Shown in pieces: positions 1 through 64,000 of a stretch of DNA of 64,000 nucleotides (its first letter is position 1; each line of letters starts with the position of its first letter). Origin of the DNA: an uncultured Bacteroidales bacterium (lineage in GTDB: Bacteria > Bacteroidota > Bacteroidia > Bacteroidales > F082); contig ONKA01000003.1 in the NCBI GenBank assembly GCA_900318265.1, forward strand, positions 1 through 64,000, written 5' to 3'. Position numbers and translations under genes: made by a program. The notes beneath the pieces were generated by a model. The model was given only the letters and a program-made list of their open reading frames with translations. It searched no databases and was not told where the DNA came from.

Positions 1-1
1 C

Positions 2-1543
2 ATCCCCGCCGCCGAGATGGCCAAGGCCGAAGAACTGCACAACAACCTCATCGAGCACGCTGCCGAAGGCGAAGAGGCCCTGATGGAGAAGTTCTTCGAA
101 GAGATGACCCTGAGCGAGGAAGACATGGAACGCGGTATCCACCTGGGTATCGTCAACCGTGAGATGTTCCCCGTCATTTGCGGCGCTGCCAAGCGTGGCG
201 TGGGTGTCACCCGTCTGATGGATTTCCTCATCAACGCCTGCCCGTCGCCTGCCGACATGCCGGCCATCAAAGCCAACAACGGCCAAGAGTTCCACAACAG
301 CAACGACGACCCGACTGCCCTGTTCATCTTCAAGGTGACCACCGAGCAGAACCTCGGCGACGTGGCTTGGATGCGCGTCTACGGCGGCACCGTCGTGAAG
401 AGCCAAGACCTCATCAACCCGCGCACGGGCAACAAGGAGCGTATTTCACAGCTGCTCGTCTTCCGCGGCAAGAACCGTGAAGAAGTTGAGAAAGTCAACG
501 CTGGTGATATCATCTGCACCATCAAGCTGAAGGACGGCCGCATCGGCGACTCGCTGGTCGACGCCAAGGCTGCCGAAGCCACCTTCCCCGAGATCCCGTT
601 CCCGACCCCGATCTTCTCGATCGCCGTCAAGGCCGTCAACTCACAAGAAGACGAAAAGCTGGGCACCATCCTCAACGACATCCACAAGACCGACCCGACC
701 GTCATCGCTGGCATGTCGCGTGAGCTGCGCCAGAACATCCTGCAATGCCAGGGCGAATATCACTTCAACACCCTGAAGTGGTACTTCGACAACGTCTATA
801 AGATCGCCATCGAGACGGCTTCGCCGAAGATCCCGTATCGTGAGACCATCACCAAGAGCGCCAGCGCCAGCTACCGTCACAAGAAACAATCCGGTGGTAG
901 CGGTCAGTTCGGTGAGGTGCACATGCAACTGGCTCCTTACTTCGAGGGTTACACCGACCCGAGCGAACTGCAGGTGCGCGACAAGCAAGAGTACGAACTG
1001 CCTTGGGGCGGTAAGCTCATCTTCGCCAACTGCGTCGTCGGTGGTGCCATCGATGCCCGCTTCATGCCCGCCATCCTGAAGGGTGTCAACGAGCGCCTCG
1101 AGCAAGGCCCGCTGACGGGTTCCTACGCCCGCGACATCATCGTCTACATCTACGATGGTAAGATGCACCCGGTCGACTCCAACGAAATGGCCTTTAAGAT
1201 CGCCGGTCGTATGGCCTTCAGCGCCGCCTTTAAGAACGCTGGCCCGAAGATCATGGAACCCATCTACGACCTCGACGTGCGCATGCCTGCCGACCTCATG
1301 GGTGCTGTGATGACCGACCTGCAAGGCCGTCGCGCCATCGTTATGGGTATGGACAGCGACCACAACTACCAAACCATCCACGCCAAGGTTCCGTTGGCCG
1401 AGATGGACCGCTATTCCACCTCACTGAGCTCGCTGACCTCGGGCCGTGGCACCTTCACCATGAAGTATGCTGAATACCAGCAAGTGCCCACCGATGTGCA
1501 GAACCGCCTCCTCAAGGAGTACGAAGAGAGCCAGAAGGAAGAA
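2..1543 (+). CDS. Elongation factor G paralogue, 5' end outside window (domains II-V visible)
   Basis: The reading frame is open from the window edge, so the GTPase domain is mostly missing. What remains matches EF-G after the G domain: the motif RHKKQSGGSGQFGEVHM (domain IV entry), a domain IV/V region with DLQGRRAIVMGMDSD, and the usual ending SLTSGRGTFTMKYAEYQQVP then KEYEESQKEE. EF-G promotes ribosomal translocation. Bacteroidales often carry a second EF-G with a degenerate GTPase domain, and this could be either copy because the decisive P-loop lies outside. The usual EF-G end is near 1543, but no stop codon follows; the frame runs on into the next gene (see findings). Confidence 0.85.
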
Positions 1544-1562
1544 CGTGGCGGGGTTTTTTGTT

Positions 1563-1570
1563 TACCTTTG
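1563..1570 (+). promoter_or_regulatory. Bacteroidetes -7 promoter element (TACCTTTG)
   Basis: An exact TAnnTTTG word lies 27 bases before the ATG at 1598. It directly follows GGCGGGGTTTTTTG, which looks like the 3' arm and T-run of a terminator whose 5' arm is absent. Confidence 0.55.
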
Positions 1571-1597
1571 CCGCAAACTAAAATAATAACAACAACC

Positions 1598-2110
1598 ATG
1601 GACTTCGGAAAACTCTTCTCAAAAGTGGTGAAAACCGTCAAGGACAGCATCGAAGCCGACCAGAGACAAACCACTACGGCGCAGCCCAAACCTACGCCAC
1701 AACCTGCTGCTACCCCACACTACGAGGAAAAGGAAAGAACCGACACGGAATGGGTGACCTTCTTCAGAGACATTCTCACATCGGAATTCCCGGAGTATAG
1801 CCTCAAGGAAAACGTGGCCGTGACCAACGTGGTTGGCTTTGCCACCGATGAGTTCAAGCTCTACAAGAGCCGTCCCCAACAAGCCTATAAGGCCGAATGG
1901 GGCCAACCTTACACTTTCGTGCTCGAACAAGCCGGCACCCCACAAGGCGTGGTGATGCTCGGCAAAGGCCATAGCCACGACAGCAACGTGAAGTACCTCA
2001 TCTCCAGGATGTACGCCAAGAAACTGGGCATCCCTTACATCAACTTCTATACGCAGATGCCCAACGAACGCGACTACGTCATCGGCCGCATCCGCAAGTT
2101 CTTGAACTAA
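1598..2110 (+). CDS. Hypothetical protein, in frame with the upstream EF-G
   Basis: A 170-residue protein starts at an ATG preceded by its own promoter word TACCTTTG. After a short N-terminal helix there is a Pro/Gln/Thr-rich linker (about residues 25-45). A compact domain follows with the words VTNVVGFATDEFKLY and GHSHDSNVKYLISRMYAKKLGIP, ending in RIRKFLN. I do not recognise the family; the C-terminal half reads like a small alpha/beta domain. The frame is open back into the EF-G gene with no stop between, so a 697-residue fusion is formally possible. The promoter between them favours two genes and a lost stop or an assembly fault. Confidence 0.6.
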   Translation: MDFGKLFSKVVKTVKDSIEADQRQTTTAQPKPTPQPAATPHYEEKERTDTEWVTFFRDILTSEFPEYSLKENVAVTNVVGFATDEFKLYKSRPQQAYKAEWGQPYTFVLEQAGTPQGVVMLGKGHSHDSNVKYLISRMYAKKLGIPYINFYTQMPNERDYVIGRIRKFLN

Positions 2111-2115
2111 AAAAC

Positions 2116-2261
2116 AAAGAAAAAGGGGAGGCAGCACCGCTGCGCCTGCCGAAGGAGGCAGCACCGTCGACAACGTTTCATCGGCTTTGCAGGCAGCCCG
2201 ACGAATGTACCCTCTCGTGATCCGCAAGTTTGCGGATTCAAAATCTTTCCCCTTTTTCTTT
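2116..2261. repeat. Inverted repeat pair with internal direct repeat and hairpin
   Basis: AAAGAAAAAGGGG at 2116-2128 is repeated as its exact reverse complement at 2249-2261. Inside lie a 13-base direct repeat GGAGGCAGCACCG (2127-2139 and 2154-2166) and a hairpin ATCCGCAA-GT-TTGCGGAT (2220-2237). The unit sits between the stop of the preceding gene and the reverse transcriptase start. It could be a terminator structure or a small mobile repeat. Confidence 0.5.
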
Positions 2262-2289
2262 TTCATTAATCTCAACATCTATCTTTAGT

Positions 2290-3606
2290 ATGTCTTTGAC
2301 GCGGGACACGGGTCTTCGGGACACGGGACAAAAGGTCCCTGAGCCTGCGGTCCCTGAGGACCATCGAAGGGTCGAAGGGCCGTCTCTTGTCTCGCAGTCT
2401 CGCGTCCCCATCTTATCTCAACTGACCCTTCAAGAAACCTGGGAAGAGTTTCTCGCCTATCGATTGCTGAAAGGCCGCTTCAACTGGCATGAGTTCGACG
2501 AAGCCGATGCATTTGTGGAAAGGGAAGACTATCTCCCCTTGGCCAAAAAGATTGCCGAAGGCGAAGGAATGGGGCTCCCGACCAAGAAACTGGTCAACAA
2601 GATGGGCTCGGGCAAGAAACGCGTGGTCTACAGCTTCGCACCCGATGAGATGCTCATCCTCAAACTCATTGCCTTCCTGCTCTATAAATACGACAACCAG
2701 TTTGCACCCAACTGCTATGCCTTCCGTCGCGGCCTGAAAGCCTCCGATGCCGTCTTCAAGATCAACAAGGCCATCCGCAATCAAAAGATGTGGGCCTACA
2801 AACTCGACATCCACGACTATTTCAACTCCATCGACATCGACATTTTGCTGCCCATGTTGAAAGAACTGCTTGCCGATGACCAACCCTTGTACCATTTCTT
2901 CGAGAAACTGCTGACTACCAACCTTGCCATCAGCAACGGTCAAGTCATCGAGGAAAAACACGGCGTCATGGCCGGCACGCCCACTGCTCCTTTCCTGGCC
3001 GATGTCTACCTGAAGGAAGTCGACCGCTATTATTATAATAAAGGTGTGGTCTACGCCCGCTATTCCGACGACATCATCATGTTTGCGCCTGACTATGACA
3101 CTCTTCAACAATACAAAGACCAGATGTGCCATTTTTTGGCACAGTATCATCTGGAAGTCAATCCCGACAAGGAGAAGATTTACTCGCCTGATGAAGCCTA
3201 CGAGTTTCTAGGCTTCAAATGCCATGGTCACGACATCGACATCTCGGAAGCCACCAAAAAGAAGATGAAAGGTAAGATCTCGCGCAAGGCGCGGTCATTG
3301 TTGCGTTGGAGTCATAAGAACCACATCGAGCCTGAGAAAGCCATGAAAGGCCTCATCAACTATTTCAACCGCAAGTTCTTTGAGAGCGACGACCCCGAAA
3401 CGCTCACCTGGTCGCGATGGTTCTTCCCCGTCATCAACCAAACGGAAGGCTTGAAGGAAATAGACCATTATCTGCAACAGTACATTCGTTTTCTGAGTAC
3501 GGGAAAACACAATAAGACCAACTACAGAGTTGATTATGAGCAACTCAAGGCACAAGGGTATCGCAGCCTGGTTAATGAATACTATAAAAGCTCAACAAAA
3601 GAATAA
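2290..3606 (+). CDS. Stand-alone reverse transcriptase
   Basis: An RNA-directed DNA polymerase of 438 residues. RT motifs appear in order: KLDIHDYFNSID with catalytic Asp near 173, a motif-4-like KHGVMAGTPTAPFLADVYL near 223, the catalytic YSDD at 258-261, and EFLGFK near 305. The thumb is short. There is no intron maturase or HNH domain and no Cas1, so this is not a typical group II intron protein. YSDD in place of YADD and the altered motif 4 make a DGR or classical retron assignment insecure. The first 35 residues include a palindromic repeat translated as VPEPAVPEDHRRVEGPS. A start at 2230 would add 20 residues; 2290 follows a promoter-like TATCTTTA and is preferred weakly. Short palindromes lie just downstream. 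Confidence 0.85.
   Translation: MSLTRDTGLRDTGQKVPEPAVPEDHRRVEGPSLVSQSRVPILSQLTLQETWEEFLAYRLLKGRFNWHEFDEADAFVEREDYLPLAKKIAEGEGMGLPTKKLVNKMGSGKKRVVYSFAPDEMLILKLIAFLLYKYDNQFAPNCYAFRRGLKASDAVFKINKAIRNQKMWAYKLDIHDYFNSIDIDILLPMLKELLADDQPLYHFFEKLLTTNLAISNGQVIEEKHGVMAGTPTAPFLADVYLKEVDRYYYNKGVVYARYSDDIIMFAPDYDTLQQYKDQMCHFLAQYHLEVNPDKEKIYSPDEAYEFLGFKCHGHDIDISEATKKKMKGKISRKARSLLRWSHKNHIEPEKAMKGLINYFNRKFFESDDPETLTWSRWFFPVINQTEGLKEIDHYLQQYIRFLSTGKHNKTNYRVDYEQLKAQGYRSLVNEYYKSSTKE
2334..2381 (+). repeat. Palindromic repeat copy inside the reverse transcriptase gene
   Basis: A 48-base copy of the dispersed repeat in the GGTCCCTGAGCC...CGAAGGGCC orientation. It is 46/48 identical to the copy at 9050-9097, is translated in the same frame there, and encodes the same VPEPAVPE..RRVEGPS peptide. 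Confidence 0.85.
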
Positions 3607-3672
3607 ATGCAGCTGGTTTATTGGCAGCATTAATTGTTAGCAACAGAATTTTGTAAGATTTTCAAGTTTCGC

Positions 3673-3823
3673 ACATCCCTACGGGATGTAAAAGGTTGAT
3701 GTTGTTTTGTTTTACCGATAGTTAATCCCTACGGGATTAGTCAGACACTGTGACAGGGCATCCCATCGGGATGCGCGTTCGGTAAAAACAAAACACAGGG
3801 ACAACAGCATCCCATCGGGATGC
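3673..3823. repeat. Cluster of four short palindromes within an inverted repeat
   Basis: Four near-identical palindromes occur: ACATCCCTACGGGATGT (3673-3689), AATCCCTACGGGATT (3724-3738) and GCATCCCATCGGGATGC (3758-3774 and 3807-3823). The outer pair is joined by longer arms, TGTTTTGTTTTACCGA near 3703 and TCGGTAAAAACAAAACA near 3778. The block fills the gap between the converging reverse transcriptase and lutB genes. It could act as a bidirectional terminator, a REP-type element or a structured RNA. Confidence 0.75.
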
Positions 3824-3864
3824 ACCATAACTAGCAAAACTTGAATAAGATTTGCTTCAAAAAA

Positions 3865-5229
3865 CTAAAGATTCCGTTCCCTCCACTGTTGGCTGAACGA
3901 CTTGGCTGCAAACTCGGGCATGGGTCTTTCTTCACCCCAAAGCGGTCCCAACAAGCGCTTCATCTCCAACTTCTTGAAAAACAGCGGGCCGTCCATCTTT
4001 TTGCGTGTTTTGCAATGCCAAATCATGGCTTTCACTAAGGATTCGTATCTTGCACTGCCCGTCTTTTCCATGATGGCCAAATGACGGTTTTCGATAATCA
4101 AGTCGTCCAACGGAATCTTCACGGGACAGATATCGACACACTTGCCACACAAGGAACAGGCGGAATTGAGGTAATTGTAGTCCTCCAAACCCTCCATCAG
4201 AGGAGCCATCACAGTGCCCACCGGACCGATATGTTTTGTGCCGTAGGAAAAACCGCCAATGTTCTTATACACCGGACAAATGCTGATGCATGCCCCACAG
4301 TGGATGCACGACATCACCTTGCGCTGGGTTTCATGCGCCAGCAACTGCGAGCGGTTGTTGTCCAAAAGGATGACATACATCTGTTCGGGTCCATTGCCTG
4401 TGGTGGAGGGACCAAAAGTGATGCTGTTGCAAGCCGCCATGCTCTGTCCATTGGAATGCAACGACAGCAAAGGCAACAACACACTCAAGTCGTCCATGTT
4501 CGGAATCACCTTGGCGATGCCTGCCACCACGATATGGATTTTTGCCAATGAGGTGGATTTCAGAATGTTGCCTTCGTTTTCGGTGAGCACCACACCACCT
4601 GTATCGGAAAGCAGGAAGTTGGCTCCCGTGACGCAAATCGACACATCCTGGGTCTCAACACCTACCTCGTGCCTCACAAAGTTGACCATCTGTTTGACCG
4701 AGCTGTCGGGCTTCAACTTGAAATTCGAAGTCAAGATGGCGTTGTTCTCTTCTTTTGAAAGATGAATGGAAGGCGAAAGCGGATGATAGGATTTTTGCTG
4801 GCCTTTCTGAAGCACGAATCGTCCCACTTCTGTCTCCACCACACGGATGTTTTTGCGCTCCAAGAAGCCATTCAATTCGATCTCATCAAGCACAGTGGAG
4901 TTGGAACGCATGATGGCATTGGCTTTTTCCTTGCGGATGAGGTCGAAAATCATGGTCAAGGCATCGTCGGCATTGCGCGCCCAAAGCACTTTGCCACCGT
5001 TTTCAGCGAAGTGGGTCTCAAAGTCAACCAACAACTTCTCTGTATTCAACAATGACTTGTTGCGCAGGGTATAGGCACGCTGTTTCTCCAGTTCGAGGTT
5101 GCGGTAGTTTTCCTTGCCTTTGACAAAGTTGTTCTCAAAACAACCCGTGCTGTAGTTGATCTTCTGCCAATGCTCCTCATCGAAAGCCAGAGCCGACCTC
5201 TCCTTGAATATGGTTTGGGGTTCACTCAT
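3865..5229 (-). CDS. lutB: LutB-family iron-sulfur protein (lactate utilisation)
   Basis: LutB/LldF-type subunit of the L-lactate oxidation complex, which passes electrons through Fe-S clusters in the cytoplasm. The N-terminal LUD region has FLLSDTGGVVLTENEGN. Two ferredoxin-like four-cysteine motifs follow, CIHCGACISICP and CSLCGKCVDICP. The chosen ATG at 5229 overlaps the rpiB stop as ATGAGTGA; in-frame ATGs at 5235 and 5247 are possible. It is translationally coupled to rpiB. LutA and LutC, the usual partners, are not in this window, since the next gene downstream is the converging reverse transcriptase. Family assignment is firm; lactate as substrate is inferred. Confidence 0.9.
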   Translation of the reverse strand: MSEPQTIFKERSALAFDEEHWQKINYSTGCFENNFVKGKENYRNLELEKQRAYTLRNKSLLNTEKLLVDFETHFAENGGKVLWARNADDALTMIFDLIRKEKANAIMRSNSTVLDEIELNGFLERKNIRVVETEVGRFVLQKGQQKSYHPLSPSIHLSKEENNAILTSNFKLKPDSSVKQMVNFVRHEVGVETQDVSICVTGANFLLSDTGGVVLTENEGNILKSTSLAKIHIVVAGIAKVIPNMDDLSVLLPLLSLHSNGQSMAACNSITFGPSTTGNGPEQMYVILLDNNRSQLLAHETQRKVMSCIHCGACISICPVYKNIGGFSYGTKHIGPVGTVMAPLMEGLEDYNYLNSACSLCGKCVDICPVKIPLDDLIIENRHLAIMEKTGSARYESLVKAMIWHCKTRKKMDGPLFFKKLEMKRLLGPLWGEERPMPEFAAKSFSQQWRERNL

Positions 5230-5680
5230 TTTCATGTTGTTCTTCAACGGGTTCTATCTTTTCAACTCTTCTCGTGTGGCGACCGCCTTCAAAGCCGGTG
5301 TTCAGGAATGCCTGCACCATCTCCCAAGCCAATTCATTGGGGATGAAACGACCTGGAAGGGCAAGGATATTGGCATCGTTGTGCTGACGGGCCAGCTTGG
5401 CCAGTTCCACATTCCAGCACAAGGCAGCGCGCACATGGTGATGGTGGTTGGCCGTCATCTGCGCACCGTTGCCGCTACCGCAAAGGATGATGCCCAGCGG
5501 ATATTTACCATGCTCGATGGCCGATGCCAAAGGATGGATCATGTCGGGATAGTCGACACTCTCGCTGCTGTGGGTACCGTAATCCTTCACCTCGTATCCG
5601 GCTTCCTTCAGTTTTTCAATCAAAAATTGCTTCATCTCGAAGCCGCCATGGTCGCTCGCTATGGGTATGATGTGTTCCAT
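5222..5680 (-). CDS. rpiB: Ribose-5-phosphate isomerase B
   Basis: Interconverts ribose 5-phosphate and ribulose 5-phosphate in the pentose phosphate pathway. The 152-residue protein starts MEHIIPIASDHGGFEMK, with the substrate loop SDHGG, and has the LacAB/RpiB signature GIILCGSGNGAQMTANHH carrying the family cysteine. A longer frame to 5725 exists, but the promoter word at 5707-5714 lies inside it, so the ATG at 5680 is preferred. It is the first gene of a two-gene operon with lutB. Confidence 0.92.
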   Translation of the reverse strand: MEHIIPIASDHGGFEMKQFLIEKLKEAGYEVKDYGTHSSESVDYPDMIHPLASAIEHGKYPLGIILCGSGNGAQMTANHHHHVRAALCWNVELAKLARQHNDANILALPGRFIPNELAWEMVQAFLNTGFEGGRHTRRVEKIEPVEEQHENE

Positions 5681-5706
5681 TTTTATGCTGTTGATAATTT
5701 GATTCG

Positions 5707-5714
5707 CAAAATTA
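5707..5714 (-). promoter_or_regulatory. -7 promoter element for rpiB-lutB (TAATTTTG)
   Basis: The reverse strand reads TAATTTTG, an exact TAnnTTTG match, 26 bases upstream of the rpiB ATG. Confidence 0.65.
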
Positions 5715-5725
5715 CATATTTTCAT

Positions 5726-6270
5726 TGTTCGCCACCGCTATATCACACTATTTCTGAAAGACTTACCCGCTTTAAAATTGTCAACGGTTTTTGTTTAATC
5801 AATTGATTGTCAGTATTATATTGAGTTATCAACAGGTTTTTTGTTGATAACTTTTTCATTCAGGTGGATAAAAATGACGGGCTGTTGATTCCACATTTTT
5901 TCAACCCAAATTCAGGCAAAAATGAACATATTTTCAAAAAAACTGACCTCATTTTATCCGTTTTTTCGGTTTTCACCGAATAGCCGAAAAGGTATTGATA
6001 AGACTGAAAAAGAAACTTTTGTCATTTTCATGGGGTCGTATCTCAAACTGAAAAACATTAATGCAAGATTTTTATTGAAAAGTTATCAACCAATTCACAG
6101 GCTTATTAACAGCAGTACCATTTTTTAAATTAATTCAAAAAATTAAAAATATGAATTTATTAATGATGTTTTGGGTGTTGATAACAGTGGACGTTTTTTT
6201 CGGCGAATTAAAACAGGTGTGCCATTAATCCGACAAAAATGTCTAATTTTGACCCGTTTTTAAAGCGATA
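5726..6270. other. AT-rich intergenic region with DnaA-box-like words; possible replication origin
   Basis: No convincing gene lies between the divergent rpiB and the MORN-like gene. TTATCAACA occurs at 5826-5834 and, inverted, at 5842-5850 and 6176-6184. Near matches are TTATCCACC (inverted, about 5863-5871), TTATCAACC (6083-6091) and TTATTAACA (about 6103). The first pair forms a 10-bp hairpin. A very AT-rich tract follows at 6121-6170. This resembles a small oriC (DnaA boxes plus an unwinding element), but the words differ from the classical TTATCCACA, and AT-rich spacers give chance matches. Confidence 0.35.
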
Positions 6271-7785
6271 ATGAAAGGCAAGAAGACCATATTATTGTTT
6301 TTGGCGATAGGTTTGCTATTCAGTTTAAAGGCTTTCTCACAGACTGAATATCAGACATATAGTTATCCAAATGGTCAGATATCGAGCGAAGGAACCTTGC
6401 GTGATGGCCGTCCGGATGGACTTTGGAAGACGTATTATGAGAGCGGTCAGCTGAAATCGGTGGGCAAGCGTAAGGATTTCCTCTTGGACAGCACATGGGT
6501 GTTCTTCTCCGAGGCGGGCGACACCACTTTGATGGTCAACTACAAGAAAGATCTGAAAAACGGGCCGCGCTTTACCTACGGTAAAGACGACATCTTGGAA
6601 GAGCCTTTTGTGAATGACGTCAAACAAGGTGAAGGAAAACGTTATGATCGAAAACGTCATCTCCTCCAAACCATCACATTCAAGAATGGCTTGGAAGAAG
6701 GCATCTCGCCAGTTTTCGACACCACTGGATTGTTGCGCGAGATCATCACCTATCGCAAAGGTTTCATCATGACCCGTGAGGCCTTGAACCGTTACGACCG
6801 CGAAGGAAAGAAACACGGCTATTGGAAGACGTTCTACGACGATTGGAGCATCCATACCGAGTGCTACTATAAACATGGATTGCGCGATGGATTCTACAAG
6901 GAATACGACGAAAAAGGCAACTTGAAGAAAATCACCAAGTTTGTGAACGATGTGGAACAATTGCTCCAATCCGACCAAAAGCCACTCATTGTGCAACATG
7001 AGTATTATCCCAGCGGCAAAGTGAAAAGGGAGGCTTCGTTCCGCGATGGCAAACGCGAAGGTGTTTGGCGCGAGTTTGACGAAGAAGGCAATGTGATCAA
7101 TTCGCAGACCTATAAGAAAGGCGCTTTGGTGGGTGAAGGCATCGTGGGCACCGATGGCAAGCGTCGTGGCGAATACAAGGAATTATATCCTGACAGCACC
7201 TTGCGCGCCGAAGGACTTTTCGTTGATGGCCTGCGTTCTGGAAAATGGAAGTTCTACTACCATAATGGCAAGCTCCAAGAAGAAGGCAACTACACCGAAG
7301 GCGACCCCGACGGAGCCTGGACTTGGTATCACGACAACGGACAGAAACAGATCGAAGAACAGTTCTATAAGGGTCAACCCAACGGACCTTATAAGGAATA
7401 CGACGCCAAAGGCAACCTCATCGTTTCAGGTACCTATTTCGATGGCATGAAAAACGGCAAATGGACCGAGCAGATCGGCGACATGCGCACCCAAGGCGAG
7501 TATCGCAACGACAAGCAGGTGGGTGAGTGGGTTTCGTATTACGACAACGACAATATGGCCTTCAAAGGTTCGTTCAATGCAGGCTATCCGGATGGTGAGC
7601 ATTTCTTCTATTACGAAAACGGCAAGTTGCGCGAAATACAGAGTTATAAAATCGGCGTGAAACATGGCGATTGGAAGAAATACCTCGACACGGGTCAGCT
7701 CTATTTCACCATCACCTACGACCAAGGCAAGGAAGTGAAATACGATGGCGAAGCCTTGGATGACAACGAAATCATCAAAGAATGA
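6271..7785 (+). CDS. Secreted YwqK/MORN-like repeat protein
   Basis: A 504-residue protein with a signal peptide (MKGKKTILLFLAIGLLFSLKAFSQ). At least ten imperfect repeats of about 23 residues follow the pattern YPNGQ-x-G-x-DG-W-x-YY-x-G. These are the repeats of the YwqK antitoxin-like and MORN-like families, which form elongated beta structures. No catalytic motif is seen. Despite the family label, no toxin gene is adjacent, so a toxin-antitoxin role is not supported. It overlaps the LD-carboxypeptidase start by four bases (ATGA), which suggests co-translation and a possible cell-envelope job. Confidence 0.8.
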   Translation: MKGKKTILLFLAIGLLFSLKAFSQTEYQTYSYPNGQISSEGTLRDGRPDGLWKTYYESGQLKSVGKRKDFLLDSTWVFFSEAGDTTLMVNYKKDLKNGPRFTYGKDDILEEPFVNDVKQGEGKRYDRKRHLLQTITFKNGLEEGISPVFDTTGLLREIITYRKGFIMTREALNRYDREGKKHGYWKTFYDDWSIHTECYYKHGLRDGFYKEYDEKGNLKKITKFVNDVEQLLQSDQKPLIVQHEYYPSGKVKREASFRDGKREGVWREFDEEGNVINSQTYKKGALVGEGIVGTDGKRRGEYKELYPDSTLRAEGLFVDGLRSGKWKFYYHNGKLQEEGNYTEGDPDGAWTWYHDNGQKQIEEQFYKGQPNGPYKEYDAKGNLIVSGTYFDGMKNGKWTEQIGDMRTQGEYRNDKQVGEWVSYYDNDNMAFKGSFNAGYPDGEHFFYYENGKLREIQSYKIGVKHGDWKKYLDTGQLYFTITYDQGKEVKYDGEALDDNEIIKE

Positions 7786-8678
7786 ATAAGATACCTTATC
7801 TACATCAAGGATCCAAAGTGGCCATCGCCGCTCCGGCGCGCAAGATGAGCCGCGAACAGATGCAACCTGCTATCCAGTGGTTGGAAGAGAAAGGGTTTGA
7901 ACCCGTTTACGATGACCGACTTTTCGCCGAACATCATATCTTTGCCGGTGACGACGATTTTCGCGCCGCTGTACTTCAGGAATATCTTGACGATGAGAAC
8001 ATTGAAGCCATTTGGCTGTCGAAAGGCGGCTATGGCAGCATCCGTGTCATCGACAAGTTGGACTTCACAAAGTTTATGCAGCAGCCCAAATGGATCATTG
8101 GTTTCAGCGACACCACCGTATTTCATGGCAAATTGAGTCGCCTGGGATGTTCGAGTCTCCATGCCTGCATGCCGTTTTGCTTCGACCAAAAGACCCTCGA
8201 AGCCAAGCAGTCCTTGTTTGATGTCCTGACAGGTAAGCCTTTGCAGTATGAATTTCCAGCGCATCCATTGAACCGTCTGGGCGAGATGGAAGGCGAGATA
8301 GTGGGGGGTAACCTATCCGTTTTGTATGGCATGATTGGCTCCAATTCATTTCCTGAAACAGACGGCAAGATCCTGTTTATTGAGGATGTGGATGAATACA
8401 TCTATCACATTGACAGAATGATGCACGGCTTGAAGCGAGCTGGAAAACTTGAACATCTGAAAGGACTCGTTGTTGGCGGTCTGACCAAGATACACGATAA
8501 CGAAGAACCCTTCGGGATGTCGGTGGAGGAAGTGATTGCCGAAGCCGTTTCGGGCCACGACTATCCTGTGTGTTTCGGCTTTCCGGCAGGGCATTTCAAC
8601 AACAACTGCGCGTTGGTTTTAGGTAAGGATATCAGTGTTGAAGTAACAGAAAAGAAAACGATTACAAAGCAGTTTTAA
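7782..8678 (+). CDS. LD-carboxypeptidase (peptidase family S66)
   Basis: A 298-residue S66 serine peptidase of the LdcA/MccF fold. Family members trim the terminal D-Ala from murein tetrapeptides during cell-wall recycling; some cleave peptide antibiotics. The nucleophile lies in WIIGFSDTT (Ser109), the acid region in ILFIEDVDEYIYHIDRM, and the catalytic His in CFGFPAGH near the C terminus. There is no signal peptide, so it is cytoplasmic as expected for LdcA. Start is set by the ATGA overlap with the preceding repeat-protein gene. Confidence 0.9.
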   Translation: MNKIPYLHQGSKVAIAAPARKMSREQMQPAIQWLEEKGFEPVYDDRLFAEHHIFAGDDDFRAAVLQEYLDDENIEAIWLSKGGYGSIRVIDKLDFTKFMQQPKWIIGFSDTTVFHGKLSRLGCSSLHACMPFCFDQKTLEAKQSLFDVLTGKPLQYEFPAHPLNRLGEMEGEIVGGNLSVLYGMIGSNSFPETDGKILFIEDVDEYIYHIDRMMHGLKRAGKLEHLKGLVVGGLTKIHDNEEPFGMSVEEVIAEAVSGHDYPVCFGFPAGHFNNNCALVLGKDISVEVTEKKTITKQF

Positions 8679-8689
8679 TAAAAATATCG

Positions 8690-8697
8690 TATCTTTG
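8690..8697 (+). promoter_or_regulatory. -7 promoter element (TATCTTTG) for the TPR regulator
   Basis: An exact TAnnTTTG word 24 bases upstream of the ATG pair at 8718/8721. Confidence 0.6.
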
Positions 8698-8717
8698 AAG
8701 CGTATTTCGTTAAGACT

Positions 8718-10586
8718 GTGATGAAAAAGCGTCTGAATGTCATAAGTTTATTGTTTTTGCTGCTGTTTTTCTCCTATTGTGGAAAAGAGGACAAACAACA
8801 AATTGAACCGCAAGGCAGCAGTGTCCACGCGGCATTGGCCGAGATTGACTCGCTGATGTGGCGGCAGCCCGATAGCGCCTTTGCCCTGTTGTTGCAATTT
8901 GTGGGCAGCCCTGAGGCCGATGGTCTCGACACCTACAACGGGCACTATTGCCAGCTGTTGATCTCGGAATTGTTATACAAGAACGACTGCGAACAGACCA
9001 ACCGCCAAGATTTGCAAAAGGCGGTGACCTATTTCGACAGTATTATGCAGGTCCCTGAGCCTGCGGTCCCTGAGGCCCCTCGAAGGGTCGAAGGGCCGTC
9101 TTTTAAACGTAACGTCTTCCTCACCGCCCGCGCCTACTACATCAACGGCGTGGGCTACTACGAGCGCGACAGCCTGGTGGAGGCCTGTGCAGAATACCTG
9201 AAAGCCTTGGAAACGATGGAGGAACACCATGAGGAGCAGGAACTGGTAGGGAAAAAGGCGCAGTTTATGACATATATCTATAACCGTCTTGGGGATATGT
9301 TTAAGGAGCAATTGTTGGCTGAACCTGCCATTGCTTGCTATAAACAAGCTTTGTTTTATTGCAGGCGAGAGCCGACATCAAAATACGGAATACCTGTTTT
9401 GTTGTATAATTTGGGAATACAATATGACATTGTTGACCAAACAGACAGTGCAGCACTCTATTACGATGAAGCATTGGCGAACATGCCTGATTTTGACAAT
9501 CTTCATTATAGAGACCTTGTTTCGAATAAAGCGATATTTGCCTTTTATAATTCGGACTATAGTTCGGATTCCGTTATTAAGATTCTAAAACAATTAGTCA
9601 CACTCTCGGAAGATGAAAAGGAAAGAACAACTAGATTATTGACCCTTGGCCAGATATTGTTTGAAGATAAGCAATTTGATTCTTCACGAGTGTATTTGGA
9701 AACCCTATTTGAACAAGAAGAAGAAGACATTACATCCCAACTTATGGCTGCGGAGTGTTTAAGTAGCATATACAAAATGGAAGGGGATTCCGTAAAAGCC
9801 CACAAATATGCTTCGTTTCTTGCAGGTTTTACGATGTCGGAAATTGAAAAGAAGAAAGAGGTTTCAAGGATTAATGAAATGTTCAAAAACCATTTGGCCC
9901 AAAAGCAGGAGAAACAAGCTGAAGTAAACCGAGAGAAGGCCATAAAGAAAGTAATAAAGATTATTATCCCGATTGTAGTTGTAATTGTTGTGGTTATCGT
10001 TGCTATGGCAAAAACCAGAAGCAAGAAACTTTTGAGACAGCAGCAAGAAAAAGCGGAAAGAAAGTTAGGAGAAGCCGAGCAACAGCATCGCATGGAGCAA
10101 GCTGCCATATCTGGTCGGCTGAAACGGAGCAACCAAGAGGTGCGCGAGCTGAAAGACCAAATCAAGAAAATGGATGATTTGGCTGCAAAAACCGAAATGG
10201 CCGCCTCGTTTAATGAAGAACCCATTTGTCGCCTCATCATGGAGCGGGTACACGAGGGGCAGTTCAAATCGAAAATAGATTGTGAGCTTTATAAAACGTA
10301 CGCTTTGGACAAGCAGCAAATGTTGGACTTGCGCGTGGCCGCCGACCGTCACTTCAGCCAGTTCACGCTCCGTCTCAGGAAGGCTTACCCAAAACTTACC
10401 AGCATTGATATTGACTATTGTTGTCTCTATCTGCTCAACTTGACCTATGCCGATGTTTCCGCCTTGATGCAGCGTGCCTATAACACGGTTGTTGAGCGTG
10501 ACGGTAAAATCCAGAAGATAATTGGCAGCGAAAAACCGCTTCCCGTACTCTTGATGGATATAGCTCAGAATCCATCATCTGTTTGA
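8718..10586 (+). CDS. Membrane-anchored TPR regulator with C-terminal HTH
   Basis: A 622-residue protein with an N-terminal lipoprotein-like signal (LLFLLLFFSYC). TPR-type helices follow from about 40 to 390, then one membrane span (IIIPIVVVIVVVIVAMA, near 415-435), a charged coiled coil, and a C-terminal domain. That domain has the pattern PKLTSIDIDYCCLYLLNLTYADVSALMQRAYNTV, close to the LuxR-like HTH of Bacteroidetes TPR regulators. It probably senses something in the periplasm and acts on DNA or a partner inside. A 16-residue segment at about 112-127 is a translated palindromic repeat. The three secreted T9SS-tailed genes just downstream are plausible targets. Confidence 0.8.
   Translation: MMKKRLNVISLLFLLLFFSYCGKEDKQQIEPQGSSVHAALAEIDSLMWRQPDSAFALLLQFVGSPEADGLDTYNGHYCQLLISELLYKNDCEQTNRQDLQKAVTYFDSIMQVPEPAVPEAPRRVEGPSFKRNVFLTARAYYINGVGYYERDSLVEACAEYLKALETMEEHHEEQELVGKKAQFMTYIYNRLGDMFKEQLLAEPAIACYKQALFYCRREPTSKYGIPVLLYNLGIQYDIVDQTDSAALYYDEALANMPDFDNLHYRDLVSNKAIFAFYNSDYSSDSVIKILKQLVTLSEDEKERTTRLLTLGQILFEDKQFDSSRVYLETLFEQEEEDITSQLMAAECLSSIYKMEGDSVKAHKYASFLAGFTMSEIEKKKEVSRINEMFKNHLAQKQEKQAEVNREKAIKKVIKIIIPIVVVIVVVIVAMAKTRSKKLLRQQQEKAERKLGEAEQQHRMEQAAISGRLKRSNQEVRELKDQIKKMDDLAAKTEMAASFNEEPICRLIMERVHEGQFKSKIDCELYKTYALDKQQMLDLRVAADRHFSQFTLRLRKAYPKLTSIDIDYCCLYLLNLTYADVSALMQRAYNTVVERDGKIQKIIGSEKPLPVLLMDIAQNPSSV
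9050..9097 (+). repeat. Palindromic repeat copy inside the TPR regulator gene
   Basis: Forty-eight bases, exactly 16 codons, differing at two positions from the copy at 2334-2381. It encodes VPEPAVPEAPRRVEGP between two TPR helices without breaking the frame. Confidence 0.88.
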
Positions 10587-10660
10587 TTTATAAGACGATA
10601 GTCAAAAACACCGAACCTTTCCGAACCATCATTTTCTTGACAAAGGCAGCTTTGCCAGCC

Positions 10661-10668
10661 TACTTTTG
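10661..10668 (+). promoter_or_regulatory. -7 promoter element (TACTTTTG)
   Basis: An exact TAnnTTTG word 55 bases before the ATG at 10724, with a TTGACA-like word about 19 bases upstream. Confidence 0.6.
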
Positions 10669-10723
10669 CATCGTCAATTAAAAACTAAAAGCGATAACTA
10701 AACAACTTTAAAACAATCATACC

Positions 10724-11512
10724 ATGAAAACAAAACTAATCACTTTAGCCGTTTTATTGTTGTCCGCTTTTGCCTTGAAAGCCCAACAAGGCGAAATCAC
10801 CTATGTTGATTTTGAACCCGACACCCTAGTTGAGCTTAAGGATATAGATCATTATCCAGACTCCAAAATGAACATAGATTTAGATTTTGACAATATCCCT
10901 GATATTAAAATCTACCAATATACTACCTCTACAGGGTGTTGGTTCAATATAAGAAGCTATGACACAGAGTGGGAATTACATGAGTACGAAGTCGCCGATA
11001 CATTAGGGCTAATGAACGACCCGGAATTATGGTGGTCTGGAGCAATATTTTGGCTGCCTTATTTCTATCATGATATAGACACTATGAGTGATAGATTTGC
11101 TGTAAGACATAAGATAGGAAACTCTTATTATTACGGATGGCTAAGGGTATATATCACTAGCTGTCCGCCAAGTCTATATCCATGGACTGCATTAGATAGG
11201 ATAGCTTATTGCACCATTCCAAACTATCCTTTGGTTTGGGGTCAAACAAGCCTCACCGAAGGTATCGATGAAGCCGAATCCACAGCCTCCGCCATTATCT
11301 ACCCCAACCCCACTACAGGCATGGCCACCATAATAGGCGAAAACCTAAGGCAGGCCGAAGTGTTTAACATGCTGGGGCAGCAAGTGTTTAGCATAAAAGG
11401 CGAGGGCAATGAACTTCGCATCGACATGGCTGAACTGCCCGCTGGAGTCTACTTCGTCAATGTCACCAACGATGAAGGGCGCAAGTGCGTGCGGAAGGTG
11501 GTGAGAGAGTAG
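10724..11512 (+). CDS. Secreted T9SS-tailed protein, paralogue 1
   Basis: A 262-residue protein with signal peptide MKTKLITLAVLLLSAFALKAQ. The central region has no family I recognise. It ends in a type IX secretion C-terminal domain: IIYPNPTTGMATIIGENLRQ, then LPAGVYFVNVTNDEG and a basic end. It is clearly homologous along its length to the protein at 12441-13232 (both start QQGEI.Y.DFEPD). Expected to be exported across the outer membrane and anchored or released. Confidence 0.82.
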   Translation: MKTKLITLAVLLLSAFALKAQQGEITYVDFEPDTLVELKDIDHYPDSKMNIDLDFDNIPDIKIYQYTTSTGCWFNIRSYDTEWELHEYEVADTLGLMNDPELWWSGAIFWLPYFYHDIDTMSDRFAVRHKIGNSYYYGWLRVYITSCPPSLYPWTALDRIAYCTIPNYPLVWGQTSLTEGIDEAESTASAIIYPNPTTGMATIIGENLRQAEVFNMLGQQVFSIKGEGNELRIDMAELPAGVYFVNVTNDEGRKCVRKVVRE

Positions 11513-11544
11513 CAAATATAATGCAGCCATGAAAAAGTTTATCT

Positions 11545-12285
11545 ATGTTGTCCGCTTTTGCCTTGAAAGCCCAAGAAAATTACATCAACTATAATCTGTA
11601 TAATCCCGATACTTGTTTCTCTTTTCAATCTTCTGCCGACACTTTGAAATTTGATTTGGATCAAGACGGAACTTATGACATCTATTTTGATGCATATTAT
11701 CAATCAGGAGCAGGTCTTTTAGTGACAATCAATACGCCTTCGCCAGATTGGCAATGGAGTTGGACTTATGCAAACGCATTCGTCCCATTGACAGACACTA
11801 CCATGATTGATGAAACATTACGATGGCAGTATGGTTATTGGGAACTTGCCATGTATCCTGAATTCACACATTTCGCTTTCAGACATCAGACGGTGGATGG
11901 ATATCATTATGGTTGGGCTCAAATCTACCTTACACGCGCTACTCGCGCATGGCATACGGTCTGCGTTTCTGGCATGGGTTATTGCACTTTGCCCGATCAA
12001 CCCATCCAATGGGGACAAACTGTGTTATTGGACATAGTAGAAAACGAAGTTTCTTCCGTCTTCGCCAACCTCCATCCTAACCCCACCACAGGCCTCGTCA
12101 CCATTGCAGGCGAGAACCTGCAAAAGGCCGAAGTAATCAACCTACTTGGTCAAAAAGTGCTCAGTACTCAAGGCGAGGACAACGAGCTCCGCATCGACAT
12201 GGCCGCGCTGCCCGCAGGCGTTTACTTTGTCAACATCACTGACGGGGAAGGGCGCAGGTGCGTGCGGAAGCTGGTGAAGGAGTAG
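11545..12285 (+). CDS. T9SS-tailed protein, paralogue 2, with truncated signal peptide
   Basis: A 246-residue relative of its neighbours with the same T9SS tail (LHPNPTTGLVTIAGENLQKAE, LPAGVYFVNITDGEG). The first available start gives MLSAFALKAQ, only the second half of a signal peptide. The DNA from 11546 matches the signal-peptide end of the 10724 gene exactly for 28 bases. The DNA before it matches the spacer upstream of the 12441 gene (about 12290-12318). A deletion joining these two sequences would have removed the promoter, ribosome site and first codons. The gene is probably poorly expressed or poorly exported. Confidence 0.65.
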   Translation: MLSAFALKAQENYINYNLYNPDTCFSFQSSADTLKFDLDQDGTYDIYFDAYYQSGAGLLVTINTPSPDWQWSWTYANAFVPLTDTTMIDETLRWQYGYWELAMYPEFTHFAFRHQTVDGYHYGWAQIYLTRATRAWHTVCVSGMGYCTLPDQPIQWGQTVLLDIVENEVSSVFANLHPNPTTGLVTIAGENLQKAEVINLLGQKVLSTQGEDNELRIDMAALPAGVYFVNITDGEGRRCVRKLVKE

Positions 12286-12316
12286 TAAAGATAATGCAGC
12301 CATGAAAAAGTTTATC

Positions 12317-12324
12317 TACCTTTG
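12317..12324 (+). promoter_or_regulatory. -7 promoter element (TACCTTTG)
   Basis: An exact TAnnTTTG word about 117 bases before the ATG at 12441, giving that gene a long leader. The sequence just upstream is duplicated at 11517-11543. Confidence 0.55.
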
Positions 12325-12440
12325 CGGCATAATGTTTTGAAGTCACAGGCCCGTTTGAGGTTAATAGCGGTGCCGAGTTCACAGTTATACTTCAAGCCTG
12401 TCCAAACAATTTAGAATAAGAACAAATAAAAAAATCTACC

Positions 12441-13232
12441 ATGAAAAAGTTATTACTAATAGTCACATTTCTATTGACTACACTATTTATTAAAGCCCAA
12501 CAAGGTGAAATCATCTATTTAGACTTTGAGCCCGACTCACTCATTGAGTTCAAGCAATATGACCTATTTCCAGATAGTAAAATGATGATTGATTTTGATT
12601 TTGATAGTCTCCCTGATATAAGAATCACTCGTTACGTTTACTCTGGAGGAGGTTGGTATGATATGATAAGTTATGAACCGGAGTGGGAAATACATGAATA
12701 CGAAGTCGGTGATACGCTGATGCCTATGAATGAACCAGAGCAAAGCTGGTCCACAAGAATCATGTGGAGGTGGTATTTCTATAACGGAATAGATACTATA
12801 AGCGATAAGTTTGCTGTTAGGCATAAAGTAGAGGATGCTTATTATTATGGATGGTTTAGGGTTTATATCACACGCTGTCCGCCTAGTCCATATCCATGGA
12901 TTGCTTTGGATAAGATGGCCTATTGTACCGTCCCGGATTATCCTTTAGTTTGGGGTCAGACAAGTATCACGGGTATAGATGAAAATGAAAACAATAACCA
13001 CTCTGCCATCGCTACCCTTTTTCCCAACCCCACCACAGGCCTCGTCACCATCGCAGGCGAGAACCTGCGGCAGGCCGAAGTGCTCAACATGCTCGGGCAG
13101 CAGGTGCTCAGCGTGCAGGGCGAGGGCAACGAGCTCCGCATCGACATGGCTGCGCTGCCCGCAGGCATTTACTTTGTCACCGTCATTGATGATGAAGGAC
13201 GGAAGTGCGTGCAGAAGGTTGTGAAAGAGTAA
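12441..13232 (+). CDS. Secreted T9SS-tailed protein, paralogue 3
   Basis: A 263-residue protein with signal peptide MKKLLLIVTFLLTTLFIKAQ and a body homologous to the 10724 protein (DFEPDSLIEFKQYDLFPDSK, YYYGWFRVYITRCPPSPYPW). The C-terminal T9SS tail is almost identical at DNA level to those of its two neighbours (GLVTIAGENLRQAEVLNMLG). Function of the body is unknown. A small lipoprotein gene follows after six bases, probably in the same transcript. Confidence 0.82.
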   Translation: MKKLLLIVTFLLTTLFIKAQQGEIIYLDFEPDSLIEFKQYDLFPDSKMMIDFDFDSLPDIRITRYVYSGGGWYDMISYEPEWEIHEYEVGDTLMPMNEPEQSWSTRIMWRWYFYNGIDTISDKFAVRHKVEDAYYYGWFRVYITRCPPSPYPWIALDKMAYCTVPDYPLVWGQTSITGIDENENNNHSAIATLFPNPTTGLVTIAGENLRQAEVLNMLGQQVLSVQGEGNELRIDMAALPAGIYFVTVIDDEGRKCVQKVVKE

Positions 13233-13238
13233 CAAGCC

Positions 13239-13472
13239 ATGAAAAAGGCATTGAAAGCCCTTTTCCTTCCAGCGGCAACGGCGGCCTTGGCCGCCCTGCC
13301 GCTGGCGGGATGCCAGCAGGCAAGACAAGAAGGGAAAAAAGAGCCCGCCACCGAACAGGTAAGCGCCAAAGCGGACTCCACGAAAGAAGATACCATGGAG
13401 GCCTTCTACGAGCGGATGCGGCGGTGGGATGCCCTGCATGGAGGGATACGGCATAGGGAAAGCGACAAGTGA
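13239..13472 (+). CDS. Small lipoprotein
   Basis: A 77-residue protein with a lipoprotein signal peptide ending in LPLAGC, then a short charged tail (residues 27-77). No family recognised. It starts six bases after the preceding stop and ends two bases from the converging nuclease gene. The clear lipobox is the main support. Confidence 0.6.
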   Translation: MKKALKALFLPAATAALAALPLAGCQQARQEGKKEPATEQVSAKADSTKEDTMEAFYERMRRWDALHGGIRHRESDK

Positions 13473-13474
13473 AA

Positions 13475-14635
13475 TCACTTTTCCTTGGCGATCTTGTTCA
13501 TCTCATTCAAAATGAGTTTCAGGTTCTCAGGCTTGGTGAGATTGAGCCAGTCGCAGAAGGTGATGCCCATGTATTTGGCGGTCTTTTTCCAGTTGCCCTT
13601 GTGGTCTTTCTTCAGTGAGAAGATGTAGGAATTGCTGGTGCCGAGCAACACTTCTTTCAAGGCGCAGACCTTGTAGACAATCTCGTTGTATAAGCTTTCG
13701 CTGGTCACTCCAGTCTTGCACTCGATGACAAACAGTTTATTGGCCTTCATGAAACAGACGTCTAACTCGTTATTATGTTTGATGATGCCGTTGGAAATAT
13801 GCACACCCATGGCGATGTCATCAGGCTGCAATACGCCTTTTATCAAAGCATAGACATATTCCTCAAACCAGCCACCTGTAAGATATTCAATTTCATGACC
13901 TTGCAAGGACCCCTTGCGTTCGGGGACAAAGCCAATATAATTCAAGAACTTGCTCAGATTGGGAATGGGAGTCATAAACTCCTTGTGAGGATTTTCCACT
14001 TCCGAGATGATGAGGAACTTCCAGTTGCGGTATTTCTCGCGCAGGATATCCATCACCTGATAGTCACCTTGGCCGAACAAACTTTGTGAAAACATCGTGA
14101 ACAGATGCTGTGAAAATGCCGTTTCCCTCACTTGTTGGCGTGATTTGTCCACATCACTTTCCAACCCATAGAGGCTAAAGTATTCCTTCAGCGTCATGCG
14201 ATGCTTGATGGGATACACCTCATCGTCGTCGTCATAGATGCTGTGGTCGAAGATGGTCTTGACAATCAGGTTCTCGCGGGTTTGGGTGTAGAAAAACAAG
14301 GTGTCGAACTCCTCGAAGACATGCTGAACCGACAAGGTCATGTAACGGTTGCCGCCCGCCAGATTGAGATAATAATGCGTATCGGGATCCAACTCGCTCT
14401 TGATGGTGCGGCAGATGTATTCATAGAGCATCTTGTCCTCGTGCCTTTTGACGATGATGCTTTTTACCAGCGTTTCGTCGACTTCCAATTGCTTGGCCAA
14501 TAGTTGTATGCAGTCGGATTCTTCTTCGGTGGAGATAAACAACAACGTGTCGCCTTCTTCATAGTATTCCTTAGTGAAAAGATAGGCCGGCATCGGGTTG
14601 CTCTTGTCTATGATATTGACGATGGTTTTTGACAT
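13475..14635 (-). CDS. Card1/Can2-like CARF-nuclease (DUF1887 type), without nearby CRISPR
   Basis: A 386-residue protein. The N-terminal half looks like a CARF domain: NIIDKSNPMPAYLF near the start and the ligand-loop-like NLAGGNRYMTLS at 91-102. The C-terminal half has a PD-(D/E)XK nuclease core, ELDV at 290-293 and IECKTG at 304-309, so Asp292, Glu305 and Lys307 are the expected metal ligands and base. Related Card1/Can2 enzymes are switched on by cyclic tetra-adenylate from type III CRISPR complexes and cut nucleic acid. No cas gene or array is visible here. The ATG at 14635 is chosen because the promoter word at 14654-14661 lies just upstream of it. Confidence 0.82.
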   Translation of the reverse strand: MSKTIVNIIDKSNPMPAYLFTKEYYEEGDTLLFISTEEESDCIQLLAKQLEVDETLVKSIIVKRHEDKMLYEYICRTIKSELDPDTHYYLNLAGGNRYMTLSVQHVFEEFDTLFFYTQTRENLIVKTIFDHSIYDDDDEVYPIKHRMTLKEYFSLYGLESDVDKSRQQVRETAFSQHLFTMFSQSLFGQGDYQVMDILREKYRNWKFLIISEVENPHKEFMTPIPNLSKFLNYIGFVPERKGSLQGHEIEYLTGGWFEEYVYALIKGVLQPDDIAMGVHISNGIIKHNNELDVCFMKANKLFVIECKTGVTSESLYNEIVYKVCALKEVLLGTSNSYIFSLKKDHKGNWKKTAKYMGITFCDWLNLTKPENLKLILNEMNKIAKEK

Positions 14636-14653
14636 GGTGCTATAATTTTGGCA

Positions 14654-14661
14654 CAAAAATA
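14654..14661 (-). promoter_or_regulatory. -7 promoter element (TATTTTTG) for the Card1-like gene
   Basis: The reverse strand reads TATTTTTG, 18 bases before the ATG at 14635. This rules out the longer start at 14656. Confidence 0.65.
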
Positions 14662-14696
14662 GGGAATTTTTTCAATGATTAAACAATGTCAGGTTT

Positions 14697-14792
14697 GTAG
14701 GGCTGTCACACCGTGGCAGCCGCAACGGAAAATAAACGATGCGGCTGCCGTAATACGACAGCCCTACAAGCCGTAATACGACAGCCCTACAA
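14697..14792. repeat. REP-like repeat: 23-bp direct repeats with an inverted copy
   Basis: The 23-base unit (positions 14747-14769, core TAATACGACAGCCCTACAA) repeats exactly at 14770-14792. Its end GACAGCCCTACAA also occurs inverted as TTGTAGGGCTGTC near 14695-14707. The element sits between two minus-strand genes and could fold into a long hairpin. Confidence 0.75.
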
Positions 14793-14801
14793 CCAAAATG
14801 G

Positions 14802-16232
14802 TCATTCAACGATGACCTTTCGTGTGGTGTTACCTATTTTCACATAATAAATGCCTTGCGGCAAGGCTATGCTTTCTTTGCCGTCGATATCGTGGTTGAT
14901 AAGGATTTGTCCGAGGGCATTCGTGATGGTCATCTTTCCTTTGCCTTCCACTATAAAACTATCTTGTGCGGGATTGGGCCAAACTTCAAAACCAGTTGTT
15001 TTGACTTCATTCACTCCATCTTCGGTGAGGAATGGAATGTAATAGACCAATCCCAAACTTGGGTCATCAAATTGGTGGGTGATGTGTTCTTCGATCTCTT
15101 GCTCATCAATAGTTCCCCAATAGTTGCCAACAGCAGTGATGTCGTAGGCGGAGTTGTTGTATAGGTCAAAAATACCATAGTTTGCTCCATAATTATAGAC
15201 ATGGCCGTTGCCGTGGATTACGTTGTGACCCCAATTGTCTTCAGTGCCAAGGTCGACATCGGCGGCATTAATAACGGTAATGCCCCAATGGTTGTTTGTT
15301 ATGACATTATTTCGGATGTAAGCCTTGTTGTTCTCATCCATACCATAGATGCTGATGCCGCTGCCGCCATTCATAGGATTAGTTTCCAATTTGTTGTTAA
15401 TGAATTGGTTGCCGATAATGACGGAACTCAAATTATAGCCTTGCTGGTTGTAACCGTAGCGGCAGTTTTTGATGATATTGTCTTTCAATAGGATTTTGGT
15501 TGCGCCAGTTCCCATCAGGTCGGCAATAGAAATTCCACCTATTGTATGGTCACCGTCATCAATGGTACATCTCACAATGCGGATGCTATCCTGAGCGCCT
15601 GGTCCAAGATTGATTTGAGGTCGGTTTTCACCTAAATTCAAAAAGAAAATGCAGTCGATGATTTGCGGAGAGGTTTGCCCATTGGCTGGCGAACTGATGG
15701 CCGAACCGCTATTATTATCAAAATTGCAATTCGTGAACACGGGGTCACAGTTCATGCAATCGACAACAGCACTTTGTTGTTCGCAACGGAAGTTCTGAAA
15801 ATGGCAGTCCGTAAAAACAGCCTCGCTTTCAATAACTTGGATGCCGTCCAATTGTGTAATATAGCATCTTCTGAACACGCACGGAGCTGTGGCATCCTCC
15901 AAACGGATACGACCATTCACACCATAGTTGCCTGAAAAAGACAACCAATAATAAGTATCCGTATTTATGGCCTCTATCGAGCCTTTGATGGTCAGGGTGA
16001 CATTGTTGCCAAAGTTTAGGGAATGGTTGACAACAAATTTGTCGTTGGCCGAAATGGTGACGTCGTTTTCGATTCTATAAGAATTGTTACTTTCTGACCA
16101 TATAACACAGCCGTTGCTGAGTACCACAAGGTCTTCTATGGTATATGTTGTTCCATTGCCCGGGCTTACCCATTGGGCGTTCAGCATGGATGAGAAGGCA
16201 AAAGCAATAACAAATAAATAGAGTTTTTTCAT
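14802..16232 (-). CDS. Secreted parallel beta-helix protein with T9SS tail
   Basis: A 476-residue protein with signal peptide MKKLYLFVIAFAFSSMLNAQ. A long right-handed parallel beta-helix region follows (repeats such as VFTDCHFQNF, VFTNCNFDNN, ILLKDNIIKNCRYG, AYIRNNVITNNHWGI). The C-terminal T9SS domain contains GFEVWPNPAQDSFIVEGKGK and LPQGIYYVKIG. Beta-helix proteins often bind or cleave polysaccharide, but no catalytic residues can be assigned. It is exported by the type IX system and not obviously co-transcribed with pgk. Confidence 0.85.
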   Translation of the reverse strand: MKKLYLFVIAFAFSSMLNAQWVSPGNGTTYTIEDLVVLSNGCVIWSESNNSYRIENDVTISANDKFVVNHSLNFGNNVTLTIKGSIEAINTDTYYWLSFSGNYGVNGRIRLEDATAPCVFRRCYITQLDGIQVIESEAVFTDCHFQNFRCEQQSAVVDCMNCDPVFTNCNFDNNSGSAISSPANGQTSPQIIDCIFFLNLGENRPQINLGPGAQDSIRIVRCTIDDGDHTIGGISIADLMGTGATKILLKDNIIKNCRYGYNQQGYNLSSVIIGNQFINNKLETNPMNGGSGISIYGMDENNKAYIRNNVITNNHWGITVINAADVDLGTEDNWGHNVIHGNGHVYNYGANYGIFDLYNNSAYDITAVGNYWGTIDEQEIEEHITHQFDDPSLGLVYYIPFLTEDGVNEVKTTGFEVWPNPAQDSFIVEGKGKMTITNALGQILINHDIDGKESIALPQGIYYVKIGNTTRKVIVE

Positions 16233-16262
16233 GTGTTTTAAGTTTTAAAAACCCTGACCTTG

Positions 16263-16311
16263 AACCCTAACCCTGACCGCTTTCATATTTAGAACGGTCA
16301 GGGTCAGGGTT
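16263..16311 (-). terminator. Hairpin downstream of pgk, CCCTGACC-rich repeat
   Basis: Arms 16263-16279 and 16295-16311 pair over 17 bases with one mismatch (CCCTGACCG against CGGTCAGGG). On the minus strand the structure follows pgk and precedes a T-run, so it may end transcription. Extra CCCTGACC/GGTCAGGG words on both sides look like a dispersed simple repeat. Confidence 0.45.
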
Positions 16312-16331
16312 AATGGTCAGGGTCAAAAAAA

Positions 16332-17585
16332 TCACTTCTTAATCGCTGCGATACCTGGCAGTTCCTTGCCTTCGATGGCTTCAAGCAAGGCGCCACCACC
16401 GGTCGAGACATAACTCACACGGTCGGCCAAGCCGAACTTGTTGATGCAAGCCACACTGTCGCCACCGCCGATGAGGCTAAAAGCACCGTTTTGTTCCGTG
16501 GCTTCCACGATGGCTTCGGCCAAGGCACGCGAACCTTCGGCGAACTTGTCGAACTCAAACACGCCGCAGGGACCGTTCCAAAGCACGGTCTTCGACTGCT
16601 TGATGATACCAGCGTAGAACTTGCGGCTCTCGGGACCGCAGTCCATGCCTTCCCAACCGTCGGGCACGTTCATCGGGTCGACGACCATAGTGTTAGCGTC
16701 GTTCGAGAACTTGTCGCCTGCCACCACGTCGAACGAGAGGTAGAGGTTGACGCCCTTCTGCTTGGCTTTCTCGATGATTTCCAAGGCGAGGTCGAGCTTG
16801 TCCTCTTCGCAGATGGAGTTGCCGATATGGCCACCCAAAGCGCGCTTGAAGGTGTAGGTCATGCCACCGCAGAGGATGAGGTTGTCGACTTTGGTGAGCA
16901 GGTTCTCGATGATCTCGATCTTGGTGGAGACCTTCGAGCCACCCATGATGGCGGTGAAGGGACGTTGGATGTCGTTCATCACCTTGTTGACGGCAGCCAC
17001 TTCCTTGCCCATCAGGTAACCGAACATCTTGTGATCGGCATCAAAATAGTCGGCAATCAGAGCCGTGGAGGCATGAGCGCGGTGGGCGGTGCCGAAGGCG
17101 TCGTTGATGTAGTACTCGCCATAGCTGGCCAAGGTCTTAGTGAACTCCTTCTGTGAGGCCTTGATGGCTTTCTTGGCTTCGTCGTAGCCTGGGTCTTCTT
17201 TCTCGATGCCACGCGGCTTGCCTTCTTCCTCAGCATAGAAACGAAGATTTTCGAGCACGAGCACTTCACCGGGTTTCATGGCAGCCACTTGGTCGGCGGC
17301 TTTCATGCAGTCGTCGGCGAATTGCACGGGACGGCCTAACAGTTCTTCCAAGTGCTTGATAATCGGCTTGATGGAAAACTTCGGGTCAGGGTTTTTCTTC
17401 GGGCGACCGAGGTGCGACATCAGCACGACCATGCCTTTGTCGTTCAAGACCTTGTTGATGGTCGGCAGGGCGGCGCGCATACGGGTGTCGTCGGTGATGT
17501 TGAAGTTGTCGTCCAACGGGACGTTGAAATCGACGCGGATAACCACGCGCTTGTTTTCAAAATTGATTTGATCGATGTTTACCAT
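16332..17585 (-). CDS. pgk: Phosphoglycerate kinase
   Basis: Transfers phosphate between 1,3-bisphosphoglycerate and ADP in glycolysis. The 417-residue protein begins with the N-domain signature [18 protein letters not shown] and has the substrate arginine region [17 protein letters not shown]. It ends with the nucleotide-domain motif [16 protein letters not shown] and the C-terminal [20 protein letters not shown]. All family landmarks are intact. It lies between a lipid kinase gene (58 bases upstream) and a beta-helix gene; the spacers are AT-rich repeats or hairpins, so an operon is unlikely. Confidence 0.97.
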
Positions 17586-17592
17586 GGTAATA

Positions 17593-17655
17593 TTGTATTT
17601 AAAGATTCAAAATTCAAAGATTCAAAATTCAATTATTTAGAATTCAAAATTGATG
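17593..17655. repeat. AT-rich simple repeat spacer (AAAGATTCAAAATTC)
   Basis: Two tandem copies of AAAGATTCAAAATTC plus degenerate continuations fill the short gap between pgk and the lipid kinase gene and run into the latter's 3' end. Similar words recur near 23424, 46510 and 61331. Confidence 0.55.
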
Positions 17656-18606
17656 ATTTTCAGGGACTACCACATTGAGGGCCAAAGGCAAAATATCAAA
17701 ATCGAAAGGAGAATTGGTCAACGTTTCGCCTTCGGTTTCCACTTTAAGCTGGTTGGGCGGGATAGAGACCACATGGACTTTCTTGCCTCTGAAGGTCGAC
17801 ACTTCCTTGAGTTTGTCGATGAAGGTGCCGTTATAGATGTTTTTCACGTTGAGGGCAAACTTTATCATGGATATGCTGCGCACGGCAGTGATGTCCAAGA
17901 GTCCGTCGTTGGGAATGGCGTCACGCATCATCATCATGCCACCGCCGTTGAAACGACAGTTGCCAATCGAGAGGCTTAGGATATTGTCATCAAAGACCAA
18001 TTGATCGTCGATGGTGATTTGGACGTGATCCCCTTTGTATTTGATAAGGCTCGTCACCACGCTGAGCAGATAGCGAATGGTGCCTTTCTTGCCTTTTTGT
18101 TTCAGTTCGTTGGTCGACTCGCACACCATATAGTCAAGGCCGGTACCCGCTGCATTGAGGAAGTAGCGCTTTTTCGGGTCACCCCCATTGTTGTAAGTGA
18201 CTTGACCAATATCGTGGACGAAAACGTTGTTGGCTTTGATGATTTTAGCAATTGCCTTGTAATCCAAAGGAAAACCAAAGGTTCTGGACCAATCGTTGCC
18301 TGTTCCTACGGGGAAGGAGCCAAAGGTGATTTCATTGGTAGGGACGATGTCCTGGTTGAAAATCCCATTGATGATTTCATTGTTGGTACCGTCGCCACCC
18401 ACCGAGATGAACTTACGGTAGCCTTGTTCCACGATGGCTTTGTGTACGATTTCGATGGCATGCTTTGGACGTTCGGTGATTATGGAATCAAATTCAATGG
18501 CTTCATTGACAAGGGCTTGTTTGATCAGCGGCCAGTCTTCTCCCGCTCTGCCTACCGAGGCTTTTGGGTTGACGACGACCAGCCATTTATCGTTTGTTTC
18601 GGTCAT
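17644..18606 (-). CDS. Diacylglycerol/sphingosine-kinase family lipid kinase
   Basis: A 320-residue cytosolic or membrane-associated lipid kinase. The catalytic-domain start WLVVVNPKASVG, the nucleotide loop ISVGGDGTNNEIING and the conserved GSFPVGTGNDWSRTFG are present, together with the C-terminal beta-sandwich region (NCRFNGGGMMMMRDAIPNDG). Bacterial members phosphorylate diacylglycerol or related lipids; the exact substrate cannot be read. It is divergent from the biosynthetic cluster, sharing its upstream region with the ammonia-lyase gene. Confidence 0.88.
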   Translation of the reverse strand: MTETNDKWLVVVNPKASVGRAGEDWPLIKQALVNEAIEFDSIITERPKHAIEIVHKAIVEQGYRKFISVGGDGTNNEIINGIFNQDIVPTNEITFGSFPVGTGNDWSRTFGFPLDYKAIAKIIKANNVFVHDIGQVTYNNGGDPKKRYFLNAAGTGLDYMVCESTNELKQKGKKGTIRYLLSVVTSLIKYKGDHVQITIDDQLVFDDNILSLSIGNCRFNGGGMMMMRDAIPNDGLLDITAVRSISMIKFALNVKNIYNGTFIDKLKEVSTFRGKKVHVVSIPPNQLKVETEGETLTNSPFDFDILPLALNVVVPENHQF

Positions 18607-18626
18607 AAAATCAGTTTTTCACGGGT

Positions 18627-18634
18627 CAAAGATA
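18627..18634 (-). promoter_or_regulatory. -7 promoter element (TATCTTTG) for the lipid kinase
   Basis: The reverse strand reads TATCTTTG, 20 bases before the ATG at 18606. Confidence 0.6.
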
Positions 18635-18707
18635 GGAATTAAAATGATAGGTGTGACGCGTTTTTTAATAATACCAGCAAGAATTGCGCTCATATTGGTA
18701 TTTTTTG

Positions 18708-18715
18708 TATTTTTG
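18708..18715 (+). promoter_or_regulatory. -7 promoter element (TATTTTTG) of the biosynthetic cluster
   Basis: An exact TAnnTTTG word with a TTG about 20 bases upstream, 25 bases before the ammonia-lyase ATG; AGGAG at 18731-18735 is a good ribosome site. It probably drives a long transcript, since the next genes overlap or sit close together. Confidence 0.65.
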
Positions 18716-18740
18716 CAACTTTATTTAAATAGGAGTTAAT

Positions 18741-20279
18741 ATGATTACATTCAATGACAGAATCACGCTGGAAGAAGTTGAAAAAGTGCTGTATTCCAAT
18801 GAGAAAATACAGGTTTCGGAGGCGTGGATGAACCGTGTGGAGGCTTGCTACCGCTTTTTGGAAAAGTTTGCTTCCGACAAAGTCATTTATGGCATCAATA
18901 CGGGCTTTGGACCCATGGCACAATGGCGTGTCGACGACAAGTATCTCAATGACCTTCAATATAATATCATCCGCAGCCACTCCACGGGTGCTGGCGAGCC
19001 TTTAGGCGACATCTATGTGAAGTCGGCCATGATTGCCCGCCTCGGCACGGTGCTGCAATGCCGTTCGGGCGTGCATACCGACGTGGCGAAACTGCTCGTT
19101 GAATTCATCAACCGCGAGATATTTCCTTTCATTCCACAACATGGTAGCGTAGGCGCCAGCGGCGACTTGGTGCAATTGGCCCATATCGCCCTCTGCCTCA
19201 TAGGCGAAGGCGAAGTGCACTACCACGGCCAGTGGAGACCTACGGCCGAGGTGATGAAGGAAAATGGCCTTACTCCGCTCAAGATGCACATCCGCGAAGG
19301 CCTTTCGATCACCAACGGCACTTCGGTGATGACCGGCATCAGCGTGGTCAACCAGCATAACGCTGAGACTTTGCTCGACTGGGCTACACTCGCCGCTGTT
19401 TGGATGAATGAAATCGCTTCTTCGTTCGACGATTACATGTCGGAAGGCGAGAACAACTGCCGCCGTCATGAAGGCCAACAGATTGTTGCCCGCCGCCTGC
19501 GCGAACTCTCAGAAGGCTCGCAATGCCTCAAAAAACGCGCCCACGAACTCTACGACTACGGTCACTCCGACGTGAAGGTCTTTGAGCACAAGGTGCAGGC
19601 CTATTATTCGTTGCGTTGCACACCGCAGATCCTAGGTCCCATTTGCGACACGCTGAAATATACCCGTCAGATCCTTGAAGACGAACTCAACTCGGCTTGC
19701 GACAACCCCATCGTCGACCCAGAGTCGGAGTATGTCTATCACGGCGGCAACTTCCACGGCGATTACATCTCCTTGGAAGAAGACAAGGTGAAGATTGCCT
19801 TGGTGCGTCTCTGCATGACGGCTGAGCGTCAACTCAACTACCTCTTCCATGACCGCATCAACGGCATCCTGCCACCTTTCCTCAACCTCGGCACACTGGG
19901 ACTGAACTACGGCATGCAAGCCTGCCAGTTCACAGCCACTTCGACGACTGCCGAATGCCAGACTCTGGCCATGCCCAACTACGTGCACAGCATCCCCAAC
20001 AACAACGACAATCAGGACATCGTCAGCATGGGTACCAACAGCGCTTTGCTCTGCAAGCAAGTGGTGGAGAACTGCTTCCAGGTGATGGCCATCCAATACA
20101 TCGCCTTGGCACAGGCCACCGACTGCTTGAAGATTGCTGACAAACTGGCGCCCACGTCGCGTAAAATGTACGACAAAGTGCGTGAGATCATCCCGCTCTT
20201 CATTGAGGATACGCCGTTCTACAAGGAAATCGCCGAAGTTGAGAACTATCTGAAAACCAATCCTTTGAAATTGAAATGA
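18741..20279 (+). CDS. Aromatic amino acid ammonia-lyase (HAL/TAL/PAL family)
   Basis: Removes ammonia from an aromatic amino acid using the MIO cofactor formed from Ala139-Ser140-Gly141 (GSVGASGDLVQLAH). The catalytic Tyr is in YGINTGFG (Tyr50). The selectivity loop reads IIRSHSTG (Ser79-His80), which resembles histidine lyases. Context points instead to tyrosine or phenylalanine, giving a coumaroyl or cinnamoyl starter: the gene heads an aryl-polyene-like cluster and no hut genes are present. Length (512) is normal. The next gene, a ketoreductase, starts on an ATGA overlap, so the two are translationally coupled. Confidence 0.93.
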   Translation: MITFNDRITLEEVEKVLYSNEKIQVSEAWMNRVEACYRFLEKFASDKVIYGINTGFGPMAQWRVDDKYLNDLQYNIIRSHSTGAGEPLGDIYVKSAMIARLGTVLQCRSGVHTDVAKLLVEFINREIFPFIPQHGSVGASGDLVQLAHIALCLIGEGEVHYHGQWRPTAEVMKENGLTPLKMHIREGLSITNGTSVMTGISVVNQHNAETLLDWATLAAVWMNEIASSFDDYMSEGENNCRRHEGQQIVARRLRELSEGSQCLKKRAHELYDYGHSDVKVFEHKVQAYYSLRCTPQILGPICDTLKYTRQILEDELNSACDNPIVDPESEYVYHGGNFHGDYISLEEDKVKIALVRLCMTAERQLNYLFHDRINGILPPFLNLGTLGLNYGMQACQFTATSTTAECQTLAMPNYVHSIPNNNDNQDIVSMGTNSALLCKQVVENCFQVMAIQYIALAQATDCLKIADKLAPTSRKMYDKVREIIPLFIEDTPFYKEIAEVENYLKTNPLKLK

Positions 20280-21007
20280 CAAAATACGCCCTCATTACTG
20301 GTGCCTCACGTGGCTTGGGAAAAGCCATCGCCTTGCGCTTGGCCACCGACGGTTTTGCCGTTATCATCAACTACCAATCCAACAAAGAAGCTGCCGAAGA
20401 CACGTTGAAGCAAGTGCAAGAAGCAGGCGGCACGGGTGAGTTGTTGCCCTTCGATGTCTCGAACCCGCAGGCCATTGACACCGCCCTTGAATCATGGCAA
20501 AACGCTCATCCTGACGACTACATCTCGGTGTTGGTCAACAATGCGGGCATCCGTCAGGACAACCTCATGATCTTCATGCAGGAGGAGCAGTGGAACCGCG
20601 TGTTGGACACCACCTTGAACGGCTTTTTCTACATCACCCGTCGCCTGTTGAAGGACATGATGACCCACCGCAAAGGCCGCATCATCAACATGGCTTCGCT
20701 GTCGGGATTGAAAGGCCTGCCGGGGCAGACCAACTATTCCGCTGCCAAGGCTGCCCTTATCGGAGCTACCAAGGCATTGGCACAAGAAGTGGCTGCTCGC
20801 AAGGTGACGGTCAATGCCATCGCTCCTGGGTTCATCGCTTCCGATATGACCAAGGACCTTGACGAAGCCGAGTTAAAGAAACTCATCCCGTTGGGGCGCT
20901 TCGGCAAACCCGAAGAAGTAGCCGCCTTGACCAGTTTTCTTGCTTCCGATGATGCCGCTTACATCACGGGGCAGGTGATTTCTATTAACGGAGGGCTTTA
21001 TACATAA
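20276..21007 (+). CDS. 3-oxoacyl-ACP reductase (FabG-like, ApeQ-type)
   Basis: NADPH-dependent ketoreductase of the SDR family that reduces the beta-keto group after each chain extension. Seen: dinucleotide motif TGASRGLGKAI at 8-18, NNAGI, the catalytic set NMASLSGLKGLPGQTNYSAAK (Ser, Tyr, Lys) and a C-terminal INGGLYT. Length 243 is typical. It starts inside the stop of the ammonia-lyase gene and is followed by a palindromic repeat before the first ketosynthase. Confidence 0.93.
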   Translation: MTKYALITGASRGLGKAIALRLATDGFAVIINYQSNKEAAEDTLKQVQEAGGTGELLPFDVSNPQAIDTALESWQNAHPDDYISVLVNNAGIRQDNLMIFMQEEQWNRVLDTTLNGFFYITRRLLKDMMTHRKGRIINMASLSGLKGLPGQTNYSAAKAALIGATKALAQEVAARKVTVNAIAPGFIASDMTKDLDEAELKKLIPLGRFGKPEEVAALTSFLASDDAAYITGQVISINGGLYT

Positions 21008-21015
21008 AATACTGG

Positions 21016-21065
21016 CGTTTCGACAGGCTCAACGACCTAGGTCCCTGAGCCCGTCGAAGGGCCGA
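21016..21065. repeat. Palindromic repeat copy in the spacer before the ketosynthase
   Basis: The left arm GTTTCGACAGGCTCAACGAC and right arm GTCCCTGAGCCCGTCGAAGG are inverted relative to each other, so the element can form a stem-loop between the ketoreductase stop and the next start at 21083. Confidence 0.85.
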
Positions 21066-21082
21066 CTTGAAAGCATCAAACT

Positions 21083-22312
21083 ATGAATCATAATAGAAGA
21101 GTCGTCATCACAGGCATGGGCATCTGGTCCTGCTTGGGAAAGAACAAAGAAGAGGTTGAAGCCGCCTTGCGCGAAGGCCGTTCGGGCATCGGCATCGACC
21201 CGATACGCACCGAATACGGCTATCGTTCCCCTTTGACGGGCATCGTGGAGAAGCCCCAGCTGAAAGGCGTGCTCGACCGCAAGCTCCGCATGTATCTCGC
21301 CGAAGAAGGCGAATATGCCTATATGGCCACCTTGGAAGCCTTCAAACAGGCGGGTATCGACGATGCTTACCTACTTGAAAATGAAGTGGGCGTGTTGTTC
21401 GGCAACGACTCATCGGCCAAGGCGGTCATCGAGTCGCATGAGATTACGTTGCAGAAGAAAGACACCACTTTGGTGGGATCGGCTGCTATCTTCCAGTCGA
21501 TGAACTCCACCGTGACGATGAACCTCTCCACCATCTTCCACCTCAAAGGCATCAACATGACCATAAGCGCGGCTTGCGCCAGTGGCTCGCATTCCATTGG
21601 CTTGGGCGCTTTGCTCATCCGCAACGGTTTGCAAGATATGGTGCTCTGTGGCGGTGCCCAAGAGACCAACTACCTCTCGATGGGCAGCTTTGACGGCATC
21701 AGCGCCTTCTCGACCCGTGTCGACGAACCCACCAAGGCCTCTCGTCCCTTCGATCGCGACCGCGATGGCCTCGTACCCAGCGGCGGTGCAGCGGCCTTGG
21801 TGCTTGAAGACTACGACCATGCCGTGGCCCGTGGTGCCACCATTTTAGCCGAGGTGTGCGGCTATGGCTTCTCTTCAAACGGCGAGAGCCACATCTCACA
21901 ACCAAGCGAAGAAGGTTGCCAGCGAGCCATGACCCGCGCCATGCAAGAGGCAGGTGTGAAAGCCGAAGACATTGACTACGTGAACGCCCATGCCACCTCG
22001 ACGCCCCAAGGCGACATGTTTGAAGCCATGGCTTTGAAGAATATGTTTGGTGTTACAAAAACACCTATTTCGTCAACCAAGTCAATGACAGGCCACGAGT
22101 GCTGGATGGCCGGCGCCAGCGAGATCGTCTACTGCATCCTGATGATGCACGGCGGCTTCATCGCTCCCAACATCAACTTCGAGCACCCCGATGAATATTC
22201 GGAAGGCCTCAACATCGTCAATGTGACAACGAACAAGACTTTAAACACTATCCTATCCAATTCCTTCGGTTTTGGTGGGACAAATAGTGCATTGGTAATC
22301 AAGAAAATATAA
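21083..22312 (+). CDS. Ketosynthase (FabF/ApeO-R-like), catalytically complete
   Basis: A 409-residue beta-ketoacyl-ACP synthase. The Cys-His-His triad is intact: ISAACASGSHS (Cys165), NAHATSTPQGD and KSMTGHECWMAGA, with the gate-region ending NSFGFGGTNSAL. It condenses malonyl-ACP with the growing chain. Sequence character is that of FabF-like synthases in aryl-polyene clusters rather than housekeeping FabF. It is followed after five bases by the methyltransferase gene. Confidence 0.92.
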   Translation: MNHNRRVVITGMGIWSCLGKNKEEVEAALREGRSGIGIDPIRTEYGYRSPLTGIVEKPQLKGVLDRKLRMYLAEEGEYAYMATLEAFKQAGIDDAYLLENEVGVLFGNDSSAKAVIESHEITLQKKDTTLVGSAAIFQSMNSTVTMNLSTIFHLKGINMTISAACASGSHSIGLGALLIRNGLQDMVLCGGAQETNYLSMGSFDGISAFSTRVDEPTKASRPFDRDRDGLVPSGGAAALVLEDYDHAVARGATILAEVCGYGFSSNGESHISQPSEEGCQRAMTRAMQEAGVKAEDIDYVNAHATSTPQGDMFEAMALKNMFGVTKTPISSTKSMTGHECWMAGASEIVYCILMMHGGFIAPNINFEHPDEYSEGLNIVNVTTNKTLNTILSNSFGFGGTNSALVIKKI

Positions 22313-22317
22313 GACAA

Positions 22318-23415
22318 ATGGAATTGTTTCCTGCTTTAGAAAAAGCTTATACCAAAGAACATAAAAAAGCCGGCGAAGCCCAAGAGTTGGCCTATTTCAT
22401 CGCTTTTGGCCCCATCATTTTCCAAGTGGGTCGACTGATGATCAAGTTTGGCATCTTGGACATGCTGCGCGACAACGAACAGGGCTTGACCCAAGCCGAA
22501 ATCGCTGAAAAGACAGGTCTCTCGCCTTACGCCGTTAAGGTGTTAATGGAAGGCTCACTCTGCATCGGCCTCGTGTTGGTGAACACCGAAACCGACCGTT
22601 TCACACTGTCGAAGACAGGTTGGTTCCTGCTGACCGACCCCGCCATCCGTGTCAACATCGACTTCAACCACGATGTCAACTACGAAGGCTGGTTCCATCT
22701 CGAAGAAGCCTTGAAAGAAGGCCGTCCCGCAGGTTTGGAGCATTTTGGCAGCTGGCCGACCATCTACGAAGGCCTCTCGCAACTGCCGCCGCAAGTGCAG
22801 AAGAGTTGGTTCGGCTTCGACCATTACTATTCCGACCACTCTTTCGACCAGGCCTTGCAGTTGCTCTTTGGCGACCATCCCAAGACCGTTTTGGATGTGG
22901 GCGGCAACACCGGTCGCTGGGCCCTACGCTGCGTCGACTATGACGAGAATGTCAATGTCACCATCATGGACCTGCCGCAACAACTCGAGATGATGCGTGA
23001 GTTCACCAAAGGCAAGAAGGGCGCCGACCGCATCGACGGCTATGGCATCAACCTTTTGGACGACAGCCAGCAGTTCCCGACCGACAAGCATTACGACATC
23101 ATCTGGATGAGCCAGTTCCTCGACTGCTTTGGCGAGGACGAGATCATGAGCATCGTGTCGCGTGCCGCCAAGATTATGGACAAGGACAGCCGCCTCTGCA
23201 TCATGGAGACCTTCTGGGACCGCCAACGTTATTCTTCCGCGGCCTTTGCCCTCACGATGACAAGCCTGTATTTCACCGCCTTGGCCAACGGCAACAGCAA
23301 GATGTACCACAGTGGCGACATGGCCGAATTGGTCAGGAAGGCTGGCCTTGAGGTGGAGACCATCCACGACGCCCTCGGCCTTGGACATAGCATTATGGTC
23401 TGCAAAAAACCCTAA
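22318..23415 (+). CDS. SAM-dependent O-methyltransferase (winged-helix dimerisation domain)
   Basis: A 365-residue methyltransferase of the plant-COMT/acetylserotonin type. The N-terminal winged helix is visible (ILDMLRDNEQGLTQAEIAEKTGLSPYAVKVLMEGSL split over residues 43-85). The SAM loop VLDVGGNTGRWAL lies near 191, then the acidic DLPQQ strand and IWMSQFLDCF. Aryl-polyene heads are often methylated or O-methylated, so the aryl head group is the likely target; this is inference from context. Starts six bases after the ketosynthase stop. Confidence 0.87.
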   Translation: MELFPALEKAYTKEHKKAGEAQELAYFIAFGPIIFQVGRLMIKFGILDMLRDNEQGLTQAEIAEKTGLSPYAVKVLMEGSLCIGLVLVNTETDRFTLSKTGWFLLTDPAIRVNIDFNHDVNYEGWFHLEEALKEGRPAGLEHFGSWPTIYEGLSQLPPQVQKSWFGFDHYYSDHSFDQALQLLFGDHPKTVLDVGGNTGRWALRCVDYDENVNVTIMDLPQQLEMMREFTKGKKGADRIDGYGINLLDDSQQFPTDKHYDIIWMSQFLDCFGEDEIMSIVSRAAKIMDKDSRLCIMETFWDRQRYSSAAFALTMTSLYFTALANGNSKMYHSGDMAELVRKAGLEVETIHDALGLGHSIMVCKKP

Positions 23416-23423
23416 ACATAATA

Positions 23424-23455
23424 ATTGTCAATTATCAATTATCAATTTTGAATTA
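23424..23455. repeat. AT-rich simple spacer repeat (TCAATTATCAATTATCAATT)
   Basis: A run of ATTATCAA words between the methyltransferase stop and the carrier-protein start, closely matching the spacer at 46510-46550. Confidence 0.55.
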
Positions 23456-23462
23456 TAATAAA

Positions 23463-23705
23463 ATGGACAGACAAGAAATAGAAGCAAAAGTCAAGGAGTT
23501 CCTCATCGAGGACCTTGAGATTGACGAAGAAAAGATCCAGCCGGAAGCCCGTCTAAAAGAAGACATCGGCATCGACAGCCTCGATTTCGTCGACATCGTG
23601 GTCATCGTCGAGAAGAAGTTTGGCTTCAAGATCAAGACCGAAGAGATGGCGAATGTGAAGACATTCAACGATTTCTGCGACTACATCGAGAAAAAGATCG
23701 CCTGA
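23463..23705 (+). CDS. Acyl carrier protein
   Basis: An 80-residue acidic carrier protein; Ser39 in IGIDSLDFVDIV is the phosphopantetheine site. It holds the growing polyene as a thioester. The ATG at 23463 (MDRQEIEAKVKEF) is chosen over one at 23448 because the latter lies in the AT-rich repeat spacer. It directly precedes the acyltransferase gene, matching the order seen in aryl-polyene clusters. Confidence 0.93.
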   Translation: MDRQEIEAKVKEFLIEDLEIDEEKIQPEARLKEDIGIDSLDFVDIVVIVEKKFGFKIKTEEMANVKTFNDFCDYIEKKIA

Positions 23706-23712
23706 TCCGAGA

Positions 23713-24606
23713 ATGGCTGACGCCTTGCAACATAACGAATGGTCGGGCAAGACCGACGGATTGCCGTGGATGCAGCGTGGACTCATCCCGTTTTTCCGTG
23801 TATCGCCGCTATGGCTGCCCTACGGCATCATGGCCATGGTGGTGCCTTTCTATATGCTGTTCAGCAGGAAAGGCTATCAAGCCATGTACCAGTTCTTCCG
23901 CAAGCGTTTCGGCTTTGGACCTTGGAAGTCGTTTTGGAAAGTCTATGCCAACCACTTCCGTTTCGGACAAGTCATCTTGGACCGTTTTGGCGTGTATGCA
24001 GGCAAGAAATACCATTTCATCAAGGAAGGTCAGGAGCAGATGGATGCCTTGGAGACGCACCCCGAGGGTTTCATGATGTTGAGCAGTCATGTGGGCAACT
24101 ACGAGATGGGCGGTTATTCGTTGCAACCCAAGCAAAAGAAAATCAATGCTTTGGTGTTTGCTGGCGAGACGGCCACGGTGATGGAAAATCGCCAACGTTT
24201 GCTGTCGCAAAACAATATGGGCATGATCCTCGTGAAGGAAGACCTCTCGCATCTGTTTGCCTTGAATGCCGCGCTTGACAATGGCGAAATCGTCAGCATG
24301 CCTGGCGACCGCATCTTCGGCTCACAGAAGACCCTCGACTGCCAATTCTTTGGTGCAACGGCGCATTTTCCCATGGGTGGTTTTGCCTTGGCGGTGCAGA
24401 AGTCAGTACAAGTGCTGGCCGTCTTCGTGATGAAAGAAGGCATGAGGACCTATCACGCATACGTGCGTCCCATCCAATGCGACCGCACCGCCAACAAACG
24501 CGAACAAATGCAACAATTGGCACAAGCCTTTGCCACGCAGCTCGAAGACATCGTACGCCGCTATCCCACGCAATGGTTCAACTATTTTGATTTTTGGAAA
24601 GCATGA
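23713..24606 (+). CDS. LpxL/HtrB-like acyltransferase
   Basis: A 297-residue inner-membrane acyltransferase. An N-terminal membrane span (YGIMAMVVPFYMLF, about 36-49) and the LpxL-type motif LSSHVGNYEMGGY near residue 125 (the H-x4-E equivalent) are visible, with a later PGDRIFGS. Such enzymes move an acyl chain from ACP to a lipid or sugar acceptor; here the polyene or a fatty acyl chain is the probable cargo. Its ATGA end overlaps the dehydratase start, so the genes are coupled. Confidence 0.85.
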   Translation: MADALQHNEWSGKTDGLPWMQRGLIPFFRVSPLWLPYGIMAMVVPFYMLFSRKGYQAMYQFFRKRFGFGPWKSFWKVYANHFRFGQVILDRFGVYAGKKYHFIKEGQEQMDALETHPEGFMMLSSHVGNYEMGGYSLQPKQKKINALVFAGETATVMENRQRLLSQNNMGMILVKEDLSHLFALNAALDNGEIVSMPGDRIFGSQKTLDCQFFGATAHFPMGGFALAVQKSVQVLAVFVMKEGMRTYHAYVRPIQCDRTANKREQMQQLAQAFATQLEDIVRRYPTQWFNYFDFWKA

Positions 24607-25040
24607 GAGCGATTGAAGACATAGCCTTGAAGGAATTGATTCCGCAGCGCCCGCCGTTCGTGATGATTGACCGATTGGTGTCGAGCGACAAGGTGTATTC
24701 CGTGACGGAACTCGAAGTGCGCCCCGACAACCTGTTTGTCGACAACGGTCGCATGTCAGCAGCTGGCTTGGTGGAAAACATCGCCCAAACCTGTGCCGCG
24801 CGTATCGGCTACATCAATCTCAATAGCGGCGAGACAGTCAAGATAGGTGTGATAGGTTCCATTAGCAATCTGAACATCGCACGCACACCGAAAGTGGGTG
24901 AGCATTTGGTGACGACCATACAACTGCTCGAAGAGGTGTTTCAGGTGACTTTGGTGGAAGCCATAGTCAGGAGTGGAGAAGAGGAATTGGCGCGTTGCAA
25001 CATGAAAATCGCCTTGACAGACATTGATTCAAAAGATTGA
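24603..25040 (+). CDS. ApeP-like 3-hydroxyacyl-ACP dehydratase (hot-dog fold)
   Basis: A 145-residue single hot-dog protein starting MRAIEDIALKELIPQRPPFVMIDRL, the FabZ/ApeP N-terminal pattern with Gln where FabZ usually has His (LPHRYPF). The helix SAAGLVENIAQTCAARIGY corresponds to the conserved AQ-containing helix of ApeP-like dehydratases. It would dehydrate the beta-hydroxy intermediate to the trans double bonds of the polyene. The start is fixed by ATGA overlap with the acyltransferase gene; the longer start at 24594 is less likely. Confidence 0.8.
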   Translation: MRAIEDIALKELIPQRPPFVMIDRLVSSDKVYSVTELEVRPDNLFVDNGRMSAAGLVENIAQTCAARIGYINLNSGETVKIGVIGSISNLNIARTPKVGEHLVTTIQLLEEVFQVTLVEAIVRSGEEELARCNMKIALTDIDSKD

Positions 25041-25045
25041 ATATT

Positions 25046-25480
25046 ATGAAGAAAGATACAGTATTATCGGTCACCAAGAGTTTCGACATCCGCTTCAGTG
25101 AAGTGGATTCGATGGGCGTGGTGTGGCATGGCAACTATGCCAAGTACTTCGAAGACGCCCGCGAGGAATTCGGTCGGAAATACGACTTGGGCTACCTGAT
25201 GATGTACGACCAAGGCTTCTTTGAGCCCATCGTCGAGCTTTCTTTCAAATACAAACGACCGATGATTTATGGCATGAAACCCGAGGTGGAGCTCATCTAC
25301 CGTCCCACCGACGCCGCCAAGATCATCTTCGACTACGAAATCCGCGATGCCGCGACCAAGGAAGTCTTCGTCACCGGTCATTCGGTGCAGGTCTTCATGG
25401 ACAAGGTCACGCATCAGTTGGTCTTGTACTGCCCCAAGTTTTACGAGGAATGGAAACAAAGATGGGAGGTAAACGTATGA
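25046..25480 (+). CDS. 4HBT-type acyl thioesterase (YbgC-like, ApeK-like)
   Basis: A 144-residue hot-dog thioesterase. FDIRFSEVDSMGVVWHGNYAKYFEDAREEF is the 4HBT signature region, with the Asp of EVDSMG as the likely catalytic acid. It could release or edit acyl chains on the carrier protein. An in-frame TTG at 25037 is rejected in favour of ATG at 25046. The next gene begins on an ATGA overlap with a strong GGGAGG ribosome site. Confidence 0.87.
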   Translation: MKKDTVLSVTKSFDIRFSEVDSMGVVWHGNYAKYFEDAREEFGRKYDLGYLMMYDQGFFEPIVELSFKYKRPMIYGMKPEVELIYRPTDAAKIIFDYEIRDAATKEVFVTGHSVQVFMDKVTHQLVLYCPKFYEEWKQRWEVNV

Positions 25481-26622
25481 TTGTCAGTGTGGCCAACAAT
25501 ATCATCTCGCCCTTGGGCATGAGCACCACCGAGAACTATGCCGCTGTCAAGGCAGGGCATTCGGCGCTCAGACGCTATGAGGGCAAATGGGACCTGCCCG
25601 AGCCTTTTGTGGCTTCGTTGGTGGATCGCGACAAGGTGGAACAAGCTTTTGCTGTCTTGGCCGCCAAAGGAGAATACACTTTCTTCGAGAAAATGATCAT
25701 CTTGTCGGCTTCGCGTGCCATCCAAGAGGCGGGCATCGACACGGCCTCGGAGCGGGTGCTCTTCATCCTCTCCACCACCAAGGGCAACGTGTTCCTTTTG
25801 GACAAGAGAGAGACAGGTTTTTCAGAGGAAAGAGTGCTGCTAGGCTCGGCCGCCCGTCAGATGACGGATTTCTTCCATAATCCCAATCCACCGATTGTGG
25901 TGTCAAACGCCTGCATCTCGGGCGTGTGTGCCCAGATTGAAGCCATGCGCAATTTGGAAAGCGGCTGTTTCGACTATGTGGTGACGGTAGGCTGCGACGT
26001 GCAGTCGGCCTTCATCGTTTCTGGCTTCCAGTCGTTCAAGGCCTTGTCGCCCGAACCTTGCAAGCCCTTCGATGCCAACCGCTGTGGCTTGAACCTCGGC
26101 GATGCGGCTGCGACCATCATTTATACACGAAAAGCAACAGTTAATTCCAACGAATGGGTGGCCTGCCGTGGCGCCATCCGCAACGACGCCAACCACATCA
26201 GCGGTCCGTCGCGCACGGGCGAAGGCAGTTACAGGGCATTGAAAGTCGCCCTCGGCGATGTCGATCCCAATCAAATCGCTTTCATCAACGCTCACGGCAC
26301 CGCAACGATGTATAACGACGAGATGGAATCGGTGGCCATCGAAAGGGCGGGGCTCTCACAAGTGCCTGTCAACGGATTGAAAGGCTACTACGGTCATACC
26401 ATGGGTGCCGCTGGCATCCTTGAGACCATCCTCTCGATGTACGCCATCGACGAACACAACATATTGGCTACCAGAGGCTATGAGACCTTGGGCGTCACGC
26501 ATCCTTTGGTGGTCTCCAACCAAAACCAATCTACCGACAAACGGATGTTCATCAAGCTGCTCTCGGGCTTCGGCGGCTGCAATGCGGCCTTGCTTTTTGC
26601 GAAAGGAGGTATGCCATGCTGA
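25477..26622 (+). CDS. Ketosynthase 2, catalytically complete
   Basis: A 381-residue FabF-like synthase with Cys in VSNACISGVCAQ, His in INAHGTATMYND and His in YYGHTMGAAG, so all three catalytic residues are present. The start at 25477 overlaps the thioesterase stop (ATGA) and follows GGGAGGT at 25464-25470, which decides it over ATGs at 25450 and 25462. It is immediately followed, with a seven-base overlap, by a Cys-less ketosynthase-like protein, the arrangement of a KS and chain-length-factor pair. Confidence 0.9.
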   Translation: MIVSVANNIISPLGMSTTENYAAVKAGHSALRRYEGKWDLPEPFVASLVDRDKVEQAFAVLAAKGEYTFFEKMIILSASRAIQEAGIDTASERVLFILSTTKGNVFLLDKRETGFSEERVLLGSAARQMTDFFHNPNPPIVVSNACISGVCAQIEAMRNLESGCFDYVVTVGCDVQSAFIVSGFQSFKALSPEPCKPFDANRCGLNLGDAAATIIYTRKATVNSNEWVACRGAIRNDANHISGPSRTGEGSYRALKVALGDVDPNQIAFINAHGTATMYNDEMESVAIERAGLSQVPVNGLKGYYGHTMGAAGILETILSMYAIDEHNILATRGYETLGVTHPLVVSNQNQSTDKRMFIKLLSGFGGCNAALLFAKGGMPC

Positions 26623-27524
26623 AACACTTTGTCATGATCACCCCTGAGGCCGTGAAGCTCAACGGTATCGAAATGAGCCATGCCGAGCAAGGCAACGCTT
26701 TGTTGACCGAGTTGTATCGTGCCCACGTGGGCGACTATCCCAAGTTCTTCAAGATGGACACGCTGAGCAAGCTGGGTTTTGTGGCTTCGGAGATGCTGCT
26801 GAAGGACGAAGGCGAGGAACGTTTTGTGCCGCGCGAGGACCGTGCCGTGGTGCTATTCAACAGGACGGCATCGTTGCAGGCCGACACCAACTATCAGGTC
26901 ACGATACAAGATCCTGAAAACTTCTTCCCCAGCCCTGCGGCTTTCGTCTACACCCTGCCTAACATCGTCACAGGCGAGATCGCCATCCGCAACAAATTTT
27001 ACGGCGAGACCTCATTTATCGTCATGGAATCGTGCGACGCGCAAATTATGGCACGGCAATTGATGAATGCCTTCCAAGACCCGATGACGCAAAGCATCCT
27101 CGGTGGTTGGCTCGATTGCACCGACGAAAACCACTTCGAGGCGCGTCTTTTTTTGGTTGAAAAACAACAATTTGACAACATAGAATCATTAGAAAACGAA
27201 CTGTTAAACAGTCTTAATATATCAACAATTCAACGATTAAACAATCAACAATTAAACAATAACAAAATGGACGAACTGATTTACACCTTAAAGCAACAGA
27301 TCATCGAGGCTTTGAACCTTGAAGACATGACCCCCGAAGACATCGACGAGAACGCCTCTCTGTTTGGCGAAGGCCTTGGCCTTGATTCCATCGACGCCCT
27401 TGAGCTCATCGTGCTGATGGAGAAGAACTATGGCATCAAGCTGCAAGACCCCTCCATGGGCAAGGAAATCTTCAAGTCGGTGGCCGTGATGGCTGATTAC
27501 ATCCAGAAGAACAGAACGAAGTAA
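26616..27524 (+). CDS. Cys-less ketosynthase-like protein fused to an acyl carrier protein
   Basis: A 302-residue fusion. Residues 1-185 resemble the N-terminal half of a ketosynthase (AVVLFNRTASLQAD, LPNIVTGEIAIRNKFYGETS) without the active Cys; such short partners occur in aryl-polyene clusters. Residues 218-302 form a complete carrier protein (GLGLDSIDALELIVLMEK). The linker (about 190-217) is the translated AT-rich spacer repeat and carries no stop. The ATG at 27267 (MDELIYTLKQQ) could still start the carrier separately. Either a natural fusion by stop loss or two products is possible. Confidence 0.8.
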   Translation: MLKHFVMITPEAVKLNGIEMSHAEQGNALLTELYRAHVGDYPKFFKMDTLSKLGFVASEMLLKDEGEERFVPREDRAVVLFNRTASLQADTNYQVTIQDPENFFPSPAAFVYTLPNIVTGEIAIRNKFYGETSFIVMESCDAQIMARQLMNAFQDPMTQSILGGWLDCTDENHFEARLFLVEKQQFDNIESLENELLNSLNISTIQRLNNQQLNNNKMDELIYTLKQQIIEALNLEDMTPEDIDENASLFGEGLGLDSIDALELIVLMEKNYGIKLQDPSMGKEIFKSVAVMADYIQKNRTK

Positions 27525-29843
27525 ATGATTGATCCGATTTACATAACAGGCACCGGTGTAGTATCGGCAATCGGCATTGGCAAGGCCGCCACATTGGAGG
27601 CGTTGCTGAACAACCGCTCGGGCGTGGGCCAGCTGAAATACTTGAAGACGGAACACAAGGAGTTTCCCGTCGGCGAGGTGAAGCTGACCGATGCCGAGAT
27701 GCGTGAACGTTTGGGCATTGCCCAAGATGCCGTCACCACCCGCACCGCCCTGATGGGCATGTTGGCCTTGGGCGAGGCCTTGGAGGAAGCCCGCCTGACA
27801 CCCGAAATGCTGCCCAAGGTGGGTTTCATCTCGGGCACTACGGTGGGCGGCATGGACATGAGCGAGCAGTTTTATCTCGATTATCTCAATGGTGACGCGC
27901 ACAAGGAATACATCGCCGTTTACGACTGTGGCAGCTGCTCGGAGATGACGGCTGGCCACTTCGGTAAGTTCGCTTTTGCCACCACGCTGGCTACGGCCTG
28001 CTCGTCGGCAGCCAATGCGGTCATACAGGGTGCCAATATGATCCGCTGTGGCAAGGCCGACATCGTCGTGGTAGGTGGTAGCGAATGCATCACCAAGTTC
28101 CACCTCAACGGCTTCAACTCGCTGATGATTCTCGACACCAAGCCCTGTCGTCCCTTCGATGCCACCCGCAGTGGCTTGAATTTGGGCGAGGGCGCAGCTT
28201 ATCTGGTGTTGGAGTCGGCCGAGAGCGCCAAGCGTCGTGGTATTGCGCCACAGGCGCTGTTGTCGGGTTACGGCAACGCTTGCGACGCCTTCCACCAGAC
28301 CGCTTCGTCGCCTGATGGCGAAGGTGCCTATCGCGCCATGAAAGAAGCCTTGGCGTTGGCAGGCTTGCAGCCTTCCGACATCGATTACATCAACGCGCAT
28401 GGCACGGGCACGCCTAACAACGACGTTAGCGAGAGCCAAGCCATGATGCGCCTCTTCGGAGCGGTGCCACCCGTGTCGTCGACCAAGCCGTTCACAGGAC
28501 ACACCACCAGCGCTTCGGGCTCCATCGAGGCCGTGTTCTGCATCTTGGCTTTGCAGCATGGCTTCCTGCCCGTCAACCTCAACTGGTCGCAGCCTATGGA
28601 CAACGGCATCGTTCCCGTGGCAAAACCCGAAAAGAAAGCACTGAAACACGTGCTCTGCAACGCCTTCGGCTTTGGTGGCAACGACTCGTCGTTGCTGCTA
28701 TCAGGGACCAAGGCCCCTGAGCCCGTCGAAGGGCCGACCGATAGAATACCGGTGCTTCGACAGGCTCAGCAACCTGATTCCATCTTCGTCCTCTCCGCCA
28801 AGCAGATCTCCATGCAGCAGCCGCTGAGCGAAGAATGGATGGATAACCCCATCATGTATGATGTGCCTTTCTCCCGCTCCATCGACCCGAGCTTCAAGGA
28901 ATACATCTCTCCTATCGAGGCACGCCGCATGGGCCGCATCCTGAAACGTTCCTTGGCCACCTCAAAAGAGGCCTTGAAAGCCGCAGGCTGCGATACCGTC
29001 GACGCCATCATGACGGGAACGGGCTTTGGCTGCATCGAGAACACGGAGTTCTTCCTCGACGCCCTCTCCAACGAAGGCGAACAGCTGCTGAAACCCACCT
29101 ATTTCATGCAGTCGACCCACAACACCATCAGTTCGCTGGTAGCCATCCAGACGAAGAATTACAACTACAACGCTACCTATGCACATAAGGGCATCTCGTT
29201 TGAGAGCGCCCTGCACGATGCTTGGCTGCAGTTCCGCTTGTGCAAGATTGGTTCCGCCTTGGTGGGCTGCCACGACGAGATGACGGAGACCTTCCATAGC
29301 ATCATGAAGAAAGGTGGTGTGATGGGCCAAGACGACGAGCGCTGCGGCGAAGTGGCCGTCTCGGTGGTTCTTTCTCGTCATTGCGAGGAACGAAGCAATC
29401 TAGACATGTCGGCCCTTCGACAGGCTCAGGGACCTCAGTCTCTCTGTCGTCTCACCGGCCTCAAGATGCTGCACCAACCTACCATGAACGACCTGATGGA
29501 CGCCGTGACCACCATGTTGCAGTCGGCCGAGCGCAGCCTTGCCGACGTCGACTACATCCTCACGGGCATCAGTGGCAACCACGAGAATGACAAGGCTTAT
29601 TTGGCTGAGACAAAGACCCTCTTTGGCGACAAGCCCTTGCTGAAATACAAACACCTTTTCGGTGAAAACTTCACCGCATCGGGATTGGGCTTTTATGTGG
29701 CCGCACAATGCCTCAAGGCAGGCCGCGTGCCGTCGCATCTCTTTGTCAACGCCAACGAAGCCTCCGACAAACAACCAGCTTGCATCATGCTGTTCAACCG
29801 CTCCGACGGAAAAGACTTTACATTAACCTTATTAGAAAGATAA
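27525..29843 (+). CDS. Fused ketosynthase and Cys-less ketosynthase (KS-CLF-like)
   Basis: A 772-residue two-module protein. Residues 1-392 are a full ketosynthase: TACSSAANAV (Cys), NAHGTGTPNND (His), KPFTGHTTSASGS (His), ending FGGNDSSLLLS. Residues about 417-772 are a second, inactive ketosynthase-like module in which the Cys motif reads MQSTHNTISS. The seam (393-416) is a translated palindromic repeat pair, and a second pair sits at about 617-637 in the CLF-like half. In related systems KS and CLF are separate polypeptides forming a heterodimer, so repeat insertion probably fused them. Confidence 0.88.
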   Translation: MIDPIYITGTGVVSAIGIGKAATLEALLNNRSGVGQLKYLKTEHKEFPVGEVKLTDAEMRERLGIAQDAVTTRTALMGMLALGEALEEARLTPEMLPKVGFISGTTVGGMDMSEQFYLDYLNGDAHKEYIAVYDCGSCSEMTAGHFGKFAFATTLATACSSAANAVIQGANMIRCGKADIVVVGGSECITKFHLNGFNSLMILDTKPCRPFDATRSGLNLGEGAAYLVLESAESAKRRGIAPQALLSGYGNACDAFHQTASSPDGEGAYRAMKEALALAGLQPSDIDYINAHGTGTPNNDVSESQAMMRLFGAVPPVSSTKPFTGHTTSASGSIEAVFCILALQHGFLPVNLNWSQPMDNGIVPVAKPEKKALKHVLCNAFGFGGNDSSLLLSGTKAPEPVEGPTDRIPVLRQAQQPDSIFVLSAKQISMQQPLSEEWMDNPIMYDVPFSRSIDPSFKEYISPIEARRMGRILKRSLATSKEALKAAGCDTVDAIMTGTGFGCIENTEFFLDALSNEGEQLLKPTYFMQSTHNTISSLVAIQTKNYNYNATYAHKGISFESALHDAWLQFRLCKIGSALVGCHDEMTETFHSIMKKGGVMGQDDERCGEVAVSVVLSRHCEERSNLDMSALRQAQGPQSLCRLTGLKMLHQPTMNDLMDAVTTMLQSAERSLADVDYILTGISGNHENDKAYLAETKTLFGDKPLLKYKHLFGENFTASGLGFYVAAQCLKAGRVPSHLFVNANEASDKQPACIMLFNRSDGKDFTLTLLER
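28703..28774. repeat. Paired palindromic repeats at the KS-CLF seam
   Basis: A sense copy (CCCCTGAGCCCGTCGAAGGG) is followed by an antisense copy (TGCTTCGACAGGCTCAGCAA) after about 17 bases. Both are read in frame as APEPVEGP and VLRQAQQP, joining two protein modules. Confidence 0.85.
29376..29405. repeat. Second dispersed repeat type (CGTCATTGCGAGGAACGAAG)
   Basis: The word CGTCATTGCGAGGAACGAAG followed by CAATCTAGAC lies in frame inside the CLF-like half and encodes RHCEERSNLD. I recall this word as a widespread interspersed repeat in environmental bacteria; a database check would settle it. It directly abuts a copy of the other repeat. Confidence 0.65.
29409..29435 (-). repeat. Palindromic repeat copy inside the CLF-like half
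   Basis: The antisense-orientation copy has the full core CCCTTCGACAGGCTCAGGGA and is translated ALRQAQGP without breaking the frame. Confidence 0.85.
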
Positions 29844-29847
29844 AACC

Positions 29848-30210
29848 ATGTGGGAATACATCATATTTGTAATACTTCAAGCCTTGTCATTGGCAAGTGG
29901 GCAGGCAATGTTCAAGTTATTCGTCGATAAACTCGGAGAAGGCGGTTGGGCATACCAGAATCTCAAGCAAACCTCCATGACCAATTGGTGGGTGCTAACG
30001 TTGATGGTACTCTTTTTTGGTGCCTCTTTTGCCCTTTGGGCCTACGTGTTGAAGAAGATGGATTTCAGCCAAGCCTATCCTTTGTCGAGTCTTAGTTTCA
30101 TCTTTGGCATGTTTTTGGCATTCTTTTTGTTTCAGGAGAGCATACCCTTCACCCGTTGGATTGGCGTGGTACTCATCGTAGTAGGGTGTGTATTAATCAG
30201 TATGAAATGA
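29848..30210 (+). CDS. Small EamA/SMR-like four-helix membrane protein
   Basis: A 120-residue protein with four predicted membrane helices (IIFVILQALSLASGQ; WWVLTLMVLFFGASFALWAY; YPLSSLSFIFGMFLAFFLF; WIGVVLIVVGCVLIS) and the EamA/SMR feature Q-E-S before the last helix. Similar half-size proteins (ArnE/F, EmrE) export or flip small lipids and cations. In this operon it could move a lipid intermediate. It overlaps the next start (ATGA). Confidence 0.8.
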   Translation: MWEYIIFVILQALSLASGQAMFKLFVDKLGEGGWAYQNLKQTSMTNWWVLTLMVLFFGASFALWAYVLKKMDFSQAYPLSSLSFIFGMFLAFFLFQESIPFTRWIGVVLIVVGCVLISMK

Positions 30211-30845
30211 AAAAGAAAGCCATCTTGTTAGTTTTGTTCGCGCTGTTAGGCGTAAGTGTTTGGGCTCAGAATGGGAAACCTCTTACTGAGGCCGAGAGCC
30301 AAAAGGTAGTGGCCGAGTTGACTGAGGCCGCTGCCTCGATGCAGACTTTGCAATGCCGTTTTGTGCAGGAAAAGACTTCTTCGATGCTGGCCGAGCCTTC
30401 CATCGCAAAAGGCACCATGCATTATGTCGCTCCCAACAGGATGCGGTGGGAATACACCGAGCCCTACGTCTTTGCCTTGGTCGTCAATGGCGAGCGCATC
30501 GTCAAAGTGACGGACGGCAAGGCCGAGGCCTTGGACGCCAAGTCGGGCCGCATGTACCAAGGCATGGTGGGCATCATCATGGGCAGTGCCTCGGGCAAGA
30601 AGTTGTTTGATACCTCGGTGTTTGACGTGGTGCTTTATGACGAAGGCACCTGTTGGCGGGCCGAGATGACGCCCAAGCGCCGCGACATGAAACGCATATT
30701 CAGCCAGTTGGTCTTCCGTTTCGACAAGAAAGCCAAAGGCATCAGCCGCGTGGAGTTCAAGGAAGCCGGCGGCGACGTCACCTCAATTCGCTTTGAGGAC
30801 ATCAAGCTGAATGAGGCGATAGGGGAGAAGGTGTTTGCGGAATAA
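30207..30845 (+). CDS. LolA-like periplasmic carrier (ApeL-like)
   Basis: A 212-residue periplasmic protein with signal peptide MKKKAILLVLFALLGVSVWAQ. The body has the LolA pattern: LTEAAASMQTLQCRFVQEKT, then GTMHYVAPNRMRWEYTEPY and TSIRFEDIKLNEAIGEKVF. LolA-fold proteins shuttle lipidated cargo to the outer membrane; aryl-polyene clusters encode one next to an MMPL exporter. The start at 30207 is set by ATGA overlap with the membrane-protein gene. It is the last cluster gene before an unrelated block. Confidence 0.87.
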   Translation: MKKKAILLVLFALLGVSVWAQNGKPLTEAESQKVVAELTEAAASMQTLQCRFVQEKTSSMLAEPSIAKGTMHYVAPNRMRWEYTEPYVFALVVNGERIVKVTDGKAEALDAKSGRMYQGMVGIIMGSASGKKLFDTSVFDVVLYDEGTCWRAEMTPKRRDMKRIFSQLVFRFDKKAKGISRVEFKEAGGDVTSIRFEDIKLNEAIGEKVFAE

Positions 30846-30856
30846 GGAAAAAACCT

Positions 30857-30864
30857 TATTTTTG
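30857..30864 (+). promoter_or_regulatory. -7 promoter element (TATTTTTG) for TPR regulator 2
   Basis: An exact TAnnTTTG word ending only five bases before the ATG at 30870. If used, the transcript would be almost leaderless; the signal peptide requires that start. Confidence 0.5.
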
Positions 30865-30869
30865 CGGTG

Positions 30870-32666
30870 ATGAAACCGCAAAAACTCATCATAGGATTAT
30901 TATTGTTGTTGGCCTTGGCCGCCTGCGACAGCACCACGCGCGAGGCGCGGCGCATGGTGAAGCGTGCCGAGCTGTTGGCCGACACCCTGCCTGACAGCAC
31001 CGTGCGCCTGATTGACAGCGTGTTGCGCATGCCTGCGAGTTTCAGCGAGCGGGAGCGTATGGACATGGCCTTGCTGCAGGCCGAGGCCTTGTTTGGCGAC
31101 CATGGGCAGGAAATCTCGCCCGTGATGGACGACGATTTCTTCGACGAGCACGCCATCCTCTCCACCAGCCCCGAACTGGAGCGCGCCGCCGCCTATTTTG
31201 CCGGTAAAAAACAATACGCCAAGGCCGCCCATGCGGCACTCTACAGCGGTTTCGTGCAGCAGCACTACGATGAGAAGGAATCCGCCATGCGTTCGTTCAA
31301 GGAGGCGGAGCAATACGGCAAACTGGCTGTTGACAGCCTCACCATAGCGCAGGCGGAGTATTGGATGGGGAAGATGTTTCTTGACAATGGAATGGAACAA
31401 GAAGCCTTAAATTCATTTTTGTCTTCCGATAGTTTTATAAGAAACCATTATACCAGCCGCGCCATTATTGAAAACAGTAAAGCTGTAGCCTATATTTTGA
31501 TGAAACAAAATGATAACGCAGAGCTTTGCCTCCAACAAAGTTTTTTATATGCTGAAAAAGGGAACTCTGACAGAATAAAACATAAAGTTTATAACAATTA
31601 TTCTGTTCTTTACCGCATACAAGGAAAAAACGACCAAGCCATTAAAACCCTACAGCAAATGATGGATGATCCATACCTTAACGATACTGAAAAGATAGTG
31701 TTATTCTTAAATATAGGCAAGGTGTATTTCAAGATGAAAGAAATGGATTCAGTTGCAAAGTACTTACAACAAATGGAGGCAATGTTGCCAACCGTCAACG
31801 TAAAAAAGGAAACAAACGCATCAATATACGAACTATTATCACAATATGCCGAAAGCCTAAATGATGATTCTTTGGCTTTGCAATACCGTGAAAAGCATGA
31901 AAGGTTATTGTATGACATAATGATTCAGCGGCAAGAGCAGACCATATACAGGATTCAGCAGCAATATGATTATGAGAATCTGCAAAATATTATGAACCAA
32001 AAACTAATACATAAGCAACGTCTCATTACCATTATTGGCATCTTTGCCATCATTGGTTTGACAGCATTGGCGATTTCACAGATTCGACTGGCAAAAACGC
32101 GAAAACAAGAAGCAGAAACAAAAGCCAACTTGTTCCATTTCATGCAACAGAACAAGGAATTGGCGCAAAGAAGTGAGGAGCAAAAGCAAAACCAAATCTA
32201 TCTGGCACAGAAACACAAGGAAAGCGAACAAGCTTACGAGGATTTGCTCAAAGAAAAACAGAGGTATGAGCAAACTGCTTCCGAATACGGCGAAAAACTT
32301 TCCCTTGCGCTAAAGAAAGAGGAGTCTGTCATGCTTCGCCTGCACTTGTTTTTGGAAAACCAAGGAGATGAAGAATTGTTGAGAAAACTGGAAAAGTCGG
32401 TTTTCGGTAAACAAGCACACTTGGATGCAATGATGGAAACCGTGGATTGCCTCTATCCCCAGCTACGGGAAATTGTCAGACAAGAGAATTTGGGGCTGGA
32501 CAAGAACGAGCAGTTGGATGTCATCTTGTCCTATTTCAACATTTCAAGGCAAGACGAGGCCTTGCTGTTCCACAAGACCACCGACATGGTGGACAAGATC
32601 AGGAACCGCAGCAGAAAAAAGATACAATCGGCATCTGAAGGCAAGAATTGGCCTAGAATTAAGTAG
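30870..32666 (+). CDS. Membrane-anchored TPR regulator 2
   Basis: A 598-residue relative of the 8718 regulator. A lipoprotein signal (LLLLLALAAC) is followed by TPR helices to about 370, a membrane span (LITIIGIFAIIGLTALAIS near 390-408), a Gln/Glu-rich coiled coil (about 410-490) and a C-terminal domain with LGLDKNEQLDVILSYFNISRQDEALLFHKTTDMVDKIRNRSRKK as HTH-like helices. It shares the layout and role expected of Bacteroidetes envelope sensors. A small secreted DUF3244-like protein follows, echoing the regulator-plus-secreted-protein pairing at 8.7-13 kb. From about 31,400 base composition becomes more AT-rich than the cluster genes. Confidence 0.78.
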   Translation: MKPQKLIIGLLLLLALAACDSTTREARRMVKRAELLADTLPDSTVRLIDSVLRMPASFSERERMDMALLQAEALFGDHGQEISPVMDDDFFDEHAILSTSPELERAAAYFAGKKQYAKAAHAALYSGFVQQHYDEKESAMRSFKEAEQYGKLAVDSLTIAQAEYWMGKMFLDNGMEQEALNSFLSSDSFIRNHYTSRAIIENSKAVAYILMKQNDNAELCLQQSFLYAEKGNSDRIKHKVYNNYSVLYRIQGKNDQAIKTLQQMMDDPYLNDTEKIVLFLNIGKVYFKMKEMDSVAKYLQQMEAMLPTVNVKKETNASIYELLSQYAESLNDDSLALQYREKHERLLYDIMIQRQEQTIYRIQQQYDYENLQNIMNQKLIHKQRLITIIGIFAIIGLTALAISQIRLAKTRKQEAETKANLFHFMQQNKELAQRSEEQKQNQIYLAQKHKESEQAYEDLLKEKQRYEQTASEYGEKLSLALKKEESVMLRLHLFLENQGDEELLRKLEKSVFGKQAHLDAMMETVDCLYPQLREIVRQENLGLDKNEQLDVILSYFNISRQDEALLFHKTTDMVDKIRNRSRKKIQSASEGKNWPRIK

Positions 32667-32888
32667 TTTTTGGCATCTTTATTCTTCATTTCTTTTCCGA
32701 AAAGCATTCAAAAGTTCGGAATGGGGTTTTGAATAGGACATGTTTATTCCTTTCATTATCAATAATCTGTATAATTTTTTAAATTTAATATTCGGAACAA
32801 GGTTCGGAATCCGTATCTGTTATTTTATTTTCGTCTCGTGAATTCACAAAATCTAAAAATGTCAAACAACAAAACAAATTACTCAACT

Positions 32889-33305
32889 ATGAAGAACAGA
32901 TTATTATTCCTTGTGAGCCTATTTGCTTTAAGTCTCTGTACATGGGAAGTTCATGCTTTGAACACCGTATCTTTATCAACACCTAGTCAAAAAAGTGATA
33001 TTGAAGAGCCACCTCCAGGGTACGAGAAAATCAACTTGTTAGGTGATTTGTTGTACAACATTGGCCCCAACGCCATCGTAGCAGGTGCCAGTGACGATGC
33101 TGTTTACATCGCCTTCAACCAAAGCTTCGGCAACGTGAACATCTCCATCTACAATGGTATGGGTGGCATTGTTTACAACACCGTGGTAAACACCAGTGTG
33201 CAATCGGTGGTCATCATCCCCTTCACCTCTGCAGCAAGTGGCTCCTACATCGTGGAACTCAACAGCGCCGATGGCTATGCCGAAGGCGATTTCGAACACG
33301 AATAA
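32889..33305 (+). CDS. Small secreted DUF3244-like protein
   Basis: A 138-residue protein with signal peptide MKNRLLFLVSLFALSLCTWEVHA. A beta-sandwich-like region follows with NVNISIYNGMGGIVYNTVV and the ending IPFTSAASGSYIVELNSADG, like the small DUF3244 secreted proteins of Bacteroidales. No function is established. The start at 32889 is chosen for the signal peptide; in-frame starts upstream (32838, 32859) would add a polar leader. Confidence 0.72.
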   Translation: MKNRLLFLVSLFALSLCTWEVHALNTVSLSTPSQKSDIEEPPPGYEKINLLGDLLYNIGPNAIVAGASDDAVYIAFNQSFGNVNISIYNGMGGIVYNTVVNTSVQSVVIIPFTSAASGSYIVELNSADGYAEGDFEHE

Positions 33306-33346
33306 TCAAAGTCAAATGTTTAACTAACTATCTAAAACTTAAAAAA

Positions 33347-34429
33347 ATGAAAAGATCTATCAAATTTGTAGTTGCAATAATAGTGTCAGTTGTAACAGTG
33401 ATTTGTATCCTCTTTGGTTGTCAAAAAGAAAAAGACAAAACCACAGTTGAACTAAACCAAGACAAAGCCTTGGCTGTGATGAAACGCATCAATGATTTTA
33501 AGGAGATACGCGAGGCTGTCAATTCGGGCATTAAATCCAATGGCGTTATGACAGTAGAAGAAATGCGCCAAGCAATTGATGCGACATTTAATTATGAACA
33601 CAGCCAGCACATGACTTATTGCAATCGTACAACACTTGATACGTTTTGCATCTCTATGCCTGCCGTCGATATTAATGGTAATGTAAATGAAGTGGATGTT
33701 GTGAATACATATAATGCCTTTGAAACCGAACTGGATAGAATTATGCTCTCGGTCAGTGATGGAATGAATGTTCCAAGTCGTTTCAGTATCATAATGCCTG
33801 AGACGAATGCAAAAGAAAACGATGAAATAAAAGTTGTTTTTACAAGAGGTCAAGAAGGCAACCTATCTGGGCAGTCATTGTCAGATATGCTGACATTGAA
33901 TTCCGGGCTTTGTCTTTATTGGGGCTATGGGTTAGGATGTTGTGATTCTATACTTCAGCAAAACTGTCCTTTTGATGATGCCACAGACTTCCTTAGTCAA
34001 TTATTTGAGTACTGTGTAACTCCACCTGCTCCATATTATGTATTGATATTAAACAATGTCGAATACGTAACATATACCGCTTATAATTATCCCAGTAATT
34101 TGAATTGGGTCTATTGGGAGCCGGCAACACCTCCTACATGTTCTGATTATTGGCTGTATGTTGTTTTTGGGGAATTCGAGGATGATGAACCATGCATTTG
34201 TTGGGACGAGTTGTTGTGTTATTACCAAAATGTAACCCAACATGTTGTAATGAACAATGGTAATCTTCACTATTCGCCAAGATACCAAACCCCATATTTT
34301 GAATGTTCGTTTGATTACCATCATTTGTATAGACCTCTCCTGCCTCCTGATAAGCGAAGTGTCAGGATTCACTCCTTGACAATTACATATGCTGACCCCG
34401 TATGGTATAATCCCATCTCCCCAGATTAA
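33347..34429 (+). CDS. Lipoprotein of unknown function
   Basis: A 360-residue protein with a lipoprotein signal (VVTVICILFGCQKEKDK). The N-terminal 150 residues are helical. The C-terminal part is rich in Cys, Tyr and Pro (GYGLGCCDSILQQNCPF; WDELLCYYQN). I do not recognise the family. The following T9SS gene starts two bases after its stop, so they are probably co-transcribed and could form a surface complex. AT-rich codon use differs from the biosynthetic genes around it. Confidence 0.68.
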   Translation: MKRSIKFVVAIIVSVVTVICILFGCQKEKDKTTVELNQDKALAVMKRINDFKEIREAVNSGIKSNGVMTVEEMRQAIDATFNYEHSQHMTYCNRTTLDTFCISMPAVDINGNVNEVDVVNTYNAFETELDRIMLSVSDGMNVPSRFSIIMPETNAKENDEIKVVFTRGQEGNLSGQSLSDMLTLNSGLCLYWGYGLGCCDSILQQNCPFDDATDFLSQLFEYCVTPPAPYYVLILNNVEYVTYTAYNYPSNLNWVYWEPATPPTCSDYWLYVVFGEFEDDEPCICWDELLCYYQNVTQHVVMNNGNLHYSPRYQTPYFECSFDYHHLYRPLLPPDKRSVRIHSLTITYADPVWYNPISPD

Positions 34430-34431
34430 GT

Positions 34432-36114
34432 ATGCAACGGACTATACTTGTCATCTTGGCTCTCATGATGGGGGCCAAGATGTTTGCACAAGAATGGGTG
34501 TATAGCTACGAAAACGATTATCTGTTCGACGTCACTTGCCTTTCTTACGGTGATGCCAAAGAACTTGTAGACGGACAAGTAGCTACCAGTGGATCCATGT
34601 TTTTCCGAAGTGGTGTTGGTGACTTCTATACCACACATCCTGCTGTCATGTTGCTTTCCTCTGAAGGATCTTTTGTCGCTCAAAACGACTTTTTTCGTCC
34701 AGGTTATTGGGGCTCTACCACTCCTTACCTATTTGAAAACGACAATGGTGAGCTGTTTGTATTGACGTCGTACAGTCCTGACCACGACAGTACTTACTTC
34801 AATTACTTTATGAACTATGATGATCCACCTGCCAATGCCATCATAGTATTGTATAAGTTGGATGACAAGCTACGAGTCGTAGAATCATACGAACATAGCT
34901 ACGCCATAGACACTTTTGAGAATAAAGCCAACACTTTTTGGAACAACATGCCTCAAGAACATAGTGGAAACATATTCATATTTTCAGCCTTTGTCGACGA
35001 GGGCAATATTGTAGGGTGCTATTCCAAAAGCTCTACTTATTGTCCGGAAGCTCCGAGAGAACATGATTCCATCTTCTTCTTCAGGATGGACTTCAACGGT
35101 AACTTCCTTGATAGGGTTGGCTATGAAACTAACGGATCTGGGGAAGTATTCCAATTGTTTTACCGCAGGTATCACATGGTCAAAGTAGACAATGGCTACC
35201 ACTTGTTCCTGCAGGGTAGCGGTGGAATAGTGGGTCATTCACCAAATGCCAGCAGACAGGGAACGGTGTTTTATTTGGACGAGCATTTCAATATACTGAG
35301 ATACAAACAGTTCAAACACTACAACGTTATTCCGAACAATGCCAGCAACAACATTTTCTACAACATTTCAGTCTCTCGTAGCCAGCAAAACACAAGCTAT
35401 GTTGCCACGTCCGCAAGGTCGAAAGACGACCCGAGCCACGACGAGGATTGTCGCCTTTACGAATACAATGACGAGTATGAGGCATCGGATCCATTACCCA
35501 TCGTAAACTATATGGAGAGGGCAACGGAGGTTTGGGACATCCCAGCTATGTATAAAGCCGTTGACGTGTCAAACGATGGCTCGGTGTATTACGCTTATAC
35601 GCTCAATGTGGGGTGGTATAACAACAGAGATTCGTGGATAATGATTGAACGCCTTGATGCCGACTTTAATACATTGTCGGAACTTTACTATGACCTTGGC
35701 GGGGAGAACGATGAAATCCACAGTGAGGCATGCAGCATTATTGCCACAAGCGATGGGGGTGCTTTGCTGGTCTTGAATTCGTATCCCCTTGACAACATCG
35801 AATGGTATCGGACTAGCATCGTAAGATTTTCTGCCGAGGACTTTATGGGCATAAAGGAAACTCATGACAATAACATAAAAGTACGTCCTTATTATTTCTA
35901 TCCCAACCCCGTGCAAAACCAGCTGCGCATGCACTTCTCCCCCGACGTTCAGCCCGTCCAAGTGGAGCTCTACGACCTGCAAGGTCGCCTGGTACGCACG
36001 CAAAGCAAGGCTTTCGAGAGCATCGACATGAGCCGGCTACCTGCAGGCACTTACACGCTGCGCGTCACATTGGAGGACGGGAAGACCTATTCGGACAAGG
36101 TGGTGAAGGAGTGA
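34432..36114 (+). CDS. Secreted T9SS-tailed protein with propeller-like repeats
   Basis: A 560-residue protein with signal peptide MQRTILVILALMMGAKMFAQ. The body has repeated blade-like strands (GSVYYAYTLNVGWYNNRDSW; SEACSIIATSDGGALLVLNS), the second resembling the DGG blade words of beta-propeller proteins. The C-terminal T9SS domain contains YFYPNPVQNQLRMHFSPD and LPAGTYTLRVTLEDGKTYSD. Probably surface exposed; substrate unknown. Confidence 0.78.
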   Translation: MQRTILVILALMMGAKMFAQEWVYSYENDYLFDVTCLSYGDAKELVDGQVATSGSMFFRSGVGDFYTTHPAVMLLSSEGSFVAQNDFFRPGYWGSTTPYLFENDNGELFVLTSYSPDHDSTYFNYFMNYDDPPANAIIVLYKLDDKLRVVESYEHSYAIDTFENKANTFWNNMPQEHSGNIFIFSAFVDEGNIVGCYSKSSTYCPEAPREHDSIFFFRMDFNGNFLDRVGYETNGSGEVFQLFYRRYHMVKVDNGYHLFLQGSGGIVGHSPNASRQGTVFYLDEHFNILRYKQFKHYNVIPNNASNNIFYNISVSRSQQNTSYVATSARSKDDPSHDEDCRLYEYNDEYEASDPLPIVNYMERATEVWDIPAMYKAVDVSNDGSVYYAYTLNVGWYNNRDSWIMIERLDADFNTLSELYYDLGGENDEIHSEACSIIATSDGGALLVLNSYPLDNIEWYRTSIVRFSAEDFMGIKETHDNNIKVRPYYFYPNPVQNQLRMHFSPDVQPVQVELYDLQGRLVRTQSKAFESIDMSRLPAGTYTLRVTLEDGKTYSDKVVKE

Positions 36115-36244
36115 TGATGGGGATTGCAAATCCGCAGGAACGAAAGACCGAATTATAGAATTTCTATTATAGAATTTCTATAATTGAATTGAAGCCTTAT
36201 TCCGCAATGGCGCATGTGTTTTAATTGTTTTTGAAATAAAGTTT

Positions 36245-36520
36245 CCTTTATTTTAGGAAAGATTTTTGAAAAGTTTCCTTGGTACTAAGGAATGCGACTT
36301 CGTAGTACAACAAGAACAACAAGTGAAAGCATTGTATCAAGTGTGTTGGGAAATGCAAGAAACAACAACTTGGCAAAGAGAGATGGATGGAATAATAGAG
36401 GCAAGTACGATGACAAAATGCGACAATCTCTTTATCATAACTCATCATGATGAAGAGGTTATTCAACAAAACGGGAAGACCATCAAAGTCATTCCTGCAT
36501 GGAAATGGATGCTGGAATAA
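36245..36520 (+). pseudogene. C-terminal remnant of an AAA ATPase (DUF4143 family)
   Basis: About 85 codons match the C-terminal end of the AAA/DUF4143 ATPases common in Bacteroidales: GTKECDFVVQQ (PD-(D/E)XK-like Asp), QVCWEMQ, REMDGIIEASTM, NLFIITHHDEEVI and IKVIPAWKWMLE. The ATPase domain is absent and the only start is a TTG, so this is a decayed fragment. Upstream 36115-36245 is AT-rich with a repeated TATAGAATTTCTAT. Confidence 0.7.
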
Positions 36521-36563
36521 CTCCATTTTACGGCACCTGTTTTTATGCAAAGGAATAAATTCC

Positions 36564-36571
36564 TATTTTTG
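36564..36571 (+). promoter_or_regulatory. -7 promoter element (TATTTTTG)
   Basis: An exact TAnnTTTG word 24 bases before the ATG at 36596. Confidence 0.6.
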
Positions 36572-36595
36572 CCTCTTAATTTAAAACCATTCGCT

Positions 36596-37165
36596 ATGAA
36601 AAAGCTTTTATTGTTTTTACTCGTTTTTATGGGCTTGTCCTCGATGGCTCAAGAAAACAACATCTTAGATCAATACAAGGGCTTGCCTTTGCAGAAACAT
36701 CGCGGCGACCTCTATTTTGGTGAGTCATACAAGGCTCCCAACGCCCATCTTCTCACCGATAATGAGTTGAAGACCATGATGGACACCGAATTATTCGATC
36801 AATTTAACTCGGGTCGTACCTTGTATTACACAGGCAACACGCTGAAAACCGTCGGCTGGATTGCCTTTGGAATAGGCTTGGGCTATGCTGGACTGACCTA
36901 TTTTGTGTATGATTACAATCTAACCAAAGATGCTTTATTGAACATCAATTTGGGATTGCTCAATGCCGGCTTGGGAGTGGATATGTTTGTGGTAGGTTAT
37001 ATTTTGAGGGGCATTGGTAACGGAAAACTCGATGGCGTGGTGGAACAATACAACCAAAACACGCAAAAGGTGTCATTCCATGTTTCACCTTCACTGATGA
37101 GATGTTGTCTTTCGCAAGACCAAAGCCATACGACACTGGGTTTGACGTTCAGTGTTGATTTCTAA
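36596..37165 (+). CDS. Putative envelope membrane protein, paralogue A
   Basis: A 189-residue protein with signal peptide MKKLLLFLLVFMGLSSMAQ. Two hydrophobic segments follow: TVGWIAFGIGLGYAGLTYFVY and LLNAGLGVDMFVVGYILRGIG. It ends in a beta-rich tail LGLTFSVDF, a pattern common to small outer-membrane-associated proteins. It is homologous to 50494-51045 (shared TLKTVGWIAFG, YILRGIGNGK, EQYNQNT, T.SV.F). Function unknown. It stands just before the cluster's FabZ-like gene, while its paralogue precedes the ligase. Confidence 0.65.
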   Translation: MKKLLLFLLVFMGLSSMAQENNILDQYKGLPLQKHRGDLYFGESYKAPNAHLLTDNELKTMMDTELFDQFNSGRTLYYTGNTLKTVGWIAFGIGLGYAGLTYFVYDYNLTKDALLNINLGLLNAGLGVDMFVVGYILRGIGNGKLDGVVEQYNQNTQKVSFHVSPSLMRCCLSQDQSHTTLGLTFSVDF

Positions 37166-37177
37166 AAACACGAGTGT

Positions 37178-37555
37178 ATGAACTTTTTGGATAACCTCTT
37201 CCATATTGAATCCATAGAAGAAGCCGAAAACGGTTTCGTAGCCCTTTTGTGCTGCAACCCAGAGCATTTGATCTATCAAGCCCATTTCCCAGGCAATCCC
37301 ATCACTCCGGGAGCCTGCTTGCTGCAAACCGCCGGCGAGCTGCTGCAACATAAACTGGGTCGTCCGCTTTTCCTGAAATCGTCCAAGAACGTCAAATACC
37401 TCAATGTGTTGGTTCCTGCCGAGTGCAAAGAGGTACGCTTCACTTTTTCGAATCTTGTTGAGAACGAGACCGAATGCAAAGCCCAGGTGGTCATTGCCGA
37501 CGAAGCATCCGTCTACACCAAAATGTCGCTAACCTTTAGCTATGAACCCGTCTGA
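37178..37555 (+). CDS. FabZ-like hot-dog dehydratase lacking the catalytic Glu
   Basis: A 125-residue hot-dog protein with the FabZ/FabA signature HFPGNPITPG (His36). The catalytic Glu expected 14 residues later is Gln50 (PGACLLQTAGELL), so it may be a structural partner or use altered chemistry. Compare ApeI-type dehydratases of aryl-polyene clusters. It overlaps the glycosyltransferase start by 14 bases, so the two are coupled. Confidence 0.85.
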   Translation: MNFLDNLFHIESIEEAENGFVALLCCNPEHLIYQAHFPGNPITPGACLLQTAGELLQHKLGRPLFLKSSKNVKYLNVLVPAECKEVRFTFSNLVENETECKAQVVIADEASVYTKMSLTFSYEPV

Positions 37556-38294
37556 TGCCATAGCGACACGGAACCTGATGCAGCAACGGAAAGCCTGCAC
37601 CATCATGCCGACCTACAACAATGGCGGCACCCTGCGCGATGTGGTGGAAAGGGTGCTGACTTGTTGCGCCGACGTCATCGTGGTCAACGACGGCTGCACC
37701 GACAACTCTGCCGAGATTTTGGCATCGTTTGGCGAGCGCATCACCGTGGTCGACTATGGCCGCAACCGAGGCAAAGGCTATGCCTTGAAGCAAGGCTTCA
37801 AGAAAGCCAAGCAGATGGGCTTCGACTATGCCATCACCATCGACAGCGACGGACAGCATTACCCCGAAGACATCCCGCTGTTTGTCGAGGCCTTGGAGCA
37901 ACACCCCGGCGCCTTGATTGTGGGCAGCCGCAACCTGAAACAAGAGAACATGCCCGGCAAGAACAGCTTCGCCAACAAATTCTCAAATTTTTGGTTTAAG
38001 ATACAAACCTGGATCGATTTGCCCGACACACAGACGGGTTATCGCTTGTATCCTTTGAAAAGGTTGCCCCATATTTTCAGCGCACGCTATGAGGCCGAGC
38101 TGTCATTGTTGGTCTTCTCCGCTTGGCGCGGCACTGACCTCGTACCCATCAAGGTCAATGTGCTTTATCCCGAAGACCGCGTCACGCACTTCCGTCCGTT
38201 TTGGGATTTCTTCCGCATCAGCGTGCTCAATACCATCCTGTGCCTCGTGGCTATTGTCTATGGTTGGCCTTCACGACTTTTACGAAAACAATAA
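37542..38294 (+). CDS. Family 2 glycosyltransferase (ApeJ-like)
   Basis: A 250-residue GT-A glycosyltransferase: IMPTYNNGGTLRDVVERV at the N terminus, VIVVNDGCTDNSAEIL, and the nucleotide-sugar motif TIDSDGQHYPED. The C-terminal region is hydrophobic (ISVLNTILCLVAIVYGW), placing it at the inner membrane like polyprenol-phosphate glycosyltransferases. In aryl-polyene clusters a GT2 is thought to glycosylate the lipid anchor; that role is inferred here. Confidence 0.9.
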   Translation: MNPSDAIATRNLMQQRKACTIMPTYNNGGTLRDVVERVLTCCADVIVVNDGCTDNSAEILASFGERITVVDYGRNRGKGYALKQGFKKAKQMGFDYAITIDSDGQHYPEDIPLFVEALEQHPGALIVGSRNLKQENMPGKNSFANKFSNFWFKIQTWIDLPDTQTGYRLYPLKRLPHIFSARYEAELSLLVFSAWRGTDLVPIKVNVLYPEDRVTHFRPFWDFFRISVLNTILCLVAIVYGWPSRLLRKQ

Positions 38295-38521
38295 GAGGAA
38301 ATTATTAATGTCAAGAATTAGAGAATTAGAGAAAAATGAATCGCATAAAGAATACTGAAATACTGCACCTGCGGTGCTGAGAATTGGGAGGAAGAAAATC
38401 GTCACGATTTTCATCTCAAATTCCTACAATTAAAAATTCAACCCAACAAAATACAACCCAAAATGAAAAATTCTCCAATTCTTTAATTCTTGATAAAGCA
38501 AAAACACATTCTTGAAAAAAA

Positions 38522-41500
38522 ATGAACAAGTTCTTCCTCAATATCTATGACTACTTGTCGAAACATAAGGCCTTCTCGATAGCCCTATTGCTGGTTGTCA
38601 CGGCTCTCTGTGTGTTTTCGGCACTGCGTCTGGACTATAAGGAGAACATCGCTGACTTCCTGCCCACCGACCCCGAGAAGGAACGCTATACCTCGGTCTA
38701 CAACGATTTGGGCAACCAAGGCCAAATCACGGTCATTTTCTCTGCCGACACTACCCAGTTGACTGGCGACGACGCCATCGACGCCATCATGGAGGCCATG
38801 GATGCCTTTGAGAGCCATTGGAAGGAAACAGATACCGCCCAAATCGTCAGCGACTTGCAGTGTCGTGTCGACGGCAGCCAAGTGTTTGACGCCATCGACT
38901 TCATCCGCGAAAACCAAGCCCTGTTTCTCACCGAAGCCGACTATCAACGCATGGACTCCTTGCTGGCCGACCCCGAGTATGTAGCCACCAGCATGGCCAA
39001 CATCAAGCGGATGCTTTCCATGCCCACGGCGGGTTTTGTGGTGGAAGGCATCAAGGCAGACCCGCTCAACCTTTATTCGCCCGCTTTACAACGCCTCAAC
39101 GCGCTCAATCCCACACAGAACTACCGCTTGGAGGACGAATACCTCTTCAACGAAAGCGGCGACAAGGGTTTTGCCTTCTTCTCGTCGCCTTTCTCGGGCA
39201 GCGACACCCAAGGCAACGCCAAAATCGTCGATTTGATTGATAAGGTCACGGAACTGACCGAGAGCGAGCATCCAGAAGTAAAGATTTCGGCCGTCGGCGC
39301 GCCTACCATCGCCGTCACCAACGCGCGACAAATCAAGCACGACAGCTATCTCTCCATCGCTTTGGCCTTGGTGCTGATCTTTGGCATTTTGATGTTTACC
39401 ATGGCGCGCAAGCGCAACTTGCTTTGGCTCGGCATCGCCATCCTCTTCGGTTGGATCTTCGCCTTGGCGGTCATCGCCTTGTTCAAGACGAGCATCTCCA
39501 TCATCGTGGTGGGCATCGGCTCGGTCATCGTGGGCATCGCGGTCAACTATCCCTTGCATTACCTTGACCACATCAAGCAGGAGCCCAACAAACGCGAAGC
39601 CTTGAAGGATGTCATCCAGCCTTTGGTCATCGGCAACATCACCACCGTGGCGGCCTTTGCCTGTCTCGTCTTCGTGAAGGCCGAAGCCATGCGCGACTTG
39701 GGCCTCTTCGGTGCCTTGACTTTGGTTGGAACCATACTCTTCGTAATGGTCTTTCTGCCTTTGTTTGCCGTGGTGCCGAAAAAGACCAAAAAACTCTTCG
39801 TCGACGATGGCAAAGCCCCTTCAGAATGGTGGCGCAAGGTCAAACTCTATGCTTTTTGGCCTTTGGTAATCATCACATTGATACTCAGTTATTTCGGTAA
39901 AGAAGCCACCTTCGATGCTGACCTTCATAACATTAACTACATGACCCGCCAAGAGCAGGAAGACTTGGCCTTGCTGAGCGAGTCGCTGCAAAAGGAAGGG
40001 GAGACAGACTTGATCTATGTGGTTTCGGAAGCCGAGGATTTTCAAGAAGCTATCAAGCAAAACGAAAGCATCATCTCCCAGTTGCAGCAGTCGATTCCCG
40101 ATAGTGTGGAATACAGCATTTCGGGTATGGACGGTTTGTTGCCTTCGGTGGAAAGACAAGAGAAGTCGTTGGAGTTGTGGCAAGCGTTCTGGCAACGCCA
40201 TGAAGGTTTGGCCGAGCAAGTCAAAGCCGAGGCTGTGAAAGCAGGTTTTACAGAAAACGCATTTGCCCCATTTATTGAAGGTATCACCAAGGACTATCAG
40301 CCTTTGACTGAAAGCGAGATGGAACCACTGTTGGGTTTGTGTGGCAACTATATGTTGCAGCACGATTCGGTGGCTCGGGTGGTGAATTTTGTGCGGGTGC
40401 CGATGGAGGATTCGGAGGCAGTGAAGGAACGAGTTAGAACGGCCCTTCGACAAGCTCAGGGACCTCAACAAGTCGGCCCTTCGACCCTTCGACAGGCTCA
40501 GGGCTCAGGGACCTCGGTTTCTAATGGCTTCGCATTCAGTATCAGCGATGTGGGCAATAATTTGGTGAGCGCGCTATCAAGCGACTTCGACTACATTCTT
40601 TATGTGTGCAGCATCGTGGTGTTTTTCTTCCTCTGCCTCTCGTTTGGTCGCTTGGAATTGGCCTTGCTGGCCTTCCTCCCGCTGACGGTCGGCTGGGCTT
40701 GGATCTTGGGCATCATGAACTTGGTCGACATCAAGTTCAACATCATCAACATCATCTTGGCCACCTTCATCTTCGGCCAGGGCGATGACTACACCATCTT
40801 CATCACCGAGGGCCTACTCTACGAATACGCTTACGGCAAGCGGATGCTGAAGAACTACCGCAATAGCGTCATCCTCAGCGGTATCTTGATGTTTATCGGT
40901 ATAGGCACTTTAATCTTCGCCAAGCATCCCGCCATGCGTTCCTTGGCCGAAGTGGCCATCATCGGCATGGCTACGGTGGTCCTGATGGCCTGCTACCTGC
41001 CGCCCATCGTCTTTGGTTGGCTGACCAAGAAAAAAGGCCAACTCAGAGAAGTACCATTGACCTTGAAACGACTGATTTATACCCTATTATCCTTATTGGT
41101 CTTCGTCGTTTTCGTGTTCTTCATCTTTACGCCGTTTACCTTGGTTTACATGATTTTGGGTCCCAATACCGAGAAGAAACGCTATCGTTTCCATCGGTTG
41201 GTAGCGGCTTTCATGCGCATCGCTTTGAAACTGCTGCCAGGCGTGAAGTTCCATTTGGTCAACAAATACGGCGAGACCTTCGAAAAACCTGCCGTCATCA
41301 TCGCTAACCACCAGTCGCATCTCGACCTGCTGTGCACCATCATGTTGAACCCCAAAGTGGTGCTGCTGACAACCGACTGGGTATGGAAAAACCCAATTTA
41401 TGGTTTGGTCATCCGCTATGCTGAATACTATCCCGTTTCGGACGGTTACGACAAAAACCTGGAACGTTTGCAAAACCTGGTGGAACGTGGTTATTCTGTG

Positions 41501-42139
41501 GTGGTCTTCCCCGAAGGCACACGTTCTGAGACGGGCGAAATTCTTCGTTTCCACAAAGGCGCTTTCCAGTTGGCGCAGTCGCTGCAGCTTGACATCCTGC
41601 CTGTCTTTATCCACGGTGCCAACCATGTGATGCCCAAGAAAGATGTAGTTTTACGCGAAGGTCAATTGCATGTGGTGATCGAGCAACGTAAGCCATACGA
41701 AGAATTGGCTACAGTGGAAACACGCGACTTGACGTCGCAGTTCCGAGCTTACTATACACAGCATTTTGCCGAACTCAGGAACCAATTGGAAAACACGGAA
41801 TACGTGCTCCCATTTGTGCGCTACAAATACATCTACAAAGGTCCCGAAGTGGAACGTGCATGTCGCCGCAACTTGAAGAAGATCAAGGCACAGGCTTCGG
41901 AAATCGATGCCTTGGAACAAAAGTCCATCTTGATCCAAAACAGCGGCTATGGCGATCTGGCATGGACCGTGGCCTTGGTGCATCGCGATGCGCAGGTCTA
42001 TGCCGTTGAGGCGGATGAAGACAAGTTCCTGTTGGCCTCGCATTGCAGTTACATCCCCGAAAACCTGCATTTCGTGCAGCAAGGCGATGCCGTTCCACAA
42101 TGTGAGTATATTATTGAAACCCAAGAATTTTTAAAATGA
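38522..42139 (+). CDS. MMPL/RND exporter fused to PlsC-type acyltransferase
   Basis: A 1205-residue fusion. Residues 1-880 are an RND-type lipid exporter: helix AFSIALLLVVTALCVFSAL, a large periplasmic loop (to about 270), a helix block with VVGIGSVIVGIAVNYPLHYLDH, a second loop (about 470-670) and a second block with FIFGQGDDYTIFITEG. From about 900 a PlsC domain has IIANHQSHLDLL (H-x4-D, near 928) and FPEGTRSETG (near 997). The last 90 residues (ILIQNSGYGDLAWTVAL) resemble a shortened Rossmann methyltransferase. Palindromic repeats add about 26 residues near 640-665 in the second loop. The ATGA end overlaps the desaturase gene. Confidence 0.9.
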   Translation: MNKFFLNIYDYLSKHKAFSIALLLVVTALCVFSALRLDYKENIADFLPTDPEKERYTSVYNDLGNQGQITVIFSADTTQLTGDDAIDAIMEAMDAFESHWKETDTAQIVSDLQCRVDGSQVFDAIDFIRENQALFLTEADYQRMDSLLADPEYVATSMANIKRMLSMPTAGFVVEGIKADPLNLYSPALQRLNALNPTQNYRLEDEYLFNESGDKGFAFFSSPFSGSDTQGNAKIVDLIDKVTELTESEHPEVKISAVGAPTIAVTNARQIKHDSYLSIALALVLIFGILMFTMARKRNLLWLGIAILFGWIFALAVIALFKTSISIIVVGIGSVIVGIAVNYPLHYLDHIKQEPNKREALKDVIQPLVIGNITTVAAFACLVFVKAEAMRDLGLFGALTLVGTILFVMVFLPLFAVVPKKTKKLFVDDGKAPSEWWRKVKLYAFWPLVIITLILSYFGKEATFDADLHNINYMTRQEQEDLALLSESLQKEGETDLIYVVSEAEDFQEAIKQNESIISQLQQSIPDSVEYSISGMDGLLPSVERQEKSLELWQAFWQRHEGLAEQVKAEAVKAGFTENAFAPFIEGITKDYQPLTESEMEPLLGLCGNYMLQHDSVARVVNFVRVPMEDSEAVKERVRTALRQAQGPQQVGPSTLRQAQGSGTSVSNGFAFSISDVGNNLVSALSSDFDYILYVCSIVVFFFLCLSFGRLELALLAFLPLTVGWAWILGIMNLVDIKFNIINIILATFIFGQGDDYTIFITEGLLYEYAYGKRMLKNYRNSVILSGILMFIGIGTLIFAKHPAMRSLAEVAIIGMATVVLMACYLPPIVFGWLTKKKGQLREVPLTLKRLIYTLLSLLVFVVFVFFIFTPFTLVYMILGPNTEKKRYRFHRLVAAFMRIALKLLPGVKFHLVNKYGETFEKPAVIIANHQSHLDLLCTIMLNPKVVLLTTDWVWKNPIYGLVIRYAEYYPVSDGYDKNLERLQNLVERGYSVVVFPEGTRSETGEILRFHKGAFQLAQSLQLDILPVFIHGANHVMPKKDVVLREGQLHVVIEQRKPYEELATVETRDLTSQFRAYYTQHFAELRNQLENTEYVLPFVRYKYIYKGPEVERACRRNLKKIKAQASEIDALEQKSILIQNSGYGDLAWTVALVHRDAQVYAVEADEDKFLLASHCSYIPENLHFVQQGDAVPQCEYIIETQEFLK
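40441..40517 (-). repeat. Tandem palindromic repeat copies inside the exporter gene
   Basis: Two copies, 40441-40466 (CCCTTCGACAAGCTCAGGGA core) and about 40474-40517 (extended core with a duplicated CCCTTCGA). They are read in frame as ALRQAQGP and STLRQAQG and enlarge a periplasmic loop rather than a membrane helix. Confidence 0.88.
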
Positions 42140-45126
42140 AGAAGTGCATCATCATAGGGAGTGGATTGGGCGGTCTTTCGACGGGGGTCATCCTGGCAAA
42201 AAACGGCTATGAGGTCACCATTTTGGAACAGGCCTCACAGGTGGGCGGCTGTCTGCAATGCTTCACCCGTGATGGGGTGAAGTTTGAGACGGGGATGCAT
42301 TTCATAGGCAGTCTCGATGACGACCAGGTACTTTCGCATTATTTTAACTACCTAGAAATCAAAGATAAAGTCCACTTCAATCGCTTGGATCCTCAGGCTT
42401 ACGATATGGTGTCACTGCAAGGCGAGCGTTTTGCTTTTCCTAACGGTCGCGAGGCCTTCGTTGAGCAGTTTGCACAACGTTTTCCTGCACAAAGGGAAAA
42501 CCTTGAGCGCTATTGCGACTTGGTGGAGCAGGTGGCCAGTTTGTCACCCTTCCGCGACTTGCAGCACAGTGTCGACGAAAACCGTTTTATTGACGACAAG
42601 CTGTTGTATCAAAGTTTAAGCGAGGTCATCGACCAAACCATCACCGATCCTTTGCTTCGTGAGGTGTTGGTAGGCAACCTTTCGCTCTATGCCGCCCAAA
42701 AGGACAAGACACCCTTTGCCACCCATGCTTTCATCTTCGATTTCTACAACAAAAGCGCTTTTCGCATCGTGGGCGGTAGCGATGCCATCGTGAAGGCTTT
42801 GCGTCAGGTGCTAGAGCAATATGGCGGCACCATCCTGACCCGTCACAAAGTGAGCCGAATCCTGGTGGAAGGCAAGAAAGCTACGGGCGTGGTGACGGAA
42901 AACGGCAAGACCTTCGCTGCCGATGTGGTCATTTCGGATGTCAATCCCAAACAATTGGTGAATTTGGTGGAGCCAAGCGTTTTTACTGAGGCTTACAAGT
43001 CACGCATCAAGGGCATCCCTGACACCGTTTCGGTGTTTTCGCTCTTCCTTCGTTTTAAGGAAGGGGCTATGCCATACAACAACTCCAATTTCTATGGCTT
43101 CCACACCGATTCGCCTTGGAAGATGAATGGGACCATCGACGACACTTGGCCGCAAGGCTATCTCTATATGCACCATTGCCATGAGCCTCATCCCAAGACC
43201 GCCCGTGGAGGCGTCGTTTTGGCCTATATGTCGATGGATGCGGTGAAACAATGGAGCGAAACAACCATTGGTCGCAGAGGCGATGACTACGAGCAGTTCA
43301 AACACGACATGGCAGAACGCCTTATCGACGCCGTGGAACAGGATTTTCCCGGTTTCCGTGCGTCCTTGGCCGACTATTATGCCGCTACTCCCTTGACTTA
43401 TCGTGACTATACGCTGACGCCCCAAGGCTCCATCTATGGCTTGGCCAAAAACGTCAACAACATCGCCGACAGGGTTTCATTCAAGACCAAAGTCTCCAAT
43501 CTGCTTCTTGTGGGGCAAAACATCAACTCGCACGGCATGTTGGGCGTGTTGGTGGGCACGATGACGGTGTGCCAACACCTGTTGGGCGAAGAAAAAGTGC
43601 GGCAACAGATGGTGGAAGCCAACCGAAAGACTGTTGTCGTCATCGGCGGCGGCTTGGGAGGCTTGGTTTCAGGTGCCTTGTTGGCCAAGGAAGGCTACAA
43701 GGTGACCGTGTTGGAGAAAAACGCCATCATTGGTGGCGGCCTGCAGAACTTTAAGAGAAAAGGTGTCAGTTTCCCCACGGGTATGCACGTGTTTGGTGGT
43801 TTCAATGAGGTGGGACAATTGCGTAAACTCTTTTCTTATCTCGGCATCATGAATCGTCTCTCGCTTCGCGCCATGGACGAAGATAGCTACGACGTGGTGA
43901 CGGTGCTTGAGGATGGTACTTCCTATCGACTTCCCAGAGGTAAAGAACAATATATCAACTATTTGGCTGAACTTTTCCCCGCTGAAAAGGACAACATCAG
44001 AGCCTACGTTGAGAAGATGTATGCCCTTTCGGAAGAAGAAGATCTCTTTTATTTGCGCGAACGACCCTCACAGATGTTCATGTCGGTGTCGGAAGACGCC
44101 ATCCTGCCATACGATGAATTGATGGACCGCTACATCAAAGACCCGAAGTTGAAAGGTTTGTTATCTTACATCAGTCCGCTCTTTGGTGGGGTGGCGGGTA
44201 CGACACCCGCTTTCATGGCCGCTTTGCTGGGGGTGCTGCACATCGGTGGCACTTACCAATTTGTCGGTGGTAGCCAACAGATGGCCGATTTGCTGAAAGG
44301 TGTCATCGAAGAGGCTGGCGGACAGGTGCTGGCCAACGAAGAAGTCGTCCAAATCGAAGTGGACAACCACGAAGTGAAACAAGTGGTCACCCGAAAAGGT
44401 CACATTTATCGTGCAGACGGTTACATCTCAGATGTACATCCCGACGTGCTCTTACGCTTGGTGGGCGACAAGGCTTTCCCGGTTTCGTTCCGGAAAAGGC
44501 TGCAGTCGATTCCCGAGACCTATTCCAGCTTCAAGGTCTACGTGAAATTCAAGGAAAAGGCTTTCCCTTACGTCAACCACACCAACTATTGTCTTTCAAG
44601 GTACGATTCGCAGTTCAACCTCAAAGCGTTGCGGCAGGAAGATTGGCCCAGCAGCCTGATGTATTACACCCCTGCTGTCGAAAACCAAGGTGCGTTTGCC
44701 GAGACCATGGTCATTATCGGCGAGATGGACTACGGATGGGTCAAACAATGGGAAGACAGCAAGGTGGGTCATAGGGGAGAGGCATACGAAACATGGAAAC
44801 AGCAGATGACGGAGCAGGTGCTCGATTTCATGGAAAAATGTCATCCTGGATTCCGCGACGGCATCGATTTCGTCATGGCTTCGTCGCCGCTCACCATCCG
44901 CGACTATTACGGCAACAAGGAAGGTTCCAACTACGGCTTCTTGAAAGACAGCCACAACATCATGCTCTCGCAAATGTCTGTCTTTACGAAAGTTAAGAAC
45001 CTGTTTTTAACGGGACAAAACGTAAATATCCATGGTCTATGCGGTGTTTCACTTACCGCGATACAGACGGCGGAGGCCTTCTTGGAGCCCAATGCCATAG
45101 TCCGCAAAATCAACAAAACGGAATAG
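42136..45126 (+). CDS. Tandem CrtI/phytoene-desaturase-like oxidoreductase (two domains)
   Basis: A 996-residue protein made of two homologous FAD-dependent halves. Domain 1 begins with CIIIGSGLGGLSTGVILAKNGYEVTILE and has GGCLQCFTRDGVKFETGMHFIG. Domain 2 (from about 500) begins VVVIGGGLGGLVSGALLAKEGYKVTVLE and has GGGLQNFKRKGVSFPTGMHVFGG. Each ends with a NINSHGMLG or NVNIHGLCG motif. The family contains carotenoid desaturases and retinol saturases that act on conjugated chains, which suits a polyene substrate. No carotenoid genes are nearby. The fused tandem arrangement is unusual (see findings). Confidence 0.9.
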   Translation: MKKCIIIGSGLGGLSTGVILAKNGYEVTILEQASQVGGCLQCFTRDGVKFETGMHFIGSLDDDQVLSHYFNYLEIKDKVHFNRLDPQAYDMVSLQGERFAFPNGREAFVEQFAQRFPAQRENLERYCDLVEQVASLSPFRDLQHSVDENRFIDDKLLYQSLSEVIDQTITDPLLREVLVGNLSLYAAQKDKTPFATHAFIFDFYNKSAFRIVGGSDAIVKALRQVLEQYGGTILTRHKVSRILVEGKKATGVVTENGKTFAADVVISDVNPKQLVNLVEPSVFTEAYKSRIKGIPDTVSVFSLFLRFKEGAMPYNNSNFYGFHTDSPWKMNGTIDDTWPQGYLYMHHCHEPHPKTARGGVVLAYMSMDAVKQWSETTIGRRGDDYEQFKHDMAERLIDAVEQDFPGFRASLADYYAATPLTYRDYTLTPQGSIYGLAKNVNNIADRVSFKTKVSNLLLVGQNINSHGMLGVLVGTMTVCQHLLGEEKVRQQMVEANRKTVVVIGGGLGGLVSGALLAKEGYKVTVLEKNAIIGGGLQNFKRKGVSFPTGMHVFGGFNEVGQLRKLFSYLGIMNRLSLRAMDEDSYDVVTVLEDGTSYRLPRGKEQYINYLAELFPAEKDNIRAYVEKMYALSEEEDLFYLRERPSQMFMSVSEDAILPYDELMDRYIKDPKLKGLLSYISPLFGGVAGTTPAFMAALLGVLHIGGTYQFVGGSQQMADLLKGVIEEAGGQVLANEEVVQIEVDNHEVKQVVTRKGHIYRADGYISDVHPDVLLRLVGDKAFPVSFRKRLQSIPETYSSFKVYVKFKEKAFPYVNHTNYCLSRYDSQFNLKALRQEDWPSSLMYYTPAVENQGAFAETMVIIGEMDYGWVKQWEDSKVGHRGEAYETWKQQMTEQVLDFMEKCHPGFRDGIDFVMASSPLTIRDYYGNKEGSNYGFLKDSHNIMLSQMSVFTKVKNLFLTGQNVNIHGLCGVSLTAIQTAEAFLEPNAIVRKINKTE

Positions 45127-45141
45127 CATATATTTTTTTTG

Positions 45142-45149
45142 TATTTTTG
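45142..45149 (+). promoter_or_regulatory. -7 promoter element (TATTTTTG) for the radical SAM gene
   Basis: An exact TAnnTTTG word 18 bases before the ATG at 45168, giving the second part of the cluster its own promoter. Confidence 0.55.
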
Positions 45150-45167
45150 CAGATTCAACAATATGAA

Positions 45168-46502
45168 ATGGACACTATAAAACTGAAACTTATTTATCCG
45201 AAGTGGAACAAACTACCGGGCCAAACGACGTTCAACCTACCGCCTCACGGCCCTGTGGCTTTTGCTGCCACCTTGCCCGAATATGTCGACATCTCGTTCA
45301 CCGACGAGAATGTGGAACCTATCGATTTTGACGAGGAGTGCGATCTTGTTGCCCTTTCTATGATGCTTACCACGCAGGTGAAACGTGGTTGGGCCATAGC
45401 CGATGAATACCACAAACGTGGTAAAACCGTCTTGGCTGGAGGCATCTCGACTATGCTGCATGCCGAGGAGATGGTAAACCATGTCGACAGCGTGTTTTTG
45501 GGCGAGTCGGAAGGCCGTTCGGAACAGGTCATCCAAGACTGGAAGAACGGTTGTTTGAAGAAGATCTACAACTACATTGGCAACATGCCGGATATTGCTA
45601 CGGTGGGTCCCTGCCGTCGCGACCTTTACAAGCGCGATCTTTACAACCACAAGGGTGTGCAGATGGTCGACCTCTTCAATGCCAGCCGCGGCTGCCGTTT
45701 CAGCTGCTATCCTTGCGCTGTTTCCTATCTCGGTGGCCGTAAGTTCCGCCCGCGTCCTGTCGACAAGGTGGTGGAAGACATGGCGGGCATCGACAACAAC
45801 CGTCTGTTCATCGTCGACAACTCGTTGGCGCAAGACAAGCAGTGGGAGATGGACCTCTTCCGTGCCATCGCTCCGCTGAAGAAGAAATGGATCAGCCATA
45901 CCATCGAGGACGACCCCGAGGTGCTCGACCTGGCCGCCAAAGCCGGTGCTTGGTATGTGTATCAAGCCGTTTACGACACTTCCGACTACATCAAGGAGCG
46001 CGTGAAACGCTATCATGACTACGGCATCGGCGTGGAAGGCACCATTCTCTTTGGCCTCGACAACCAGACCGAAGACGACATCAAGCGCTTGATTGATTTC
46101 TTGGGTGAAATCGACCTCGACTTGGCCGAGTTCACCATTTTTGCGCCTTTCCCGCACACCAAAGGTCACGACGACCTGCTGCGCCAAGGCCGCATCTTCG
46201 ACTTCGATTGGGACCACTACAACGCCGGTCAGGTGGTGTACCAGCCCAAGCACATGACGCCCGAGAAGCTGCAAGACCTCTATGAATACGCATGGAAGAG
46301 CTTCTATGCCAGCGAGAGTCAAGAGGCAAAGATGTTCCGCCTGTTCTGCAACGTGGCATTACGCGAAATGGAAGAAGGCACCTATCGTCCGCGCGATCGC
46401 CGTTTGGCCAACAAATCGTTTGGTCGTGATGTGGACCGCAGCAAACGCAATGTGAATGTGAGAACTGAAAGTCAAAAGCTTATTGTCAGGAATGCGGAAT
46501 GA
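45168..46502 (+). CDS. B12-binding-domain-type radical SAM protein
   Basis: A 444-residue enzyme. The N-terminal third (CDLVALSMMLTTQVKRGWAI; GKTVLAGGISTML; VFLGESEG) has the fold of B12-binding radical SAM proteins, though the B12-ligand motif DxHxxG is not seen. The 4Fe-4S motif is CRFSCYPC. Radical SAM core words IVDNSLAQD, TIEDDPEVLDLAAKAG and EGTILFGLDNQTEDD follow. It makes a 5'-deoxyadenosyl radical for a difficult methylation, cyclisation or rearrangement. Start: ATG at 45168, supported by the promoter at 45142; an upstream overlapping ATG opens only a five-codon frame (MKWTL). Confidence 0.88.
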   Translation: MDTIKLKLIYPKWNKLPGQTTFNLPPHGPVAFAATLPEYVDISFTDENVEPIDFDEECDLVALSMMLTTQVKRGWAIADEYHKRGKTVLAGGISTMLHAEEMVNHVDSVFLGESEGRSEQVIQDWKNGCLKKIYNYIGNMPDIATVGPCRRDLYKRDLYNHKGVQMVDLFNASRGCRFSCYPCAVSYLGGRKFRPRPVDKVVEDMAGIDNNRLFIVDNSLAQDKQWEMDLFRAIAPLKKKWISHTIEDDPEVLDLAAKAGAWYVYQAVYDTSDYIKERVKRYHDYGIGVEGTILFGLDNQTEDDIKRLIDFLGEIDLDLAEFTIFAPFPHTKGHDDLLRQGRIFDFDWDHYNAGQVVYQPKHMTPEKLQDLYEYAWKSFYASESQEAKMFRLFCNVALREMEEGTYRPRDRRLANKSFGRDVDRSKRNVNVRTESQKLIVRNAE

Positions 46503-46509
46503 GGATCTT

Positions 46510-46550
46510 TGAATTATCAATTTTCAATTATCAATTATCAATTTTGAATT
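46510..46550. repeat. AT-rich simple spacer repeat
   Basis: Tandem ATTATCAATT/TTCAATT words between the radical SAM stop and the next ATG at 46552, very similar to 23424-23455. Confidence 0.55.
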
Positions 46551-46551
46551 C

Positions 46552-46914
46552 ATGAAAGTATCTCCAGAATATTACGACGAGATTTTCCCCTTCAAGGGTG
46601 AATGGGACATGGAATCGACCTGCGGCTTGAAAATCAGGGAGGTGGAAGGCAAGACCTACGTCATTGTCACCGAATTGTATCAAGACAATCCAGGCACTTC
46701 CGTAACATACGCTGGTCGCAAGTTGGCCGACCAGATTTGTGAAGCAAAGAATCTGAAATTGGAAGACATCGTCTATTTGGAATGCACCCCCAATACCAAC
46801 TCGAAGCTGTCGTTCTACGACGAGGAGTACTTCCAAGTGGATTTCTTTGCCGACATGCAGCACAAATACCGCCAGCTCTCGAAGGAAGAAGTGATGAAAA
46901 TCCTAGGTAGATGA
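46552..46914 (+). CDS. Small conserved-looking protein, unknown
   Basis: A 120-residue soluble protein with words MKVSPEYYDEIFPFKGEWDM, VIVTELYQDNPGTSVT, ICEAKNLKLEDIVYLECTPN and a lysine-rich end. No signal peptide or membrane segment, and no family I recognise. It overlaps the next gene by ATGA, so it belongs to the same transcript as the hydrolase and PaaK-like ligase and may serve the pathway. Confidence 0.65.
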   Translation: MKVSPEYYDEIFPFKGEWDMESTCGLKIREVEGKTYVIVTELYQDNPGTSVTYAGRKLADQICEAKNLKLEDIVYLECTPNTNSKLSFYDEEYFQVDFFADMQHKYRQLSKEEVMKILGR

Positions 46915-47798
46915 AGAAATTAATACTTGTATTCAGTCTATTATTGTTAACAGGGATGACGAAGGCACAGGTGAAGATTTGGGAAGGATTGGACATCAGC
47001 TATGGTAGACGAGTCAAATTGACGTCTTTCTTGGCCGACGAAAATCCCACAGGCACCGCTGTCATCGTTTGTCCCGGAGGAAGCTATTATTGGCTTGACA
47101 AGAAAAACGAAGGCGATACCGTTGCCATGTGGCTGCAAAGCCAAGGCATCTCCGCTTTTGTGCTCGAATACCGCGCCGCTGGTATTCCTGCGTTTGCTTA
47201 CCGCCACAGAGCCATCTTCAGAGGACGACAACACCCTGATATGATTACCGATGCACAACGGGCGCTGCAATGGGTGCGTACCCATGCCGAAGAATACCAT
47301 ATCAACCCCGACAAAGTGGGAATGTTGGGCTTCTCGGCTGGCGGCCATCTGGCGCTGTCGACGGCTTGGTTCCACTATCACGACTTCCTCAAAGACGCAG
47401 GGGTCGAAAACGAGACCAACCTTCGCCCTGCTTTTGTGGGCGCCATCTATCCTGTGGTGACCATGGTGAAGCCTTACGTCCACAAGCGTTCGCGCCGTGG
47501 ACTGCTCAGCGAGAAGCATCACCGCGACCCGGTGATGTGTGATTCGCTCTCACTGGAACGTCATGTCCCAGCCGACTGCCCGCCGGTTTTCCTCGCCAAC
47601 TGCGTCGACGACCCTGTGGTCGACTACCGCAACTCGGTGGTCCTCGACTCGGCCTTGACCGCAGCCCATGTGGACCACCGTTACATCCAATTTCAGACAG
47701 GCGGCCATAGCTTTGGCGCCAGCGAGAAACGTGGCACCGCTGAGTGCCGCGAATGGAAGACGGAATTCCTCAAATGGCTCGCCGAAATCAAGTTTTAA
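46911..47798 (+). CDS. Secreted alpha/beta hydrolase (esterase-like)
   Basis: A 295-residue exported esterase-type hydrolase with signal peptide MKKLILVFSLLLLTGMTKAQ. Oxyanion region VIVCPGGSYYWLDKKNEG, nucleophile elbow GMLGFSAGGHLA, acid in NCVDDPVVDY and His in TGGHSFGASE are visible. It resembles xylan-acetyl-esterase/BD-FAE-type hydrolases. In this context it might deacylate or trim the exported lipid, but a simple polysaccharide esterase cannot be excluded. Starts on an ATGA overlap. Confidence 0.82.
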   Translation: MKKLILVFSLLLLTGMTKAQVKIWEGLDISYGRRVKLTSFLADENPTGTAVIVCPGGSYYWLDKKNEGDTVAMWLQSQGISAFVLEYRAAGIPAFAYRHRAIFRGRQHPDMITDAQRALQWVRTHAEEYHINPDKVGMLGFSAGGHLALSTAWFHYHDFLKDAGVENETNLRPAFVGAIYPVVTMVKPYVHKRSRRGLLSEKHHRDPVMCDSLSLERHVPADCPPVFLANCVDDPVVDYRNSVVLDSALTAAHVDHRYIQFQTGGHSFGASEKRGTAECREWKTEFLKWLAEIKF

Positions 47799-47815
47799 CC
47801 AACAATTTGAAACCG

Positions 47816-49114
47816 ATGATCAACAACGACATAGAATACCAGTCCGTAGAACAGATCAAAGTCTATCAAGAAGGCTTGTTGCACGATGCCTTGGTCTATT
47901 TGGAGGCACATTCGCCCTACTACCAGAGGATGTTCAAGAGCTATGGCATCCAAATCGACAAGATCAAGCATATCGAGGACTTGGTGAAGATTCCTTTCAC
48001 GGAAAAGAAAGACCTGCAACTCTTCAACGATGAGTTTTTGTGCTGCCCGAAAGATAAAATCATCGACTATATCACCACATCGGGCACCTTGGGCGACCCC
48101 GTCACCTTCGGCTGCTCAGAGAAAGACTTGCAACGTTTGGCCTTCAATGAGAAGAAGTCGTTTGAATGCGCTGGCGTACATGCAGGCAATGTGGTGCAGC
48201 TGATGACCACCTTGGACAAGCGTTTCATGGCTGGACTGGCTTATTTCCTCGGTCTTCGTGAATTGGGCGCGGGTGTCATCCGTGTCGGCAACGGCATCCC
48301 CGAATTGCAGTGGGACACCATCCGTCGCATCAAGCCCGACACCATCATGTGCGTGCCGTCGTTTATTCTGAAACTGATCCAATATGCCGAAGAACACGGC
48401 ATCGACTATAAGAACAGCAGCATCCGTCGTATCATCGGCATCGGCGAAGGCTTGCGCGACCAGGACTTCAACCTCAATCTCTTGGGTAAGAAGATCAAAG
48501 AAAAATGGGATGTGCAGCTCTTTGCCACCTATTCCTCGACGGAGATGGGCGCCACCTTCTCGGAATGCGAGTATGGCCTCGGCGGTCATGTGCATCCCGA
48601 GTTGATTATCGTCGAAATCATCGGTGAAGACGGTCTGCCCGTCCCCGATGGCCAGCCAGGTGAAATCGTGGTCACCACTCTGGGCGTGGAAGCCATGCCG
48701 CTGCTGCGTTTCCGTACGGGCGACATTGCCGCCAAGATCGTCGACCAATGCAAATGTGGCCGTAACTCCTATCGCCTCACGCCACTTGTGGGCCGTAAGA
48801 ACAACATGATTAAGTTGAAAGGCACTACGCTCTATCCGCCTGCGATCAACGACGTGTTGGACAACACCGACTATGTGGAGAACTACGTCATCGAGGTGCG
48901 CCAAAGTGAGGCCGGCACCGATGATGTGGTGGTGAAGATAGGCCTGAAATACCAACCCGACTTTGATGTCGTCAAGGTGTTGAAGGACAGCTTCCGCTCA
49001 CGCATCCGCGTGGCACCCGCCATCGAAATCCATCCCGTGGACGAAATCAGGCAGATCAACTACCCCGCCAAGAGCCGCAAACCCATCAAATTCATCGACT
49101 TAAGAAACAAATGA
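47816..49114 (+). CDS. PaaK-like phenylacetate-CoA ligase family enzyme
   Basis: A 432-residue adenylate-forming enzyme of the phenylacetate-CoA ligase/capsule PaaK type. The P-loop-like TTSGTLGDPV, the STEMGATF motif, RFRTGDIA and the hinge region LVGRKNNMIKLKGTTLYP are present. It activates aryl or acyl acids with ATP; cinnamate or coumarate from the ammonia-lyase is an obvious candidate. Start ATG 47816 is 18 bases after the hydrolase stop; the frame extends further upstream without a better start. Overlaps the next gene by four bases. Confidence 0.88.
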   Translation: MINNDIEYQSVEQIKVYQEGLLHDALVYLEAHSPYYQRMFKSYGIQIDKIKHIEDLVKIPFTEKKDLQLFNDEFLCCPKDKIIDYITTSGTLGDPVTFGCSEKDLQRLAFNEKKSFECAGVHAGNVVQLMTTLDKRFMAGLAYFLGLRELGAGVIRVGNGIPELQWDTIRRIKPDTIMCVPSFILKLIQYAEEHGIDYKNSSIRRIIGIGEGLRDQDFNLNLLGKKIKEKWDVQLFATYSSTEMGATFSECEYGLGGHVHPELIIVEIIGEDGLPVPDGQPGEIVVTTLGVEAMPLLRFRTGDIAAKIVDQCKCGRNSYRLTPLVGRKNNMIKLKGTTLYPPAINDVLDNTDYVENYVIEVRQSEAGTDDVVVKIGLKYQPDFDVVKVLKDSFRSRIRVAPAIEIHPVDEIRQINYPAKSRKPIKFIDLRNK

Positions 49115-50235
49115 CGACCAACTTCGACGATATTAGACCCTTCAACGAGGATGAGATTCCTGCCGCCACGCAACGCATGGCCGACAGTAATGTGATCCCC
49201 GCCATCGCCCAATATCTCGGTGTCCCAGCAGAGGCCATTCGTGACCGCATCAGAAACATCAAGACCTTACAGGAATTCCAGTTGGGCCTGCTCAAAGAGG
49301 TGATTGAAATCTTGCTGAAAAAGACCACCACGCAATTCGATTGGTCGGGGGTGGAGAACATCGATGAGAAGAAGCCTTACCTATTTGTTTCCAACCACCG
49401 CGACATTGTGCTCGACGCGATGTTTTTACAATATATCTTGTGCGCAGCCGGACAAAACACCTGTCAGATTACCTTCGGCAGCAACCTGATGTCGCATCCT
49501 TTTGTCATCGACTTTGGCAAGGTCAACAAGATGTTTCGCACCGAGCGTGGAGGTTCGCCCAAGGAGTTCTACAACAGCATGATGCACATGTCTGAGTATA
49601 TGCGTCATGTCATCACCGAAGTGAATGAGTCGGTGTGGATTGCCCAGCGCAACGGCCGCACCAAAAACGGCATCGACGCCACCGACCCGGCCATCATCAA
49701 GATGTTCGGCATGAGCCGCCGTGACGACAGGGTGGTCTCGTTGGCTGAGCTCAATATCGTACCTGTGGCGGTGTCCTACGAATGGGAGTCGTGCGACAAA
49801 CTGAAGACCTTGGAGTTGTATCTGACCAAGAAAAACGGCCATTATGAGAAGAAACCGGGCGAAGATCTTAACAGCATCCTGATGGGCATCATGCAGCCCA
49901 AGGGTCATGTGCATTTCCATATCTGTCCTCAGGTTACTGAAGATGATCTGAATGCCTTGAATGACTGTCCTTCGGGCGAGTTCTACAAGCGCGTGGCCGA
50001 GTTGATGGACAGCCGCATCAATCCGTATTTCTATCTCCATCCGAACAATTATATCGCCCACGATTTACGAAGCGGCACTGACACTTACGCTGAGCATTAC
50101 ACCACCGAGCAAAAGGCCACGTTCATCAAGTACATGGATTGGATGAACGACTATCCTGATTTTGACCGTTCAGAATTGGAGGAAATTTTCTTGGGGATTT
50201 ATGCTAATCCAGTGGATGTGAGAGCAAAGTATTAG
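49111..50235 (+). CDS. Acyltransferase with glycerol-3-phosphate-acyltransferase-like motifs
   Basis: A 374-residue acyltransferase. FVSNHRDIVLDAMFLQ matches the NHRDIVLD motif of a PlsC-related Bacteroidetes family, and NKMFRTERGGSPKEFYN and VWIAQRNGRTKNGID follow in the usual order. It probably acylates a glycerol-phosphate type acceptor; the acyl donor may be the polyene. Coupled to the PaaK-like gene by overlap. A promoter-bearing spacer follows. Confidence 0.8.
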   Translation: MTTNFDDIRPFNEDEIPAATQRMADSNVIPAIAQYLGVPAEAIRDRIRNIKTLQEFQLGLLKEVIEILLKKTTTQFDWSGVENIDEKKPYLFVSNHRDIVLDAMFLQYILCAAGQNTCQITFGSNLMSHPFVIDFGKVNKMFRTERGGSPKEFYNSMMHMSEYMRHVITEVNESVWIAQRNGRTKNGIDATDPAIIKMFGMSRRDDRVVSLAELNIVPVAVSYEWESCDKLKTLELYLTKKNGHYEKKPGEDLNSILMGIMQPKGHVHFHICPQVTEDDLNALNDCPSGEFYKRVAELMDSRINPYFYLHPNNYIAHDLRSGTDTYAEHYTTEQKATFIKYMDWMNDYPDFDRSELEEIFLGIYANPVDVRAKY

Positions 50236-50428
50236 TATTAGAAATTGTTTCCTGCACCAAACAGGCTACTATTATAACATTACAGGACATACTTTGCGAT
50301 GACTGTAGTATCATGTTATTGCAAGAAAAACTTGTAATAAATAATTCTATCTAATTAAAAATCAATTATATAGATTTTAAAAAATTTGTAATATTATAAA
50401 AACTTGCCAAAACAGTGAAAATTTGCTA

Positions 50429-50436
50429 TACTTTTG
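50429..50436 (+). promoter_or_regulatory. -7 promoter element (TACTTTTG)
   Basis: An exact TAnnTTTG word 57 bases before the ATG at 50494, in a 258-base AT-rich gap that otherwise shows no gene. Confidence 0.6.
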
Positions 50437-50493
50437 CAGTATAAATTTCAAAACAAATAATCAAACAACTTCTAACCTTGAAAATTAGTAATT

Positions 50494-51045
50494 ATGAAGA
50501 AACTAGTATTGTCATTTGTGCTTATGATTGCAGGTTTGGTAGCAATTGCACAGGAAAACGACATCTCGAAAAAAATGGTACGAGATGACTACCACCTTTG
50601 TTTTGTACAGAATAATGAAGTGATTCCCGATGTGGAACTACAGAAACTTCTAAGTGAAGATGTTTATAATAGTTATCAAACTGGAAGAGTTCTATACAAA
50701 GTTGGAAATGGAGTAAAAACAGGTGGATGGATTGCTTTTGGTGCTGGAATGGGACTGGGTCTTACTGGATTAATGTTAAGTATGTACGAAGAGTCTCAAT
50801 CTTTAAGAACGACTGGTGCAGTAATGTATGTTGTGGGTATTTCAGCATACTTGAATAGTTTCCTACTGATACCTTCAGGATATATCCTTCGTGGAATAGG
50901 TGCTGGAAAAATCAGCAGAATAGCTGAGGAATACAACCAAAACACAACCGTTTCCTATCGCCTCTCACCTGCCGTTATGCCCGTAAATGTTCCTCAATCA
51001 CAAGGAAATATGGCGTACGGAATGACGTTTAGCGTCAATTTCTAG
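50494..51045 (+). CDS. Putative envelope membrane protein, paralogue B
   Basis: A 183-residue protein with signal peptide MKKLVLSFVLMIAGLVAIAQ and two hydrophobic stretches (TGGWIAFGAGMGLGLTGLML; ISAYLNSFLLIPSGYILRGIG). The tail SPAVMPV...GMTFSVNF is beta-rich. It aligns with paralogue A at 36596-37165. Its stop TAG shares the palindrome CTAG with the stop of the converging ligase gene. Function unknown; its presence in the same cluster suggests a paired envelope role. Confidence 0.7.
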   Translation: MKKLVLSFVLMIAGLVAIAQENDISKKMVRDDYHLCFVQNNEVIPDVELQKLLSEDVYNSYQTGRVLYKVGNGVKTGGWIAFGAGMGLGLTGLMLSMYEESQSLRTTGAVMYVVGISAYLNSFLLIPSGYILRGIGAGKISRIAEEYNQNTTVSYRLSPAVMPVNVPQSQGNMAYGMTFSVNF

Positions 51046-52658
51046 TCTTTGATCAGTTTTTTGTAATCGACCTTTCCGTTGCCGTTCATCGGCAAGGCAT
51101 CAATGAATTCGATGGCCGCTGGAACGAGGTGAATTGGTAAGTTCGCCTCACAGTAGGCCATCAGTTCTTTAATGGTGGCTTGGGTGTCGGATTCCTTCAG
51201 CACCACAAACGCCTTGGGCAAATGACTTTCCGAATGGTCGGGGTCCTGCATAGGCACCACGGCACAAGCTGCCACAGAGGGATGCCGCATAATGCAGTCC
51301 TCAATCTCCACGGGAAACACCTTGGAGCCGTCGTGACGGACAATCATGCGCTTTTTGCGGCCTATTACGAAGATGTTGCCCTCTTCGTCCACATAGCCCA
51401 TGTCGCCGGTGTGGAGCCATTGGTTACCATCAGCATGGATCTGGATGAGGTTGTTGGTGGCTTCTTCGTTTTTATAGTAGCCGAGGAACTTCAATTCCGA
51501 GCGGACGCAAATCTCATCGTCGAAGGTCTTGACCTCGTAACATGTCACGGGTTTTCCTGAAAAGCCTTGCACGTATTGTTTCTCGCTGCCTTGCGGTGTG
51601 AAAGAGATGACACCAGCGGTCTCAGTCATGCCGTAGGCTTTCGTGACGTCGTAGCGGCAGCCACCTTGATGCAAGCACTCGTTGATGCGTTTCTCGAAAG
51701 CCGTGTTCAGGATATCGCCAGCCACATTGATGGATTTCAGGTAAGAAAAGTCTTCCTTGACCTCTTTTTTCTCGTTGACGAAATCCCAATAGGCAGGCAC
51801 CGAGAAGACGTGCTGCGGCTTGTATTGGGTGAGGAGTTTCAGGAATTCCTCGCGGGGTGCGATGGGGATGACGACGACGCGCATGCCTTGGAACAAGGGA
51901 AGCATCAGGGTGTTGGCCCCAAAGAAAGCAAAGATGGGCAAGATACAGAGCGCAGTGTCGTCGCTCGAAATGTTGTTGAGAACTGGTGGGTTGGGAAACA
52001 TGGAGTGCATGATGTTCTCGGTGGAGAGCATCACGCTTTTCACCGTACCCGTGGTGCCGCTGGTTTGGAACAGGGCAGCCATCTCGTCGGGAATCCAATG
52101 GTATGGCTCGGTCTCATCCAAGCCTTGTGCCGTCTTGTAAAAGTCTTTCCAATGGCAGAATTTCTTGTGTTTCCAGAACACCTTTCTCCTTCCGTTGAAC
52201 CACTCGCCTACGCCAAACCAGAACGAGGCTACTGGAATGGAATCGGCACCCGAACACACCACGACTTTCTCGACGTTAAGCTGAGCTTCAGCCGTAGCCA
52301 AACTGGCTGCGTAAAGTCCCATGACGAACAGCATCTTGGAGTGTGTCCTGTCGACGATCTTGCAAAACTCTTCGGGGGTGTATCTGACATCGATCATGCA
52401 GGGGATGGCGCCGATTTTGTTCAGTGCCAGGAAACACATCAACGACTCGGGCATGGAAGGCAAAGCCAGACAAATGATGTCGCCACGTTTCACCCCATGT
52501 TTTCGGAAAGCCATAGCTGCGATGTCAACGCGTTCCAGTAACTGCTTGAACGTCGTTTCCGTCTTGAAATAGCACAAAGCAACCTTGTCGGAATACTTTT
52601 TTGCAGCCTCCCTGAACGTTTCGTATAAGCCTAGGTTTTCTTTCATATTGGCGGGCAT
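51042..52658 (-). CDS. AMP-binding acyl-CoA/ACP synthetase (ApeH-like)
   Basis: A 538-residue class I adenylate-forming ligase: FQTSGTTGTVKSVMLS (P-loop), VTKAYGMTETAGVISF, LHTGDMGYVDEEGNIFVIGRKKRMIVRHDGSKVFP and the catalytic Lys in GNGKVDYKKL. It activates a carboxylic acid to an acyl-adenylate and then a thioester; in aryl-polyene clusters this loads the aryl starter or the anchor fatty acid. It is the only cluster gene on the minus strand and converges on paralogue B. ATG at 52646 is an alternative start. Confidence 0.92.
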   Translation of the reverse strand: MPANMKENLGLYETFREAAKKYSDKVALCYFKTETTFKQLLERVDIAAMAFRKHGVKRGDIICLALPSMPESLMCFLALNKIGAIPCMIDVRYTPEEFCKIVDRTHSKMLFVMGLYAASLATAEAQLNVEKVVVCSGADSIPVASFWFGVGEWFNGRRKVFWKHKKFCHWKDFYKTAQGLDETEPYHWIPDEMAALFQTSGTTGTVKSVMLSTENIMHSMFPNPPVLNNISSDDTALCILPIFAFFGANTLMLPLFQGMRVVVIPIAPREEFLKLLTQYKPQHVFSVPAYWDFVNEKKEVKEDFSYLKSINVAGDILNTAFEKRINECLHQGGCRYDVTKAYGMTETAGVISFTPQGSEKQYVQGFSGKPVTCYEVKTFDDEICVRSELKFLGYYKNEEATNNLIQIHADGNQWLHTGDMGYVDEEGNIFVIGRKKRMIVRHDGSKVFPVEIEDCIMRHPSVAACAVVPMQDPDHSESHLPKAFVVLKESDTQATIKELMAYCEANLPIHLVPAAIEFIDALPMNGNGKVDYKKLIKD

Positions 52659-52684
52659 GAGCGAGGTCGTATCAAATTGGGTGG

Positions 52685-52692
52685 CAAAGATA
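52685..52692 (-). promoter_or_regulatory. -7 promoter element (TATCTTTG) for the ligase
   Basis: The reverse strand reads TATCTTTG, 27 bases before the ATG at 52658. Confidence 0.6.
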
Positions 52693-52772
52693 CAAAAACT
52701 TCTTAATAGTTTAGAAAAGGCAGAGTTTCGTTGGAAAAAAGCAGCAAATGAATTAATAAAAAGAAAAAGTCG

Positions 52773-52780
52773 TATTTTTG
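52773..52780 (+). promoter_or_regulatory. -7 promoter element (TATTTTTG) for the BtrH-like gene
   Basis: An exact TAnnTTTG word 29 bases before the ATG at 52810; with the opposed element at 52685 it forms a divergent promoter region. Confidence 0.6.
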
Positions 52781-52809
52781 CGCCAAATTATCATAAATCG
52801 TCAAAAGTC

Positions 52810-53865
52810 ATGGCCATAGAAAATTATCCTAATCAGCGTAAGAAGCATTGCGAGACAGGAACGCTTCTGAATATGCTGAAATACTATGGCTACGAAGGAA
52901 TGAGCGAGACCATGGCCTTCGGCATAGGTTCGGGATTCAATTTTGTTTATTCGCCTTTCTTGAGGATGCGTGGCGTGAAGTTGCCGATGTTTCGTATCCG
53001 TCCCGGACTGATTGCTAAGAACTATTGCGAAAGAATGGGCATTGGTTTCCATTATGAGGAATTTGGCAATCGTGTCAACAAATCAATGAAGGCCCTCGAC
53101 GAATTGGTCGACCAGCAGATACCCGTTGGCCTTGTGGTCAATGTGGCCCGCCTTCATTATTTTTCGCCTGTGGTCAACGAGTCAAACTTCAATGGACATG
53201 TGCTCACGGTCATCGGCAAAGAAGGGTCGAATTACACCATCGCCGATTCCGACACGCGCTTGACCACCGACGACTACGTGTTCTTGACAGAAGACGTCAT
53301 GCGCAAGAGCCGTTTTGTATCAGGCTTGGCTGCCCCTCATGGCAAAATGTTCTATATCGATCCGCTTCCTAAAGGCTTTGGTGAGAACATGGACCTCAAG
53401 CCTGCCATAATACAAGGTCTTGAAGAGTCGTGCCGACGGATGCTTCGGGTGCCTGTGCCGTTCTATGGCTGGACGGGTTTGAATTGTTTCGCCAGAAGCC
53501 TTAAGATGTGGAAGGTGTGGTTCTCCGAGAATCTGATAGGTTTCATTTTGCTTTGGATTTATCGGTTGATTGAGACGACGGGCACTGGTGGAGCAGGCCA
53601 TCGTTACATGTACGCTGACTTTCTCAACGAAGCCGCTGAGTTGTTTGGTAGCGAAGTGTTGGCCGACTGCGCCAATCTGATGAATGCCGATGCCGATTCG
53701 TGGCGCCAGTTCTCGCTCGACAGCCGTCGTTACATGAAGAGTGACAACATCACCTTGAGGGAGATGTCAGAGTTGCTGGAGACGATCGGTCAGCAGGAAA
53801 AACGGATTTTCGAAAAGATCGACACAGAGTTCTTGCACTCCGACTTGGTTCGTAAATATGCATAA
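52810..53865 (+). CDS. BtrH N-terminal-domain protein (possible acyl transfer)
   Basis: A 351-residue protein whose start NQRKKHCETGTLLNMLKYYG (conserved Cys-x-T near residue 12) and later words VGLVVNVARLHYF, FNGHVLTVIGKEG and YTIADSDTR match the BtrH_N family, a papain-like fold. BtrH in butirosin biosynthesis moves an acyl group from a carrier protein to the aminoglycoside. A carrier-to-acceptor acyl transfer in this cluster is a reasonable inference. The C-terminal 150 residues are helical and unassigned. Starts after its own promoter; 20 bases separate it from gpsA. Confidence 0.75.
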   Translation: MAIENYPNQRKKHCETGTLLNMLKYYGYEGMSETMAFGIGSGFNFVYSPFLRMRGVKLPMFRIRPGLIAKNYCERMGIGFHYEEFGNRVNKSMKALDELVDQQIPVGLVVNVARLHYFSPVVNESNFNGHVLTVIGKEGSNYTIADSDTRLTTDDYVFLTEDVMRKSRFVSGLAAPHGKMFYIDPLPKGFGENMDLKPAIIQGLEESCRRMLRVPVPFYGWTGLNCFARSLKMWKVWFSENLIGFILLWIYRLIETTGTGGAGHRYMYADFLNEAAELFGSEVLADCANLMNADADSWRQFSLDSRRYMKSDNITLREMSELLETIGQQEKRIFEKIDTEFLHSDLVRKYA

Positions 53866-53885
53866 ATCAAACAGAGAATAACGTC

Positions 53886-54896
53886 ATGGGTCCGCTCATC
53901 CAAAAGACATCGCGTTGCGCCGTCATCGGACACGGCAGTTGGGCTACGGCCATCACTAAAGTGTTGATCATGAACGAGTCGTCGGTCTGCTGGTACGTCC
54001 GCAACCAGGAAGTGCTTGAGTCGCTGCGCACCGAAGGCCGCAACTGTCGCTACCTCTCCGATGTCGAGTTCGACATGAGCCGCATCCACCTCACTGATGA
54101 TGTGAACGAGACCGTGGAATGGGCTGACATCATCTTTTTAGTGACCCCCGCACCTTACTTGAAGTGCTATCTCTCCGACTTGAAGACCCCACTAAAAGAC
54201 AAGATGGTGGTTTCGGCCATCAAGGGCATCATACCCAAGGACAATCTGTTTGTCACGGATTATCTGAAGCAAAACTATGGTTTGACGGATGCGCAGTTGT
54301 GCTGCATCAGCGGTCCGACGCATGCCGAGGAGGTGAGTCACGGAAGACTGACCTACATGACTTTCGCCTGTTCCAACATAGGCAACGCCCGCGTCATAGG
54401 TGAGAAGCTGAAGGCGCCCTTCGTCAAGGTGAATTGCTTGAGGGACATGAGTTATCTGGAGCATTCTTCGGTGCTGAAAAACATCTATTCCGTCATGGTG
54501 GGCATGGCAATGGGCTTGGGCTACGGCGACAACTTCATCGCCGTGTTGGTCTCCAACTGCATCAAGGAGATGTATTTCTTGTTGTCGCCCCAAAGCGTCA
54601 ACGACCTAACCAAGTTCAACCCGTCCAATTTCTTCGGCGACTTGCTCGTGTCGTGCTATTCGAGCCACAGCCGCAACCGTCAGCTGGGTGTGTTGATCGG
54701 TCGTGGTAACACAGTGAAGACCGCCCTCAACGAGATGACCATGGTGGCCGAGGGTTATTATTCCTCGGCGATGTTGCCTTTCCTGCCCGAGGAGCAGCGC
54801 CGTCAGCTTCCCATTGCCGAGAAAGCCTATCAAGTGCTGCATCAGGGCATGTCGGCCCGCAAGGCCATGAAAGACCTTGAAGACCTTTTGGAATAA
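53886..54896 (+). CDS. gpsA: NAD(P)-dependent glycerol-3-phosphate dehydrogenase
   Basis: A 336-residue GpsA-type dehydrogenase that makes sn-glycerol 3-phosphate from dihydroxyacetone phosphate. The dinucleotide motif is CAVIGHGSWATAITK; SGPTHAEEV, the substrate-Lys region LKNIYSVMVGMAMGLGYGDNF and GDLLVSCYSSHSRNRQLG follow. Glycerol 3-phosphate is the acceptor used by PlsB/PlsC-type acyltransferases, so its place beside such genes hints at a glycerolipid anchor. It may equally be the housekeeping gpsA. Converges on the zinc-ribbon gene with 12 bases between. Confidence 0.92.
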   Translation: MGPLIQKTSRCAVIGHGSWATAITKVLIMNESSVCWYVRNQEVLESLRTEGRNCRYLSDVEFDMSRIHLTDDVNETVEWADIIFLVTPAPYLKCYLSDLKTPLKDKMVVSAIKGIIPKDNLFVTDYLKQNYGLTDAQLCCISGPTHAEEVSHGRLTYMTFACSNIGNARVIGEKLKAPFVKVNCLRDMSYLEHSSVLKNIYSVMVGMAMGLGYGDNFIAVLVSNCIKEMYFLLSPQSVNDLTKFNPSNFFGDLLVSCYSSHSRNRQLGVLIGRGNTVKTALNEMTMVAEGYYSSAMLPFLPEEQRRQLPIAEKAYQVLHQGMSARKAMKDLEDLLE

Positions 54897-54908
54897 TATC
54901 TAGATAGT

Positions 54909-56012
54909 TTACAGCAGATAAGCCAAGGCTGCGATGACACCGATGATGGCAAGGATGAAGAGAATCACTCTCCATGCCGAGACAGGAGCCTTGCCGCCCA
55001 CCTTGCCCGTTTGTCCGTTCACCGCAAACTGATACACCTTGTCCTTGTATTTGAACGAAGAGATCCAAGTCGGAACGAGGAGGTATTTGTAGGTGATGTT
55101 GCTGTAGAGCGTCGAGAAACGAACGGAATCGGAGCGGTCGGCGTTCCAATGTCTGCGGACGTAGGATGAAATACTTGACGACAGCCGCGACTGTATGGTC
55201 TTCTGAGCAGAATTCCAACCTTCTTTTAAGCCGATGGAATAACGTTCGGCAACAAATCCTGCCACTACTTGCGGGGAATAAGGAACCAGTTTCGAGAAAT
55301 CGAAAGGCTCGCAAGCACGCACACCCGAGTCGGCTTGACGTTTCGAGGCCATGACGGTCACGTCGTCGAAAAACTCCTGATAGATGCCGCTGACATGCCG
55401 CCAGTCGGTAACTGTTTTTCTGTTGCCGTCTCTGTCTTTTACGGTGCGGTCGTAACCAGCGCGTGCCGTGAAGTTGGACGTGGTCTGAGCATCGTAGGTC
55501 CAATAGGGGAGATACACACCTTGGAAGGCATCGGGACGGGCGTTCTGTTTGGCTTTTCTGGGTGCAAACAGCTTGCCTTTGAGCCATTTGGTGAAGCGTT
55601 CCCCCGCTTGGTCCTTGGTGATTGAGAAGGGGCAGACTGCACCAGGAGCGATGGTGTTTTCGGTGGCGGCTGGCATCACACTGGTAGAGCCGCAGAAAGG
55701 ACACACGGCAGCGGTTTCGAGGGCGTCGTAGACCGTCACTGCACCGCATTGCTTGCACTGCACTTCTTTCTTCTTTTCACCCCAGTCGAAGCTTTCGGTG
55801 TGAAGTGCCGATTCGAAGTCCATTTCGCAAATCTCGCCGCCTTCTTCTGGCTTTGGCAGCTCACAGGAGTAGCCGCAATAGTCGCAGTGCATCTTGCCTA
55901 AGGCAGGGTCGAAGAAGACCGTAGCGCCGCAGTTGGGACATTTCTTATCGGTTTCTCTTTCAGTTTTTTCCGAATAATATTGTTCTTCAGGGTTATCGTG
56001 GTATTCTGACAT
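54909..56012 (-). CDS. Zinc-ribbon membrane protein
   Basis: A 367-residue protein with four CxxC pairs in two ribbons: CPNCG...CDYCG (near residues 24-45) and CKQCG...CPFCG (about 88-110). A domain with VYLPYWTYDAQTTSNF and SIGLKEGWNSAQKTIQSRL follows, and one C-terminal membrane span (VILFILAIIGVIAALAYLL). Similar zinc-ribbon membrane proteins occur widely and have no clear function. Start at 56012 (MSEYHD) is preferred; 56033 is an alternative. Confidence 0.78.
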   Translation of the reverse strand: MSEYHDNPEEQYYSEKTERETDKKCPNCGATVFFDPALGKMHCDYCGYSCELPKPEEGGEICEMDFESALHTESFDWGEKKKEVQCKQCGAVTVYDALETAAVCPFCGSTSVMPAATENTIAPGAVCPFSITKDQAGERFTKWLKGKLFAPRKAKQNARPDAFQGVYLPYWTYDAQTTSNFTARAGYDRTVKDRDGNRKTVTDWRHVSGIYQEFFDDVTVMASKRQADSGVRACEPFDFSKLVPYSPQVVAGFVAERYSIGLKEGWNSAQKTIQSRLSSSISSYVRRHWNADRSDSVRFSTLYSNITYKYLLVPTWISSFKYKDKVYQFAVNGQTGKVGGKAPVSAWRVILFILAIIGVIAALAYLL

Positions 56013-56044
56013 AAGCGTTATGTTTTTTGACATTAATTTGTGCG

Positions 56045-56052
56045 CAAAGATA
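56045..56052 (-). promoter_or_regulatory. -7 promoter element (TATCTTTG) for the zinc-ribbon gene
   Basis: The reverse strand reads TATCTTTG, 33 bases before the ATG at 56012. Confidence 0.55.
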
Positions 56053-56116
56053 GGAGTTATGGAATTAATGGTCAAGAAAAACGGAAAAAAGGTGTTTGAC
56101 CAATGGGAATAATTCC

Positions 56117-56124
56117 TAATTTTG
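56117..56124 (+). promoter_or_regulatory. -7 promoter element (TAATTTTG) for the susCD operon
   Basis: An exact TAnnTTTG word 27 bases before the susC-like ATG at 56151. Confidence 0.6.
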
Positions 56125-56150
56125 TCCCCAAAGTAACAAACAATTAGTGT

Positions 56151-59100
56151 ATGAACAGGAAAACTCTACTTTTTCTTTTTCTCGCTCTGATGATTTCACC
56201 TCTTGCCGTGCTTGCGCAAAACTTGACGGTGACGGGTAAAGTCGTCTCAAGCGATGACGGTTATGGCCTTCCTGGTGTCACCATCCAGTTGAAAGGTACC
56301 TCTGCCGGAACAGTGACCGACATGGACGGCAACTACAGCCTGAGCGCCGACAGCAAAGGCGTTTTGGTGTTCAGCTTTGTGGGCTACAAGACCAAAGAGG
56401 TGGCCATCAAAGGCAAGAACATAATCAACGTCACCCTCGATTTGGACTCGCAGACGCTTGACGATGTGGTGGTCACCGCCCTCGGCATCAAGCGTCAGAA
56501 GCGCGAATTAGGTTATGCCACTGAGGAAATCGGTGGTGACCTGATTGCCAAGTCGGCTACGGGCAATGTCATCAGCGCCTTGAGCGGTCGCTCAGCGGGT
56601 GTGCAGATCATCAACCCCAATGGTGTCGATGGCGGTTCGTCGCGTATCACCATCCGTGGTAACAACAGCATCTTGGGCGACAACCAACCCCTTATTGTCG
56701 TCGACGGCGTGCCGATGTCGAACGAAGGCGGTGTCACCGACTGGAGCGGAGGTCGCGACTGGGGTACGGCCTTGAACAACATCAACCAAGAGGACATCGA
56801 GAGCCTCGACATCCTGAAAGGCCCCACGGCGGCAGCCCTTTACGGCTCGCGTGGCGGCAATGGCGTGGTGCTCATCACCACCAAGAAAGGCTCGAAACAA
56901 CGCGGCCTCGGCATCAGCTACTCGGCTGGTTTCAAGATCACTACGCCTTATCTCTACCGTTCGGTGCAGAACAAATACGGTGCAGGTGGCCCCATCACCT
57001 TCCATACGCCGACTTTGACGCCCATCGAAGGCATGACCGATGAGAATGGCAACCAAGTGTATGAATATCCTGGCATCTACAGCGTCGACAACGGTCCGGC
57101 GGGTGAGCCCACCAACACCACCTTCGGCTACTACGGTGGCGCCCAAAGCTGGGGCCCCGCGATGAACGGCGAGAGCGTCCTCTGGTGGGACGGCGTGGTG
57201 AGGAAATACGACCCTCAGCCCGACAACCTGAAGATGCTCTTCAAGAACGGCCATACGATGAACCACAACGTGGCTTTCCAAAATGCCGGCGACTTCGGTA
57301 GCGTCCGTGTTTCGTTCACCGACTCGCGCACCGATGCCATCATCGACAACTGCAACTTGAGGCAAACTACCGTCAATGTTGGAACCTTATTGAATGTGTC
57401 GGATAAAATCAAGGTCGATGTGGCGTTCAACTACTTGGACTACTACCGCCTGAATTCTCCTGAGATTGGCGAGTCGAACAGCAACTTCAACAAAGGTCTG
57501 CTCTACAGCTGGCCTCGTAGTTGGAAAGGCCTTGAAGTCACCTCCTACGAGAACCCTGACGGCACGATGAATCAATTTGACGGCTATCCTTATCAATACA
57601 TCTACAACAGCACCTTCTGGACGTTCTACAACAACAATACCACCCTCGACCGTGATAAGATGTACGGCTCCGTCCGCTTGATGTACGACATCACACCTTG
57701 GCTGACCGCCTCTGCAAAGGTGGCTTTGGACTGGACCGCCGACAGCTATACCACCAAGCACAAACCCACCACCATCGACGGTATGGCGGGCGGTTATTAT
57801 TACAAGAGCAAGTCGAATGCGGTGACCCGTGACATGGACTTCCTCATCACTGCCTATAAGGACAAGATCTTCGGATCGAAGTTCAACGTGCGCCTTTCGG
57901 CAGGTGGCGAACAGTATTATGGCTACCGCGACGGCCTCAACGGCACCTCGGGCAAATGGGCATACGCCAACCTGTACGCCATTAGCAACTACTCCAACGC
58001 CACGGAACGCACCTTCGGTGAATCGCGCTGGGAGAAGCAAGTCAACTCGGTGTATGCTTTCTTCAACATGAGCTACAGCGATTGGCTGTTCTTGGATGTG
58101 ACAGGCCGTAACGACTGGTCGTCGACGCTACCCATCACCAACAACAATTATTTCTATCCTTCGGCCACTTTGAGCTTTATCCCGACCTCGGCCTTCAAGA
58201 ATTGGAACTGGGGTCCGGTGAACTACTTGAAACTGCGTGGTTCGTGGGCACGAACCGCAAGTGACACCGAGCCTTACCAGCTGACTTATACTTATAACAC
58301 GGGCTCCTTCGGTCATCAGCTTTCGGCCACCTTGCCTGCCACAGTGCCGCCCTTGGAGTTGAAGCCACAGAGACAACGCTCCTACGAATTGGGCTTCGAC
58401 CTCGGACTGGGTGCCAGGTTCAACATGGACTTCACCTATTACAACATCTATTCTTGGGACCAGATCCTTTCCTCACCGCTGGCTCCTTCGTCGGGTGCCA
58501 ACAACGTGACCATCAACACGGGTGTGGTGACCAACAAAGGTATCGAGGCCATCTTGACCTACGACATCGCCCAAGGCAAAGACTACGGCGTTCAAGTGGG
58601 CTTGAACCTTGCCCGCAACAAGAACAAGATTGTCGACCTGTCGGGTGCCAACATGTACCTGCTTTCCGAGATTTGGGGCTCCAATGGTCCTGCCATCGCC
58701 GTGGAAGAAGGGGAGGAGTACGGCACCATCTACGGATGGGACTATGTCTATGAATATACAATGCCCGACGGCTCCGTCGTCGGCCCGTTCTACGATGAAA
58801 ACGGCAAACCGCTACCCTTGCTGAACGAAACGGGTACCACCTACCTGAAGACCGACAACCGTGTGCCGATTGGCAACTGCGCGCCTTTGGTGACGGGCGG
58901 TATCAACTTGAGGGCTTCCTATAAAAACTGGTCGCTCTATGCTTTGGTCGACGCCAAATTGGGTGGTCAGATCTATTGCGCCTCCTACGTGGTGGCCATG
59001 CAGACGGGACAAAGCCTCGAGACGCTCTATGAACGCGACGGCAACGGTCTGCCTTATTACGAAAACGGCGAGTTGCTTGGCAACTACGGTATCATCCTGC

Positions 59101-59477
59101 CAGGCTATTGCATCAATACCGAGACGGGTGAGGCCGTCGAAAACGAACACGTGGTGCATTACCTCTACAAGTACATGCCCAACTTCGGCGGTTGGGGCAA
59201 CATCCTCAGCACCCCGGGCATCGTCAACAACACTTGGATCAAGATGCGTGAGCTCTCGTTGACTTACGACTTCCCGCGCAAGTGGCTCGACAAGCAGAAC
59301 CTCTTCAAACAGGCCTCCATCTCCCTTGTGGGCCGCGACCTGTTCTATATCTACAAGACCCTGCCCGACAACATCAACCCCGAAGGCACCCAAGGCTCGG
59401 GTAATGCCCAAGGCCTCGAGTATGCCTCCTATCCTGGCTCACGGTCGTTTATGGTTACCTTAAAAGTCAATCTGTAA
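56151..59477 (+). CDS. SusC/RagA-type TonB-linked outer membrane protein
   Basis: A 1108-residue TonB-dependent transporter that imports glycans or peptides through the outer membrane. Signal peptide, carboxypeptidase-like beta domain (LTVTGKVVSSDDGYGLPGVT), plug with DDVVVTALGIKRQKRELGYA and SLDILKGPTAAALYGSRGGNG, then a long beta-barrel ending FMVTLKVNL. The next gene is SusD-like, which completes the pair. No TonB-box or sigma/anti-sigma pair is seen nearby, so regulation is not evident. Confidence 0.95.
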   Translation: MNRKTLLFLFLALMISPLAVLAQNLTVTGKVVSSDDGYGLPGVTIQLKGTSAGTVTDMDGNYSLSADSKGVLVFSFVGYKTKEVAIKGKNIINVTLDLDSQTLDDVVVTALGIKRQKRELGYATEEIGGDLIAKSATGNVISALSGRSAGVQIINPNGVDGGSSRITIRGNNSILGDNQPLIVVDGVPMSNEGGVTDWSGGRDWGTALNNINQEDIESLDILKGPTAAALYGSRGGNGVVLITTKKGSKQRGLGISYSAGFKITTPYLYRSVQNKYGAGGPITFHTPTLTPIEGMTDENGNQVYEYPGIYSVDNGPAGEPTNTTFGYYGGAQSWGPAMNGESVLWWDGVVRKYDPQPDNLKMLFKNGHTMNHNVAFQNAGDFGSVRVSFTDSRTDAIIDNCNLRQTTVNVGTLLNVSDKIKVDVAFNYLDYYRLNSPEIGESNSNFNKGLLYSWPRSWKGLEVTSYENPDGTMNQFDGYPYQYIYNSTFWTFYNNNTTLDRDKMYGSVRLMYDITPWLTASAKVALDWTADSYTTKHKPTTIDGMAGGYYYKSKSNAVTRDMDFLITAYKDKIFGSKFNVRLSAGGEQYYGYRDGLNGTSGKWAYANLYAISNYSNATERTFGESRWEKQVNSVYAFFNMSYSDWLFLDVTGRNDWSSTLPITNNNYFYPSATLSFIPTSAFKNWNWGPVNYLKLRGSWARTASDTEPYQLTYTYNTGSFGHQLSATLPATVPPLELKPQRQRSYELGFDLGLGARFNMDFTYYNIYSWDQILSSPLAPSSGANNVTINTGVVTNKGIEAILTYDIAQGKDYGVQVGLNLARNKNKIVDLSGANMYLLSEIWGSNGPAIAVEEGEEYGTIYGWDYVYEYTMPDGSVVGPFYDENGKPLPLLNETGTTYLKTDNRVPIGNCAPLVTGGINLRASYKNWSLYALVDAKLGGQIYCASYVVAMQTGQSLETLYERDGNGLPYYENGELLGNYGIILPGYCINTETGEAVENEHVVHYLYKYMPNFGGWGNILSTPGIVNNTWIKMRELSLTYDFPRKWLDKQNLFKQASISLVGRDLFYIYKTLPDNINPEGTQGSGNAQGLEYASYPGSRSFMVTLKVNL

Positions 59478-59638
59478 TTAATCACAAAACACACAAAACA
59501 ATGCAAAACTTCAATGAAACGAATAAGGCGGCTGCACAACCGTGTCGCCGCCGGAAAGCAGCCGGTTGGCGTGCTTTCCCCAACACAAAAAGTGTTTTGT
59601 CGGGTTTTGAAGGTTTTGTGACAAAAAAGAATATCGCT
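59478..59638. other. Structured susC-susD spacer
   Basis: A 161-base gap with pairing potential: TCACAAAAC near 59482 against GTTTTGTGA near 59614, a GGCGG/CCGCC pair around 59528-59553, and CACAAAAAGTG inside. It could attenuate or process the transcript. A frame with an ATG at 59501 runs into the susD-like gene but lacks a signal peptide. Confidence 0.4.
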
Positions 59639-61324
59639 ATGAAAAGAAACATATTTATAATTTGTGCAGCAACAATAGCCTTGGCTTCGTGTACAAAGAA
59701 CTTCGAAGAGATGAACAAAGACCCGTTCTCGCCGCCGGAGACAACCATCGAAGCGTTGTTTAACGGTGTGGTGGGTTCGTTGCAACAAAGCATGAACGAG
59801 CAGTTCTACCTGCAAAACGAGATTTGGTATCCCGAGACGGAACTCGGCGCCTTGACATCAGAGTCGTGGGGTAACTCGCAGATAGGAACTTCGGAACTTT
59901 GGTCGAACTATTACCTCATGCTGTCCAACATACGTGAGTTGGAAAGACGTTTCGACGTTTACTGCGAGGAGCAGGCCGACGATGCCGTATGCGACAAAGC
60001 CCGTGCCCAGCTCGATGTGATGAAGGCCTACCAGACCTTCAAGCTCACCGATGTCTTTGGCGACATGCCTTATACACAAGCTGGCCGTATCTGGGAAAAC
60101 GCCTCTTCGCAAGCCACGATGAAGCCCGAATGGGACACCCAAGAGAGCATCTACAAATCGCTTTTGGAAGAACTGGTATGGTCGCGCGACCTCTTGCATG
60201 CCGACTCTGCCACCACCGCCTATGGCAACGAGTATTACAGGCTGCCTTACGATGTGCTGCTCAACAACGATTACACGCTTTGGGCCGAGTTTGCCAACTC
60301 CCTCATCCTGCGCCACGGTCTGCGCATGTATGAAAAGGATCCCGACTATGCCACGCCTTTGTTGGTGGATGCCTACAACTTCATCTACTCGAAGATGAGT
60401 GCTTCGGGTGGTGTTGCCACGGGAGGAGCCATCTGCTTGTGGCCCAGTGTGTTGGGAACCAGCTGGGACATCAACTGGTCGTTCCGCGAGCACAAACACC
60501 TCCGTATGGGTGAGACCATCTGGAGCTGCCTCTCCTCGACCGACGACATGGACGGCAGCGGCATCTTCGATTACCGCGCCTACCTCTTCTTCGACACGAG
60601 CCACAAAAACGACAGCTTCCCCGACGGCGCCTGGCGTCCTTATCCGCAGATCCGCACCCTCGAGACGCCCACCGAAGGTGGTTCGCCTTACGCCCAGAGT
60701 CGCGACGGTAACTATACCTTCAAAGGCCCCTCGTGCATCTTTTCGCCTTTCAACTACTACCTCACTCGCGACGAGAAATACATGCCTCAGATTTTGGTCA
60801 CCTACGCCGATGTGCTCTTCATGAAAGCCGAAATCGAGGTAAGGAATATCGGTGGTATCACGCCTCCGCTCAATGCCGACGAGTCCATCCGTTCGGGTGT
60901 CTACCAGTCGTTCCTCTTCTGGACCCACATCCCGCAGCAGACCAGCCGCTGGACGTTTTTCTATCCGCAATATACCAACTATATCGGCAACTTGGATATT
61001 TGGTCGTATTGCAACAACATGGCGGCCAACGTGATGAACTATGCCGTGTGGATGAACCCCGAATACGACGGCAGCCAGGAGTTCTACCTGAAGATGATCT
61101 ACCAGCAGCGTTGGCTCAACCTCTTCCGTCAGCCTTGGGAAGCCTGGGCCTTAGCACGCCGCACCATGGCGACGCCCACCACCACCGACCACGCCAAGCT
61201 GACCTCTTTCCGCATGGAGTATCCCCAAAAGGAAATCGAATACAACTACGAGAACTACACCAAAGAATTGGCCAGAATGTCGCATGGCGACACGAGGCAG
61301 ACCCGAGTGTGGTGGAATGAATAA
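59639..61324 (+). CDS. SusD-like surface glycan-binding lipoprotein
   Basis: A 561-residue SusD/RagB-family protein with lipoprotein signal MKRNIFIICAATIALASC. The N-terminal half has the helical TPR core (DVMKAYQTFKLTDVFGDMPYT is the characteristic SusD stretch, read in two pieces). The C-terminal end is ARMSHGDTRQTRVWWNE. It works with the preceding SusC as the ligand-binding lid. The start at 59639 is fixed by the lipobox. Confidence 0.93.
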   Translation: MKRNIFIICAATIALASCTKNFEEMNKDPFSPPETTIEALFNGVVGSLQQSMNEQFYLQNEIWYPETELGALTSESWGNSQIGTSELWSNYYLMLSNIRELERRFDVYCEEQADDAVCDKARAQLDVMKAYQTFKLTDVFGDMPYTQAGRIWENASSQATMKPEWDTQESIYKSLLEELVWSRDLLHADSATTAYGNEYYRLPYDVLLNNDYTLWAEFANSLILRHGLRMYEKDPDYATPLLVDAYNFIYSKMSASGGVATGGAICLWPSVLGTSWDINWSFREHKHLRMGETIWSCLSSTDDMDGSGIFDYRAYLFFDTSHKNDSFPDGAWRPYPQIRTLETPTEGGSPYAQSRDGNYTFKGPSCIFSPFNYYLTRDEKYMPQILVTYADVLFMKAEIEVRNIGGITPPLNADESIRSGVYQSFLFWTHIPQQTSRWTFFYPQYTNYIGNLDIWSYCNNMAANVMNYAVWMNPEYDGSQEFYLKMIYQQRWLNLFRQPWEAWALARRTMATPTTTDHAKLTSFRMEYPQKEIEYNYENYTKELARMSHGDTRQTRVWWNE

Positions 61325-61365
61325 TAATTCGAAGATTCAAAATTTAAAATTCAAAATTTAATATT

Positions 61366-64000
61366 ATGAAAAAACTTTCCCTAATCCTTATGCTGTTGGC
61401 TTTCTCCTTCGGGATGAACGCCCAAGTCGAAAAGACCTTCGACTTCAACGATTATGAGTATGGAGATAACCCCAACCATCTCCTCAACGGCCAGGACGGC
61501 TGGTACGTCCGCGTGCACCACGCAGGCAACGGAGCCTTCACTCCGCTTTATACCGACTACATGGGCCACTTCTGGGGCAACACACCGCCCATCCCGACGG
61601 CCGACGAGACCATCGGCGTGTTCTCGGATGCCTCCGGTACCGCTTTTGGCGACATCGCCACGCACGACATCACCCAGTATGGTTTCGACTTCTCAAATGG
61701 CGGTATCATCGAGTTTGAGTGCGACATCCTCCGCCAATGGTGGGGCGACTTCGTCGGCATCGGCTATGACGGCGACGGCGACGGCTCGGTCCTTCCTCCT
61801 TTGCGTAAGGCCTCCTCATCGAACGCCATCTGCGAACCCATCTATCCCGACGAGAACAGCACCCTCCCCGATGGTGGTGTCTACATGATGATGACAGGAA
61901 GCACCGACAACCCCCTCTTCATGAACGGTGTGGTGCTGCCCAGCAACACGATGGCTTGCAACTTCAAACCCATCGGTTCGGATAGCCATTGGTATGCCTG
62001 GAAGGTCTCCATCGACTTGGATGCCAACAATGGCCAAGGTGCCGTCACCCTTTACATGAAGTATGACGACCTGACCACCGAATGGGAAGCAGTGCCTGAG
62101 TGCCAAGGCGTCAATGCTGGACTCACTCCCGGCAGCGGCGACAAATACGACCCCGCCATGTGGAACTGTGTCTATATGCTCAACAGCGGCTGGGGCGGTT
62201 TCGACAACATCGTCGTGCGCCATTTCCCCGGCGGACTGGCAGCCCAGTTCATCGACTTCGCCGAGATCCCCGACCAGTTGGTCTATAACGCCCCCATTAC
62301 CCTTGAAGCCACTGCCACGTCAGGCCTGCCTGTGACCTTCGAGGTCGCCCAAGGTCCTGCCACCATCGAAGGCAACATCCTGACCCTCACGGGTGAGGAA
62401 GGCACGGTGAAGGTGAAAGCCATCCAGGCCGGCGACGGCACGCAATGGCAACCTGCTCCCACGGTGACCCGTACGTTCTATGTGGTGGATCCCGAGAACT
62501 ATACTCCTGAGATCACCATCCGTCGTCCCTACGAAGGCACCAAGGTGTTTATGCCCGACTTCGAGAATCCTGTCATGATCGTGTTGAGTGCCTATATCGA
62601 CCATGCCAACGCCATAAAGTTCGAACAAGTGAAATGCAACGTCGACGGACAAGAATTGACCTTGAAGACCGACTATCCCGACAACCCCGACAACGGCTAT
62701 TGGTACACCACTTGGACGCCATCGGGCGAAGGTTCCTACAACATGACCGTGTCTATCACCCAGACGGGTGGCAAGGTCACCACGGCCTCCAACACCTTCG
62801 ATGTGACCACCGACTATGATGACATGGTGGTCTCGGCAATGAATGGCGAGATGGTGGCCACTACCTCACAATTCACCGACCATGGCGAATATGCCTTCCC
62901 GACCCACGTCAACGCCTTCAACGCCATCAACCTGCATTATCTGCACAACTGCGTGAATGGCAACTGTAACACCTACGATCACATCAGCTACGTCCGTGTG
63001 AAGAACTACCGTGGCGAATGGGTGGAACTCTGCCGTTACATCACTCCTTTCGGTGTGGAATGCATCGACGACATCGATGTGACCGACTTCACCTCCGTGC
63101 TGCAAGGTCTTGTCGAATTTGAGTATTATAGCGAACAATACGCAACGGGCGACGGCTACAACCCCACCGCTATCTTTGAATACACCAAGGGCACTCCGGA
63201 GTATCCCTACGTAGATATGCAGGAGATTTGGTATGGTAACTACGCCTTCGGCGATTATTCCGACCCTTGCCCCATCCCCACCCGCAATCTCGTGTTTGAC
63301 CCATGTGTTGAAAAGGCCAAGCTGCAAATCACGACCTCTGGCCACAACTGGAGTGATACGGGCAACGGTGCCTACAACACGGGCAATGCCGCCGAGTTCT
63401 ATCATGCCCACCACAATATCAATATCAACGGTGGCACGACCTACACCCAGGATCTCTGGCAAACCTGTACGCCTAACCCCGCAGGCTGCCAGCCTCAAAA
63501 CGGCACTTGGACCTACAACCGTGCTGGCTGGTGCCCGGGTAGCATGAGTATGGTTTGGGACTACAGCCTCGACGACTATCTCGCCGATGGCCAAGCCGAC
63601 GTGCTCTATGAGTTCGACCCGACCTACATTGACCAATGCCACCCCAACTATCCCGACTGCGTGAGCGGCCAGAACAGCTGCCCGGATTGCGAAAACTCCA
63701 GCAACCCGATTTTGAGAGTCTCTGGCAAATTGGTGACCTACAGCCACAACACCGACATCTTGACTGAAGTTCCTGAACTGCCCGATGTGGACGCCGAACC
63801 CTTCCAAGTGAGCATCACTCCTAACCCCGCAAGAGGTCAAATGACCATCACCACGGACTACGAAAAGGGTAGAGCCAGCGTCGTCATCATCAACCCGCAA
63901 GGTGTCAAAGTGCGTGGCTTCAGCGTTGACGGCCAGCGCACCATCGACGTGAGCGACCTGCCTTCGGGCATGTACTTCGTCCACGTCATCGGTGGCAAGG
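61366..64000 (+). CDS. PNGase-F-like secreted protein with T9SS tail, 3' end outside window
   Basis: At least 878 residues with signal peptide MKKLSLILMLLAFSFGMNAQ. An N-terminal beta-jelly-roll (about 20-300) and Ig-like segments follow. A PNGase-F C-terminal-like domain (about 640-740) has SGHNWSDTGNGAYNTGNAAE, HHNINING, LWQTC and the characteristic NRAGWCPGSMSMVWDYSL. PNGase F cuts N-linked glycans from Asn. A T9SS domain closes it (VSITPNPARGQMTITTDYEKG; LPSGMYFVHVIGGK), so only a few residues lie outside. Third gene of the susCD operon. Family hit is good; whether the active-site pair is intact needs alignment. Confidence 0.8.
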   Translation, partial: MKKLSLILMLLAFSFGMNAQVEKTFDFNDYEYGDNPNHLLNGQDGWYVRVHHAGNGAFTPLYTDYMGHFWGNTPPIPTADETIGVFSDASGTAFGDIATHDITQYGFDFSNGGIIEFECDILRQWWGDFVGIGYDGDGDGSVLPPLRKASSSNAICEPIYPDENSTLPDGGVYMMMTGSTDNPLFMNGVVLPSNTMACNFKPIGSDSHWYAWKVSIDLDANNGQGAVTLYMKYDDLTTEWEAVPECQGVNAGLTPGSGDKYDPAMWNCVYMLNSGWGGFDNIVVRHFPGGLAAQFIDFAEIPDQLVYNAPITLEATATSGLPVTFEVAQGPATIEGNILTLTGEEGTVKVKAIQAGDGTQWQPAPTVTRTFYVVDPENYTPEITIRRPYEGTKVFMPDFENPVMIVLSAYIDHANAIKFEQVKCNVDGQELTLKTDYPDNPDNGYWYTTWTPSGEGSYNMTVSITQTGGKVTTASNTFDVTTDYDDMVVSAMNGEMVATTSQFTDHGEYAFPTHVNAFNAINLHYLHNCVNGNCNTYDHISYVRVKNYRGEWVELCRYITPFGVECIDDIDVTDFTSVLQGLVEFEYYSEQYATGDGYNPTAIFEYTKGTPEYPYVDMQEIWYGNYAFGDYSDPCPIPTRNLVFDPCVEKAKLQITTSGHNWSDTGNGAYNTGNAAEFYHAHHNININGGTTYTQDLWQTCTPNPAGCQPQNGTWTYNRAGWCPGSMSMVWDYSLDDYLADGQADVLYEFDPTYIDQCHPNYPDCVSGQNSCPDCENSSNPILRVSGKLVTYSHNTDILTEVPELPDVDAEPFQVSITPNPARGQMTITTDYEKGRASVVIINPQGVKVRGFSVDGQRTIDVSDLPSGMYFVHVIGGK

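Follow-up and report, generated by a model that had tools for sequence, protein, structure and literature searches.

A putative flexirubin-type pigment-lipid gene cluster of a gut-type Bacteroidales bacterium with a conserved radical SAM enzyme and a secreted esterase

The DNA analysed in the present study, a stretch of 64,000 nucleotides referred to below as the window, carries at positions 18,741-54,896 what is, judging by the predicted proteins, a flexirubin (aryl-polyene)-type pigment-lipid gene cluster of a gut-type Bacteroidales bacterium (Table 1). The core was assigned to the flexirubin type because FlxA, the FlxJ-family methyltransferase and FlxY all exceed the NCBIfam cut-offs, and the aryl-polyene-type pathway proposed in an earlier, sequence-only reading of this DNA was upheld. 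All the gene classes named in that reading are present, as revealed by Pfam (the FabZ-like protein by a weak NCBIfam match only), but the FlxJ-family gene at 22318-23415 had been left out. The flx polyene set of type II KS/CLF, KR, ACP, dehydratases, thioesterase, LolA, GT2 and MMPL is complete (Pfam; one dehydratase by a weak NCBIfam match). Of the two PlsC acyltransferases proposed earlier, both domains exist, but one forms the C-terminal part of the MMPL protein (1205 aa; residues 920-1030). Positions 30867-37165 within the cluster are occupied by six ORFs of another kind (TPR, DUF3244, unknowns, T9SS tail).

Table 1. Genes of the cluster, with positions in the window and the basis of each assignment
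Position	Strand	Feature	Basis
18741..20279	+	FlxA, tyrosine ammonia-lyase, start of aryl head	NCBIfam FlxA 842 bits, cut-off 700; ASGD (MIO) motif, residue 139
20276..21007	+	Ketoreductase, FabG-like	Pfam
21083..22312	+	Beta-ketoacyl synthase with active-site Cys	Pfam; ACAS motif
22318..23415	+	FlxJ-family methyltransferase	NCBIfam 595 bits, cut-off 560
23463..23705	+	Acyl carrier protein	Pfam PP-binding; DSL
23713..24606	+	HtrB/LpxL-like acyltransferase	Pfam
24603..25040	+	FabZ-like hot-dog dehydratase	NCBIfam FabZ E 4.1e-6, under cut-off; no Pfam match
25046..25480	+	4HBT thioesterase	Pfam
25450..26622	+	Second ketosynthase, Cys kept	Pfam; ACIS motif
26616..27524	+	Single protein; G312 and similar flx clusters have two genes instead (one for about 205 aa, one for an ACP)	Pfam
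27525..29843	+	KS-CLF fusion, split into two genes in G312 and similar flx clusters	Pfam
29848..30210	+	Small DMT/ArnE-like membrane protein in the position of the polysaccharide deacetylase	Pfam; NCBIfam ArnE below cut-off; gene order
30207..30845	+	LolA-like carrier	Pfam
37178..37555	+	FabA-like dehydratase	Pfam
37542..38294	+	GT2 glycosyltransferase	Pfam
38522..42139	+	MMPL exporter fused to PlsC acyltransferase domain, 1205 aa	Pfam; HQSHLD at 930
42136..45126	+	Tandem CrtI-family oxidoreductase, halves 34% identical to each other	Pfam
45168..46502	+	Radical SAM protein, CxxxCxxC; listed ORF start 45039 too early	Pfam 30.0 bits, cut-off 29.5
46552..46914	+	120-aa protein adjoining the radical SAM gene, no family assignment	80/80 loci; no Pfam/NCBIfam match
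46911..47798	+	Secreted alpha/beta-hydrolase esterase (BD-FAE), GFSAG	Pfam; signal peptide judged by eye
47816..49114	+	FlxY, 4-coumarate CoA-ligase type	NCBIfam 696 bits, cut-off 520
49111..50235	+	PlsC-like acyltransferase; His-Asp motif oddly spaced (HRDIVLD)	Pfam 34.2 bits, cut-off 23
51042..52658	-	Second AMP-dependent acyl ligase (ACS), poorly conserved with the block	Pfam; 11/80 loci
52810..53865	+	BtrH_N/DUF4872 protein, DarH-like	246.5 bits, DarH cut-off 300; 9/80 loci
53886..54896	+	gpsA	Sole copy found in the genome; 12/80 loci

The cluster appears to be a variant of the known flx kind, in which the resorcinol-making partner gene and the usual acyltransferase were not found, and beside its core genes stand a strongly conserved radical SAM enzyme and a secreted esterase. 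Its distinctive feature is the block CrtI(-CrtI) - radical SAM - 120-aa protein - secreted esterase - FlxY - PlsC. Eighty loci were retrieved via the radical SAM protein, 24 of them truncated at one or both ends; the members of the block were present as follows: CrtI in 74, radical SAM in 80, esterase in 74 (the query had no match in the other six), FlxY in 71 and PlsC in 67. The genes flanking the radical SAM gene keep a constant order across the 80 loci, the radical SAM gene lying after CrtI in 73 and the 120-aa gene following it in all 80. Conservation of the flanking genes with the core, on which the earlier reading depends, holds for the block from CrtI to PlsC, which is kept in most of these loci, but not for the ACS, BtrH and gpsA genes at the right edge (11, 9 and 12 of 80 loci).

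As described in PMC3992019, the flx cluster of Chitinophaga pinensis and Flavobacterium johnsoniae shares with the window FlxA, FlxY, several ketosynthases, dehydratases, a thioesterase, an acyltransferase, LolA, a glycosyltransferase and an exporter; these clusters were compared by description, and other flx-positive genomes stood in for sequences. The FlxJ family is also shared, according to NCBIfam. In comparison with that description, DarB, C45, the deacetylase and LolB2 were not found in the window, whereas the radical SAM protein, the 120-aa protein and the secreted esterase are added, and KS-CLF, ACP and CrtI fusions occur. In flx regions of other families, C45 was found near FlxY in 12 of 15, the polysaccharide deacetylase in 12 and LolB2 in 10; queries with these three proteins and DarA gave no match in the window, and with the addition of DarB none in the 80 loci. 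A CrtI match was detected near FlxY in 11 of the 15 regions. CrtI and sometimes PlsC-type genes also adjoin FlxY in ordinary flx clusters, and therefore several of the supposed extras are standard. The view of CrtI, a "PaaK-like ligase" and BtrH as additions to the core was not borne out: the ligase is FlxY, CrtI is common near FlxY, and BtrH is of the DarH kind, although it scores below the DarH cut-off. The aryl-polyene cluster of E. coli CFT073 (PMC8253772) resembles the window in type II KS-based polyene synthesis, in LolA-like and RND-type export, and in a polyene joined to a membrane lipid, the nature of which is still open in that paper. The pathway in the window differs in starting from an ammonia-lyase, and the 18-gene table for E. 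coli contains neither a lyase nor a CrtI, radical SAM or carbohydrate-type esterase gene.

It seems rather likely, with a probability of about 0.6, that the cluster encodes an aryl-polyene pathway of the flexirubin type in a lineage of Bacteroidales mostly devoid of the DAR partner, including a radical SAM modification and an esterase in the role of C45; the product would be a modified polyene lipid. By homology, FlxA would provide 4-coumarate, which FlxY would activate, and the ACP/KS/CLF/KR/dehydratase set would extend the activated 4-coumarate to a polyene acid, the presumable substrate of methylation by FlxJ. GT2, HtrB and the PlsC-type acyltransferases may attach the polyene to a membrane lipid, and MMPL and LolA may transport the polyene lipid to the outer membrane. 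The radical SAM protein and the 120-aa protein might together modify the polyene or its anchor without the need for oxygen, methylation or a redox reaction being the most likely step.

The secreted esterase may have replaced C45, since its distribution is near-complementary to that of C45, the exported acyltransferase present in ordinary flx clusters. C45 was found neither in the window nor, at E ≤ 1e-30, in the genome the window belongs to. A comparison covered 40 of 64 FlxY-positive Bacteroidales genomes, namely all 18 without C45 and 22 of the 46 with it. None of the 14 genomes with an esterase beside FlxY had C45, versus 22 of the 26 with no esterase seen there; the genomes are related and the counts are not independent. 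Four C45-lacking genomes showed no esterase by FlxY (G554, G562 on a 4.4-kb contig, G625 and G716). In the FlxY tree (62 rows, midpoint root; L236 left out for its short alignment), one side of a 99/93 branch holds 23 esterase rows and six rows where neither esterase nor C45 was found; L084, L088 and L094 have no esterase match and so fall outside the 23. The esterase also occurs in FlxY clusters without the radical SAM gene (G451, G453, G681 and G701). The radical SAM protein was rejected as the C45 replacement: the two occur together in 13 of 24 radical-SAM genomes, their matches being 36 bases apart in G489, G549, G647 and G731 and 112 in G605. Some flx clusters thus contain both, and therefore the radical SAM protein did not replace C45.

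The earlier description of a B12-type radical SAM enzyme stands as regards the radical SAM protein, but the B12-binding domain matches only weakly, at 23.0 bits against a cut-off of 32.1. In 29 aligned rows, averaging 85% column identity, C176, C180 and C183 of the CxxxCxxC motif are invariant. The structural model is poor (pLDDT 57.9), too poor for discussing the mechanism; its N-terminus shows alternating strands and helices, at low confidence. The best surviving alternative, though a doubtful one, is that the protein, instead of being a methylase, resembles AprD4 in being a dehydratase or oxidoreductase, perhaps one acting without cobalamin. AprD4, which works without cobalamin, is the only PDB sequence match (E 1.9e-5) and the first fold match, and the sub-threshold B12 domain points the same way; the fold matches of the poor model, however, also include the methylases MgmA, TsrM and CysS. 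The radical SAM diol dehydratase AprD4 (6fd2) is the closest solved sequence, but the identity in the fold alignment on the low-confidence model is 18%, and its apramycin context is wholly different. For the 120-aa protein (model pLDDT 79.3), the fold search gave no match at E ≤ 0.001, and the best PDB profile match had an E of only 0.049.

It is less likely still that an ordinary aryl-polyene lipid is made and the radical SAM pair, merely co-regulated, acts on something else. Such a separate role would agree with the occurrence of the pair beside a DarH-ACP-sulfotransferase module away from FlxY, with its presence in a genome without a FlxY match (G001), and with the lack of a match to it in 40 of the 64 FlxY-positive Bacteroidales genomes. 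The position of the radical SAM gene after CrtI in 73 of the 80 loci argues against it, as does the location 36 bases after the C45 match in four other genomes. Besides, nine same-family genomes have a 59-69% identical radical SAM match, and eight of the nine possess FlxY (G049, one of the nine, by a fragment only). In a phylum sample searched at E ≤ 1e-90, the radical SAM gene was found in the own genome only (1/345); among the 21 rows listed, three come from the own order, and the sample therefore says little about Bacteroidales.

As had been stated earlier, no DarA/DarB pair is seen: a search of the own genome (89% complete) did not reveal DarB, nor was DarA found in the window. That a true flexirubin is nevertheless made, its DAR part coming from unlinked or missed genes and being joined by the DarH-like protein at 52810 (31% identical to DarH of G312), is improbable: the incompleteness of the genome, the unlinked DarB of a flx cluster (G297, with FlxY on C1 and DarB on C2) and the DarB present elsewhere in G571 and G688, which have the radical SAM gene and esterase by FlxY and no C45, would allow it, but none of the 48 genomes carrying this cluster yielded DarB (the own genome and those of 47 of the 80 loci), and the DarH-like gene is confined to nine loci. 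DarB was present in 3/3 flx genomes without this cluster. A strict tie between the radical SAM gene and the loss of DarB was rejected, as DarB occurs in 10 of the 24 radical-SAM genomes. In this comparison of radical SAM, C45 and DarB across genomes, the Fisher test (p 4.5e-7) treats the genomes as independent, which they are not. Two extra KASIII genes were rejected as DarB candidates, having no BLAST match to DarB of G312. These two genes sit among apparent polysaccharide genes, as judged from ORF beginnings.

The reading of the cluster as a mostly DAR-free aryl-polyene pathway sets apart a lineage with a definable gene set, and it is predicted that the label "flexirubin" is misleading for such clusters where the resorcinol half is absent. 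According to PMC8241843, aryl-polyene clusters rank second in abundance among the classes in 8,160 rumen genomes, with 2,800 of 14,814 clusters, and we found no paper describing the lipid product of those of anaerobic Bacteroidales. If the radical SAM protein does act on the polyene or its anchor, its reaction would be a novel radical step in a membrane pigment of wide distribution. More tentatively, the radical SAM and 120-aa proteins could form a novel enzyme of two proteins, by which polyene or lipid chains are modified in an oxygen-independent manner. Together with the exchange of C45 for the esterase, such an enzyme would mark a class of polyene lipids of the outer membrane, mostly DAR-free and widely distributed among the Bacteroidales of rumen and gut.

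A dedicated lipid-anchor role of gpsA was rejected as unlikely, given that it is the sole copy found and its occurrence in few of the related loci; the gene is probably a housekeeping one.

The cluster is real and conserved. It belongs to a known general kind, of which this lineage has a variant set apart by clear, testable gene differences. The gene classes named in the sequence-only reading were recovered by Pfam scans of 40 window ORFs, but that reading overlooked a methyltransferase, and one of the two PlsC-related acyltransferases it listed, although both domains are there, is the tail of the MMPL protein. NCBIfam models from the flexirubin (flx) pathway, each with its own cut-off, were used for naming the window proteins. 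The ammonia-lyase passes FlxA (842 bits, cut-off 700) and the methyltransferase passes the FlxJ family (595 bits, cut-off 560). The PaaK-like ligase, thought to be an addition, is present but passes FlxY (696 bits, cut-off 520) and is an flx pathway gene. PMC3992019 demonstrated tyrosine ammonia-lyase activity for FlxA and 4-coumarate CoA-ligase activity for FlxY. The BtrH protein is a DarH-type protein by its match, yet stays below the DarH cut-off (246.5 bits vs 300); a BtrH-like gene adjoining darA/darB is listed for Azoarcus in PMC3949708.

Features of the window and its cluster
Feature	Position	Remarks
Card1-like CARF nuclease gene	13475-14656	upstream of cluster; Pfam
YegS/diacylglycerol-kinase-like gene	17644-18606	divergent from FlxA; Pfam
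Cluster	18741-54896	
Methyltransferase	22318-23415	FlxJ family
KS-CLF gene	27525-29843	two in-frame TTCGACAGGCTCAG-type repeats
Six ORFs inside cluster	30867-37165	TPR, DUF3244, unknowns, type IX secretion tail; found in few relatives
Small protein	36545-37165	signal-like start
MMPL protein	38522-42139	1205 aa; two in-frame TTCGACAGGCTCAG-type repeats
Radical SAM	~45168	true frame start
Esterase	46911-47798	secreted alpha/beta-hydrolase
FlxY	~47816	true frame start
PlsC protein	49111	HRDIVLD
Small protein	50494-51045	signal-like start
BtrH protein	~52810	true frame start
SusC/SusD pair, then PNGase F-like protein with type IX secretion tail	56151-63999	Pfam

Searching with the radical SAM protein brought up 335 related stretches; the comparison was confined to the best 80, 24 of them incomplete on at least one side. 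By their titles, 79 of these 80 loci are from Bacteroidota and one (L094) from Clostridiales, mostly ruminant or other animal-gut MAGs. The gene of a 120-aa protein directly follows the radical SAM gene in all 80, CrtI precedes it in 73, and, the 24 incomplete loci included, the esterase, FlxY and PlsC are matched in 74, 71 and 67. These genes form the conserved block CrtI-radical SAM-120-aa-esterase-FlxY-PlsC; the right-edge genes ACS, BtrH and gpsA, also counted as part of the cluster, occur in 11, 9 and 12 of the best 80. CrtI was found in these loci as a fused ORF (31), two genes (12), a single gene (30) or not at all (7), so the tandem form is variable. The two window halves share 34% identity, and each is 32-36% identical to single flx CrtI proteins; a second, distant CrtI-like protein of the flx-positive genome G312 reaches only 22-24%.

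The comparison set comprised FlxY neighbourhoods from 15 genomes of other families, one belonging to the order of the source genome, and two (G312 and G297) being also the source of some queries. An exported C45 acyltransferase (C45) was matched in 12 of the 15, a deacetylase in 12, CrtI in 11 and LolB2 in 10; PlsC and, weakly, the esterase were matched in one each, and the radical SAM and 120-aa proteins in none. The C45, LolB2, DarB and DarH queries owe their names to NCBIfam matches of genes in G312; the deacetylase query scores below the cut-offs of its models, and the DarA query, which has no NCBIfam match, is named by its position adjoining DarB. The C45, deacetylase, LolB2, DarA and DarB queries found no match in the window or in the best 80 of the 335 loci.

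Of 295 Bacteroidales genomes, 64 have a match to FlxY; among these 64, C45 occurs in 46 and DarB in 33. FlxY regions were inspected in 40 genomes (36 hand-picked from the other 60, plus G000, G014, G041 and G297), a set that takes in all 18 C45-lacking genomes and 22 of the 46 that have C45. The esterase adjoins FlxY in 14, none of which has C45; among the 26 where no esterase was seen by FlxY, 22 have C45. Four of the 14 (G451, G453, G681, G701) have the esterase by FlxY yet no radical SAM match. In the midpoint-rooted FlxY tree of 62 rows, a branch with support 99/93 has on one side 23 esterase rows and six with neither gene found, and on the other 21 C45 rows, 11 rows of the same class but a different order and one with neither gene (G562, on a contig of only 4.4 kb). 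One of the 21 C45 rows, G567, is long-branched and sits at the midpoint root. By eye, C45 and the esterase each have a hydrophobic N-terminus. The simplest reading is a putative functional swap of the esterase for C45.

The radical SAM protein was found in 24 of the 64 FlxY-positive genomes (E<=1e-90). In 12 its distance from FlxY is at most 6 kb; C45 is missing from 11 of these, and nine have neither C45 nor DarB. The remaining 12, all with C45, have it distant from FlxY or on a different contig. In four genomes the radical SAM gene starts 36 bases past the C45 match, and G605 has the order CrtI-CrtI-C45-radical SAM-120 aa-FlxY; in a further group of genomes it comes after a DarH-ACP-sulfotransferase trio (sulfotransferase by Pfam). 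The radical SAM/120-aa pair is therefore also found in C45-keeping flx genomes, and it may have been present before C45 was lost. In related genomes there is also another locus (L164 and L165 of G017; L231; L232), with DarH-like, ACP and sulfotransferase genes adjoining the pair, and in G017 also KS/CLF, two further radical SAM genes and a KASIII distantly similar to DarB; its product may be sulfated.

As the sequence-only reading stated, no DarA/DarB pair, the dialkylresorcinol half of flexirubin, is seen in the window. The StlD/DarB model had no match in 48 genomes (the source genome, 89% complete, and those of 47 of the 80 loci) and matched in all three flx genomes without the block. Three KASIII C-terminal matches occur in the source genome: one, on contig C27, adjoins a ketosynthase match, and two, on C18, lie among what look like polysaccharide genes and have no BLAST match to DarB of G312.

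The CxxxCxxC motif is kept in all 29 aligned radical SAM rows (mean column identity 85%). The closest solved sequence is AprD4, and a weak model resembles AprD4, MgmA, TsrM, MiaB and CysS in fold; motif and likenesses are compatible with methylation, dehydration or oxidation alike. In the PlsC protein the motif spacing is one residue away from HxxxxD, the usual one in PlsC-type acyltransferases.

Glucosamine and phosphoglycerol are among the components of APE lipids. By homology, a 4-coumarate start unit would be extended by the type II polyene enzymes, methylated and carried outward by the export genes; HtrB, PlsC-type enzymes and GT2 might join the product to a lipid, as proposed for the E. 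coli APE in PMC8253772. The YegS/diacylglycerol-kinase-like product could be a source of lipid precursor.

Within the open-access literature searched, which takes in few subscription papers and no bioRxiv preprints, no paper with both "flexirubin" and "radical SAM" was found, and none of the papers listed was seen to describe the block, which leaves novelty unproven. PMC8241843 reports 2,800 aryl-polyene clusters from rumen genomes, and PMC12940132 terms a Bacteroides xylanisolvens cluster flexirubin-like.

The short interspersed repeats in the KS-CLF and MMPL genes translate to LRQAQ. The two small proteins, alike by eye, have no match in Pfam or NCBIfam; the gene of one adjoins FabA, that of the other the PlsC gene.
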